Below, piece by piece: positions 1 through 64,000 of a DNA stretch of 64,000 nucleotides. Both the position numbers and the translations under genes were made by a program. Position 1 is the stretch's first letter. Each line of letters starts with the position of its first letter. Source of the stretch: Fomitopsis serialis (taxonomy: Eukaryota; Basidiomycota; Agaricomycetes; Polyporales; Fomitopsidaceae); the NCBI RefSeq assembly GCF_022376445.1, contig NW_025954975.1:248001-312000 (forward strand), written 5' to 3'. The notes below the pieces were generated by a model that saw only the letters and a list, made by a program, of their open reading frames with translations, was not told where the DNA came from and ran no database searches.

Positions 1-172
1 TCGCGTCCAGCCTGCGAAGCAAGTGTTCCAAGCCGTTCATGCGAGCGAGCACTGGCGGTACGTCTCGCCGCCCGGCCTCTTCCCTCCTCGAGTGACATGC
101 TGCTTCCGTCGACGCATTGCCCTCACCCTGCTCGTCGACGAGACCGTTCCCCGCGCCACGGGGATGAGCGAG

Positions 173-218
173 GTGAGTGCTGTCGCGGTGTTTCTGGTGC
201 TGATGTTCTGTCGTTCAG
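173..218 (+). other. Conserved 46-bp intron-like element in the backbone
   Basis: A GTGAGT donor, a GCTGAT branch-like site and a TTCAG acceptor enclose 46 bp. The same element is at 13,042-13,087 and, with point changes that keep donor, branch (GCTAAT) and acceptor (TTTAG), at 44,392-44,437 in the diverged third unit. Another plus-strand candidate intron (GTCAGT...CCGCAG, about 64 bp) lies upstream at roughly 12,323 and again at about 43,683. Preservation in the diverged unit suggests real splicing of a plus-strand transcript, but I find no convincing open frame across the flanking exons. Confidence 0.4.
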
Positions 219-2677
219 TGAGCCGGAGGGTGTGGTGGGACGGCTCGGGGAGGATGCGAGGCGGGAGCTATGGTTCATCGGGAGGATCGCGGGTGCAGAG
301 GGCGTGACACCACGGTGGGAACACGCCGCGCGGCGACGGACGTACGTCGACGTCGGCGCAATGTCTGCGTGCACGACTGACTGTGCACGGAAGAGTCCCC
401 GCTGCGCAGACGACGGTTGCCGTGACGGGCGACTGGCACGTCGTGCGTGTTGCTCGAAGTAGGTACGGAGTCCGTGTATGTAGTCTCGAGGAATAGATAT
501 ATATCTGTTACTCTACATGGTGGGCACGGACCGCGAGCGACGGTCAGAGCCGTCGCAGCGTCCCCCTGTGGTATCCCTGCGAGTTGGCCAGGTCAAAAAG
601 CACGCCACCTCCGTCCGTGGTGTGTACGCGCAGAGCTACGTCTACAGTTCTCGGGGCCCGGGCAGTGACGCCTTCGATTACCACCGCCTCTCCGCCGTCG
701 GCTACATGAGCATCTTGTCGAGGTACCGAACACGTTCGTTCTGCGGACGTCGGCGAGTGTACGTGAGCAGTCTCGTCTCGGAGGGCCCGCCGAACGACAG
801 CGAGGCGACTGAACGGATTGCGCACCTGCGCACCGCGAACGCTTCTGACCGAGTGGTGCGACACGCCTGCTCGACGGTCACACCGCATCGCATCGTCGGA
901 CAAGTCGGAGATGCCACTCACTTGACGGTATCCCACCAGCTGCATCTCGTCGGGGCCTGGGCGACGCGGGGCGAAAAAGCTTGCTGCCAAAGGACTCGAG
1001 CTAGAGCTCATGACGGCCAGTCGATCGCTTGAGCTCCGCCGGAGAGAGAAACGCGACTCACCGAGACGAGCCTGGAGAGCTTTGAAATCCAGGAGCGGAA
1101 TGGCGAGTGCGACATCGCTGTTACTCGGTTGCCGACCCAAACGGCTTCGACATCGGGTCCTTTTCACTGAGCGAATGGATCCCGCGGTGGACGTGGCAAG
1201 CAATTGGACCATGGCGACAGAGCCATCGAGGACCATAGATAAGACTTACTGAAGCACAAAACGGGAAAGGGCGGGAGCAACTGGTGCGAGTGTCAAGCGA
1301 TGTATATGTCGGCGTTCGCGCATTCTCCGCACTACCTGTGCTGGAGACGATGGGTCGATGAGATCAAGCCCGCTCGACGCCGAGCTACCGGTCTCATCCG
1401 TTCTGCGAGTATCGATGACAGCTGGGCCTACGACCATTCGAGAATTAGCGGGACCATGAAACAAGCCCCGTGTCCCGCGACTCGCGACCAAATGGACTAC
1501 GCACCTATACACCACACGTCCGGCCCTCACACCATACGAGCTGCATCTCTTGCGGAAGGCTGTGGAGTCTGCCCTGAGTTGTCGGTGGCATCGAGTTGCA
1601 TCGTCAGGAGGTGCCGGCGTTTGCTCACGAAACACTGCGCATTACGCCGGTCGAGTTTGCGGAGGCGGGATAGCTAAGTCACCGCTGTTCAGTGTTCAGT
1701 CTTTCGAGCTTTGAGCACGGATAAGCGACGCCGTCAAACACGAGCCCTTCATTGTGCGAGATGGTGCGGTGGAGTACACAGGCCATTAGACGGCCCATGC
1801 GTCGTGACTCGGATGACAGGACTTAACGAGGACAGTAGTAGAGGCACAGTAGCGCAGGAACAGAGTGAGAGAACATACGAGCAGGCTGGGAGCGGCCGGG
1901 TAGTATATACATATCTTCGAGCAGTCTATTCAGACATGTATATGTTGATGTTCTGCGTTCTGCGTACTATCCTCGTTCAAGCCGAGGGATTGTTCAAACA
2001 CGAGTTGCCGACGTCAAGCCGTACGGCCAGCTTGCGTCAGGAGCGGACCAGTGCAATGTACGGCACTTACTGAGGGTCATTGCGAGCCTATTGGACGAAG
2101 GCATGCACGCCGAGGGTCAGCAGTTACTGCGGAGCCTGACGGCGAATACGAGCCTTCCCGTGAGCGTACAGAGGTCCGCGTCGACGCAATACTCACCTCT
2201 GTAAACCAGGACTGTAGACAGTTCGCTGTCTCGGCTGTGAATACTCGACCACACGCGACTCTGCTCTCGCGTGTTCTCGAGTTGCTGCGGCTGCTCTACT
2301 GCATCCTCGAACGACAGGCAGCGCACATGTTCCGGCACGGAACGACTGACCGGTATCATCACGCTCGTAGGCGGAACCAGATTGCAAGAAATAAGTACCG
2401 TTAAAAGGTGTCGCGGACACGGCGGAGGAGGCGCTGCGGGACAGTAAGTAGACTCATCCTCTTTCCATGCTCAAGTCTCTGCAGCGTATGCGTCAGGGGC
2501 TTCATTCCCAGCGTATGTACACCGCATCGTAGATGTACGGCTCGGTCTCGGGGAGTGCGATTCAGCTTCGCTGCGCATCTGCCGTGTAACCCAACGACTC
2601 GGACAACATGGGGGAGGGCGGAAAGCTCGACTGGCAGCTATGCACCGTGATTCAATGCTCGCACCGCGAGCCGGTCG

Positions 2678-2837
2678 TCACAGGCGCAGCGTCAGGGACC
2701 CTGCACGAGGGCTAGACAATGCGTCGGTAGTCGGCTGCTCGCCGACGTCATCTTCTATGCAGCCCGTCACGTCTTCGAGCTGAACGCCTTCGCGCAGATC
2801 AGTGATTTCACAGGCACCCAACAGGGAATTGGACGAT
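2678..2837 (-). other. Candidate coding exon retained in all three backbone units
   Basis: Read on the minus strand after a TATTCAG acceptor, this 160-nt block gives a hydrophilic peptide containing CEITDLREGVQLEDVTGC and ends in a stop. The copy at 15,564-15,723 encodes the same. The diverged copy at 47,000-47,162 keeps the frame and the stop; its only indel is exactly 3 nt (one added Ser), with several synonymous third-position changes among the substitutions. That pattern favours past coding constraint. The complementary frame (containing LLADVIFYAARHVFELNAF) is also open in both forms, so the strand is not certain. No family recognised. Confidence 0.35.
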
Positions 2838-5078
2838 CTGAATACCGTCCAAGCAAACGCGGACCGGGTTGTCCGGACCAGTCATTGACCCGTGCGTCGT
2901 CGCCGTATCGACACGAGGCTGAGAAGGAAGTGAGCGTACCTTGGTCTGGTCTGCATCTTCTGCGCTCTCTGACGGTTGACGGGAAGCAGGGAGGGCGGCC
3001 GAGATGCGGCCATGCAGACAACGCCGCAATGCTTCGCATTGTCTACTGCGCAGTTGCCAACGCAGAATATGCTTCGAGCAGCCACGCAATTCCACGATGT
3101 ACGTCTCGTTGCGCGCAGGATGCAATGAATCTGCTCGCCGGGATAGCAAGCCTTGCTGTTGCAGCAGCAAGTACATACCTGCAAGCGTCGTGCATTGTCA
3201 TTCGCGTGCCTGCATGCAATACGCCGCGGTAGCGGGATCGCGCGTGGGTCCTCGATGCGCGCAGGCAATAGTGTGCCCGACCAGAGATAGAAATCGGGTG
3301 ACAGCCGATGTGACGCCGCGCATATCTCGTATGAGAGTGTCATCCCCGCAAAATGGATCGTTATTGTCCTCGTTGACATTGCTCGAGGATGTGATCGCGC
3401 GGGCGCACGTATGTCAGGAGCTGGACCGGCAATGCGATCGGTCCTAGCTGGTACATTCGCGCCAAGCAACCACCTTTGGTCATACTATCCGCGACACGGA
3501 AGACGGTGGGATGCCCGTCTGCCGCGGTCTGCCAACACCCGGATCAACATGCAGAACGCACGAAGAACGCATGACGGCACGTATGCATTGCAGCCGATCG
3601 TATGCGCGTACACCACAGACAGTAGAATGGTGCCCGACGTCCCGCCAGGGAAGCTCGGGCTACTCGCTGCAGCATTCCTCAGCATTCTTTCTCAAATCAC
3701 AGCCATAAACCAGGCACGAAAATCCCGGTTTCGTCCTCAAGAGATCGTGACACATGTCACGGGCAAAGGATATCCTTTTCAGACAGAAGTACACACGCAG
3801 ACTCACCAAAGCTATCTCATTTCCCGCCAATCATCTCCTCACGCCGCGCGCCCCGTCCGAGCCACTCGATCGTAGCTCGTTTGACAGGATCTGTCGAGTT
3901 CATGGCTAGCCGGTGTTTGGTAGAACACGGAGTTCAAGTTGAGTATTGACGAGAACGTGGATTGCCTGCCCCGACTCGGCGCGTGTGGTTGCGAGCATGC
4001 CTGAACAGTAGCACGCCATAGGCAGTTAATAGCTCAAGCCGACGAAAGCGCGGCGAGTGTTTGACGCAGAGGAATCGCGTGGAGACCGTGCAGAGACAGT
4101 TGGAGATAGCTGGTAGTAGCCGACGCCGTTCGTAGTGACATGCACGCAGATGGAGTGGGCCGACAGGGATTGATTGTCAGCCAAGAAGATAGGCCCTAGT
4201 CATCGGAGTGCAAACGCATATATGCCGCATCAAGACAAAGGAATCATTTCGGCGAGCGGGCAGGTGAATGGATGGGAGGAGGAGAGCTGTGGCTGAAGCG
4301 CTGAAGCTTGATGTCGGGTCCTGGACGCGTCACGACTCGTGCGCGTGACCGTGCCAGATGGAAAGAACTTGATTAGGTACCTCAACTGCATACGCTCCGT
4401 TTCTTTGACAGAACCTCGGATGCCTGTCAGACAGCTTGGTTATCGAAGCCGCGCGCGACACAGGTCGTACTGACGTCATGAATAGAACATTTTGTGTCGA
4501 CAGCGCCTTGACAAACTACACATGAAATGCGCGGCCGTGCGCATTTCCGGGCAGTCTTCGTAGCATATGTTCGCTCGTAAAGCTCGCCGCAAACGACTCG
4601 TAGCGATCCGAGTCGTAGCTCCCACCCAAGCTTACGGGTTCCGGATTACCATATCGGGGATACTACCTCCCGCGTCTTGCTTCCACGAGCTCATCGGCCG
4701 CTTGTGACAAGGCAATCTGTGACGGAATAACAGTGAGTAATCCATTTCCTCACTCCGTGACTAGTAAGGATGTGGGCCTACTATGTGAGTATTACTGATC
4801 ATTGAGTTCCGAGTCTGTCATGGACAGTCATGGAAGATTGCTGTATCAGGTAAGTATGAATTGCATGCCATAGTCCAGCTCGGTCGATGTTCGAGCATCA
4901 TTCATGTTGCTGAGCCATTGGTCTGCCAGTTAGTATCAGCTCATGCACTTGGCAATTCTGTTTTCACTTTGAGATTCATTGTGACTCGTGAGCCACTCTG
5001 AAAATGAGTAGTATACCGGAGAAAGTGAGGTCAAGATCAGAATCGCAGCATGAGCATTGTCACACAGTGTTCATGGGA

Positions 5079-5387
5079 CACTGCGGACAACCCGGATTGT
5101 GCGAGGCGCTTACATAGGCCTAACATTGCAAGGGCGTGTATATTAGTAAGCCATCAAGTGAACTTCCCTAACATGGGAAGTACATTCCTAGAACATGGCA
5201 CGATTTCGGAACATAGGAAGAACATAACACTTACATTCCCGATTCTAGGAACATTCAAAATGTTAGGCCGAACAAAGGAATCCCATTCTCTATGTTAGGA
5301 GCTCCGACTTAGAGCCGTAAAAATATACACGCCCTTACAATGTAAGTACCATGTGAGCGCTTCGCACAACGCGGTTTGTCCGCAGTG
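5079..5387. mobile_element. 309-bp MITE with CACTGCGG termini, present only in unit A
   Basis: Both ends read CACTGCGGACAA inward, and the inverted repeat continues imperfectly for about 37 bp and again internally (an AAGGGCGTGTATATT arm pairs with AATATACACGCCCTT). It is flanked by a GGA direct repeat (5,076-5,078 and 5,388-5,390). Units B and C have a single GGA at the empty site (near 17,975 and 49,420). The 3-bp duplication and CACT- termini fit a non-autonomous CACTA/CMC-type element (family inference). It has no coding capacity and inserted after units A and B separated. Confidence 0.9.
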
Positions 5388-6970
5388 GGAAGCACGATAG
5401 ACTGACGTGAGACAGGCGCCGGGCACATCGGAGGAGATGAGTGGCGGATTTGATGTGCATTTGTGGCGCTGTTGAGGCGAGCATCAGCCCGGTGAGTGCA
5501 AATATGGTGTGAGCTGTTCTGACACGAGTCTGGCACTTGATATGCATGAGCCGAGCACCAGCAACATAAAGGTCAGTGGGCAGATGGGCGAGACACACTA
5601 CTCTTGACCGTCACTATGCCTCACCCTCCTCCACCGTCGGCGCAGCCTTATCACTGTTCCCCGATCGCGCCGATCTACTGCCCGCTCCTACGTTCAATGT
5701 TTGGTGGTGTGGGCCTATGTACAGTCAGTCATTGTCGTTGTGTCTGTATTCATACTCACTGTTTGTGATCTTCTGACAGCAGCTATGTACTGAAACCTCA
5801 CATCGAGAACGAAGCTCCGCGAGCCACACCCGTCCAACTGTAAGTGGCTTCCCGATATAGTAGTAGTGACTTCGTCTCAGCCTATCACAGCAATGTCGCT
5901 CGTCTGTCTCGTACGCAAGTGAGGCTTGACATGACCAAGACCCAGTCCGACTTATCAGGGCACAGGCCAGGCTCCTGGCTTGAAGCCGGGAAGCTCATTA
6001 GTACGTCCGTCGCTATGTAGTAAGCAGAGAGGTGTCATGACTGTTGTACTAATGACGGGCTAGATAGGTTGGCCAGGTATCCTCGAGTATCCACAGCCCA
6101 GGCGAGCTCACCTCCGCGCCCACACGAATGCGTAGACAGAGGCGCCGACATGTCATCATGGATCTGCGATCATTTGGACAGACGGTTCGACAGGTACGTT
6201 GGTCGCATTGTATGGATTATCTACGAATCATTGACTGGTGCGGCTAGATGGGCATGCACCGTGTCAAAATACGAAGCTCGCGCATCGACTGTGCTTTCCG
6301 GAAGACACCGTCGTATTGTAGGTCGCATGCCATAGTCTTCATTTCGAGTGTACTGATCCTCCGCACTCAGTTCCATATATACTTGACCGATGAACGTGCA
6401 TAATCAATGATATTGTATGTGATAACCTGAACCGAACGTGCACTGTCAGTCGCGAAGCTCGCCTGGTTCTGGCGCCACCAGCGCGCATGCAGAGACCCAG
6501 GTATCTGATTGGGATATACTTACCGAGTTTACTATCTGAGGCATTCGTTTATTTTGCCGCATCGACCCATGCGAGCCGTGGCCGATGCAGGTGTAAGTAT
6601 TATGCGACTCACAGTAACACTGGTGAAGTGCAGCTGCCCGAGTCGCGCCGTGATCCGTCACGGTACAAGATGGAGTACGGCAGCGACTGCCTCTGCACGT
6701 CACACCGTCACGGAGATTTGCAAGATGACGGGTCGAAGGGCCATTAGTACGTCGTCCCTTCCTATGTTCTTCTGCGCTTTGCGAGCGCGATGGCTCCCTG
6801 CTGCCGGGTATTACGATGGGACATAAGGTGAGCAATGACAATACATGCTTACCTTCCTCATTCTGATCTGCGACGGCAGCCACTCTGGTCGACGCAATGC
6901 ATATCGACTGCTCGTACGTCGCCGCTACTGCAACACCCCCATATCCGGCCCGGTTCGGCCGTGCAAGGCA

Positions 6971-8050
6971 ATGTATATATAGATCGTCTTCCCGCGAGCG
7001 GCGCGTCTGCGACGGTGCGTAGACAGCGAGATGCACATGTGCCGACGCCGACTGACACCGGACTGAGCAGGGTTGCTGCCCACGTCCGCCAATCTGTCTG
7101 CCAGTCAACAGAGAGCAGCGCGTCAGCGCTGGTCAGGCTATGTGATTGCATCGGTGTCTACAAAGTTCGTGAGCGTAGGTCAGGGTATCAAGACCTTCGT
7201 ACCTTTGCAGCCTTCGGCCCATCAACGCTAAGGGTATCCGTACTGACCTATACTGTTCGTGAGACCCGGCATGGCAAAGTAGGTATGTATCGGCGTCCGG
7301 CGAGCGGCTTCTCGGGCCATGTGCAAGGTGCGTCATTAATTCGACGCTGGTGCTGGCCGGGTGGTTGACATTACAACAGGTTGGCGGCGCCGAGTTCGTG
7401 AGTATCGATGAGCAACAAGTCCTTCGTACCTATGGAGGCTTCGAGCTCAAGACCAATGCATGGTAGTATGACCACTCACCAACACTGTTCACGACGTCGG
7501 GAACGGCAAAGTAGGTATATATCGACGTCCGGCGAGCGACGTCTGGGTCGTCTGCGAGGTGCGTTTTGAGGTAGGTGCCTGCCGTCCGTGTCCGAGCCCG
7601 AGCCCGGGCACGCAGCGCCGCGCGAGCGCTGCTCCGTAGGCTCGTTGGGCAGTGGACCAAGTCAAGTCGTGAGCGTGAACGTCGATGTATATATAGATCG
7701 ACGCCCGGCGACCGACGTCCCGCGCCATGTCCTCCTAGGTGCGTCAGTGATCTAGCGGGACGTGTGCTTACTTTGTACCGGGAACAGCAATGTCTATATG
7801 TATCGACGCCCGGCGAGCGACTTCCTGGGCCGTACACGAGGTAAGTTATCCAGTCAGCCCTGCAGTGAAGTGCCCTCTTGGCTGACGTGAGACTGTGTTG
7901 CACGGGCCCCTCGTCATAGTCTTCCGCGCAAGCGCAGCCACTCTGCTGTTGCTGTGTACGACGGTCCAAGTCGGCGGCGCGTCCGAGTCTCGTCACGAAC
8001 GACGATGTGTATATGGATCGCCGTCCGGCGAGTCGTATTAGATGTAAGCT
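6971..8050. repeat. Array of six ~58-bp cassettes (unit A)
   Basis: The core ATGTATATATAGATCGACG followed by TCCGGCGAGCGAC recurs at about 6,971, 7,283, 7,514, 7,685, 7,790 and 8,004, irregularly spaced by 105-310 bp. Most copies run into a donor-like AGGTGCGT or AGGTAAGT. On the plus strand several copies translate to similar peptides (YIDRRPAS, MYRRPASDF). On the minus strand CACTGAC...CCTAG branch/acceptor-like strings sit next to cassettes. The cassettes may be duplicated exons or a dispersed regulatory repeat; the sequence does not decide between these. Confidence 0.7.
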
Positions 8051-8546
8051 CATGTCCTGGGTCACTCGCACTGACTACGCCGGCGCGACAGTCTTCCTCG
8101 GCACAGGGAGTCCATGCCGCACGACTTCTGGCCTTCGTTCACGACCCACGTTCGCGGGCCGATACGTGGTGAGTTACGTCGTCTGTGCATTCGCATCGCG
8201 TGTTCGCTGACGTTGCGTCGGCAGAGTGTCGCAAGCGCGTCATCGTGCGGTGCCGACTTGCTGGGCTGTAAGCCGTGTCTCGCCGTCGCGTGAGTCTTCC
8301 CCGCCTTGAGTACGTCGTTTGTGTTCGCTGACTATCTGCGAGGGCGAGCTCGTCGCAGACTCTGGGCACGACGTCACCATGTACTCGGGGTAAGTGAATG
8401 TATTGACTCTGTATGTACACGCGGCGACGGACGTACGACGAGGGACAGACGTACCTGGGTAGGGGGAAGGGGCTACGTGTTGCAGTGCGCGAGGGAGAGA
8501 AGGGGGGGCTTCTTTTTTTTTTTTGTGTTCATCAGCATGTACATAC

Positions 8547-8700
8547 CGGGCCCCGTTTTGCGCGATGGACGAAAAGTTTTGACCACCGATAACGCGCGAG
8601 CTCCCTGCGGGGAGGCGAATCCATGCCCGAAAAAAGTACGTTTTTGGACTTGGGCAAATCGTCGCGTTTTGCGCTCCAGCCAATCCCTGCGCCCACACGT
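8547..8700 (-). promoter_or_regulatory. Inward-facing promoter and first exon at the right end of the backbone
   Basis: Reading leftward from the backbone terminus, an ATTGGCTG (CCAAT-type) box at 8,677-8,684 is followed about 50 bp later by an ATG at 8,624. It opens a 26-codon exon beginning MDSPPRRELARYRWSKLFVH. The exon ends at a GTATGT donor, and a 92-bp intron with CTGAT, a long T/C tract and CCCAG follows. The block is nearly unchanged in unit B and in unit C (59,510-59,760), where the surrounding sequence is far more diverged. The protein beyond exon 1 could not be followed. Promoter function is inferred. Confidence 0.4.
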
Positions 8701-8776
8701 AAAACCCCCACGCCCGCCGTGCGACGATCCCCGCCCCGCGCCCACGCCGCACTCGCACGCCTTCGTACTGGCTGGC

Positions 8777-9842
8777 AAGAACCGGCGCATCATGGTTTCT
8801 GAGCGCCTGGATGCTGGGCATGCGGTTCAGCTTGTGCACCATCGGGGACGACGGCGCGGGCGAGGACTCCATGGCGGCCTCCTGCTCGAGTATGTGGTGG
8901 GCGAGACGCGCCGACCCGCGCATCGGCGAAGACGAACGACGCTTCTTGGGGAGGGGCAGGGAAGGGCTCTCAACAGGCGTCCCGGGGGAGGTGTCACCCG
9001 GCGCCGCGAAGCCATTGAAGTCGCATGCGCGCACCTGCGCAAAGTAATCCTCGAACGTACTAATTGTCGGCGCAGCGGACGTCGGGACCGCGAGCGGGTT
9101 GTTGTTGACGTCGAATGCGGTGATCGTCGGCACGGCGGAGAGCGGACCATCGCTGGGCACCGACGACGACGGAACGTAGACAAATGAAGAGTCGACGTCC
9201 ATCGCGTCGGATGCCGCGGGGGACGACGGAATGTTCTGAGGCTGGCAGGGAGCCAAGCGTCAGCTACTCCATACGTTGCGATCGAGCCTGAGCGCGAGTG
9301 GCTCACTGGCCCGAAACTGAACAACTCACCTCTGGCGCGACGTTCGCGTCCTGACCACCCGTCGCCATCCATTCGAACGGCAGAGCAGCTCGTTGGAGCC
9401 GTTTGCTCGCCCCGTTCGTCCCAGTCGACTTGGCGACAGACTGCAGACTCGTTACCGAACCGTTCCCGCCCGAGTTGTTGCTCATGTCCCGACCGAAGAG
9501 CCTCGCGTTGCTCGTCATGGCGCGCGGGCGACCCATGAAGGGACGTTGTTTGTCGACGCGCGTCGGGGGCGCGGGCGAAATGTCCATAGGCGCGTAGTCC
9601 GGATGATTGTCGCGCTCGCTTTCCGGCGCAAGGTCGAGCGTGTCGCGAGGCGGCGAGTTGAGCGACATGGTCGACGCGAAAGAGAGCTCGAGGTCGTCCG
9701 CCTCAGACGAGAGGAAGTCGTCCATTTCGACGCGTGCTGCCGGCTTCATCAGCCTCTCGCTCGCCTTGCGAGACGGCGCGGGGGGTACGTCGAGGAAGGG
9801 TTTGTTCGTGGCCGAGGGGTTTGAAAAGCCGAAGAATGACAT
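8777..9842 (-). pseudogene. 5' fragment of a Cdc25-type M-phase inducer phosphatase gene, copy 1
   Basis: Exon 1 (ATG at 9,842, 171 codons) starts MSFFGFSNPS and contains DDFLSSEADDLELSFAS, SLNSPP, MDISPAPP, ARLFGRDMSN and KRLQRAALPFEW, the order seen in the regulatory N-terminus of basidiomycete Cdc25 proteins as I remember them. After an 88-bp intron, exon 2 has DAMDVDSSF, PTITAFDVNN and KKRRSSSPMRGS. It then breaks off at the backbone junction near 8,776. The C-terminal rhodanese-like catalytic domain with HCxxxxxR is absent. The frame stays open for about 180 further codons of backbone, so a chimeric protein is conceivable. The full gene probably lies left of the window. Confidence 0.7.
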
Positions 9843-10853
9843 GTTTTCGATGCCAAAACGGAATCCAATGCGTTTCTTGTTTTTGATCGTATACGGTGCT
9901 GCTAACTCTGTTCGGCGGGAAGGCTTCAGTATGCTTGGTATGCGCATGGCGGAGAGATTAAGGATACAACGGCTAGCGATACACAGTGGATGGTACAACG
10001 GACGACCGGAGGGTGGTCACCGGATGATGGTGGCGAGTGGGGAGGAAGCAAGACGGAACAGGATACGAACCAAACAGTGTGGCCCCGGACAGAGGTCGTG
10101 GCCCGGATGAATCGTTGGTTTAAGTATAGCCGGCTAAGGGTTAAGCAAGGTCAGCGAATATGAGCGAAAATGGACATGGACCGAAACACTGGAAATGTAA
10201 GTGATCGAACGGCGGTGCATTGTGCATTGTCCTGGCCGCGAAGCCTGGTTGGCTGGGCGAGGCTCCCAATCCGGTTGGCCATCAGCAGCGACCGCAGTCT
10301 AGCGACCACGACCTAGACCGATATGGACGAGATAGTGGCATGCGGACGCTTTGGGCTGGAAACGAAGCGGGAAGAGGGGCGACTTGCCTTGTACGGTGAA
10401 TGAATGTGTGTACGGAGGAGGCCGCGCCTGTCAGGGAAGAAAAGGGGTGGTAAGGGACCTGCTGGCACTCAGAAGGGTAGAGCAGCTAGCCAAGGAGTCC
10501 TTACGCGAAACGAACCAACGAAATAGGGAATCGGCGCAAACGACTTTGTGTACGTCTGTGGGTCCACACCGGGTGCGCAAATAAGCGTCTCGCGGTCACT
10601 CCGAGCAGCGCTGGCTGTACTCACGAATGAACGGGGTATGGGGCGTCGCCGGAATGTACAGACCTGGATGTGCTGTCGCGCGTGTCGCAGTACAGATAGT
10701 AAAGAGCTAGCAACCCCCCTTGCCGCTTCCTCTCTTATTTGCGCCTTGTTTGGCCTATGTTCGTTTTGGACGCGTCTCTCACGTGGCCGCGACGCGCGCG
10801 AGTTCATCATCTTCTCGTGCATCTCCCGCGGCGCGCGCCCGTCCCTGCCACCA
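8777..10853. repeat. Host cdc25 segment, left copy of a ~2.1 kb direct duplication
   Basis: This 2.1 kb of promoter plus N-terminal coding sequence occurs again at 21,367-23,455. The two copies flank backbone B, and beyond the right copy the sequence continues as unique host DNA. The copies differ by small indels, for example a 2-nt deletion in the coding part of the right copy and a short ATACTTA-containing insertion near 23,370 in its upstream region. The breakpoints match those of the carboxypeptidase segment at the other locus: the coding interior joins the GGCTGGC end of the backbone, and the upstream region joins its left end. The 900-bp upstream part shows no gene. Confidence 0.85.
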
Positions 10854-10970
10854 GTCTGCCATCGTCGCAGGCAGCGTGGAGCTGCGCCTTGCTTCTGCCC
10901 GTCCCTGGCTGCTCCTGACGCAGCTCGATGCCCGCTCCGTCCGCGCTTTGTGCACTCGCCGACGCATCCC

Positions 10971-11260
10971 ATTGGCTGCCGCCCCGCCCGCGTTGCACTC
11001 CTCTCGCCGTCCTCGGTAGCCCTTCTCTCGCTGTTCTCTCCGTCCCTCCCCCGTCTTTCTCCTCCTCCCGTCCCTTTCCCGCGCTCCCGCCCCGTGTCCC
11101 GCTGCCCTACGCTCATGCGCACCATCGAGACGAGTCTGCCGATACCCACAACTCCGCGTTTTAGCTCGTTCTTGGGTCCACACAGGTCCCTTTTTCTTTT
11201 TCTTCTCCAATCGCGCGCATTCATCCAGAAAACTCGTCTTCTCAGCGATCATGTCCGACT
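10971..11260 (+). promoter_or_regulatory. Inward-facing promoter-like block at the left end of the backbone
   Basis: An ATTGGCTG box at 10,971-10,978 is followed by a roughly 100-bp C/T-rich tract typical of fungal core promoters. A candidate start at 11,115 (MRTIETSLPIPTTPRFSSFL) follows, then an intron-like segment ending in ATCCAG. Unit C keeps the box (42,061-42,068), the C/T tract, the equivalent ATG and the acceptor, and there the donor is a good GTCAGT. The same 8-bp box occurs, facing inward, at the other end of the backbone. The downstream frame decays quickly, so a protein product is doubtful. Confidence 0.4.
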
Positions 11261-14200
11261 TGTGTCCGCCTCCCCCGCCCCGAACCCGCTCCAAATCCCC
11301 CACCTGTGCATTGCCGGGCGATGCTCCACCATCCGGACATGCTCCTCTCACTTTTGGGGACCGACTTCGTGCACCGGACGACTCGCTACACGCCGTTCTC
11401 TGCGGCCCTGCCCAACAAGCGCCCGCGGTCGTCCTCCGCACGCGCTGCCTACCACCCGCCTCCTCCTCATGCTTCGTAAAGTGCGCTGCACGCATCCTTC
11501 GACCGTCCGCGTCGCCGCCATCACCCGTCAAGCGTCCAGCTCCACCCCAGCCGCGCTACGCCCACCCCCGAGTCTCAGGCATAGCGCACCGCCATGCCCG
11601 CGCAGTGCGGTCACATAGCTGCGTCGACAACACACGGCGAGCAACGCACGAGACGGCATACGTACTTCTGTACGACGGTACCCACGCCCGTACCCTCTTG
11701 CGGACATCTCGCAGCCGCCGCCGACAGCGATGCCGTCCAATCATACGCGAACAGTATTGGGCAACTCACATGCCAGTCCTGTGTCGGCCGAGTTGCTCGC
11801 ACGTATCGTGAAGACGGACTTCGGCAAGACGACCTCCCGCGGTCTCCTGCCCGCCTGCAGCCATTTCGCAGCAATGGCAGCAGAGACGCTTCTTCCTGCG
11901 ACGTGCATGCGACGCGTCCCAATACATCGCAAGTCCCTCTGTGCGAACCTACGTACGTACGCCTACACTTCTCCCAAGAACCTCGTACTCACTACTCTAG
12001 ATCTACAGCACTCGGACGACTGCCCGCGCGTCGATCGCTCGTGCGGCGCCGCGTCTCCTCCCGCTCCCCACCGTTCGCAGCCACCGACGAAGCTCACCAG
12101 CCGCGAGTCCTCCTGACCCCCGTGTCGTACGGACGGCTACGGCCGCTCTACATGTCCCCCGTCGTTAGCAAAGTCAAGAACCGCCTGAACCTCAAGAAAA
12201 CGTACCTTCGCCCGGCAGCGCGAATACCGACGACCTCGACACCGTACACGACGACCCGCACACTCAGCCCGTCGCCAAGGCGCGCTCACTCGGCGAGCGC
12301 ATCTGCTCTGCTACCACAATGAGGTCAGTACTCGCCCGTTCGACTCAGTCGGAAACGCAACTCACCGATGCCTCCTCTCCCCCGCAGCCCCCGGTTTTAT
12401 ACCTCGCCCGAGGGCTCGTCAGCGCGATGACAGCGGCCAAGTCGCCGTGGCTCTTCCGGGGCGCATCCTGCGCGACGTCCGCGGAAGCGAGCGTGGCGCC
12501 GCTTGGCATGGACGCCAGCCTCGTCCGTGCCACCGACGCCGGCGTTCGGGCGCATGCTCGATGGCCCGGGCGTGTGGTACGTGCGCGTTGATCGGGCAGG
12601 GTCCGTGCACGTTCTCCGTTGACGGACGCTCCGGGACTGGGGGTGCTTGGCGCGACGGGCAGCCTCGCGCGTCGATGCTGCATTCGTCCACCACGCAGCC
12701 TGCAAGACGACGGCGCAAGGACGTGCCAGTCGGGCCTACGTCTCTCTCGGGTAGACGATACGCGCAGTGTGCTACGACGCATGCCGCTCGGGGAATGCGA
12801 TCCGGACGGGCTGCAGCATCGTACGAGATGCGCAGGCGGTCTCCTTCCATTTGGCAGGACAGCCTCTCGTCGCGTCCAGCCTGCGAAGCAAGTGTTCCAA
12901 GCCGTTCATGCGAGCGAGCACTGGCGGTACGTCTCGCCGCCCGGCCTCTTCCCTCCTCGAGTGACATGCTGCTTCCGTCGACGCATTGCCCTCACCCTGC
13001 TCGTCGACGAGACCGTTCCCCGCGCCACGGGGATGAGCGAGGTGAGTGCTGTCGCGGTGTTTCTGGTGCTGATGTTCTGTCGTTCAGTGAGCCGGAGGGT
13101 GTGGTGGGACGGCTCGGGGAGGATGCGAGGCGGGAGCTATGGTTCATCGGGAGGATCGCGGGTGCAGAGGGCGTGACACCACGGTGGGAACACGCCGCGC
13201 GGCGACGGACGTACGTCGACGTCGGCGCAATGTCTGCGTGCACGACTGACTGTGCACGGAAGAGTCCCCGCTGCGCAGACGACGGTTGCCGTGACGGGCG
13301 ACTGGCACGTCGTGCGTGTTGCTCGAAGTAGGTACGGAGTCCGTGTATGTAGTCTCGAGGAATAGATATATATCTGTTACTCTACATGGTGGGCACGGAC
13401 CGCGAGCGACGGTCAGAGCCGTCGCAGCGTCCCCCTGTGGTATCCCTGCGAGTTGGCCAGGTCAAAAAGCACGCCACCTCCGTCCGTGGTGTGTACGCGC
13501 AGAGCTACGTCTACAGTTCTCGGGGCCCGGGCAGTGACGCCTTCGATTACCACCGCCTCTCCGCCGTCGGCTACATGAGCATCTTGTCGAGGTACCGAAC
13601 ACGTTCGTTCTGCGGACGTCGGCGAGTGTACGTGAGCAGTCTCGTCTCGGAGGGCCCGCCGAACGACAGCGAGGCGACTGAACGGATTGCGCACCTGCGC
13701 ACCGCGAACGCTTCTGACCGAGTGGTGCGACACGCCTGCTCGACGGTCACACCGCATCGCATCGTCGGACAAGTCGGAGATGCCACTCACTTGACGGTAT
13801 CCCACCAGCTGCATCTCGTCGGGGCCTGGGCGACGCGGGGCGAAAAAGCTTGCTGCCAAAGGACTCGAGCTAGAGCTCATGACGGCCAGTCGATCGCTTG
13901 AGCTCCGCCGGAGAGAGAAACGCGACTCACCGAGACGAGCCTGGAGAGCTTTGAAATCCAGGAGCGGAATGGCGAGTGCGACATCGCTGTTACTCGGTTG
14001 CCGACTCAAACGGCTTCGACATCGGGTCCTTTTCACTGAGCGAATGGATCCCGCGGTGAACGTGGCAAGCAATTGGACCATGGCGACAGAGCCATCGAGG
14101 ACCATAGATAAGACTTACTGAAGCACAAAACGGGGAAGGGCGGGAGTGTCAATAGCGACTGGTAAGAGTTCAAGCGATGTATATGTCGGCGTTCGCGCAC

Positions 14201-17200
14201 TCTCCGCACTACCTTTGCTGGAGACGATGGGTCCACGACATCAAACCAGCTCGCCGCCGAGCGACCGGTCTCATGCGTTCTGCGAGTATCGATGACAGCT
14301 GGGCCTACGAGCATTCGATAATGGGCGGGAACATGAAACAAGCCCCGTGTCCCGCGACTCGCGACCAAATGGACTACGCACCTGTACACCACACGTCTGG
14401 CCCTCACACCATACGAGCTGCATGTCTTGCGGAAGGCTGTGAAGTCTGCCCTGAGTCGTCGGTGGCATCGAGTTGCATCGTCAGGACGTGCCGGTGTTTG
14501 CTCACGAAACACTGCGCATTACGCCGGTCGAGTTTGCGGAGGCGGGATGGCTAACTCACCGTTGTTCAGTGTTCAGTCTTTCGAGCTTTGAGAAGCACGG
14601 ATAAGCGACGCCGTCAAGTACGAGCCCTTCACTTTGCGAGATGGTGCGGTGGAGTACGCAGGCCATTGGACGGCCTATGCGTCGTGACTCGGATGACAGG
14701 ATCTAACGGGAACAGTAGAGACACAGAAGCGCAGGAACAGAGTGAGAGAACATACGAGCAGGCTGGGAGCGGCCGGGTAGTATATACATATCTTCGAGCA
14801 GTCTATTCAGACATGTATATGTTGATGTTCTGCGTTCTGCGTACTATCCTCGTTCAAGCCGAGGGATTGTTCAAACACGAGTTGCCGACGTCAAGCCGTA
14901 CGGCCAGGTTGCGTCAGGAGCGGACCAGTGCAATGTACGGCACTTACTGAGGGTCATTGCGAGCCTATTGGACGAAGGCATGCACGCCGAGGGTCAGCAG
15001 TTACTGCGGAGCCTGACGGCGAATACGAGCCTTCCCGTGAGCGTACAGAGGTCCGCGTCGACGCAATACTCACCTCTGTAAACCAGGACTGTAGACAGTT
15101 CGCTGTCTCGGCTGTGAATACTCGACCACACGCGACTCTGCTCTCGCGTGTTCTCGAGTTGCTGCGGCTGCTCTACTGCATCCTCGAACGACAGGCAGCG
15201 CACATGTTCCGGCACGGAACGACTGACCGGTATCATCACGCTCGTAGGCGGAACCAGATTGCAAGAAATAAGTACCGTTAAAAGGTGTCGCGGACACGGC
15301 GGAGGAGGCGCTGCGGGACAGTAAGTAGACTCATCCTCTATTCATGCTCAAGTCTCTGCAGCGTATGCGTCAGGGGTTTCATTCCCAGCGTATGTACACC
15401 GCATCGTAGATGTAGGGCTCGGTCTCATTCGCGAAGGGGAGTGCAATTCAGCTTCGCTGCGCATCTGCCGTGTAACCCAACGACTCGGACAACATGGGGG
15501 AGGGCGGAAAGCTCGACTGGCAGCTATGCACCGTGATTCAACGCTCGCACCGCGAGCCGGTCGTCACAGGCGCAGCGTCAGGGACCCTGCACGAGGGCTA
15601 GACAATGCGTCGGTAGTCGGCTGCTCGCCGACGTCATCTTCTATGCAGCCCGTTACGTCTTCGAGCTGAACGCCTTCGCGCAGATCAGTGATTTCACAGG
15701 CACCCAACAGGGAATTGGACGATCTGAATACCGTCCAAGCAAACGCGGACCGGGTTGTCCGGACCAGTCATTGACCCGTGCGTCGTCGCCGTATCGACAC
15801 GAGGCTGAGAAGGAAGTGAGCATACCTTGGTCTGGTCTGCATCTTCTGCGCTCTCTGACGGTTGACGGGAAGCAGGGAGGGCGGCCGAGATGCGGCCATG
15901 CAGACAACGCCGCAATGCTTCGCATTGTCTACTGCGCAGTTGCCAACGCAGAATATGCTTCGAGCAGCCACGCAATTCCACGATGTACGTCTCGTTGCGC
16001 GCAGGATGCAATGAATCTGCTCGCCGGGATAGCAGCCTTGCTGTTGCAGCAGCAAGTACATACCTGCAAGCGTCGTGCATTGTCATTCGCGTGCCTGCAT
16101 GCAATACGCCGCGGTAGCGGGATCGCGCGTGGGTCCTCGATGCGCGCAGGCAATAGTGTGCCCGACCAGAGATAGAAATCGGGTGACAGCCGATGTGACG
16201 CCGCGCATATCTCGTATGAGAGTGTCATCCCCGCAAAATGGATCGTTATTGTCCTCGTTGACATTGCTCGAGGATGTGATCGCGCGGGCGCACGTATGTC
16301 AGGAGCTGGACCGGCAATGCGATCGGTCCTAGCTGGTACATTCGCGCCAAGCAACCACCTTTGGTCATGCTATCCGCGACACGGAAGACGGTGGGATGCC
16401 CGTCTGCCGCGGTCTGCCAACACCCGGATCAACATGCAGAACGCACGAAGAACGCATGACGGCACGTATGCATTGCAGCCGATCGTATGCGCGTACACCA
16501 CAGACAGTAGAATGGTGCCCGACGTCCCGCCAGGGAAGCTCGGGCTACTCGCTGCAGCATTCCTCAGCATTCTTTCTCAAATCACAGCCATAAACCAGGC
16601 ACGAAAATCCCGGTTTCGTCCTCAAGAGATCGTGACACATGTCACGGGCAAAGGATATCCTTTTCAGACAGAAGTACACACGCAGACTCACCAAAGCTAT
16701 CTCATTTCCCGCCAATCATCTCCTCACGCCGCGCGCCCCGTCCGAGCCACTCGATCGTAGCTCGTTTGACAGGATCTGTCGAGTTCATGGCTAGCCGGTG
16801 TTTGGTAGAACACGGAGTTCAAGTTGAGTATTGACGAGAACGTGGATTGCCTGCCCCGACTCGGCGCATGTGGTTGCGAGCATGCCTGAACAGTAGCGCG
16901 CCATAGGCAGTTAGTAGCTCAAGCCGACGAAAGCTGCGGCGAGTGTTTGACGCAGAGGAATCGCGTGGAGACCGTGCAGAGACAGTTGGAGATAGCTGGT
17001 AGTAGCCGACGCCGTTCGTAGTGACATGCACGCAGATGGAGTGGGCCGACAGGGATTGATTGTCAGCCAAGAAGATAGGCCCTAGTCATCGGAGTGCAAA
17101 CGCATATATGCCGCATCAAGACAAAGGAATCATTTCGGCGAGCGGGCAGGTGAATGGATGGGAGGAGGAGAGCTGTGGCTGAAGCGCTGAAGCTTGACGT

Positions 17201-17287
17201 CGGGTCCTGGACGCGTCACGACTCGTGCGCGTGACCGTGCCAGATGGAAAAGAACTTGATTAGGTACCTCAACTGCATACGCTCCGT

Positions 17288-17307
17288 TCCTCCTCCTCCT
17301 CCTCCTC
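17288..17307. repeat. CCT trinucleotide tract unique to unit B
   Basis: A (TCC)n run replaces the TCTTTGACAGAA segment found at the same place in unit A (about 4,402) and unit C (about 48,729). It is a small post-duplication change in non-coding sequence and a convenient marker to tell units A and B apart. Confidence 0.8.
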
Positions 17308-19559
17308 GGATGCCTGTCAGACAGCTTGGTTATCGAAGCCGCGCGCGACACAGGTCGTACTGACGTCATGAATAGAACATTTTGTGTCGACGGCGCCTTG
17401 ACAAACTACACATGAAATGCGCGGCCGTGCGCATTTCCGGGCAGTCTTCGTAGCATATGTTCGCTCGTAAAGCTCGCCGCAAACGACTCGTAGCGATCCG
17501 AGTCGTAGCTCCCACCCAAGCTTACGGGTTCCGGATTACCATATCGGGGATACTACCTCCCGCGTCTTGCTTCCACGAGCTCATCGGCCGCTTGTGACAA
17601 GGCAATCTGTGACGGAATAACAGTGAGTAATCCATTTCCTCACTCCGTGACTAGTAAGGATGTGGGCCTACTATGTGAGTATTACTGATCATTGAGTTCC
17701 GAGTCTGTCATGGACAGTCATGGAAGATTGCTGTATCAGGTAAGTATGAATTGCATGCCAGAGTCCAGCTCGGTCGATGTTCGAGCATCATTCATGTTGC
17801 TGAGCCATTGGTGTGCCAATTAGTATCAGCTCATGCACTTGGCAATTCTGTTTTCACTTTGAGATTCATTGTGACTCGTGAGCCACTCTGAAAATGAGTA
17901 GTATACCGGAGAAAGTGAGATCAAGTGAGCAAGATCAGAATCGCAGCATGAGCGTTGTCACACAGTGTTCATGGGAAGCACGATAGACTGACGTGAGACA
18001 GGCGCCGGGCACATCGGAGGAGATGAGTGGCGGATTTGATGTGCATTTGTGGCGCTGTTGAGGCGAGCATCAGCCCGGTGAGTGCAAATATGGTGTGAGC
18101 TGTTCTGACACGAGTCTGGCACTTGATATGCATGAGCCGAGCACCAGCAACATAAAGGTCAGTGGGCAGATGGGCGAGACGCACTACTCTTGACCGTCAC
18201 TATGCCTCACCCTCCTCCACCGTCGGCGCAGCCTTATCACTGTTCCCCGATCGCGCCGATCTACTGCCCGCTCCTACGTTCAATGTTTGGTGGTGTGGGC
18301 CTAGTATGTACAGTCAGTCATTGTCGTTGTGTCTGTATTCATACTCACTGTTTGTGATCTTCTGACAGCAGCTATGTACTGAAACCTCACATCGAGAACG
18401 AAGCTCCGCGAGCCACACCCGTCCAACTGTAAGTGGCTTCCCGATATAGTAGTAGTGACTTCGTCTCAGCCTATCACAGCAATGTCGCTCGTCTGTCTCG
18501 TACGCAAGTGAGGCTTGACATGACCAAGACCCAGTCCGACTTATCAGGGCACAGGCCAGGCTCCTGGCTTGAAGCCGGGAAGCTCATTAGTACGTCCGTC
18601 GCTATGTAGTAAGCAGAGAGGTGTCATGACTGTTGTACTAATGACGGGCTAGATAGGTTGGCCAGGTATCCTCGAGTATCCACAGCCCAGGCGAGCTTAC
18701 CTCCACGCCCACACGAATGCGTAGACAGAGGCGCCGACATGTCATCATGGATCTGCGATCATTTGGACAGACGGTTCGACAGGTACGTTGGTCGCATTGT
18801 ATGGATTATCTACGAATCATTGACTGGTGCGGCTAGATGGGCATGCACCGTGTCAAAATACGAAGCTTGCGCATCGACTGTGCTTTCCGGAAGACACCGT
18901 CGTATTGTAGGTCGCATGCCATAGTCTTCATTTCGAGTGTACTGATCCTCCGCACTCAGTTCCATATATACTTGACCGATGAACGTGCATAATCAATGAT
19001 ATTGTATGTGATAACCTGAACCGAACGTGCACTGTCAGTCGCGAAGCTCGCCTGGTTCTGGCGCCACGAGCGCGCATGCAGAGACCCAGGTATCTGATTG
19101 GGATATACTTACCGAGTTTACTATCTGAGGCATTCGTTTATTTTGCCGCATCGTCCCATGCGAGCCGTGGCCGACGCAGGTGTAAGTACTATGCGACTCA
19201 CAGTAACACTGGTGAAGTGCAGCTGCCCGAGTCGCGCCGTGATCCGTCACGGTACAAGATGGAGTACGGCAGCGACTGCCTCTGCACGTCACACCGTCAC
19301 GGAGATTTGCAAGATGACGGGTCGAAGGGCCATTAGTACGTCGTCCCTTCCTATGTTCTTCTGCGCTTTGCGAGCGCGATGGCTCCCTGCTGCCGGGTAT
19401 TACGATGGGACATAAGGTGAGCAATGACAATACATGCTTACCTTCCTCATTCTGATCTGCGACGGCAGCCACTCTGGTCGACGCAATGCATATCGACTGC
19501 TCGTACGTCGCCGCTACTGCAACACCCCCATATCCGGCCCGGTTCGGCCGTGCAAGGCA

Positions 19560-20640
19560 ATGTATATATAGATCGTCTTCCCGCGAGCGGCGCGTCTGCG
19601 ACGGTGCGTAGACAGCGAGATGCACATGTGCCGACGCCGACTGACACCGGACTGAGCAGGGTTGCTGCCCACGTCCGCCAATCTGTCTGCCAGTCAACAG
19701 AGAGCAGCGCGTCAGCGCTGGTCAGGCTATGTGATTGCATCGGTGTCTACAAAGTTCGTGAGCGTAGGTCAGGGTATCAAGACCTTCGTACCTTTGCAGC
19801 CTTCGGCCCATCAACGCTAAGGGTATCCGTACTGACCTATACTGTTCGTGAGACCCGGCATGGCAAAGTAGGTATGTATCGGCGTCCGGCGAGCGGCTTC
19901 TCGGGCCATGTGCAAGGTGCGTCATTAATTCGACGCTGGTGCTGGCCGGGTGGTTGACATTACAACAGGTTGGCGGCGCCGAGTTCGTGAGTATCGATGA
20001 GCAACAAGTCCTTCGTACCTATGGAGGCTTCGAGCTCAAGACCAATGCATGGTAGTATGACCACTCACCAACACTGTTCACGACGTCGGGAACGGCAAAG
20101 TAGGTATATATCGACGTCCGGCGAGCGACGTCTGGGTCGTCTGCGAGGTGCGTTTTGAGGTAGGTGCCTGCCGTCCGTGTCCGAGCCCGAGCCCGGGCAC
20201 GCAGCGCCGCGCGAGCGCTGCTCCGTAGGCTCGTTGGGCAGTGGACCAAGTCAAGTCGTGAGCGTGAACGTCGATGTATATATAGATCGACGCCCGGCGA
20301 CCGACGTCCCGCGCCATGTCCTCCTAGGTGCGTCAGTGATCTAGCGGGACGTGTGCTTACTTTGTACCGGGAACAGCAATGTCTATATGTATCGACGCCC
20401 GGCGAGCGACTTCCTGGGCCGTACACGAGGTAAGTTATCCAGTCAGCCCTGCAGTGAAGTGCCCTCTTGGCTGACGTGAGACTGTGTTGCACGGGCCCCT
20501 CGTCATAGTCTTCCGCGCAAGCGCAGCCACTCTGCTGTTGCTGTGTACGACGGTCCAAGTCGGCGGCGCGTCCGAGTCTCGTCACGAACGACGATGTGTA
20601 TATGGATCGCCGTCCGGCGAGTCGTATTAGATGTAAGCTC
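19560..20640. repeat. Array of six ~58-bp cassettes (unit B)
   Basis: This is the same six-cassette array as in unit A, with identical spacing and essentially identical sequence (cores at about 19,560, 19,872, 20,103, 20,274, 20,379 and 20,593). Array length was therefore stable since the A/B duplication, in contrast to unit C. Confidence 0.7.
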
Positions 20641-21366
20641 ATGTCCTGGGTCACTCGCACTGACTACGCCGGCGCGACAGTCTTCCTCGGCACAGGGAGT
20701 CCATGCCGCACGACTTCTGGCCTTCGTTCACGACCCACGTTCGCGGGCCGATACGTGGTGAGTTACGTCGTCTGTGCATTCGCATCGCGTGTTCGCTGAC
20801 GTTGCGTCGGCAGAGTGTCGCAAGCGCGTCATCGTGCGGTGCCGACTTGCTGGGCTGTAAGCCGTGTCTCGCCGTCGCGTGAGTCTTCCCCGCCTTGAGT
20901 ACGTCGTTTGTGTTCGCTGACTATCTGCGAGGGCGAGCTCGTCGCAGACTCTGGGCACGACGTCACCATGTACTCGGGGTAAGTGAATGTATTGACTCTG
21001 TATGTACACGCGGCGACGGACGTACGACGAGGGACAGACGTACCTGGGTAGGGGGAAGGGGCTACGTGTTGCAGTGCGCGAGGGAGAGAAGGGGGGGCTT
21101 CTTTTTTTTTTTTTGTGTTCATCAGCATGTACATACCGGGCCCCGTTTTGCGCGATGGACGAAAAGTTTTGACCACCGATAACGCGCGAGCTCCCTGCGG
21201 GGAGGCGAATCCATGCCCGAAAAAAGTACGTTTTTGGACTTGGGCAAATCGTCGCGTTTTGCGCTCCAGCCAATCCCTGCGCCCACACGTAAAACCCCCA
21301 CGCCCGCCGTGCGACGATCCCCGCCCCGCGCCCACGCCGCACTCGCACGCCTTCGTACTGGCTGGC

Positions 21367-22428
21367 AAGAACCGGCGCATCATGGTTTCTGAGCGCCTGG
21401 ATGCTGGGCATGCGGTTCAGCTTGTGCACCATCGGGGACGACGGCGCGGGCGACGACTCCATGGCGGCCTCCTGCTCGAGTATGTGGTGGGCGAGACGCG
21501 CCGACCCGCGCATCGGCGAAGACGAACGACGCTTCTTGGGAGGGCAGGGAAGGGCTCTCGACAGGCGTCCCGGGGGAGGTGTCACCCGGCGCCGCGAAGC
21601 CATCGAAGTCGCATGCGCGCACCTGCGCAAAGTAATCCTCGAACGTACTAATTGTCGGCGCAGCGGACGTCGGGACCGCGAGCGGGTTGTTGTTGACGTC
21701 GAATGCGGTGATCGTCGGCACGGCGGAGAGCGGACCATCGCTGGGCACCGACGACGACGGAACGTAGACAAATGAAGAGTCGACGTCCATCGCGTCGGAT
21801 GCCGCAGGGGAGGATGGAATGTTCTGAGGCTGGCAAGAAGCAGAGCGTCAGCCAAAGGATGTCGCGATCGAGCCTGAGCGCGAGTGGCTCACTGGCCCGA
21901 AACTGAACAACTCACCTCTGACGCGACGTTCGCGTCCTGACCACCCGTCGCCATCCATTCGAACGGCAGAGCAGCTCGTTGGAGCCGTTTGCTCGCCCCG
22001 TTCGTCCCAGTCGACTTCGCGACGGACTGCAGACTCGTCACCGAACCGTTCCCACCCGAGTTATTGCTCATGTCCCGACCGAAGAGCCTCGCGTTGCTCG
22101 TCATGGCGCGTGGGCGACCCATGAAGGGACGTTGTTTGTCGACGCGCGTCGGGGGCGCGGGCGAAATGTCCATAGGCGCGTAGTCCGGATGATTGTCGCG
22201 CTCGCTTTCCGGCGCAAGGTCGAGCGTGTCGCGAGGCGGCGAGTTGAGCGACATGGTCGACGCGAAAGAGAGCTCGAGGTCGTCCGCCTCAGACGAGAGG
22301 AAGTCGTCCATTTCGACGCGTGCAGCCGGCTTCATCAGCCTCTCGCTCGCCTTGCGAGACGGCGCGGGGGGTACGTCGAGGAAGGGTTTGTTCGTGGCCG
22401 AGGGGTTTGAAAAGCCGAAGAATGACAT
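21367..22428 (-). pseudogene. 5' fragment of the Cdc25-type gene, copy 2 (frameshifted)
   Basis: This is the same two-exon fragment as at 8,777-9,842, starting MSFFGFSNPS at 22,428 and cut at the backbone junction. It has a 2-nt loss in a G-run near 21,536 (GGGAGGGCAGG against GGGGAGGGGCAGG in copy 1), which shifts the frame just before KKRRSSSPMRGS. The short sequence at the intron/exon 2 boundary also differs. It still adjoins its native upstream DNA (to 23,455 and beyond), so it keeps the original promoter but cannot make a Cdc25 phosphatase. Confidence 0.7.
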
Positions 22429-23455
22429 GTTTCGATGCCAAAACGGAATCCAATGCGTTTCTTGTTTTTGATCGTATACGGTGCTGCTAACTCTGTTCGG
22501 CGGGAAGGCTTCAGTATGCTTGGTATGCGCATGGCGGAGAGATTAAGGATACAACGGCTAGCGATACACAGTGGATGGTACAACGGACGACGGGGGGTCA
22601 CCGGATGATGTGGCGAGTGGGGAGGAAGCAAGACGGAACAGGATACGAACCAAACAGTGTGGCCCCGGACAGAGGTCGTGGCCCGGATGAATCGTTGGTT
22701 TAAGTATAGCCGGCTAAGGGTTAAGCAAGGTCAGCGAATATGAGCGAAAATGGACATGGACCGAAACACTGGAAATGTAAGTGATCGAACGGCGGTGCAT
22801 TGTGCATTGTCCTGGCCGCGAATCCTGGTTGGCTGGGCGAGGCTCCCAATCCGGTTGGCCATCAGCAGCGACCGCAGTCTAGCGACCACGACCTAGACCG
22901 ATACGGACGAGATAGTGGCATGCGGACGCTTTGGGCTGGAAACGAAGCGGGAAGAGGGGCGACTTGCCTTGTACGGTGAATGAATGTGTGTACGGAGGAG
23001 GCCGCGCCTGTCAGGGAAGAAAAGGGGTGGTAAGGGACCTGCTGGCACTCAGAAGGGTAGAGCAGCTAGCCAAGGAGTCCTTACGCGAAACGAACCAACG
23101 AAATAGGGAATCGGCGCAAACGACTTTGTGTACGTCTGTGGGTCCACACCGGGTGCGCAAATAAGCGTCTCGCGGTCCCGAGCAGCGCTGGCTGTACTCA
23201 CGAATGAACGGGGTATGGGGCGTCGCCGGAATATACAAACCTGGATGTGTTGTCGCGCGTGTCGCAGTAAAGATAGTAAAGAGCTAACAACCCCCCCTTG
23301 CCGCTTCCTCTCTTATTTGCACTTTGTTTGGCCTATGTTCGTTTTGGACGCGTCTGTCACGTGACCGCGTTATGATACTTACGCGACGCGCGCGATTTCA
23401 TCATCTTCTCGTGCATCTCCCGCGGCGCGCGCGCGTTTCTGCCACCGTCGCAGGG

Positions 23456-24111
23456 CAGGATATATTCTGCACTGATTATTTTGCAACAGAGTGTTCACGA
23501 CATTCTCATCTCATCCCTTTCTGCGGGTCAGGAACGCACCTAGCGCATGACAGAATCGCATCGACTTCAACAGTGATATCATTCCAGGTACCATTGCCCA
23601 GTAGCCACAACCTCATGCTGTATAGCGCAGGCACACATCGTCCAAGGCCTTATCCGGTCGCAAGGTACTTAGCAGGAGCGCAATTTAATGGCCCTACGCC
23701 TCAGTGGAATCAAGCAGCTGCCCAATGAGCGCTGAGTATCTGGCCCTGCAACAGAGTTGGGCATCGAAGCGAGCGAGCGAGGGGCAGAGGGCTAGGCTTG
23801 CGCTCCAAAAGAGTCAGCTGCACAATGCTTCGCTTGGGCATTACGATGACAACCGACGGAAATACAAGAACCTCGAGATGACAAGGGATTGATTGCCAAA
23901 TGGCCACTGTGCTGCCGCGAAGCCCTGTGACCACCTCGTGTTCAATGTATAATTTGCGATCTGGCAAATCTACCTCGCTGTGCTTTTGCCCTTTCGAGAC
24001 ATGATGAGTCTAGATTGTATGAACGAACGCGTTCAAGATGCTTTCCAAGACGTAGAGCTGAACATGAGAAGCGAACGCACGATGAGTCATTCAGGATACA
24101 GTACATACGCA
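23456..24111. other. Unique host intergenic sequence upstream of the cdc25 fragment
   Basis: Similarity to unit A stops abruptly at about 23,455 and this AT-richer stretch is single-copy in the window. It separates the cdc25 promoter fragment from the 3' end of POP7. A few short open frames exist, but none has codon or domain support. I see no RNA gene. Confidence 0.6.
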
Positions 24112-25004
24112 TCATGCAGAGTCCATTGCTTGGTTCGTAGTGGTAGTCCGTGCTGCAGCTGTCACTTGCTTACCCTTGCTTCCTGCCGCTCTGCCCGCTC
24201 CAGCGTTGGCACCTGCAGCTGCGACCGTAGCTTGCGCCCGCTTGCCCTGACTTCGCGCCTTCCCCCTCCCGCTACTCTCATCCACACCGTCTCCGATCGT
24301 GATGACGACGCTGACGGTCGACTTGCCTCGGACCTGATACGAGATGTCCTCGTCCTCGTCGTCAGGAATCACTTCGTCCTGTACTTGCACCGTCCCGGTC
24401 AGCACCTCGGTCCGGATCTCGTCTGGCGCGTGAGGTAGGATGCCGGGTAATGAGAGCGTGAGCTGCATGAGCTGGGGTATGGCAGCGCCCATGGCGCTCA
24501 GATGCAAGGTTTTGTACCTTCAAACGATGAAATCAATGAAACTTTCACGCGCGGCGGTAAATGAGATGCAGCTCACCCGTCCTTCATGATGACATCCTTA
24601 CACCGCCGCAGATACGCGCCAAGCTGCGTCTTGCGTGTGATGCAGATGTAGTTCTTGCCCTCCGTATGGGCCGAACGTGGGCCTGTGGCAGAGACCGAGG
24701 CCGGAACCGTAGGAAACGGACGCGGTGGGACGAGTTTGCGAATGGTGTGTCGAGGTTTGGATGGGCCCGCAGACGCGTTCCCATCAGTGTTTGGTGGCTT
24801 TTGAACCTGCTGAACATCACTTTGACCAGCTGTTGCCGGTGCCGCCTCTTGCTGTGCGGGTGCGTCGTCGTGTTCTCCCCCGTCTGGTGTCCTGCCAGTG
24901 GCACTGTTGTCGGTCATGGTGGCGCGTTCGGAGTCGGTTCTGGGACGTTTGCTCGGTATATCGGCTGGTGTAGAGTCAGTAGGGCGCTTTCGACTGGATG
25001 ACAT
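24112..25004 (-). CDS. POP7: RNase P/MRP subunit POP7 (Rpp20-like, Alba domain)
   Basis: POP7/Rpp20 is a small Alba-fold protein of the nuclear RNase P and RNase MRP complexes, which process pre-tRNA and pre-rRNA. Two exons (428 and 406 nt, intron 24,518-24,576) give 277 residues. An S/P/K-rich leader starting MSSSRKRPTDS is followed by the Alba core: KNYICITRKTQLGAYLRRC, KDVIMKDGYKTLHLSAMG, AIPQLMQLTLSLPG, and a final strand near GKSTVSVVITIG. The tail is Gly/Ala/Lys-rich and low complexity. An in-frame ATG 10 codons upstream exists; the MSSS start was chosen because the preceding residues look non-conserved. It is divergent from eRF1 and shares a short promoter with it. Confidence 0.8.
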
Positions 25005-25342
25005 TGGGTGCGAGCCTGTGCGAGCGTGCTGCACGGCCTCGAGGCTCGAGGAGTTGTGGAAGTGCAGAGATGGCCGCCGATAAGGTAACGCTATATCGGA
25101 CCAATCTAAGTTAGGCGGTTACTTACTATGTTATCCTGCTTACAGCTTAGTGTGGAATGAAGGAAATGATCGATATGGAAATTCTCGGAAATTATGTCAC
25201 TTATCGGTAACTTGCGGCGCGCGATCCCTAAAATTTGGACCCCCAGGCTGTCCACTTCCCTCCTGGCTCCCCGCCTCGTCCCCCTCCTCCCTCGCCCGCT
25301 GTACCATAGCCCACCGAAAGCGAACGGCTAGAGTACGCCAAA
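25005..25342. promoter_or_regulatory. Divergent promoter between POP7 and eRF1
   Basis: Only 338 bp separate the two start codons. The interval holds a CCAAT box (25,101-25,105) and a C/T-rich tract (about 25,245-25,300) close to the eRF1 start, both usual for constitutively expressed fungal genes. Co-regulation of these two RNA/translation genes is an inference from arrangement only. Confidence 0.55.
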
Positions 25343-26920
25343 ATGAGTCAGGATCCTGCGGACCAGAATATCCAGATGTGGAAAATCAAGAAGCTCATCA
25401 AGAGCCTTGATGCAGCGAGAGGGTGAGCAGTGTCTTACTCGTACACACAAGGATATAGCTCACCAGGAAACTAGAGCTGGAACATCTATGATCAGTCTGA
25501 TCGTCCCACCAAAGGTACGACTGCTTGTCTGGTGAGTGATCGCGATGTATTGACCCAGTGCATATAGGACCAAATCTCTCGTATATCGGCGATGTTGACA
25601 CAAGAATACGGTACTGCGTCGAATATCAAGTCGCGAGTCAACAGATTGTCTGTGCTCGCAGCCATTACGAGTACGCAACAGCGTCTGAAGCTGTACAACC
25701 GTGTACCACCAAATGGTCTCGTGCTCTTTGTTGGTACGATCTTGACGGACGAGGGGAAGGAAAAGAAGGTCTCTTTCGACTTTGAGCCTCACAAGCCCAT
25801 CAACACGTATGTCGAATGCTTGGTCATTTTGCTGCCAATCGTAACTCTGTACCAGATCACTATACCTCTGTGACAACAAGTTCCACACTGAGGCACTCCA
25901 GGAGCTGCTCGAGTCCGACTCCAAGTTCGGCTTCATCGTCATGGACGGAAACGGCACGCTCTTCGGTACCGTTGCGGGGAACACGCGCGAGGTCATTCAC
26001 AAATTCACCGTCGACCTCCCAAAGAAGCACGGTCGTGGTGGACAGTCCGCGCTGCGTTTCGCGCGTCTCCGTGACGAGAAGCGGCACAACTACGTCCGCA
26101 AGGTCGCCGAGCACGCCGTCCAGCACTTCATCACGAACGACAAGGTGAACGTGACGGGCTTGGTCCTCGCGGGTAGCGCGGATTTCAAGACGGAGCTCAG
26201 CCAGAGTGACATGTTCGACCTGAGATTGGCTGCGAAGGTCCTCAAGGTCGTCGATGTCAGTTACGGCGGCGAGAACGGGTTCAACCAGGTAATTGACCAC
26301 TGGTGAATGCGCGGAGACCCCAACTCTGATCGATCGCGATAGGCAATCGAACTTGCTGCCGAGTCTCTCGCGAACGTGAAATTTGTGCAGGAGAAGAAGC
26401 TTATCCAGAAATACTTCGACGAGATTAGTCAGGACACGGGCAAGTACTGCTTCGGTGTGGATGACACCCTGAAGGCCCTCGACCTCGGCGCTGTCGAGAC
26501 GCTCATTGTCTGGGAGAACCTCGACATCACTCGCTACATCCTCCGAAACGCCGCTGGTGGTACGTGCTGCAACCGCCTCATTGTGTCATCTTCCTGCTCA
26601 CAGTATACACAGAGGAGATAATCGTCCACGCCAGCAAGGAGCAAGAGAAGGACCGCGAAAAGTTTACGGACAAGTCAACGGCACTGGAGATGGAGCAGGT
26701 CTGCGAGCCGCAGTCGCTGCTCGAGTGGTTCGCGGAGAAGTACCGCGAGTTCGGCGCGAACCTCGAGTTCGTCACGAACCGCTCGCAGGAGGGCGCGCAG
26801 TTCGTCAAGGGTTTCGGCGGCATCGGCGGGCTCCTCAGGTACAAGGTCGACTTCACGAACCTCCAGACGGTTGACGATGAGGATGAGGACGAGTTCCTGA
26901 GCGACGACGAGAATCTCTGA
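25343..26920 (+). CDS. SUP45: Eukaryotic peptide chain release factor subunit 1 (eRF1)
   Basis: eRF1 recognises all three stop codons in the ribosomal A site and triggers peptide release together with eRF3. Six exons (introns 25,423-25,474, 25,515-25,567, 25,807-25,855, 26,289-26,342 and 26,560-26,603) give 441 residues, close to the usual ~437. The N domain has [19 protein letters not shown] (stop-codon recognition) and YLCDNKF (YxCxxxF motif). The M domain has [17 protein letters not shown], with the GGQ that contacts the peptidyl-transferase centre. The C domain ends in an acidic [15 protein letters not shown] tail as in other eRF1s. All hallmark residues are present, so the gene looks functional. 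Confidence 0.97.
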
Positions 26921-27565
26921 CTTTTGTGGCGGCTCCCTAGAGGAGCTCTGCCTGGCTGGGGTACGCCGGGTGGGGCGAAGGGCAGGGGTGTGCAGGGTCG
27001 GTGGTCAGGTCCGGTCGAGGAGACGCGCGTTGCAGAGCAGGCAGGTGTTGGGGTTGAGTGGGGTGAGGAGTGCAGCGCAGTGGTTGCGCGAGTCCAGGAG
27101 GGACAAGAAGCGATCAAGAGCGGCCAAGAAGTTGCCCTCAGATCATTGTATCAGCAAGTCAAGTCGATATATACGCAGGGGCTTTCCGTCAGCGTGCGTA
27201 CTTATCTGCGTCCATCTTCTCATCTTGTCTAGTCTAATCAACGCCCACAGCTCTCTCAGCCGTCCAAGAGCTGTATTCGCAAAGTTCCAACCGATGTCTC
27301 CAGTATTGCTGTCACTGCTGATTCACTCGGATCTGTATTGCTTTCCATGTAGTATCAGTGTCGTCGCATGCATCGCTAATAAAGCTCGGTGCCAGCCTCA
27401 AGGCAATGGTAGCCTACTGCTATCTTTATAACAGTCTCTGTGATATCTGCATCTAGAGTACACGAGGACGAACACCCATCACATAAATTAAGGTAAATAT
27501 GTTGTCTTCAAACTATTGAGAGCAAACGATACCGCTCTGGTCCACTGCGGAACCCTCTTTCACAT
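26921..27565. other. Convergent 3' flanks of eRF1 and the P450 gene
   Basis: The two genes converge here. The sequence grows AT-rich toward the middle and contains AATAAA-like strings (for example CTAATAAAGC near 27,378), fitting 3' untranslated regions. No open frame with domain support and no RNA gene seen. Confidence 0.6.
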
Positions 27566-29945
27566 TCAATACTCGGGCCGCACATGGGTCTTGACCTTCA
27601 GAGGCAATCTGGCTCCCTTCTGCTTCTCCTGCTTCAGGAACGGACGATCCACGAGGCCGGGAATCTTGGAGATCTCTTCCTTTGGCAGCGCGAGCTCGAA
27701 CTCGAACGAACGGATGAGCGTGAAGAGCAGGGCCTTCATCCTGTGCAGCTGTATTCAGTACCCCGCAGGAAACATGCGAGCCAGGAGATTGTGGACGCAC
27801 TCGACAAGGGAAAACCGGAAGCCGATGCACGCGCGGGGCCCGCCGAGGAAGGTGAGCATGTTGCCCCACACGCCAGGGATGGCGTGCGCCGCTTCGGGGA
27901 TGGTGCCGGACAACCACCGCTCCGGCCTACGCGCGCAGGACGCGAAAAAGAACAAGGTGAGTTTCACGTCGAGGCTCGCATGGTAGACGACGTACTTGAA
28001 CTCCTGGGCGTCCGGGCCCCAGAGGTCCTTCGACTTGTTCATCGCGAGAATCGGGATGCTAATCCGCGTGTTCTTGGGAATCCTATCGGCGTACCAAGCA
28101 TGAGCACCGGCGCAGGCCTATGAGCCGTCTGTACGCAGGAAACACGCACCGGACGCTATCGCACACATTTCCCTTCCGGTCCACGTACGGTCTCTCCAGG
28201 GGTATGACGTCCTCCCTCGCTGACACACGGATCGTCGCCGACACGGGCGCGTACACGCGCATGCTCTCGCGGACGACCGCCTCGAGGTACGGCAGCGCAT
28301 TGAGCTCGTCCATCGTCGGGCTCTCCGTGGGCACGCCCCAGAGCTCCTCGCGGAGCTGCGTCTGCACGCTCTGGTTCTGCGCGAGCGCGAAGAGGCACCA
28401 CGCGGTTGCGGTCGAGGTCGTTTCGTGTCCAGCGACGAGGAAGCTGGGTGTAAGGGCGCGTTAGTATGACACCACCGGTAGATACACGGCGCAAGACGCA
28501 TACGTAGGGACCTCTGTTCAGCGGAATCACAGTCAGCACATTTCCCGGGGACCAAGCAGAGCACAGGACTTACGAGCAAGCATGTCTTCGTCCGACAGCC
28601 GCTGACTTTCCGGGATGTCCGTGCTCATGTTCGCCTTGATCAGCAGCGTGAGCAAGTCGCGGTCGTGCATGCCCTTCCCGCCGATCTCCTTCTCGCCCCC
28701 GGCCTCCGCAGCCGCGCGCAGGATCGCCGCCTTCTTCTCCGCAATGAGCGCCATCCCGATTCGCCGCGCGACGCGCTGTGCGTCATCCATCCGGTGCGAG
28801 ACCTGGGTCGGCTATTCCATTCGGGTGGGTGAGTCGGTGTATGCGGGTGGCAGAGGGGAGGAAGGTGCTTACGATCATACGGAAGATGGGGACGTAGTTC
28901 CGGAGGACGGACAGGACGGAGAGGCCCGCGCCGGAGATGGCGCGGAACATGACGTCGAACGCGAGGCGGAGCTCGTTCGGCTTGCCCTCCGGGTTGAGCG
29001 AGTGCAGGTCGTAGTTGAAGCCTTTCGGCGCCGCGTCAGCGTTCGGAAGGCAGGACGGCCTGGCGCATTCGTGGGACTCACCGGCGAGGCCGATCACGTC
29101 GAGGGTCATGTTGTTGAGACCGCTGACGACGTCCAGCTGGGTTACGTTCCCGGCTTTGGCGACCTGCTCGTGCCAGATGTTACGTAGTTGGTGGGCCTTC
29201 TCGACGAAGATGTCCGTGAGGGCGCGGATTTGGACTGGTCCAAAGGCCGGGTTCTGTGTAGCGTTAGCTCAAGCTGTTGCCGGTGAAAATTAGTCGCTCA
29301 CCAGGATTCTCCTCTGTAACATTACCTGTGGTCAGGAACCCAGTGTGAGCTTAGTATATGGCGCATATACTCACCTGCTGCCTATGCTGTTCACCTATAT
29401 GCGCGTAGACGATGTAGATTAATCGTACGCCACTGGCAAGAGTGTTCACACCGACCTTCCACAACAAGAAGACCTGCAGAATTGTTGAAACACTAAACGT
29501 GCATTGAGATGTCTACTTCACGTACCCTTGCCCAGAATCAGACCCAGGTTGAATCTGGCAATCTCGGGTTTTGGATAATCATGCGAGTGGGTGAGGACAT
29601 GGTTGACAGCTTTCGTATCCAACATGAGTAATGCGTCGGCCTGTCAATGCTCGGTCAATCAGTAAGCCCCATCGCAACGCAGAAACGGCTACACACATTC
29701 ATGGAGACTTTGTACTTGAGTACATGGCCGTGTCGCTTCGCCCATCGTTCCAACATGACACCTGGTTCTTCGGAGCGCATGTCTCCGAGGTTGCCGTACA
29801 GCCAGCTCGAGGATCGGGGCCCTGGCATGTCCCACATGCTCGAGTTGTACCGGTCGATGTATCTTGGGACCACCTTCCAAAGGGCGTAGAGGAGGATTGC
29901 CCCGGCCAAGGAGAGGAAAGGGCTAGCAACTGAGAGCGGCGACAT
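27566..29945 (-). CDS. Cytochrome P450 monooxygenase, 13 exons
   Basis: Membrane-bound haem monooxygenase; the substrate cannot be told from sequence. The spliced model has 554 codons. An N-terminal anchor ([20 protein letters not shown]) is followed by a proline-rich hinge ([18 protein letters not shown]) and the C-helix region GEQHRQQRRILNPAFGP. The I-helix oxygen-binding motif AGHETTS, the K-helix ExxR (EAVVRESMR), FKPERW, and the haem loop [17 protein letters not shown] with its cysteine ligand follow. Very small exons of 18 nt (29,456-29,473), 20 nt (29,375-29,394), 12 nt (29,302-29,313) and 10 nt (28,504-28,513) are required to keep the frame. An alternative start lies two codons upstream. 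CYP family not assigned. Confidence 0.9.
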
Positions 29946-29951
29946 GACCAC

Positions 29952-30955
29952 AAAAATATGTGAGGAACAACGAGGAGAATGAGGGATGTCTTGTGGAAAG
30001 AAGCGCAGCTCTGGGAACCTGAGGCTCAGACCTGTGGTATATATACGGCGAGCTCACTAAACGCGGATATGTCTCGTTCCCACAAGTCTGACAGCCAGTG
30101 ATACATATGGGCCCGGCTGTAGTGTCCGTGGCAGTGATGCCGATGCAAAACGCGGCTCTAAGAGAGTGCTGAGCAGCTCGCAGTGCTCGTCCATGCGCAA
30201 GCACGGCGCGTCCTTTCCAGCCGAGCCCCCGCCCCCGCCGGGCCGCGCGCCACAGTCATCACCCGCGACTCACCGCGTCTGTGGCCAAATTCAACTTCAG
30301 ATCTGAGCGCCGATCAATCCGGTGGCGGTGCCAGCTAGCGCCACCGTCCGCCACGGACGCGTCTCCTCCCTGTCGAGTCGCCAAACTGTCAGTACAGTTT
30401 GGCGACTCTCTTTCTTGAGCTACAACAATAAACTGGCCTACACCTCGCGTCATTTGTCCAATTACTCATGGGTTGTAACAGGTTGCCACAGGACCGGGAT
30501 CTTGCCTGAGGCAGATACGCCCTCAGATACGTCGCTCTGCGGTCAGACCAGGGTCAGACGTCCAAAGAGTGAAAGACCAGGAATATGACATAAGAGACTG
30601 TACTAGTGAGTAACAATATCATGCCCCGTTTGAACGCGCAAGGCCTCGACGGGGCACCTATTGGCCCTTGGGTCATCACACAATAGCCAGCTGGCAAGCT
30701 AATCTTCCTTGATACATGCGTTGTCTGTTCACCGACTTCGTCTCATGACAGGCACTGCGGTGATACGGCCATTGTAAGCTGCTTGAATGCGGCACCGAGT
30801 GATCCAGGAGTGATAGCCGTGACGAGGATACATGTATGTCATTATTCCTCGCGCGACCGCGGGCTGATATCCGCTGTGATACACTAAACAGATACATTAA
30901 TACTTCGGACTACGGATATCAGCGGCGCGAGGCCGTATCGCATCCCCGGAGACCT
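29952..30955. other. Intergenic region with P450 promoter
   Basis: A TATATATA string at 30,038-30,046 lies about 95 bp upstream of the P450 start and is the likely TATA box. Further right there is a perfect hairpin (listed separately). The rest, up to the stop of the next minus-strand gene, holds only short unsupported open frames. No tRNA-like fold noticed. Confidence 0.5.
30375..30408. repeat. Perfect 15-bp inverted repeat (hairpin)
   Basis: GAGTCGCCAAACTGT is followed by a 4-nt loop (CAGT) and its exact complement. It sits mid-intergenic, about 430 bp upstream of the P450 start and 550 bp beyond the 3' end of the next gene. It could be a protein-binding palindrome or the remnant of a foldback element; no flanking direct repeat is evident. 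Confidence 0.7.
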
Positions 30956-32166
30956 TCATTCTTCCTCAACAAGCGATATAGCCAGTGCCATCTTCTCCGC
31001 CAACAGACGGTGCACGGTCTTTGAGAACGCCACACCGTCCGCACAGCGGATCCATATCTTGCCGTCGGGCTTCGCCTCCTCGCCTTCGATGAAGCCAAAT
31101 TCTTCCGCGTCGTCCAACAAGTCGGACAGCATCTTGTGGGACGAGAACAGGAAGAGGGAGGCATCGGAATAGCTCTCCGTCTCCGTGAACTCACGTGCGC
31201 TGTCGTGCAGGAGCTCGTTCCACTCCGAGATGTACCCGTCCAGTTGGTTCGCATAGTCTGCGAGCAATTTGCTTACCGGCGAGCGATTCACCGCAGGCAC
31301 GTCGAGAATCAGGAAGTTTCGCGCATTCTCGGCATACATATACTTGACATGATCCATCAACATTGCAACAAGGCTTTCCAGCCCGATGTCCTCCTTGCAC
31401 AGTTTCCTGCGAGACGTGAGTCGCCGGCAACAATGCATGCGCACGTGTGACTCACAGACAATCGTAGGTTCCGAACCAGAAGACTGTCGACAAAGGATGT
31501 AAGTCCGTCGACCCGATCAACGCTGCACGCTCTCACCATACAGGTCTTCTCTGGTCGAGGACTTTTGCGGAGAGTCGTGGTTGCTGACGAATCATCGCAT
31601 TGCTGCGGGATATCGTCTTCGACGTTCGCGCGATCCGTTGCGTAGATATCACACGCTGCTCCGCATATGCTGCCGCTCACGATCTCTCTGAGCTGGTGAT
31701 GCTGAAGGACAACGTCAATCTATCATGCATGGGGTGCGGCGTAGATAGGTGCGTACCCATACGTTCTCCTCGTCCACGCTATATGTATCACCGCTGTGGA
31801 CAGCCATCTGGCTTAGTATAATCCCCGCTGCGAGTATGATCGGGTCTACTCACAAGTGAACCCAGGTATCGAACTTCGCCAGGTCAGGCCAGCTCTCGCG
31901 CTTGACCGCCACCGGGAGAATCCCTGTGTGTCGCGGAGGGTCAGCACCTGCCACGCGCGGAGCATCTCTGACCTACCGGATGGCGGTATGGTGTTGTTGA
32001 CCACCCTCAGCACCGACAGAATGTGCTCGACGGCCCTGTCTTCGCGTGCCACACTCTCGCGGGCCGCGCTGTCCATTTCGGTCCTTGCTTTCTTCCTCAG
32101 GGGGCTCAGCCCGGTCGGCGTCTTGGGCGACCCCCCGCTCTCGCGTAGTCGCTTGATATCAGGCAT
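30956..32166 (-). CDS. Degenerate SGNH/GDSL hydrolase (CE16-like), paralogue 1
   Basis: Six exons (190, 70, 37, 160, 28 and 451 nt) give 311 residues. Splicing restores block I as WVHFGDTYS (GDSL-like, but Thr replaces the nucleophilic Ser) and block III as FFWFGTYDC, where GxND has become GTYD. The later CE16-like signature NFLILDVPAVNRSP is intact, as is WNELLHDSAREF...LFLFSSHKMLSDLLDD. The block V DxxH region reads WIRCADGVAFSKTVH and lacks the usual pair. Instead of a signal peptide the N-terminus has SPLRKKARTEM, resembling a nuclear signal. This suggests an intracellular pseudoenzyme. A paralogue with the same exon layout is at 62,075. Confidence 0.7.
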
Positions 32167-32600
32167 CGCGGTGTTCTCTGGGCCCTCTACTCGGGGGAGG
32201 GGAGGGGGGTGATGGGGGTTGGAGGACAAGGTGCGGACGCGGTGAACGCGTCCCGCCCGAGCATTGAACACGCTCGTGACCGCGTACAGGTACCGATGGT
32301 TGGCCACGGACAATCGGACCGCATCTCTCGGGTAAGCCCACATGGGCGGACAATGCTGCTTGTATTTTCCGCTAGGACATGTTTGTTTTTGGTTGTCGTG
32401 TAGGACAACATTTGTCGCCGTCACGCAGGGTGTGACGCGCAGCCGATGGTATGTTATTTTACTATTTACCGGAATGGTATCTCCTTGTGCCACTGAGAAC
32501 GGCGGCCATCTACCCTCGTCCTCGTTCAACGGTATGCTGATTGCAGTTATACAGACCAAGTGTGCGTGAACCGGAAACAAAGGACGACAATGACACGGCT
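32167..32600. other. Intergenic region between SGNH paralogue 1 and membrane protein 1
   Basis: Holds the promoter of SGNH paralogue 1 on its left side and the 3' flank of the first PPxY membrane protein gene on its right. Apart from the ACGCGT block no further gene or RNA is seen. Confidence 0.5.
32220..32260 (-). promoter_or_regulatory. MCB (ACGCGT) site upstream of SGNH paralogue 1
   Basis: ACGCGT at 32,246-32,251 lies about 80 bp upstream of the start codon inside a block (GGAGGACAAG ... GAACGCGTCCCG) that is repeated upstream of paralogue 2 at nearly the same distance. ACGCGT is the core MBF site of G1/S genes in yeasts; its use here is inferred. Confidence 0.5.
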
Positions 32601-34081
32601 TCACATGTACGCAGGAGGCGGTTCACAGTTCAGTCTGACGACACCCTCCGTCTCCGCCGTCAACCGCCTCATCTCCTGACGCAACGCCGCCATCTCTCTC
32701 CTCAGCCCCCGCGTAATCTCTGCGTGCGTCAATCGCGAGTTTGCAGGTACACGGACGGCAGTGCTCTCCGTCGCATCTATACGGCCCGGCGCTGGAGCAG
32801 CACTACCGGCCGCCGCCCGTTCGGCGCGCAAGCTCGCGACCTGCTGCCGGAGTTCGTCGGCCTCGCGCTCCATGCGCTCATGATCTGGTAAGGGCCTCGG
32901 TGTAATCCGTCGACGTTTCTCGTCGAGTCTTCCTCTGTCAGCTAGAGTGACAGGGACCGGGACGCTGAGGACAACGGCATCCTTCGATCCTCGTGCGGCC
33001 GGATCAGACAAGGAAACGACCATGCCCGGAGGATTCGGAGTTGTGTCGAATGGCTCGATGTCCCGGCTGTTCCAGCCTTTCACGAACGGCGGCGCTCGCT
33101 GCCTTTGGAAGCAAATCACGAGGAAGAGACACAGTGCGAGGAAGGCGACACCACCTACTACACCGCCGGCGATCGCGCCAACGGGTGGGCCTGCTCTCAT
33201 GTGAGAGGGTTCGGAGTAGATGTAGGTGCCACTCACCGTGGTGAGCTGTATTGACCACCGAGTCGCTACTTGCACTGCTCAAGGCCGAGGCCAATGCGGT
33301 CTGGAAACGAGATTACGGTTGTTGAACCTGTGATTATACCATCAAATTCGAGCTTACTGTTGGCGAGTTGTCGATCTGAGTTGTCGGAGTCGTGTCATCG
33401 TCGTCAGTGCTACGCCGTACGCTCGTCAATGGCTTCTGAGGGCAGCGCAGTGGCAGTATGGACTCACGTATACATAGCCCAGTCGAACAGCAGAACAGAT
33501 GCTAGCCCACTGGAATTTTGCGCTGCGGTCACAACCAGCGTGTGCTTCTCATTACTGAGCTCTGTCCTATTGAAGACAGTAACGTTGTACTCGAATTGGT
33601 CGACCCATGTTTTAGGAGCGTAGTAGTAGGTGTCGACCAGGATGCCATCTAGTTCGAACGTAGCATTGGTGAACGTTATGTCTCCGACGGCATCGTAGTT
33701 GCTGCGGATGCAATATACCCAGATAGCAGTTCCTGGATGGGTCACTCAGTCCAGCTGGCTGAGTGTGATAGAGGAGAGAATTAAAGACAAACCGGTGAAG
33801 TTCAATGTGACAGAGGGCTCTGCCAAGGTATTCGAGGTCGTGTCGTGCCATGTACTTTGGAACGCTTCGCCTACACTTGGGTGGAGATCGCATTGACCGC
33901 AAGTCGGTCCGTAGTTCCATGCGTTCGAGTACACTGGTTTCTCTCCGGTGACTAGATCGCCCCATTCATCATCGATCGTCCTGTTGGTCGGGACAGCGAA
34001 TGCGGCCAGCGCAAGAGGAAAGACAAGGAGGACGCCCAGCATGCTCAGGCAGGGTTGTAGGCATGGTATACTAGTTGGCAT
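32601..34081 (-). CDS. Type I membrane protein with cytoplasmic coiled coil and PPxY tail, 1
   Basis: Five exons (introns 33,194-33,236, 33,301-33,357, 33,410-33,467 and 33,733-33,792) give 420 residues. A signal peptide (VLLVFPLALAAFA) precedes an ectodomain with NRTIDDEWGDLVTG, CGQCDLHPS and several N-glycosylation sites (NATF, NVTV, NRTE). A short D/T-rich stalk leads to one membrane span (IAGGVVGGVAFLALCLFLVI). The cytoplasmic part is basic, then a predicted coiled coil (EADELRQQVASLRAERAA, REMAALRQEMRRLTAET), ending CEPPPAYM. PPAY fits the PPxY motif bound by WW domains such as those of Rsp5/Nedd4 ligases. Function unknown; family recurrent in Agaricomycetes. Tandem with the next gene. 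Confidence 0.8.
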
Positions 34082-34922
34082 TTGTATTCGGAGAGGAGAG
34101 GCAGGAGAAGGGCGTTATAGACTCGGAGCATCCCCATGTCAAACTGATCTTGTCTACGTCTATGCTCTGGACGTCGCACATCGGCGCTGGAGCTTGACAT
34201 GCTGTCTGCGGGTATCAGTATAACATAATTGTGACAGTTCGGTATCATCCATCACTCCTTCAAAGCTTCAGGTGGTACCGGACTGTCCAGCTTGAACCGA
34301 CTCGCACTTAAAGTACATGTCTTTAGTATAACAATGCTTGGGGAATACAATTGCTGACGATCTCAGGTAACCTTGTCACTCGATGAGAACAGTTCTTGAA
34401 GTGAGCGACTCAAGAGGCATCAGTGGGACTTAGGTTAGTACGGCGGCTACTTGCAGCATTGACAAGTCATCACATCACGCTGACACTGCTGGATACCATG
34501 ATATTAGCTTCAACAATTGCAATGCTGAGCGCTGAGGATCTCACGCCGCACTCTGACAGCTCTGACAGCCCTGACTGCCGCAAGCATAGCACTACCTGTC
34601 AGCGTTTCAGCGGTGGACAGTGATGACGCTGCGCCTCTGCGTTGCTGCAGCCACCTCCGGAGGACAGCATGGCGATATGCGCGTAAGTCATGCATGTAGG
34701 CGTCTCGACGAGTTTGAGTCAGATTTTAGGCTCCAAGGGCCTAAATGATGACATCGTTGTTTGTTTGGTATGTATTGTAATCTGTCGCGCGCAGTTATCA
34801 GAAAGGTCGAGAAGTCGAGAAGACGCACAACAGAGGGTGAGTAGAAACTATCTTACTGATCACATACAGCCCGGTGACATGCACGAAACCTAGAAAAGAG
34901 ATATTACGAAACTTCCCCAAGC
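34082..34922. other. Intergenic region between the two membrane-protein genes
   Basis: Contains the promoter of the first gene and the 3' flank of the second. Only short, unsupported open frames occur. No repeat or RNA gene seen. Confidence 0.5.
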
Positions 34923-36400
34923 TCACATATATGCAGGAGGTGGCTCGCCCCGCCTGACATCGTCCGTCTCTTCCTTCAACTGCGCCATCTCCGCCCGCAG
35001 CGTCGCCATCTCCCTCCTTAGCTCTTGCTCAACCTCCGCGCCCGTGAGCCCAGAGGATGCGGACATGGCAGGAACGGATGGTCTGCTCTCCGTTGCGTAT
35101 GTGCCGCCTGGCGCCGTACTGTTGACAGCCGAGCGCAAGGTCGCAACTTGCTGTCGGAGTTCTGCCGCCTCGCGCTCCAGATGGTCGTGGCCTGAGGATA
35201 TGGACGGAGTGTGCCTCTCGTTGAGACGTCCGCTGTTAGATGAACTAATAGACACAGGAGCGCTGAGACCTACACCAGCAGCGCCCTTGTGTGATACTAG
35301 TGTTCCTCCATGTGAGGTTGGGGGGAGGTCGTGCAAGGAAACCATGCCTCGAGGAATGCGATGCGAAGTCTCAAAGAATGGGTCGATCTCCCGGCTATTT
35401 CTTCCATCCACGTATGACGCCGCTCGCTTTCTGCGGAAGCAGACCGCGAGGAGGACACAAATGGTAACGAAAGCAAGACCGCCGATTACACCGCCAGCGA
35501 TTGCTCCGGCTGGTCCACCTGTTCTAAGATGAGAGAAGTCGACATAGCAGACACAAAAATCACTTACTGTGGTGGGACGTGTTGAGCTCTGCAGCAGCAG
35601 TTGGACTGCTCGACGTCGATGCGGTTTGGCTCACAGTCGTCACAGCTGTGGACAGACCTGTCGATCCCGAGCTCATAGTTGACAAAACTGTGGTCTGGGT
35701 GGTCGAAGTCGTTGTGCTAGTGTTGCCATCGTCGAAGCTTTGCCGATGTGTTCATCGCTGGTTGAAGAGGGCAATGCGAAGGTATTGTGTACTCACGTGT
35801 ACATGGCCCAGTCAAACAACAGGGCGGACGACTGGGATCCCTGCACCGTACTCATGACCAGCTTGTGCTCCGTATTGCTGAGGCCCGTTTGACTGAAGAC
35901 CGAAACGTTGTATACGTATTGACTGGCGGTCGCATCGGGTTCATGGGCATAGCTGCCGGCCACTGCGCCGTCCAACTCGAAGGTAACATTGGTGAATGTT
36001 ACGATGTCGGCCGCGCTGGCGCTGTTGACAATGATACAATACACCCAGATGTCGGTTCCTGGACAAGTTGTTCAGCCCCAGCTACAGGGAGATGGATACA
36101 GCACGAACCAGTGAAGTCCAGCGTCACATAGGGCTGCGTGGGATCCGTAGCATTTGAAGTCGTATCGTGCCATGTACCGTCAAATGCATCGCTCGCACTC
36201 GGATGAAGAGCACAGATAGAGCATTCTGGACCAAAGTTCCAGTTGCTCGAGTAACTTGGCTGGATACCGGTGGATGAGTCGCCGTATTGATCATCGATCG
36301 TCCTGTTGATCTGACCAGCTAAGGCGTCCAGAGAGAGGAGAAAGGAGACAAAGAGGGCATACTGTGTGTGCAGGCAACTATGTGGGTATGGGGGAAACAT
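34923..36400 (-). CDS. Type I membrane protein with cytoplasmic coiled coil and PPxY tail, 2
   Basis: Tandem paralogue of the previous gene, four exons (introns 35,519-35,567, 35,738-35,796 and 36,059-36,108), 439 residues. The signal peptide (LFVSFLLSLDALAG) is followed by NRTIDDQYGDSSTG, a matching CSICALHPS ectodomain motif, HDTTSNATDP and NVSVFSQTGLSN. A much longer Ser/Thr-rich stalk (TSTTTSTTQTTVLSTMSS), probably O-glycosylated, precedes the span (GAIAGGVIGGLAFVTICVLL). The coiled coil (ELRREMATLRAEMAQLKEE) and terminal GEPPPAYM are conserved. The stalk exon replaces two small exons of gene 1. Likely role at the cell surface or in sorting, by inference only. Confidence 0.8.
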
Positions 36401-36445
36401 CTAGTATGGACGAGGGGCGAAGTAGCCGGTGTCAGTGGAGGAAAA

Positions 36446-36460
36446 CATATATATATATAT
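36446..36460 (-). promoter_or_regulatory. TATA-like (AT)n tract upstream of membrane protein 2
   Basis: An alternating AT run about 50 bp upstream of the start codon, the likely TATA element of this gene; it could equally be a neutral microsatellite. Confidence 0.4.
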
Positions 36461-37945
36461 GCCGTGCACTTGATCTCGCAGTCTATGTACTGCACATTGA
36501 CAGTTGACATCGAAGCTGATATTTCGCAGGCAGGGCTCCAACAATCAACACCAAGGGATAGAATCGCCCCGGCGACAATCCTGTTTGTCACTCACTAAGC
36601 AGGACAACGGCAATATGACACACAACGGAATGCCGAGGCATTAGGGTGGCCTTGACAGCCTGTTCAGACATGACTGAAACACTGGCAAGTCTCGTCCAAA
36701 ATTCAAGCAAAGCAGACAGGATTCGTGTGTCTGGCGCCCGGTTGACCCATCGGTGGCACTTGAACGGTGAGATGCTCACGCTGTACAGCCCCGTCTGTCA
36801 GCGGGATAACCCTGAACTATCTGACCGTCAAACTTACCTTCTGGCACTCACGTCACCTCCGCGTGGGTAGTTCGGGCGAGAACAAAGCCCGTATAGAACT
36901 ACAGAAGAGTCAACAGTGTCCTCGCCCTAGTCACGATCGAGTGAATAGACAGAGTGGTGAAAACAGAAGACGTGCAAGCATGTCGGCGAAGCCTCGGCTT
37001 GCATATTACAGTTCAAACGCATGAAGAACTGCACCGTGCTTGAGAAGTTCATTTACTGTGATTGTCCGTGCTGCGCGGTATACAATATAAGCCTTCGTCT
37101 GGCAGGAGAGGACCCACTCGACTTACCTTAAGAGAGTCGTTCAAATGACACGTGCGCTGGCACTCTAGCCCTCCAATAGGGTGAAAGTGTTCTGCAGGAT
37201 AGGTGCTATGATCCAACTAGATTGCAGCGGAGGTTGCCAATGTTCCGGACGGATTCGGCAGTGACGCGCAGGCCTGATATAAGTGCGCACGATCACTATC
37301 TTTGAGGCAGCCTTGATAGTCGCGATGCACCGTCCCGCACACCACTGCAGGTCATCCTTTTGAATTGAGTATCTTTCGGCGCGTCCGTGAATATGAACCC
37401 CTCATGAGCGACGAGGACAGCTGCCAGGCTAACGAAACGCGCCGGTGGCAACGCGAACGCGTTCTTTACGCGTATTGACGCGTTTGATTCGCGCGCGCGG
37501 CGCTAGTCGCAGTGACTGCAGTTCCCCCGACTGAATGTTCGATGGTGTCTTTTGCCTCTCTGTCCATACGACAAATCTCCTCCTCCTCCTCCTCATGTCT
37601 GTGCATGTCTATGTACATTTGGGGATTAATTTGGGCAAATTGCGCGACTACTGGCGGTGGCGTAGTAAGCAACAGCCCCTCCTCCAGCATCGGCGACGAT
37701 AGCTGCACCATGCACCTCATCTGCTCAACCATTGCTCTGAACCGTTAAGCTGGACACCCATGCACTTGCGCTTGTCATTTCAAGCAGCTTACTGAGCCAT
37801 GTCTCTGGTGTAGCTTACGCGATGCATGACTGAGGCACCAAGAGCTCAAGTCGGCCATGGAAGTTGGTACTAGGATGACTGACTGACGCATTTATTGAGA
37901 TAGACTGGAGTAGCCAGGTACGAATATAAGAGCGTCGTCGATACG
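36461..37945. other. 1.5 kb intergenic region with a triple ACGCGT cluster
   Basis: No gene is supported here. Three ACGCGT hexamers fall within 27 bp (37,457-37,462, 37,468-37,473 and 37,478-37,483). A CTC trinucleotide run lies near 37,577. The MCB cluster is about 460 bp upstream of the NAD(P)-binding protein gene and could serve it, or the divergent membrane-protein gene 1 kb away. Confidence 0.5.
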
Positions 37946-39497
37946 ATGCAATCTCTGTCAACAGACCTCGCACCCAGCCAAAGAGCAGCCAATTTCACAG
38001 ACACGACAGGCAAGACGAACATCCTGCTCTTCGGTGCCACTGGTATTGCATTATCCCCCATTTTACTACTCGACGATCCCTGACACCATTACTACAGGAT
38101 ATGTCGGAGGTGCTCTATTGAGCCGCCTTCTGAAGCGCCCGAAGGCAGATACCTTCGAGATCGTTACGCCCATACGCGCTCTCTCGAAGGCGAAAGTTCT
38201 CGAGAAGCTAGGCGCGAAACGCGAGGTAGCCTCTCTTAGCGAGCATGACAAAATAGCTGCACTCGCCTCGCAAGCGGATGTCATTTTTAACCTAGTCAGT
38301 TGTAGTTTGCCGTTTGCCACAAACCCTGACTTAAACTAACGCACCGAATCCTGCACAGGCGAACGCGGACAACGTACCCGCCATGAAAGCGGTATTGAGA
38401 GGAATGCGAACAGCGCACGAGACCACTGGCCAACTGCCTGTCCTCATCCACACTGCATGTGTATTCATAGCGTGCGCGTAGTCCTACATAGAACTGACAG
38501 CTACTTCTAGTCTGGCACGGGAGAAATAATCGAGTTTGCGAATGGGGAATACGCCACTGACACCGTCTACTCCGACTTGAACATCGAGCAGATGAAATCA
38601 ATCCCACCGGAAGCCCACCATCGCAACGTCGACCTGGCGGTGATCGGTGCAGATGAGGAAGGTACGATCAGTTTGCTATTCATTGGGCGATGGCGTCGGA
38701 AATTACTGACGGTACTGCTCAGGCTACGCACGGACGTACCTCATCTCGCCGGGAATGGTGTACGGCATTGCATCAGCTCTCATTCACGACGCCGGCATCG
38801 CGAAGCGGTTCTCCATCCAGATCCCGGGGCTCGTGAAGCCAGCCTTGGCCAGGCGGCGCGGTGGAATGGTCGGCCCTGGCAAGGCAGTTTGGCCACATGC
38901 TCACGTTGACGATGGTGCGTACCCGCGGTACCCCTCGCAGTCGTGCTCACAAGTACTTACTGACATGCCCACTTGCGTCTAAAGTGGCCGACATGTCCAT
39001 CACGCTCTTCGATGCGATCTCCAAGAACCCACAGAGCGTCGGACACGGCTGGGAGGGCTATTACTTCGTTGAGAACGGGCACGTCAGTCGGTACGAGATC
39101 GGAAAGGCTATTGGCCAGGCGCTAGTAGACCTTGGACTCGCGAAGGACGCTGAGCCTACGTCATTTACTAACGAAGAGCTCGAGAACTACTGGGCGTCAG
39201 TGGTACGTCCCCTGCTCCCCTGCTTCTCAGAGTGTTATCGACTGACCATCACGGGCACAGTCTACTGGCAGCTTCTTAAGCGGGACGACGTGTCGCACCC
39301 GCGCGGACCGGGCGCGCTCAATCGGGTGGAAGTCCCAGAGCGCTGACGTGCTCGCGACAGTCAAGCCCGAGTCAAGCTGCAGTGGAAGATGGCGCAGGAG
39401 AAAGGCGAGGTTGACTTCACATTTGAGAGGGGCCTTGCCGAGTTGTGAATTAAACAGTGACATGTCCACCGCCGTTCGAGGCGTGCAGAAGAGGTAG
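37946..39497 (+). CDS. NAD(P)-binding Rossmann-fold protein (extended SDR/epimerase-like)
   Basis: Seven exons (97, 197, 96, 151, 192, 218 and 237 nt) give 395 residues. NILLFGATGYVGGALLSRLL is the dinucleotide-binding GxxGxxG motif of an extended SDR. Further matches are DVIFNLANAD, VLIHTSGTGEI, ISPGMVYGIAS, HVDDVADM and RADRARSIGWK, the order seen in fungal NAD-dependent epimerase/dehydratase-like proteins. The substrate is unknown. Intron 3 (38,455-38,510) appears to be GC-AG. After TVKPE the frame seems to slip: the adjacent frame gives VKLQWKMAQEKGEVDFTFE and stops at 39,448, which looks more natural, so one base may be missing near 39,370. Confidence 0.8.
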
Positions 39498-39779
39498 TCA
39501 TGATATAGCATAATAATGTAGTAGTTGACTGTTTGAATGAGACTCGTGCAGATGCTCCCAATGAACACGGTTGTTCGCGCGGCTCAGATGAAAACGGTGT
39601 CGTTACAGACATAGTTCGCGTGGGTGAGGAGATGGGGAGTGTCAGGCGAAGCAACCCGCCCTCTGCGCATGCGTGATTTTGATCCTCAAATTCTGCGCGT
39701 TTCGTCCACGGTTGTACAGTGCACATGTTCCAACAGCCAGTAAAGAATAATTGCACGCATCATACTGGTGCGTGGCCTT

Positions 39780-41761
39780 TCATAGGGCTTTCTGGGTCAA
39801 CCATCGCGATATCATCGCCTGCGCTTCCGCCGGTTTGTCATGGGGGACGTATCAAAGCCAATACACGTCAGCACTGGTTCGCTGCGCGATTCGAGAGTAA
39901 TACTCATCATATGTCCCGCGCCCGCTATTGTCGCGAATGTAAACGGCCCCACCGTCTTCGTCTCGCCGGCCACGTCCTCGCCGACATCCCACCCCCTCCA
40001 TGCCTCTGCCGTCCACGCCTCCGCGCCTTCCCACTCGAGCTTGTCGACCCACATCCGGTTCGCGACCCAGTTGCACTGCCAGTCATACGTGCCCGCATAG
40101 ATCAGCATCCGTACACCGCGCGCGAGTAGGCCCGCGACGTGGTACTGAGACGGTACAGCCCACTTGTCCAGATGCGCGCGGAAGCCCGCCCCGACCGCGC
40201 TGCTACATGCGGTGAAGTTATATGGAGAGGAGACGCCAAGGAGGGCGCGAATGGAGGGATCATCAAGGAAGGACTTGATGACGGCATTTTCGGCATAACA
40301 AAGGCTTGTGCCTTCGCAGGGCTACGAGGGGTGACATGCGTGAGAAGTGTGATGAGTTCATATGGATGACACGCACCTTCGAGATGTCGTACGGGTTGCG
40401 TCCTGCATGTGAAGACCAATATCACTTCCCTGCCAGATTTCTCGCGTGTCAGACTCACCACTAGCCCAGTAACCCGTACTCAGCTCGGAGTCGCAGAAGT
40501 TCACAGCGGCGTTGCAGTCAATAGCGTCGAATTGGTCGATACAATTGGCGTACATCGCTTTCTGGCAACGCGGTAGCTAGCGCGATACAATAGATAATCA
40601 TTGCTACAGCTTCTACATGCTGTAGAAAGGACGTACCGCCATCTTCATCCGCACGCAGGTGCTGATCTTCTGGAAGGGTGCAGCTAGGGCTGCTGTGCCG
40701 CACTCTATTTCATATCGTCCAGGATATAATCTTGGATGTGTCCTTCACCACATACTCTGCATTAGTTCGTATAGGGAGTGCGTACGTTGAGATATCCGTG
40801 ATGCCATTGCCAATGATCACGCTCTGTAGATTGATTGTCTCGCGTCCCTCTGCCTGCGCGATACGGTTCTGGTCATAGATGTAACTCGCAAACGCGGGGA
40901 GATATCGTCCACCGTATGACTCGCCAGCGAGATGCAGAGGGCGTCCAGCGAACTCGGTGAACGTCTGGAAGAAGATGGTGATGAAGGCATGCACGTTCCG
41001 AGCGGCGTCCTCAGTGGTCTCGATCGTCTCGCCGTAATCTGCGTACGAGAAGCCGACGCCGACCCTAAGCGATTAACCTCGTCAGCATGTGTGCAAGATT
41101 GCAATATAAACGGCCTACGGTTGGTCGAGGAAGAATATGTTAGCTTCCGCGTTCCACGAGTACGGGTTCCAAATCGTTCGATTATGGGAGGTGCCTGTCA
41201 TATCGATTTTGCAAGGCCCTATATCGCGGTCATAACCAGTTGCATATTCCTCGCCGCAGAATGAACTGACCTAGCTCCATGAGGAGGCCCATGGACGAAG
41301 AACAGCCCGGTCCACCGTTAATCCACATCATGACATCGTCTGGTCGCGATTCTGTATCAGTGAGAGTTCAACAGCCATCGAGATTACTTGGACCTGTTTC
41401 TGGCTCCCTCCTGCTCTCAAAGAAGTAAAAGAACAGGTGCTTCGCGCCATGATCGACGTCCAAATAGCCGGTGTATACGCTGCCACCATTGGTTAGCCTC
41501 ATGCTCAACCAGCGGTCAAACAAATCGGATGTCGTACTTCACAGTAGGGTCGCAAAATTCGGTTTTCTTGACGCGCACTGCGTAGCCCGGCAAGCTTGCA
41601 TGGGCGAGCTCTTTGAACGTATCCTTTGCTCCGAGGGCTGACAGTCGCAAGCTTGATTCAAGGTCACTAATCCCGACCGTTATCTGCTCCTTGAGAGCGT
41701 GAACACCAGCCAGAAAGACACTGGCAGCACAGAAAGCTGTTGTCCATAGCTGCAACACCAT
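39780..41761 (-). CDS. Serine carboxypeptidase (peptidase family S10), complete copy
   Basis: Secreted or vacuolar carboxypeptidase Y-type enzyme. Ten exons (224, 86, 81, 100, 279, 94, 118, 26, 414 and 69 nt) give 496 residues. The signal peptide is [19 protein letters not shown]. Oxyanion loop [11 protein letters not shown], nucleophile [10 protein letters not shown], acid [12 protein letters not shown] and histidine [15 protein letters not shown] complete the triad. Cysteine-containing [14 protein letters not shown] and [11 protein letters not shown] fit S10 disulphides. The last intron (39,849-39,907) has AT-AC ends. Only about 150 bp of upstream DNA remain before backbone C begins, so the native promoter is probably cut; the promoter-bearing copy at 59,772 lacks the histidine. 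Confidence 0.93.
39849..39907 (-). other. Probable U2-type AT-AC intron in the carboxypeptidase gene
   Basis: Family alignment needs GAGHM joined to VPHDKP. The 59 bp between begin ATGAGT and end GATAC, with a branch site GCTGAC 18 nt before the 3' end. Removing it keeps phase 0 and makes the ten-exon total divisible by three. No GT-AG pair nearby restores the conserved VPxDxPxxA segment. The ends look like a GT-AG intron in which first and last bases changed together (G to A, G to C). Confidence 0.7.
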
Positions 41762-41910
41762 GTTGTTCGAGAGCAGCGTATCTCGGTGTACAGTTCGCCA
41801 GGCCTAGGGGGATTCAAGGTCGCTCACACGCGAACTTCTTTCAAGTTGTCGCGGGACGCGGGCGCGACGGCGCGCCGCTTATCACGTGGGTCGCGTTGTG
41901 TTCGGGCGGC
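39954..41910. repeat. Host carboxypeptidase segment, left copy of a ~1.95 kb direct duplication
   Basis: Identical but for a handful of substitutions and one 3-nt indel to 59,772-61,723. This copy is contiguous with the native 3' end of the gene; the other is contiguous with native upstream DNA. Together they bracket backbone C exactly as the cdc25 segments bracket backbone B. Confidence 0.9.
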
Positions 41911-44900
41911 TCCGGGCTTGCTCGCCAGACGCTGCAGACCGTGGAGCTGCCACTGCGAACTTGAATGCGATGTGCTCCCTGTCTGACGGTGGTCTGACGC
42001 AGCTCGATGCCCCGCCGCCGCCATGTCCATCCGCACTTTGTGCACTCGCCAACGCATCCCATTGGCTGCCGCCCGCCGTCGACCACCTCGCGACACATCG
42101 TGTTTGCCCAATGTTTGCCCTCTGCGCGCCGCCGACGCAACACGTCCGATGCGTGCTCTGTCGCATCCTCTCGTTGTGCTCGGCTGCCCTGCTCTTGCTG
42201 TCTTCTCTCCGTCCCTCTCCCGTCTTTCTCCTCCTCCCGTCCCTTCCACGCGCTCCGGCCCCGCGTCCCGCTGCGCTACGCTCATGCGCCCGGCCGAGAC
42301 GTGTCCGTCGACACCCCCAACACCGCCCGTTGCCTGTTTCTCGAGCACACACAGGTCAGTTTTTGTTCTTCTTCAATCGCGCGCATTCATCCAGCAAACT
42401 CGTCTCCCCGGCTTTCATCTCAGACTTGACTCCGCCTTCCCCCGCGCCCAATGCGCCCTCTGCACCCCTCAAATGTCCTACCACAAATGAAGCTCTGGCA
42501 TCCTATCGTGCACCTCCAAGTCGTGTGGAGTGATTCCGTACGCGGGACGGCCCGCTACACGTCGTTCAGTGCGACGCTACCCAAGAGCGCCCGCCAGTCT
42601 CTGCCACGCTCTACGCGTCTCCTACAAGCTTTCTGTCCCTCTAGTCGGCACCCACTGTGCGTCCTTTGACGGTTCCCGCCGCCCCCATCGCTCGCTGTGC
42701 GGTATGGACACTCCGAGCCGTCGTACGCTCACCCTCCAATCTCATACCCACGCGACGCGCTGTATCGACTCCCATCGATACCGCACAGAACACTGCCGTT
42801 CACGCGCCTCTACACTCTTGGGGATGTCTCGCAATCGCTGCCGACGACGACCGACATTCCACCTCTCCAGTCACACGCGAACAGCAACGCCCCTTACTCG
42901 CACGCGGGACGCCACACGATGCGCACAAGCGCGGCGACTGCCTGCGGTCTTTTATCTGCCCGCCCTCACGCTCCTCGCAGCGACGGCAGAGTGCTCTAAT
43001 TGTCTCCTTCGGCATTCGTACACCTCTACGACGGTACACGCGCCCCTTACGGACATCTCGCATTCACTGCCGACGACGACCGACATTCCGCTCGCGCGAG
43101 GCACACTGGGTAGCCTGCATGTGATCATCGTCACTCCTCCCCGCTTACCCGTATCGGAAACACGGCACACAACGCGCGCAAGCGTTCTGCGCGGTGACCG
43201 CCCGCGATCTCCTGCCCGCCCGCTGACTTCTCGCAGCCACGGACCGCAGTGCGCAGCGACGCGCAAGGTGCACGCCCGGATACATCGCAAGTCGCCCTGT
43301 GTGACCCTACGTACGTACGCCCACGACCCGTCCCGCGCCCCTCTCCCCAAGCACAAGCGATCTGTACTCACTACTCTAGACATACAGCACATGGTCCCCT
43401 CAATCGTGCAGCGCGTCGTTGCTGCCCGCTCCCCACGATCCGCAGCCATCGACGAGGCTCGTCAGCTGCAAGTCCTTCCGGACGAAGACTTCCGCAGGGA
43501 CGCCCTACAGCAGGTCACCCGTCGTCAGCGAACTCCAGGACCGCCTCAACCTCAAGAAAACGTACCTTCGCCCATCAGCGCGAGAACCGACGACCTCGAC
43601 ACCGTACACGACAACCAGACCACGCAGCCCGTCGCCATGGCGCGCTCACTCGGCGAGCACATCCGCTCCGCTATGGTAATGAAGTCAGTACTCGCCCATG
43701 CGACGCGGTCGGAAATGCAACTCACCGATGCCTCCTCTCACCCACAGGCCCTCGCTTATATACCTCGCTGGAGAGTGCGATGGCAGCGGCCGGGGCGCCG
43801 TGGGTCTTCCGGGCATATCCTGCGCGATGTCCGCGGAAGCGAGCGTGGTGCCACTTGGCATGGACGAGGCTGGCGTCCATGCCACCGACGCCGACGTTCG
43901 GGCCCGTGCTCGATGGCCCGGGCATGCGGTACGTGCGCGTTGATCGGGCAGGGTCCGTGCACGTTCTTCTTTGACGGACGTTCCGGGACTGAGGGTGCTT
44001 TGCGGGACGAGCAGCCTCGCGCGTCATGGTGAGTTGATTCGGATTCGTCCACTGCGCAGCACGACGGCGGAAGTATGGCCGGTATGGCCTGCGTCTCTCA
44101 GGTGGACGATACGCGTGGCGTCCTGCGGCCCACGGGAGTGCGATCCGGGCGATGCGGCCTGCAGCATCGTACGAGATGCGCAGGCGGTGTTCTTCCATTC
44201 GGCACGGCAGCCTCTCGTCGCGTCCAGCCTGCGAAGCAAGTCTTCTGAGCCGTTCATGCAAGCGAGCTCTGGCGGTACGTCTCGCCGCCCGGCCTCTTTC
44301 CTCCTCGGATGTGACATGCTGCTTCCGTTGACGCATCGCCCTCAGCCTGCTCGTCGACGAGACCATCCTCTGCGCCACGGGGATGAGCGAGGTGAGTGCT
44401 GTCGCGGTGTTTCTGGTGCTAATGTTCTGTCGTTTAGTGAGCTGGAGGGTGTGGTGGGACGGCTCGGGGAGTATGCGAGGCGGGAGCTGTGTTTCATCGG
44501 GAGGATGGCGGGTGCAGACGCAGAGGGCATGACACCACGGTGGGAACACGCCGCGCGGCGACGCACATACGTCGACGTCGGCACAATGTCTGCGTGCACG
44601 ACTGCCTGTGCACGGTTCAATCCCTGCTGTGCAGAAGACGCTTGCCGTGACGGACGACTGGCGCGTCGTGCACGTTGCTCGAAGTAGGTACGGTGACCGT
44701 GTATGTAGTCTCGAGGAATAGATATATTCTGAGCTATTCTACATGGTGGACATGGACCACGAGCGACGTCAGAGCCGTCGCCGCGTCCCCCTGTGGTATC
44801 CCTGCGAGTTGGCCAGTCAAAAAAGCACGACACCTCCGTCTGTGGTGTGTACGCGCGGAAGTAGCTACCAAAGGAATGTCTGCAGTTCTCGGGGCACAGG

Positions 44901-47900
44901 CAGTGACGCCTTCGATGACCACCGCCTCTCGCCCCTGCCAATCCCTTCGCCACTGAGCATCACGTCGAGCTGCTGAACTCGTTCGTTATGCGGACGTCGG
45001 CGTGAGCAATCTCGTCTCGGAGGGCGCGCCGGACGACAGCTAGTCGACTGAGTGTATTACGCACCCGTGCACCGTGAACGCTTCTGACCGAGTGGTGCGA
45101 CAAAACCTGCTCGATGGGAACAGTGCATGGCATCGTCGTACAAGACTGAGATGTCACTCACTTGATGGTATTCCACCAGCTGCATGCATCTCGTCGGGGC
45201 CTGCCAGTGGGTGACGCGGTGCGAAACAGCTTGCTACCAAAGGACTCAAGCTAGAGCTCATGACGGCCAGTCGATCGCTTGAGCTCCGCCGGTGTGAGAA
45301 AAGCGACTCACCGAGACGACAGCCTGGAGAGGTTTGAAATCCAGGGACTGACGTGAGCGGGATGGCGAGTCCGGCATCGCCGTCAGTCGGGGACTCGCAC
45401 GCTCGACTCAAACCGCTTTGAATCCGGGTCCTCTTCATTGTGCGAATGAGTCCCGCGGTGCCAGTGGACGCAAGCAATTGGTGATGGACCACGGCGACAG
45501 AGCCATCGAGGAGCATAGAAAACACTTGCTGAAGCACAGAGCGCGGAAGGGCGGGAGTGTCAATAGCGACCGGTAGGGTTTCGAGCGATGTATACGTCGG
45601 CGTTCGCGCATTCTCCGCACTACCTTCGCTGGAGATGATGGGTCTACGAGATCGAACAGGCTCGACGCCGAGCGACCGATCTCATTCGTTCTGCGAGTCT
45701 CGACGACAGCTGGGCTACGAGGATTCAAGAATTAGCTCAACCATGAAACAGGCCCCGTGTCCCACGACTCGCGACCAAAGAGACTACGCACCTATACACC
45801 AAGCATCCGGCGTTCACATCATACGAGCTACATGTCTTGCGGAAGCTGTGGAATCTGCCCCGAGTCGCCGGTCACATTGGATTCCATCGTCAGCAAGGCT
45901 TGAGGTGCCGGTGTTTGCTCACGAAACACTGCGCATCACGCCGATCGAGTTTGCAGAGGCGAGATGGCTAACTCACCGCTGTTCAAGGTTCAGTCTTCCG
46001 AGCTTTGAAGAGCACGAATAAGCGACGCCGTCAAGGACGAGCCTTCACTTTGCGAATTGGTGCGGTGGAGTACGCAGGCCATTGGACGGCCTATGCGTCG
46101 TGACTCGGGTGACAGCACCTAATGGGAACAGTGGAGATGCAGAAGCGCAGGAACAGAGCGAGAGGACGTACGAGCAGGCTGGGAGCGGCCGAGTAGTATA
46201 TACCATATTTTCGAGCAGTCTATACAGACATGTATATGTTGATGTTCTGCGTGCTGCGTACCATCCTCGTTTAAGCCGAGGGGTTCAAACACGAGTTGCC
46301 GATGTCAAGCCGTACGGCCAGGTTGCGCCAGGAGCGGGACAGTGCAACGTACGGCACTTACTGAGGACATTCAGGGTCATTGCGAGCCTATTGGGCGAAG
46401 ACATGCACGCTGAGGGTCAACACTTACTGCGGAGCCTGACGGCGAATGCGAGCCTTCCCGTAAGCGTACAGAGGTCCGCGTCGACGCAATACTCACCTCT
46501 GTAGATCGGGACTGCGGACAGTTCGCTGTTCCACGCCTCTCGGCTTTGAATACTCGACCACACGCGACTCTGCTCTCGCATGTTCTCGAGTTGCTGCGGC
46601 TGCTCTACCGCATACTTATATATCCTCGGATGACACGCAGTGTGCATGTCCCAGGACGGAACGACTGTCCGGTGTCGTCATGCTCGTAGGTGAACCCAAT
46701 CGATTCAGAGTGCAAGAAATCAGTACCATTAGAAGGTGTCACGGACACGGCGGAGGAGGCGCTGCGGGACAGTAAGTAGACTCATGCTCAAGTCTCTGCG
46801 GCGTATGCGCCAGGGGCTTCATTCCCAGCGCATGCACACCGCATCGTAGATGTAGGGCTCGGTCTCATTCGCGAAGGGGAGTGCAATTCAGCTTCGCTGC
46901 ACATCTCCCGTGTGACCCGACGAGTCGGACAACGCGGAAAGCTCGACTGGGAGCTATGCACCGTGATTCAACGCTCGCACTGGCACCGCAAACCGGTCGT
47001 CATAGGCGCAGCGTCAGGGACTCTGCACGATGGCTAGACAATGCGTCCGAGGTAGTCGGCTGCTCGCCGACGTCATCTTCTGTGCAGCCCGTCACATCTT
47101 CGAGTTGAACGCCTTCGCGCAGATCAGTGATTTCACAGGTACCCAACAGGATATTGGACGATCTGAATGCCGTCCAAGCAAACGCGGACCGGGGCTCTGG
47201 AACATATGCATATCCGTGCCACGGAACAGTTGCTACTGGACCCTATTCGGAGTCCGGACCAGTCATTGACTCGTGCGTCGTCGCCGTCATCAACACGAGG
47301 CTGAGATGGAAGTGACCGTATCTTGGCCTGTTCTGCATCTTCTGCGCTCTCTGACGGTTGACGGGAAGCAGGGTTGGGCAGCCGAGATGCGGCCATGCAG
47401 ACAACGCCGCAATGCTTCGCATTGTTTACTGCGCATTGGCCAACGCAGAAGTATGCGTCGAGCAGCCATGCAATTGCACGACGTACGTCTCATTACGCGC
47501 GGGACACAATGAATCTGCTCGCCGGGATAGCAAGCCTTGCTATTACAGCAGCAAGTGTATACCTGCACGCGTCATGCATGGCAATTCGCGTGCCTGTATG
47601 CAATACGCCGCGGTAGCGGGATCGCGCGTGGGTCTTCGATGCACGTAGTCAATAGTATGCCCGACTAGAGATAGAAATCGGGTGAGAGCCGATGTGACGC
47701 CGCGCATGTCTCGCATAAAATACTGATCCCCGCAGGATGGACCGTTTTTGTCCCCGTTGACATTGCTGGAGGATGTGATCACGCGGGCGCACGATATGCC
47801 AGGAGCTGGACCGGCAATGTGATCGGTCCTAGCTGGTACATTCGCGCCAAATAGCCACCTCTGGTCATACTATCCGCAACACGAGAGACGGTGGGATGCC

Positions 47901-49941
47901 CGTCTGCCGCGCTCTGCCAGCGCTCGGATCAACGTGGAGAACGCATGACGGTACGTATGCATTGCAGCCGATTGTACAGCAGACAGTAGAATGGTGCCCG
48001 ACGTCCCGCCAGGGAAGATCGGGCTACTCGCTGCAGCATTCTCGCTCGAGTCATGACCAAATGTATTCCAGGCACGTAAATCCCTTTTCCGTCCTCAAGG
48101 TATCATGACCCATGTCACAGGCAAAAGATATCCTTTTCAGAAACAGGCACGTAGACTCACCGAGGTTATATGATTCCCGGCCAACCATCTCCTCACGCCG
48201 CGCGCCCCGTCCGAGCCACTCGATTGTAGCTCGTTTGACAGGATCTGTCGAGTTCATGGCTAGCCGGTGTTTGGTATGTAGAACGTGGATTGACTGCCCC
48301 GACTCGGCGCATGTGGTTGCAAGTGTGCCTGGACAGCAGGGCGCAATACGCAGTTAGTAGCTCAAGCCGATGAAAGTGAGGTGAGTGTTTGACGCAGAGG
48401 TATCGCGCAAAGACCGTGCAGAGACGGTTGAAGATAACTAGTAGCCGACGCCGTTAGTAGGACATGCACGCAGACGGAGCTGGCCCACAGAGATTGATTG
48501 TCTGCCCGAAAGATGGGCCCCAGTCGTTGGACTGCAGACGCATATATGCCGACAAGACGAAGGAACCAATGTCGGCGAGCGGGCAGGTGAATGGATGGGA
48601 AGAGGAAAGCTGTGGCTGAAGCGCTGAAGCTTGACGTCGGGTCCTGGACGCGTCACGACTCGTGACCGTGCCAGAAACGAACTTGGTTATGTACCTCAAC
48701 TGCATACGCTCCGTTTCCTGTCGTGCGTCTTTGACAGAACCTCGGATGCCTGTCAGACAGCTTGGTTATCAAAGCCGCGCGCGACACAGGTTGTACTGAC
48801 GTCATGATCATCGGAACGTTTCTGTGTCGACAGCGCCATGTAGGATTTGACAAACTACACATGAAATGCGCGGCCGTGCGCATTTCCGGGCAGTTTTTAT
48901 AGCATATGCTGGCTCGTAAAGCTCCCCGCAAACGACTCGGACTCGTAGCCAACCGAGTCGTCCCACCCAAGCTTACGGGTTCCGGATTACCATATCGGGG
49001 ATACTACCTCCCGTGTCTTGCTTCCACGAGCTCACCGGGTGATTGTAACAAGGCAATCTGTGACGGAATAACAGTGAGTAATCCACTTCCTCACTCCGTA
49101 ACTAGTAATGATGTGGGCCTACTGTGCGAATGTTACTGATGATTGAGTTCCGAGTCTGTCACGGACAGTCATGGCAGAATGCTGTATCAGGTAAGTATCA
49201 ATTGCATGCCAGTCCAGCTCGGTCAACTTCTGAGCAATGTCAACAAAGTGATGTTGCTGAGCCATTGGTCTGCCTGTTGATCTCAGCTTCAAGTTGTCCA
49301 CTCAACAAAGCTGTTTTCACCTTTGAGAATCATTCTGAGTCGCTCTGAGAATGAGCAGTACACCCAAGGAAGTGAGTAAGATCAGAATCACAGCATGAGC
49401 AATGTCACATAGTGTTCATGGGAAGCACAATAGACTGACGTGAAACAGGCGCCGGGCACATCAGAGGAGATGAGTGGCGGATTTGATGTGCATTTGTGGC
49501 ACTGTTGAGGCGAGCATCATTCCGGTGAGTGCAAATATGGTATGAGCTGTTCTGACACATGAGTTTGGCACTTGATATGCATGAGCCGAGGCTCCGAGCA
49601 CCAGCAACATAAAGGTCAGTGGGCAGAGAGGCAAGACACACTACTCTTGACCGTCATTATGCCTCGCCCCCCTTCGTCGACGTAGCCTCCCCGAGTCCCC
49701 GATTGCGCCGATCTCTTGCCCGCTCCTACCTTCAATGTTCAGTGGTGTGGGCCTATGTACAGTCAGTATATCTCGCAATTGTTGTCGTTGCATCTGTGTT
49801 CATACTCACTGTTTGTGATTCTTCAACAGCGGTTGTGTACTTAAACCTCACATCGAGAGCGAAGATCCGCGAGCCACACCCGCCCGACTGTAAGTAACTT
49901 CCCGATATAGTATTGACTTCATCTCAGCCATTCACAGCGAT

Positions 49942-52900
49942 CATCAGGAAAACTACATGTTGCTTCAGCCGCCTTAGGCGGCTTTCCGTGGCTTTGCATC
50001 CGTCTTAGCTGACTGACCTGTCTTAGGGTACTTAGCTCCGGACAGCCACTAGGATGGCTGAGGAGCAGCTAAGCGCATCAAGCCGCGCAAAGCCAAATAA
50101 GTGTTAGTGTAAGTAGATACTATGACAAAGTATCCTAAGCTATCCTAAGCAGTTTCCTCGCGAACATCGACCTGGAGTGCCCGGACCCTGACCGTCGAAG
50201 CCGTATAGCAAGCTCATGACAACGCCGGTACGCTGCAGCCACTTCCGCTCGCCGGACGCAATGAACTGGTCGATGATGCACTGCGCGTTTTGCAAAGCCA
50301 CCGAACTGCGCCCCCAGATGGTCAGTGTGTCGGGCAAGACGAACAAGTAACCCAGCTCGAAGCCGAGCGTGCCAAACTCGGAGAGCAATGAGCTGCAGAT
50401 GACGAAGCGCGCCTGGCCGGACCCCAGCGCGTTCAGTGGGACGTACTGCTGCTCGTTCTCCTGGTCGAGGATGACGGCGTGGCGCTGCGAGGGTACCGCG
50501 CTCGACGTCTTGGCCGGACGTACGTTTACCTTCTCGAGGGCGAGAGCCCCGAAGGCAGGGCCTCAGTGGTTGCCCAGTTGCTGTTCTGCCCCTCCTCCAC
50601 AGTCTTCCCTCGGTGTTCAGGATACGTGTGGGGTTGCGTTGAGGCGTGAATCCTTCAAGATAGGTGGATATGGCCTTCCCGATGCGCTTCAAGGTCTCCT
50701 CCGTCGAGCCGGTGGTCCGCGCGGGGAGCGTCTTCTCTGCCAGTTCCTTTGGGGACGGGAAGATGCGGAGTGCCGCTTTTGCTCGTCGGAACGTAGTCCT
50801 TTGCGCCACTCGCCGCCTTCTCTATCGTGCCCCAGACCCACTTCTTGCGGTCCTCCACGTCATTCTCGGTGAACGTCTCGCGCTCGACCAGGTACTTGGA
50901 GTACTGGGTAGCGGTGTGGGCTACCTCTCGATGGCCTTGTACATGCGCGGCTGCGTGAAGCTGGGCTGGTCCGACTTGTTGGTGGCCGTGGCGACGGTAG
51001 CAGACGATGTCGATGACGATGTCCTTCTTCCACTTCGCGCGCGAGTCGGCCGTAAGTTGGCGGACGAAGTTGACCGCCTCGACGTTGTCGCCGTTGACGT
51101 GGAAGATGGGCGCGTCAGTGGCCTTCGCGATGTCGGACAGGTGCCGCGTCAAACGAGCGAACCGCGGGTGGGTCGTGAAACCGATGTGGTTGTTCACGAT
51201 GAGATGGATAGTTCCACTCGTGCCGTAGTGGGGAAGGTTGTAGAAGCCAGGCAGGTGGACGAGCGAGGTGGGCGAGCGAGCGGGCTGGCGGACGGGCTGG
51301 TGAGAAGGACGAGAAGACGGGCGAGCATCGCACTCACCTGTACTAGCCCTGTCGGAGCCCACCTCCCCCAACTCTGTGTTGCGCTCGCTTCCCTGTCGCG
51401 TTTTGCGTGTGCTTCGACGCTACTTACCGCAGTGTTGAGTTGACGTCGAGTCGTCGACGTGGAGGCTGCAGCTCGCGAGAACTCGGAGAAGTGCTAAGCG
51501 CCTCGGGTACGAGACATCACGTGCCCTTGCTCTGACTCGTTGAGTCGCTAAGTCCCTCTCCCTGGGAGTCCCTTCGCGTTCGCCGCCCATCAGCCCTCTT
51601 TCCTGCCCACGCTCGCCTGTCCGCAGCCCATCTCCAGGAAACTCAGGCGGGCGCATCCACAAGAGATGTGGCGGGTCCATCTGCCTGCTGCGCCCAAAAA
51701 TTGCGCGGCCCACGAAGGTAACGACTCCGAGCTCCAGGGACGCGTCATCGCTGGACTCGGAGGCTCGTGAAGGATATCAAGGCAAACTGGAGGCCGTAGC
51801 CGGCGAGGATACAAGCACCTCAGGTGAGAGTGCCCGCACTTGTCTGGCTTCCTCTATCGCCACTTTCTTGTCCTGTTCCCGCTCAACTTCTCCTCTACGT
51901 CTGCGCTGGCGACGTTGATGCATCCACGTCGTCTCATTCGTCGTGTCTACGCCCTCCTGGCTGCACGAATCGTCCTCATTCCATGCCACTCTCGCGCTCT
52001 TCGAAGGCTGCTCAGGGTGATCCGGGACGCACTGTCCGCCAGAATACAACTCTGCCGTGGTCTCGCTACACATACTCTCGCCGATATTGCGTACACGTAG
52101 CTGGGTCTGGGGCTGGTCAATTGGGATTGAGGTGTCGGTGAGACTACTATCCTAGTATGCCGTATTGGACCGTGCAGGTTCGAAGCTGACGATCACCCCC
52201 TGCTCACCGCACCCATCGCCGGGTGATCCGCAGATGCTCGCCCAAGTGGATGAGGTCTGCTCGCCCAAGTGTATCTCCCCACTGGATGTATTTTGGAATG
52301 GCAAGTCGCGAACTGAAGATGTACATGGGTGCAATCAAGGACAAAGGTGAGTACGAAGCAGGCTGAAATGACACCCCAGGAGACGCAAGAAAACAGAAGG
52401 CAAATGATGCGGACGATGCCAATACACAGCACCCACGTGTAGCCGAGACACGCGCAATGCAGCGCCGGGCGACACGGTCGTTGAACGCGGCGGGACGACG
52501 AGGGCCAATGCGCCGCACGCTGATACGACAAGCCCAGGTCCTGCGGGGCCCAACCCAATGAGTATCGCAGCGCCGAAGGAGCGTGCGTCAGGCCTCCGCT
52601 GAAAGAACTGCCTGGTGAGTTGTGATTTTAGTCGACGTCCGCTCATGTTCGCTGACTCGGACTAGCAAAAGTCCTTTCGTAGATCAGCCCGCCGCCACAT
52701 TCAATATGGGTCGATCCTGGACAGTGGCCTGACCGGCCTGTTACATCATCGCATCGTGTGCCGCAGTGCAGCACAACTCGACGGTACTGATGCACAATGT
52801 ACGGATCCTATTTCTACCCAGTAGTGTCAGTTTCGGCCGAGCGCGCGAAGTTGGAATGAGCGTCCAGCCGAGCAGCGAGCAGTTTCGCCTGCTGCCAATT

Positions 52901-53304
52901 TTATCTGCGACTGTCATCATCTCGCGTCCCCGTCGTCGTTGGAGGGATCGATGCTCGCTGCTCGCCTCTCTTCCACCCGTCTGCAGACTGCCCGTTCCCT
53001 GTACTGTTGTAGATCCTGTATTTACCATTTCCGAATCAATGCTATCATGTATTCGCTGTGTCTATGCAGAACCCGTTAGCCAGCAGTGTGCGCTTAAGCG
53101 ATGTTTAATTGGACTTATATACCTCCTAAAATGAACTTGGGTGGGGCTTATAGATCGCTTTGGCATGCTTGATTAAGCAGACCCGACTTGAAATAAGCAA
53201 CTGGACCTTCTTACTTAAGCCGCCTCGGCTTACTGGCTTCGCTGGCTTAATGGCTTAATTAAGCCGCTTAAGCCGCCGTAAAGCCACATGTACTTTTCCT
53301 GATG
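49942..53304. mobile_element. 3.36 kb TIR transposon 1, non-autonomous, carries an OGDH fragment
   Basis: The ends read CATCAGGAAAA(C/G)TACATGT inward from both sides, about 24 bp. The flanking dinucleotide AT (49,940-49,941 and 53,305-53,306) is single at the empty site in units A and B (ACAGCAATGTCG near 5,890), so the target duplication is 2 bp. The subterminal 150-250 bp at each end are dense in GGCTTA/CTTAAGCC strings, possible transposase-binding sites. No transposase is visible. The interior holds a decayed 2-oxoglutarate dehydrogenase fragment and about 1.8 kb of sequence I cannot place. Confidence 0.85.
50140..51262 (-). pseudogene. Captured fragment of 2-oxoglutarate dehydrogenase E1
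   Basis: OGDH E1 is the thiamine-diphosphate subunit of the TCA-cycle 2-oxoglutarate dehydrogenase complex. In three successive minus-strand frames one reads GTIHLIVNNHIGFTTHPRFA, DAPIFHVNGDNVEAVNFV and KDIVIDIVCYRRHGHQQ, then KELAEKTLPARTTGSTEETL and RIGKAISTYLEGFTP, then NAQCIIDQFIASGERKWLQR. This is an internal part of the protein with both termini absent and at least two frameshifts. It lies wholly inside transposon 1, so it is a captured gene piece and not a resident gene. In functional E1 proteins the HVNGDNVEAV and YRRxGHNE stretches are highly conserved; here GHNE has become GHQQ. Confidence 0.9.
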
Positions 53305-54907
53305 ATGTCACTTGTCTGCTGGAACCTATCGGACTGTCTCGTACGCAAGTGAGGCTTCACATCAGGACCCAGTCCGACTCATCAGGGCACAGGTCAGGCT
53401 CCTAGCTTGAAGCCGGGAGGCTCATCAGTATGTCCGTCACTATGTAAGCACGGAGGTATCGTGACTGTAAGTGCATCGACTGACAGCTTCAAGTTGACTC
53501 GACGACGTACTAATGACGGACTACTAGTAGTAGACAGGCAGCGGCATATTGGGCCAGGTATCCTCGAGTATTCACAGCCCAGGCGAGCCACCTCCGCTGC
53601 CCGCATCTACACAAATGCGTGGACAGATGCACCGACATGTCATCATGGATCTGCGATCATTTGAATAGATGGTCTGGAAGGTACGTTGTAGTCGCATTGG
53701 ATGAATTATCTACAAATCATTGACTGGTTGCGGCTAGATGGGCATGCGCCGTGTGAAATTAGGATGCTCGCGGTTTGACTGTGCTTTCCCGAAGACACGG
53801 TCGTATTGTAGGTAGCATGCGATGGTCTTGATTTCGAGTGTACTGATCTTCTGCCCTTAGTTACATTTACTTGACCGATGAACGTGCATCATCAATGGCA
53901 TTGTATGTAATAACATAAACCAAAGGTGCACCCCAGTCGCGAAGCTTGCCTGATCCCGGTGCCACGAGCGCGCCCAGGTATCTGGTTGGGATATGGCGAG
54001 TTTGCCATCTGGGGCATTCATTTATCTTGCCGCCCTGACCCCGTCCGAGCTGTGGCCGACGCAGATGTAAGTACTATGCGACTCACACTAACTTGAATGC
54101 TGCATGAGTGCAGTCGCGGCGTGATCCGTAGAAGATGAGGTACGGCAGCACATCAGGAAAACCCTCTTTGAGCAATAACAACGAATGTTGTATTATTACC
54201 GCGAAAGACGAGTAATTGTAGCCATTCGTATGTTCGCTGTAGTAGCAGTATATTCGCTATGGTCGAGAACTCAAATACGAATAACACGATATTGCGAAGA
54301 ATGCAGCGGTGTTCGGGCCAGGGTTCTACACTATTATATGGATCATTCCCTTTATTCCCTTATTGTTCGCAGTACATTCAGCACACAGACACATAGGTAT
54401 CAGAAAACGTGGAATGCATTACAATGTACTGTTGGCAATCCAAGACAATACAGCCAGTACTACTACTACTACTACTCGTCGGCGAGCTACTTCTAATGTA
54501 TAATACCTGTGAACCACTCGGGATCGGTACCTATCCATCGTATGACTCCAGCCAACACTTGATGTATGGGCAAGAGAAAGCACGGGCGTGTGAGCTAGCG
54601 GATGGCCGAGCAGAAGCACGAGCGAGCGCGAGCGGGTGAGTGTACAACTCAATCAGGTAGACAAGTGGGCGGGCGAGAGAGAGCGTGGGCGAGAGATGGG
54701 TGGGCGAAAGGGAGCAGAGGTCAAATTGGGCATGGGCAAGAGGCGGCGCAGGCGGGAGGCAGTGCAGGCGAAAGGCTCAACTCGCCGCGAGGCCTTGCCC
54801 ATCCAGCTCAGTGTACCGCTTCGACCAGTGAGTCCCGTACGCAAAGTCTTCCTCCTCGAAGTCTTGCTGGTGAATGTGTTTGACCGACCTATGCAAGCCA
54901 GGCTGAG

Positions 54908-55640
54908 ACGCCTAAGGAGCGTCGTCTGAGCCCGCGTGCGCATCGGCCGAGTCGTCCGGGAAGGCCCGTTGACCCTGAACACCGCTAGGGTGACCCCGGT
55001 CATCTTCATCTTCATCTTCGTCGAGAGACAGATGAGAGGAAACGCGCGGACGAGCATGGCCGTGCTCGCTATTGTTCGAGCCCAGTGAGCGGAGGTTGTT
55101 GTATCTGTCGCTGTTCGCAGAGTGCGATTCCAGGACGTTGCCGCCGCCAGCAGCGCCGGATGTAACTGTATGCGCGTGGTTCACGTTCAGGTCGTCTCCA
55201 GAGCCCGTGGTCTGCAGTTAAGACGGGACAGGCAGCATCAGTGGGCGAGATCTGTTCACAGACAAGAACTCGGACCCGTACCAGTACCAGAGAGGGTGCC
55301 TCCGAGGAAGAACGGCGAAGACGGACGAGGGCCCGACAGACGGTGAGCCTGACTCGGAGGCAGGAAGGGCTTGGTCAAGCGAGCGTCAGCTTCAGAGCTA
55401 TCAAAGGACTTGCGGTTCGCACCCAGTCCGGAGACACATTTAGCTGAGAGACGGGTTTGCGCTTTGCGAGGCCGGATACTACATTGAACAGCTTGTTTGT
55501 CGCGGCTTTCAGAGCAGCTTCGACACTGTGATGGGTGGGTATACGCGCGTCTTTCGGGGCGAACGTGTCACTGTATGAGTGCGGAAGGGCTGAGTGCTTC
55601 CGGAGAGCAGCCCGTTCGGGCGCAACGAAGGAGTCGAGGT
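54908..55640 (-). pseudogene. Unidentified captured coding fragment inside transposon 2
   Basis: Two minus-strand open stretches look like real protein. The upstream one contains SYSDTFAPKDARIPTHHSVE and AALKAATNKLFNVVSGLAKR. The downstream one contains VLESHSANSDRYNNLRSLGS and an acidic SLDEDEDEDDRGHPSG run. They are separated by a GC-rich stretch with intron-like ends. I do not recognise the parent gene. Position inside the inverted repeats suggests capture from a host gene, as in transposon 1. The open frames upstream of it are compositional. Confidence 0.4.
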
Positions 55641-55739
55641 TTCGGGGCGAGCACTGGCGGGCAGGCAGGCGAGCAGGCAGGCAGACGAGAGCGGGCACGG
55701 AGGCGAGAGAGGGCGGGCGGGCGAGAACTCGAAGCCGCC

Positions 55740-55811
55740 AGAGGACGCATGCGCAAGAACAACAGGTCGGCAGAGGACGCATGCGCAAGAACGACAGGTC
55801 GGCAGAGGAAC
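55740..55811. repeat. 32-bp tandem duplication inside transposon 2
   Basis: Two adjacent copies (55,740-55,771 and 55,772-55,803, one mismatch) of a unit containing GAGGACGCATGCGCAAGAAC, plus a partial third. Farther right a looser motif (GACCGCGAGC followed by GGGCCAATGCCC-like sequence) recurs about four times between 56,100 and 56,700. This is typical repeat-rich filler of a non-autonomous element. Confidence 0.7.
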
Positions 55812-57437
55812 GAGCTGGCAGGAGGATGAGCGTGCGGGCGAGCAAGGCGCCGACGTGGCGATGTGAACATGTGACTCGATGCAGATCTCATTCAGGGCAG
55901 ACATACCTGCCCTTACGCCGCATCTGAATTTGCCGTCTCTTGACTGTCCGTCGCTCCCAGTAAGTTACCGCCCTCCTACCACCCGCCCGACACCCTTCTG
56001 CAATAGTGCGCGGAATTGGGCGTGCACACCACGAGCACATCGACAGCTCGAATCACAACACGGACCGTGGTCAACAACTGAGCGACAGCGATGACGACGA
56101 GCGTGCAGGGCCCATACTCTGCGTGCAGACATCGCCGATGGAGTCGGATGGACGGACGGTGGACACACGAGTAAAGGGCAGACAATGTCTCGGGCTTAGG
56201 TGAGTGCATATGCAGGCGGATGGGTACGCTAACAGTGAACGCAGTATGCAGTGAGGTGTAGCAGTCTGCTGCACGACGCGTACGGCGACCGCGAGCACGC
56301 GGGGCCAATGCCCTGCATGCAAACGCGGCCGACGAACGAGCTGCCGGGCGGACAAGTGAGCTGACTACCCGGGCGGACGAGCAAGCAGCTGGTGCCAGTA
56401 CACACGCGCCGACCACGAGGACGCCGGGCGAATGCCCAGTACACCAATATGGCTGATGAACACCCAGCCAAACAGGCGGGCGAGCGGGCACACAGGCGGG
56501 CGATGACGTGCGCGGCGACCGCGAGCAGTGTGCAGGACTACTGCCCAGCACACAAGCTCAGCCTACGAACGACCCGCGCGTGCTTGAGCAAGGGACGGCA
56601 GATGGCGGCGACGTTGAGCAGGGCCGTGGCGTGCGCCAGCGCAACTCGCAGACTCGGACCGCGAGCGCGCAGGGCCAGTGCCCGGCTTGCACACGAAGCC
56701 GACGAGCGCGCCGTAGGTACGGGCGCAGTAGCGAGTAGTTGGGAGGGCGTACGGATGCGTGCATGGAGAGCGGGGATGCGCGAGCATGAGCGGGGAGGAT
56801 GGGGAGGATGACAGGTGCAGGTCATAGACCCAAACTCGCGTCCACTCACTCGCTCTCTGCTCATCTGCCCTTAGTGCTCGTCTGCTTGCTCACTGTGAGA
56901 TGTCAGGTAGCCCGAAGTATATAGTAGTCTGGATTCACGGTACATAGCATCACTTGTTATTATGATATTGGTTTGACAACTCGGAAGCAACCTGAATTAC
57001 TACCGTGTGCATAATCAAAGTAGGACATTGTCCGATATTACTTGTAATGGACCAAACACGACGCGGAAGTCTCACAATTCGTGACGTTCTCTGTATTAGT
57101 GGGATTTTCAATGTGTTATCACGAATTCCGGAAAGAGGGTTTTCCTGATGCAACTGCCTCTGCACGTCACAGCGTCACGGAGATTTTCAAGATGACAGGT
57201 CGAAGGGCCATGAGTACATCATCCCTTCCTATGTTCTTCTGCGCTTTGCGAGCACGATAGCTCCCTGCCGCCGGGTATCACGACGAGACATGAGGTGAGC
57301 AATGACAATATATGCTCACCTTCCTCATTCTGATCTGCGACGGCAGACACTCCGGTCGATGCAATGTATATCGACTGCTCGTACGTCTCCGCTGCTGCTG
57401 CACGCCCAGATCCGGCCTGGCTCGGCCGTGCGAGGCA

Positions 57438-59000
57438 ATGTATGTATAGATCGTCTTCCCGCGAGCGGGGTGTCTGCAACGGTGCGTAGACAGCCAGTTG
57501 CACATGTGCCGACGCCTACTGACACCGCACTGAGCAGGAGGGTCGCTGCCCACATCCGCGAATCTGTCTGCCGGTCAACAGGGAGCAGCGTGTCAGCACT
57601 GCTCAGGCTATGTGATCGATACTGCTAACCTTCTCGGATTTCACAGGCACTCGTGAGTGCCGCTGACCGCCTGGCCTGTCAGGCAATGTATATACCGACC
57701 AACTCCCAGCGAACGGCGCGTACGTGCTCCTCGTGCTCATGATTGAACACATGAGCAACTTACCTTGACGGATTCGCCATCGGCGTGAAGCGCGTTCAGT
57801 AGCATGCGTCGGTGTCTACAAAGTTCGTGAGTGTAGGTCAGGGCAACAAGTCCTTCGTACCTTTGCAGCCTTTGGTCCATCAATGGTAGGGTATGCGTAC
57901 TCGCCTATACTGTTCGTGAGACCCGGAACGGCAAAGTAGGTATGTATCGGCGACCGGCTTCTCGGGCCATGTGCCAGGTGCGCTGTCGATCCGACACTGG
58001 TATTGTCCGTATGGCTGACGTGACGTGCCTGTGCTCAATAGGTCCGTGTCTATCAATGTCAGGGCAACAGGTACCTTGTACCTTGGAAGGCTCGAGCTCT
58101 CACCTAGGCCCGGAACATCAAAGTGTGTATGTATCGACGTCCGGCGAGCAGTGTCTTGAACCATGTGCAAGGTACGTCTTCAGTTGCTGCCGTCCATATG
58201 GCTGACGTGACGTGCGCAACAGGCCATACGTGTCCTTGTCTGCGTATGTACGAGCCCGGGCACGCAGCGCGCGAGCGCTGCTCCGTAGGCTCGTTGGGTG
58301 GATCAAGTGAAGTCATGGGCATGAACGTTGATGTATATATAGATCGACTCCCGGCGACCGACGTCCCGCGCCATGTCCGGGTCCTAGGTGCGTCAGTGAT
58401 CTACCGGCACGCATGCTTACTTTGTACCCGGAACAGCAATATCTATATGTATCGACGTCCGGCGAGCGACTTCTCGCGCGATGTCCTAGGTGCGTCGCTG
58501 TCATTGATCTAGTCATCCACATGCTTACCTTGGATGCAGAAGAACAATGTATGGATATATCGACGTCCCGCGAGCAACCCCGGGCCCCTGGGCCGTGTCC
58601 GAGGTACGTCGATGATCCACTGATACTCTGTCTTGGAGACTGACCCGATGCCATAATCGATAGGCCCGCCCATCCGGCTTGCTCGTCGGAGTGCGCAGCG
58701 CGTCGGCGCTGCATCCTGGCTATCGTCGCGACCACCGAGTTCCTCGCCTAAGATCGCATGCTGCGCGATGTCGATGTATCGACGTCCGGCGAGCAACTTC
58801 CTGGGCCGTACACGAGGTATGTCATCCAGTCAGCCCTGAGGCTTCAAGCTTCGTGGCTGATGTGAGACTGTGTTGCACGGGCCCTCGTACACAGTCTTCC
58901 GCGCAAGCGCAGCCACTCTGCTGTTGCTGTTAACGACGGTCCAAGTCGGCGGCCCGTCTCGTCACGAACGACGATGTGTATATGGATCTCCGTCCGGCGA
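57438..59000. repeat. Array of nine ~58-bp cassettes (unit C, expanded)
   Basis: Cassette cores occur at about 57,438, 57,686, 57,940, 58,124, 58,331, 58,440, 58,547, 58,773 and 58,974, nine against six in units A and B. Several keep the core TCGACGTCCGGCGAGCGAC and the downstream GAGGTACGT/TAGGTGCGT donor-like end even though the spacers have diverged strongly. The plus-strand peptides again read alike (YRRPASDF, YIDRLPATDV). Change in copy number by whole cassettes suggests unequal exchange or exon-like duplication. Confidence 0.7.
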
Positions 59001-59771
59001 GTCAATGACCTCCTAGACGTAAGCTCATCTCCTGGATCACTCACACTGCATCACTCACACTGACTACACGGGGGCGACATCTCATACTCAGGTCTTCCTC
59101 GGCACAGGGAGTCCATTCCGCACGACAGCGTTGACTCTGGCCCTCGTTCGCGACCCACATTCGCGTGCTCATACGTGGTGAGTTGTGTCGTCTGTGCATT
59201 CGCATTGCGTGTTCGCTGATGACTTGCGCCGATGGAGTGTCGCAAGCATGCGGTGCCGACTTGCTGGCCATAAGACGTGTCTCGCCGTCGCGTGAGTCTT
59301 CCCCACCTTGAGTACGTTGTTTGTGTTCGCTGACTATCTGCGAGGGCGAGCTCGTCGCAGACTCTGGGCACGACGTCACCATGTACTCGGGGTAAGTGAT
59401 TGTATTGACTCTGTATGTACACGCGGCGACGGACGTTCGACGAGGGACAGACGCACCTGTGTAGGGGGAGGGGCCATGCGTTGCAGCGCGCGAGGCAGAG
59501 AGAGGGGGCTTCTTTTTTTTTGTTCGTCAACATGTACATACCGGGCCCCGTTTTGCGCGATGGACGAAAAGTTTTGACCACCCATAACACGCGAGCTCCC
59601 TGCGGGGAGGCGAATCCATGCCCGAAAAAAGTACGTTTTTGGACTTGGGAAAATCGTCGTGTTTTGCCCTCCAGCCAATCCCTGCGCCCACACGTAAAAC
59701 ACCCACGCCCGCCGTGCGACGATCCCCGCCCCGCCCCCACGCCGCACTCGCACGCCCGCTTACAGGCTGGC

Positions 59772-61582
59772 GTCTTCGCCTCGCCGGCCACGTCCTCGCC
59801 GACATCCCACCCCCTCCATGCCTCTGCCGTCCACGCCTCCGCGCCTTCCCACTCGAGCTTGTCGACCCACATCCGGTTCGCGACCCAGTTGCACTGCCAG
59901 TCATACGTGCCCGCATAGATCAGCATCCGTACACCGCGCGCGAGTAGGCCCGCGACGTGGTACTGAGACGGTACAGCCCACTTGTCCAGATGCGCGCGGA
60001 AGCCCGCCCCGACCGCGCTGCTACATGCGGTGAAGTTATATGCAGAGGAGACGCCAAGGAGGGCGCGAATGGAGGGATCATCAAGGAAGGACTTGATGAC
60101 GGCATTTTCGGCATAACAAAGGCTTGTGCCTTCGCAGGGCTACGAGGGGTGACATGCGTGAGAAGTGTGATGAGTTCATATGGATGACACGCACCTTCGA
60201 GATGTCGTACGGGTTGCGTCCTGCATGTGAAGACCAATATCACTTCCCTGCCAGATTTCTCGCGTGTCAGACTCACCACTAGCCCAGTAACCCGTACTCA
60301 GCTCGGAGTCGCAGAAGTTCACAGCGGCGTTGCAGTCAATAGCGTCGAATTGGTCGATACAATTGGCGTACATCGCTTTCTGGCAACGCGGTAGCTAGCG
60401 CGATACAATAGATAATCATTGCTACAGCTTCTACATGCTGTAGAAAGGACGTACCGCCATCTTCATCCGCACGCAGGTGCTGATCTTCTGGAAGGGTGCA
60501 GCTAGGGCTGCTGTGCCGCACTCTATTTCATATCGTCCAGGATATAATCTTGGATGTGTCCTTCACCACATACTCTGCATTAGTTCGTATAGGGAGTGCG
60601 TACGTTGAGATATCCGTGATGCCATTGCCAATGATCACGCTCTGTAGATTGATTGTCTCGCGTCCCTCTGCCTGCGCGATACGGTTCTGGTCATAGATGT
60701 AACTCGCAAACGCGGGGAGATATCGTCCACCGTATGACTCGCCAGCGAGATGCAGAGGGCGTCCAGCAAACTCGGTGAACGTCTGGAAGAAGATGGTGAT
60801 GAAGGCATGCACGTTCCGAGCGGTGTCCTCAGTGGTCTCGATCGTCTCGCCGTAATCTGCGTACGAGAAGCCGACGCCGACCCTAAGCGATTAACCTCGT
60901 CAGCATGTGTGCAAGATTGCAATATAAACGGCCTACGGTTGGTCGAGGAAGAATATGTTAGCTTCCGCGTTCCACGAGTACGGGTTCCAAATCGTTCGAT
61001 TATGGGAGGTGCCTGTCATATCGATTTTGCAAGGCCCTATATCCCGGTCATAACCAGTTGCATATTCCTCGCCGCAGAATGAACTGACCTAGCTCCATGA
61101 GGAGGCCCATGGACGAAGAACAGCCCGGTCCACCGTTAATCCACATCATGACATCGTCTGGTCGCGATTCTGTATCAGTGAGAGTTCAACAGCCATCGAG
61201 ATTACTTGGACCTGTTTCTGGCTCCCTCCTGCTCTCAAAGAAGTAAAAGAACAGGTGCTTCGCGCCATGATCGACGTCCAAATAGCCGGTGTATACGCTG
61301 CCACCATTGGTTAGCCTCATGCTCAACCAGCGGTCAAACAAATCGGATGTCGTACTTCACAGTAGGGTCGCAAAATTCGGTTTTCTTGACGCGCACTGCG
61401 TAGCCCGGCAAGCTTGCATGGGCGAGCTCTTTGAACGTATCCTTTGATCCGAGGGCTGACAGTCGCAAGCTTGATTCAAAGTCACTAATCCCGACCGTTA
61501 TCTGCTCCTTGACCTGAGCGTGAACACCAGCCAGAAAGACACTGGCAGCACAGAAAGCTGTTGTCCATAGCTGCAACAACAT
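59772..61582 (-). pseudogene. Serine carboxypeptidase (S10), copy truncated at the backbone junction
   Basis: Near-identical to exons 1 to 9 of the complete gene, with intact splice sites, oxyanion loop, catalytic Ser ([10 protein letters not shown]) and Asp (YAGTYDW). It breaks off shortly after [12 protein letters not shown]. The catalytic histidine exon segment and the last exon are missing. The frame runs on for about 240 codons into backbone C (KTPACKRACECGVGAGRG), so any product would be a catalytically dead chimera. It retains the native upstream region to the right. The signal peptide is [19 protein letters not shown]; the copy differs from the complete one at a few residues (AQV for AL, for example). 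Confidence 0.9.
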
Positions 61583-61723
61583 GTTGTTCGAGAGCGGCGT
61601 ATCTCGGTGTACAGTTCGCCAGGCCTAGGGGGATTCAAGGTCGCTCACACGCGAACTTCTTTCAAGTTGTCGCGGGACGCGGGCGCGACGGCGCGCCGCT
61701 TATCACGTGGGTCGCGTTGTGCC
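59772..61723. repeat. Host carboxypeptidase segment, right copy of the direct duplication
   Basis: Second copy of 39,954-41,910 at a constant offset of 19,818 bp over nearly all its length, indicating a recent event. To its left is the GGCTGGC end of backbone C, to its right unique host DNA beginning CGAGCGGAGATTC. Confidence 0.9.
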
Positions 61724-62074
61724 CGAGCGGAGATTCAAACGACGACTTCCAGCCACAGGCGCGTCGCGAGCGGTGCGCGGCGATGTCACTCGACGCCGGA
61801 CAACGCACACTCAGGAATACCTACATAAAGTGAATTCGCCATCTACTCTGCTGCAATGTCGACGGCCCTCGCTCGCTGTTCTATTTCTCCGATGCTTGAT
61901 AATGGTCGTGATCGTCGTATCATAGAGTATAGTAACCTGAGGTATACACGTATTGTTCTTTATGACCGAGTCGTCGTCAGCTAACGTTCGCTATCCTACA
62001 CATCATAGACATTTTGTTGAAGGGAAAGGAATCGGTGGCGCAAAACCAATACGCCCGTGTGGCCCATCCCGCCT
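61583..62074. other. Native upstream region of the carboxypeptidase gene
   Basis: The first 140 bp are shared with 41,762-41,902; the remainder is single-copy and leads to the 3' end of SGNH paralogue 2. It probably holds the original carboxypeptidase promoter. No gene seen. Confidence 0.5.
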
Positions 62075-63738
62075 TCAGTCTTCCTCGACAAGCGACACTG
62101 CCAGCGCAATCTTGTCTGCCAGCATCTGATGCACCTTGTCGGAGACAGACACCGGCACATGGCGATCAGTCGTCCAAATCTTTCCGTTTGTCTCCATTGC
62201 GTCCTCGTCCTCGAAGCCCCACTCCTCTGGGTCGTCCAACAGATCTGAGAACACCTTGTGGGACGAGACAACGAACAGAGACACGTCAGGGTAGTCCTTG
62301 GCGAACTCTCGTGCGGCGGCACGTAGGTGTTCGTTCCAGACCTGGATAAACCACCTGGCGTCGTCTGAGCATCCTTGCGTCATCATCCTCGGCGCGCGGT
62401 CCGCAGGGGGTACGTCGATGATGAGGAAGTTGCGTGCGCGCGCCTTGTTACTCATACATTGAACGCTGTCGAACAGGATTGAAACCACATCTTGCAAATC
62501 AGGGTTTTGTGCGGGGTCGCGCTGTGCCGCACGCTCACGCACGCGGCGCGGTATAAGTGCGTTATGGGTTACTCGATACGCAGCTTCAAATTCATCACCA
62601 GTCGCGTCCTCGGGCTCGTGATCGAGGTCTGCCGGGTTTTCGGGTCTGTCGTCGGTTGAGTGCTCGGAGTCCTCATCAGTTTGATTATCAAGTTCATCGA
62701 GCGTTGAATCTCCAGGCTCGTCGTTGGCTTGGTCTTTACATTCGCCTTCGGTGCCCCCACATTCGCCTTCGGTTCGACCGCCACATTCGTCTTCGATTCG
62801 ACCGCCACATTCGTCATCTGGTTGACCTTTTGACCCTTCGTCAGTTTTGTCTTCTTCAGTTCCGTCGTCGGAGAGGTTTTCAGAGTGGTTCTCGACGGGT
62901 ACGGGTTCCACCTCAATCTCTTCGTAACTGCCATTTGCAAGGTAATTAGGTGTCCAAGCGCGAGATATGTGCGAAAAATCTCACCAACTATCGAAGAAGC
63001 CCAGCCAGATGACTGGTTGATGCAGGTGAGTCGTTAGATTGCAAACTCATCGTCTCTTTATGCTCACCGTATAAGGTCGTCTCGGGGTCAAGAGTGTCTT
63101 CTCTCGTCGGAGGTTGCTCTCCGCAATAATCGTCGGCTTGAACCGGGAGGTCGCTCAACACGGATGCAATCTTGGTCGCATGGTTCTTGACCTCGGCAGC
63201 CGCCCTTCCCTCGGCGTGGAACTTGTCCCTCAGGTAGTCGTGCTAGACCATGCAGTGAGTGTAAGTAACATAGGCACCGGACAAACGCACACATACCCAG
63301 ACTTTCTCTTGATTATCCGCACCGATACTAAAGATGTCGCCGCTGGGCGGGTGCGCATAGTCAGCACGTCGTCTAACATGGAGAACGGAATGGTTGATCC
63401 TACGCACAGATGCACCCACGTCTTGAAACCAGCCAGGCCCGGCCAGTTGTCGCGTTTGACTGCCACAGGCAGTATAGTGTCTATGGCGGGCCATAGAGGA
63501 TGTCAAGGCGAGTCACAACCACGAGGGGCTGTATCAACCTACCGTCGTATTGTGCATCCCGGATGTGCCTCTTAGGCGTGGACAATGCAGGCTCGATGGC
63601 CTTTTCTTCTGGTGCCGCACCCGGTCGGACCGGGCTTCCCGTCATCCTTGCTTTCTTCTTGAGGGGGCTGACTTTGGGAGCTGCAGGTACCCCGACGGTC
63701 TCACCATCGCGTGGGCGTTTTGTCCTGGACATCGTCAT
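62075..63738 (-). CDS. Degenerate SGNH/GDSL hydrolase (CE16-like), paralogue 2
   Basis: Six exons (196, 73, 46, 175, 28 and 853 nt) give 456 residues. The exon layout equals that of paralogue 1, including the 28-nt fifth exon. Block I reads WVHLGDIFS (Ser replaced by Ile) and block III VIWLGFFDS (Asn replaced by Phe). ARNFLIIDVPPADRAP and VWNEHLRAAAREF...SLFVVSSHKVFSDLLDD are retained. The end reads IWTTDRHVPVSVSDKVH. The N-terminus is basic (SPLKKKARM) with no signal peptide. Exon 6 opens with a ~120-residue acidic insert containing degenerate ECGG repeats, absent from paralogue 1. A start two codons downstream is equally possible. Probably a non-enzymatic intracellular protein. Confidence 0.7.
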
Positions 63739-63752
63739 GTGAGGGACAGGGT

Positions 63753-63768
63753 GGGGGGGGGGGGGGGG
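63753..63768. repeat. 16-bp G homopolymer in the SGNH paralogue 2 leader
   Basis: A run of G directly upstream of the start codon; paralogue 1 has a shorter G-rich tract at the same place. It is prone to length error in assembly and could affect the leader transcript. Confidence 0.6.
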
Positions 63769-63789
63769 ACAGTATGGGGTGGTGGTGGT

Positions 63790-63870
63790 GGGAGGACAAG
63801 ATGTGTTGAGGGCGAACGCGTCCCGGCCCTGGCCATTTAACGCGTCCAGCATCGCGTTTTGAACGCGTCA
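63790..63870 (-). promoter_or_regulatory. Three MCB (ACGCGT) sites upstream of SGNH paralogue 2
   Basis: ACGCGT at 63,816-63,821, 63,840-63,845 and 63,863-63,868. The first lies in the block GGAGGACAAG ... GAACGCGTCCCG shared with paralogue 1 and at about the same distance from the ATG. Conservation of this block between paralogues supports function; MBF-type control is an inference from the yeast motif. Confidence 0.55.
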
Positions 63871-64000
63871 CGAGGGCGTGGCTTCATGTTGGCCACGGTT
63901 CATCAAGCCACAGCTCGATGCTCATTGGATTGGATTGGCCGGGCGGTGTCTTAGAACGGAAGTTCGGTTGTGCACGATAACGGTCGGTTTGACTCAGGAA

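Follow-up and report, generated by a model that had tools for sequence, protein, structure and literature searches.

The window analysed here, a stretch of 64,000 nucleotides of Fomitopsis serialis (C57:248001-312000), holds members of a family of repeated units that lie between direct repeats of host DNA. These repeats are specific to each locus, measure 1.96-3.78 kb, and were found at four of the four loci in the assembly for which both native flanks were read (cdc25, carboxypeptidase, C114, and C135; the right-terminus contigs C195, C552, C335, and C788 were left out of this count). Comparison of the segment copies points to ordinary homologous recombination as the route by which the units get into chromosomes. 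The parts tested yielded no protein family, no terminal repeats, and no known class of transposon.

Self-BLAST of the window confirmed the two duplications that an earlier note on this DNA had described, one of a cdc25 segment and one of a carboxypeptidase segment, and showed that units A, B, and C are homologous (A and B, 97.8-98.5%; B and C, 74-90% depending on the piece); coordinates are collected in the table. The same note had read the cdc25 locus as the integration of a dimer. As that reading requires, a third segment copy (C57:243925-245988) lies to the left of unit A and continues into the remaining part of the gene, so that the order is cdc25, unit A, segment, unit B, segment, upstream DNA; Pfam places a rhodanese domain immediately left of the first copy.

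Features of the window (positions counted from its first nucleotide)
Feature	Position	Strand	Remark
Unit A, right part	1..8776	+	extends leftward beyond the window to ~C57:245989
57-bp subterminal motif with paired GACGTC sites, six copies, unit A	6967..8033	+	
cdc25 segment, copy 2 (middle copy), 5' part of gene	8777..10852	-	repeated as copy 3 (self-BLAST)
Unit B, complete, 10.5 kb	10853..21366	+	no Pfam match up to 20690
Conserved left end of unit	10915..11426	+	counterparts at 41994-42594 in unit C and on other contigs
57-bp subterminal motif with paired GACGTC sites, six copies, unit B	19556..20622	+	
Conserved right end of unit	20991..21350	+	matches on 14 contigs extend to 21350 or close to it
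cdc25 segment, copy 3	21367..23446	-	right side adjoins native upstream DNA
Carboxypeptidase (peptidase S10) segment, left copy	39953..41909	-	runs on leftward into the remainder of the gene; 99.2% to right copy (self-BLAST)
Unit C, 17.9 kb with its two nested insertions	41910..59770	+	
Nested insertion 1, unit C	49942..53333	.	inverted ends of ~45 bp; E1 dehydrogenase fragment inside
Nested insertion 2, unit C	54150..57149	.	also present on other contigs
57-bp subterminal motif with paired GACGTC sites, eight copies, unit C	57434..59002	+	
Carboxypeptidase segment, right copy	59771..61730	-	cut off at unit C; adjoins native upstream DNA

Both host genes are cut within their coding sequence, as had been claimed: the S10 match (Pfam, for which only minus-strand frames were scanned at this gene) spans 39953, and a 376-aa cdc25 frame crosses the border of its segment. 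One outer segment copy stays continuous with the gene. The further claim, that the cut falls at a GGCTGGC end, needs correction: the conserved right terminus ends near 21350, and GGCTGGC is not common to the other loci compared. The gene faces the same way relative to the unit at four of the five loci with an identified gene; at the fifth, C22, it reads in the opposite direction. For this reason, and since no gene was identified in the scanned stretches of C114, C7, and C413, we abandoned the idea that capture of a promoter is universal. A Circo_capsid match at C114 (23 residues, 18.7 bits where the cut-off is 36.2) is attributed to chance.

The units themselves are 10.5-11.6 kb where uninterrupted, and those compared are colinear and share the same ends, with no circular permutation encountered. 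Unit C is longer than the backbone of about 11 kb proposed earlier because of its two nested insertions, both of which are repeated elsewhere in the genome. The E1_dh match was rejected as a gene of unit C, as it sits in an insertion with inverted ends, outside the unit proper. The ends of units B and C show neither terminal inverted repeats (75 and 297 of 300 shuffles, respectively, reach the observed score) nor direct similarity to each other within a unit (44 and 134 of 300).

That the backbone lacks recognisable genes stands for unit B up to 20690, and 5-kb stretches of both C21 and C413 gave no Pfam match above the cut-off. Open reading frames searched against a large protein collection had no match at E<=0.001, with 8000 candidates scored per search, Rfam found no match in the window, and two exact patterns had no match in viral contigs. 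Frames running open from the host gene into the unit were considered and discounted, given that several frames are open in this GC-rich DNA and the tblastn hits contain stops. A test of synonymous change, comparing unit B with relatives (among them fragments from C5, C412, C163, and C656 and from within the first 4 kb of C291), yielded 420 window-frame values with a best z of 3.45 and a worst of -5.50; there is no convincing sign of coding constraint in unit B by this measure. A weak codon-like periodicity at 12.2-13.2 kb in the same unit may be the trace of a decayed gene.

A search of the assembly with the backbone found related units on further contigs (C559, C419, and C150 being covered by their search coordinates), and no copy lacking kilobase flanking duplications among the four fully read loci. 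C21 is not one of these, since its right segment copy leads into the start of another unit. Empty sites with a single segment copy are present on three allelic contigs (C73, C52, and C91), where the left and right flanks are joined without a gap. Tandem arrays of unit plus segment occur at cdc25, C135, C413, C22, and C7, and junctions are constant inside an array. Haplotypes or repeats wrongly joined during assembly could be suspected here, given that the C90, C413, and C22 arrays reach the limits of their contigs and that a portion of the window recurs on C774 at 100%. We nonetheless regard such an artefact as very improbable: units A and B differ by 93 substitutions and 358 gap columns, the same architecture recurs with different host segments on several contigs, and the empty alleles join their flanks directly.

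The segment copies carry more specific information. If a circle were integrated by a single crossover, the first copy should start as native sequence and change to incoming sequence, and the last copy should do the reverse. At cdc25, all 26 sites private to copy 1 lie at or before 318 and all 38 private to copy 3 at or after 429 (p=7.6e-12 for this ordering, a value that is too small, as are those below, because sites are linked); four sites are private to copy 2. This mosaic fits a homologous crossover with an incoming circle of unit plus divergent host segment, and not a duplication of the chromosome's own sequence. The ordering recurs at C114 (98 versus 63 sites, p=2.4e-22; 29 versus 63, p=5.1e-14, with a divergent tract dropped) and at C135 (18 versus 64, p=3.4e-5; 18 versus 17, p=3.5e-5, without its divergent tract), and at C22, where one native end is visible, the 11 sites private to copy 1 are all at or before 188. 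At C135, the outer end of the last copy is identical to the C52 allele at 9 of 11 sites. Two observations at this locus speak against the reading: 9 of 12 sites at the copy-1 end show the incoming state in that allele, and 6 of the 18 copy-1 sites fall past the switch. The outer copies thus have the form of reciprocal, Campbell-type recombinants between recipient and incoming segment at cdc25, at C135, and, with a conversion tract, at C114. The tract must be added there because 1.7 kb separates the two switches, and at 35 intervening sites both copies agree against the allele; the switch points coincide at cdc25 and roughly so at C135. The single-crossover integration of a circle put forward in the earlier note is therefore upheld in part. 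The carboxypeptidase copies, which are nearly identical, do not resolve the pattern (7 versus 4 sites, p=0.46), nor do those of C21, whose 11 differences lie mostly near the end expected to be shared; the segment comparison at C90 and C7 gives no clear pattern.

Two other processes would have to be weighed against these mosaics. Transposition or repair might insert a unit with a kilobase target duplication, for example when its two ends join different sister chromatids, after which crossovers with empty alleles would replace the outer ends and unequal crossing-over would make the arrays. The same layout is expected, simple duplication would suit the nearly identical carboxypeptidase copies, and two independent crossovers would suit the separate switches at C114. 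A target duplication that arose on another haplotype, with allelic recombination afterwards, could mimic much of the pattern. Coincident switch points at cdc25 and, roughly, C135 are not expected from it, however; target duplications of kilobase size are not known to us from any transposon, and a literature search for that phrase revealed no recognised fungal case in the text accessible to it. We consider this explanation unlikely, if still deserving of some weight. Less likely again is that template switching during replication, or rolling-circle re-replication, made tandem copies of a unit and the neighbouring host DNA locus by locus. Tandem arrays with constant junctions agree with it, and in maize, duplications and re-replication arise by alternative transposition of Ac, according to the accessible parts of PMC4270019 and PMC3744419. 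That process resembles the present case in that duplications stem from transposon-related events, but it needs Ac ends and transposase, and no terminal inverted repeats were found in units B and C. Copying in tandem also leaves unexplained both the divergence of the incoming segment from the recipient and the recipient sequence at the outer ends.

Known classes of mobile DNA differ from the units in several respects. The flanking repeats are host DNA and different at each locus, unlike LTRs. Autonomous Helitrons encode a Rep/helicase protein, which non-autonomous copies would lack; they insert without target duplication, have a 3' end of CTRR after a hairpin, and can form tandem arrays. In the parts scanned with Pfam (unit B to 20690; 5-kb stretches of both C21 and C413) there is neither a Rep/helicase domain nor one of the captain type. 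CTGG occurs near the ends of units B and C, but the terminus is different at C21, C413, C22, and C7. The units part from Helitrons in having kilobase flanking duplications, at four of four fully read loci, and, as far as the compared termini show, ends without a family-wide CTRR. Starships are large fungal mobile DNAs with a captain tyrosine recombinase, and they make short duplications rather than kilobase ones. In cattle, serial translocation of KIT proceeds by circular intermediates, in which the circle carries a host segment and returns to the parent gene by homology; those are isolated events of host DNA, whereas the units form a repeat family with conserved ends. Helitrons, including fungal ones, are alike in capturing pieces of host genes (PMC5148889, in its accessible part). 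A further fungal likeness is "region B" of wine yeasts, 17 kb of Zygosaccharomyces bailii DNA amplified at several loci; in the accessible part of PMC3053389, its authors deduce a circular intermediate and propose that homologous recombination accounts for tandem integration and for release. Region B contains genes, differs by circular permutation from one insertion to the next, and has junctions without homology (same part of PMC3053389), whereas the units have constant ends, no recognised genes, and kilobase host duplications on either side. No description of such an element was found in the literature searched, which covered few subscription papers.

We think it somewhat more probable than not that a homologous crossover within the locus-specific host segment of 2-4 kb brings a unit, together with that segment, into an empty allele of the same locus. 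The joint module, an ~11-kb unit without recognisable genes plus host segment, would most simply arrive as a circle or circular multimer, presumably from another haplotype or strain, and would leave a unit between two segments, or a tandem array, with one outer copy still continuous with the gene. Recombination between the direct repeats could release the module again. More tentatively, and short of what we would call probable, the family may be long-lived, gene-less selfish DNA whose address is a stretch of host gene a few kilobases long. It would travel as an episome from one nucleus or strain to another, spread into empty alleles through the homologous recombination of the host and without an enzyme of its own, spare the gene on one side, and gain new addresses by taking up new flanking host DNA.

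If true, this would be a family of mobile DNA that needs no transposase or recognition site: a piece of the host gene would itself provide the specificity, and integration would spare that gene. Selfish DNA would have a distinct means of spreading in a fungus with two haplotypes in its assembly, one that parallels in nature the integrative vectors used in the laboratory.

If the direct repeats on either side of the units had been copied from the recipient chromosome as a target duplication, both copies should be native, whereas a crossover with a divergent incoming segment (the host-gene stretch carried by a proposed circle) should leave reciprocal recombinants. In the cdc25 array, sites private to copy 1 (n = 26) lie at 6-318 and those private to copy 3 (n = 38) at 429-2072, with four private to copy 2; the site order gives a one-sided Mann-Whitney p of 7.6e-12, which, like the values that follow, overstates independence because sites in one tract are linked. 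On contig C114 of the same assembly, the left copy equals the empty allele at 98 sites and the right copy at 63 (p = 2.4e-22), or 29 versus 63 when the divergent tract at 1710-2200 is removed (p = 5.1e-14). Between 728 and 2409, another 35 sites are alike in both copies and different from the allele, and these read as a putative conversion tract. The locus on C135 gives 18 versus 64 sites (p = 3.4e-5), or 18 versus 17 without tract 1060-1560 (p = 3.5e-5), with a switch near 240 and 6 of the 18 sites beyond 500.

The short tracts in question (alignment 1710-2200 in the C114 right copy, 1060-1560 in the C135 last copy) diverge much more than the remainder of their segments, and both sit in the last copy, beside the right terminus of the unit.

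Empty alleles stand on allelic contigs with one segment copy. On C73 the C114 segment is present once. Identity to the surroundings of the left copy is 99.83% over 600 bases of flank and segment edge at its left junction, and identity to those of the right copy is 99.85% over 662 bases at its right junction. C52 holds a single copy for C135, with flank differences of 1/682 on one side and 17/338 on the other. At its outer end the last C135 copy has the C52 state at 9 of 11 sites. Agreement between C52 and the first copy at the opposite end drops to 3 of 12, and there the C52 flank is also 5% different. The carboxypeptidase gene occurs once on C91, with flanks at 93-94% and no unit within the 10 kb read, and it is inverted between the haplotypes. 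One breakpoint of this inversion coincides with the border of the segment that flanks unit C; a look at the breakpoints turned up no strong inverted repeats. For cdc25 no second allele came to light, nor for C21 among the 40 scored of 49 candidates.

As a reading of sequence, the mosaic cdc25, C114 and C135 copies weigh heavily against this chromosome itself as the source of the duplication. They fit the single-crossover integration of a circle suggested by the earlier note, but this does not extend to every locus: the carboxypeptidase copies give 7 versus 4 sites (p = 0.46), C21 has 11 differences, of which seven lie close to the end expected to be common to both copies, and C90/C7 show no clear pattern. 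C22 fits at its one visible native end: the first 190 bases of copy 1 hold all 11 of that copy's private sites and a 10-base gap, and copy 2 is set apart by one further site. If a circle or circular multimer had entered by one crossover, a common switch point would be left, as at cdc25 and roughly at C135; C114 would need a repaired gap in addition. It is also possible that insertion on another haplotype made the kilobase duplication and that crossovers on either side followed. Neither circle integration nor this alternative accounts for the origin of the unit-segment junction.

Self-comparison of the window (C57:248001-312000) bore out its three homologous units and both types of direct duplication, in a genome of 66.2 Mb and 806 contigs. 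The cdc25 locus runs from the gene with copy 1 through unit A, copy 2, unit B and copy 3 to native upstream DNA. The rhodanese domain just left of copy 1 is the catalytic domain expected of cdc25, and past the segment border copy 3 diverges from the protein encoded there. Left of unit C, peptidase S10 matches cover profile positions 10-185 and 259-404 of 420; the right carboxypeptidase copy ends at the unit.

Features at the loci and in the units (C57 is the contig holding the window)
Feature	Position	Description
Carboxypeptidase flanking direct repeat		1.96 kb
C135 flanking direct repeat		~2.0 kb
cdc25 flanking direct repeat		~2.1 kb
C114 flanking direct repeat		~3.78 kb
Rhodanese domain	C57:243026-243223	just left of third cdc25 copy
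Open frame	C57:243268-244395	376 aa; contains cdc25 segment border
Third cdc25 segment copy	C57:243925-245988	beyond window; copy 1 in the locus order
cdc25-upstream match	C774:1-2014	contig start; 100% match in two pieces, ~370 extra bases between; either second haplotype or duplicate contig
Minisatellite	window 62738-62827	24-bp unit, within open frame
Inverted carboxypeptidase gene	C91:10758-13114	versus window 39575-41908
Nested insertion 1, unit C	window 49942-53333	inverted ends; fragments matching E1 dehydrogenase and transketolase pyrimidine-binding domains
Nested insertion 2, unit C	window 54150-57149	repeated elsewhere in genome
Insertion in host segment copy	C22:114726-121318	identical 501-bp ends, open frame 1264 aa or longer; probably an LTR retrotransposon
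Split right terminus	C135:155932-158465	one unit, split by ~2.5 kb
Start of further unit	C21:98105-102035	after right segment copy; 83% identical to first unit; scattered unit pieces
Motif pair	C33:59799, C33:70338	subterminal-motif matches spaced 10.5 kb; perhaps another tandem pair, more diverged

A check of flanks upheld the duplications: direct repeats border the units in all four loci read into native DNA on both outer sides (carboxypeptidase, C135, cdc25 and C114); C195, C552, C335 and C788, four further contigs with a right terminus, lie outside this count. At C21 the repeats measure ~2.9 kb, and a second, more divergent unit begins where the right copy ends. On C413, C22 and C7, units and segments alternate in arrays that show at most one outer flank (periods ~14 kb at 96% for C413, 12.7 kb at ~99% for C7); the C7-type segment adjoins native DNA on C90 and C559.

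When its two ends and a middle piece served as queries, unit B proved to have relatives on many contigs, 14 of which match the right end. Units without large insertions, as cut, measure 10.5-11.6 kb (n = 6: B, C413a, C22a, C21, C7a and C7b, a and b being tandem units). Unit pieces are colinear at ~59-86% identity in 11 pairs compared, and the tandem pair C22a/C22b is 100% identical. Insertions lengthen unit C and C22b, those in unit C being found elsewhere in the genome.

The proposal that the duplicated segment is a gene's 5' part in a fixed orientation stood in part. The cdc25, carboxypeptidase, aldo-keto reductase (C21) and GH85 glycosidase (C135) genes read towards the right terminus, but the BAR-domain gene at C22 reads away from it, opposite to these four, so neither a 5' segment nor a single orientation is universal.

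That the backbone lacks recognisable genes holds for unit B up to window position 20690, where no Pfam family was found. Scans of 5 kb each of C21 and C413 gave nothing above cut-off; a single 2EXR match (E 0.021) reached 16.4 bits, below its cut-off of 24.8. Codon constraint was nowhere convincing in 420 tests, two ORFs gave no protein homologues at E<=0.001 among the 8000 candidates scored for each, Rfam gave no match over the window, and the ends of units B and C showed neither inverted nor direct terminal repeats. Near the right end, all eight unit sequences examined carry 3-8 copies of a 57-bp motif with two GACGTC sites, on one strand. With up to two mismatches allowed, the 20-base core of the motif occurs 42 times in the genome (39 on known family contigs, two on C33, one on C758), against 0 for the reversed control. 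Such an array resembles iterons or binding-site arrays, a likeness only.

Helitron, TIR, LTR and Starship features were either not found or gave no verdict where tested, in a scan covering part of the family. Movement of wine-yeast region B as a circle is inferred by its authors, with joining without homology (PMC3053389), and alternative transposition in maize makes tandem duplications with Ac ends (PMC4270019, PMC3744419). The family may be a non-autonomous relative of a known class; on its structure, from a limited literature comparison and a scan of part of the family, we rate it as categorically new in kind.
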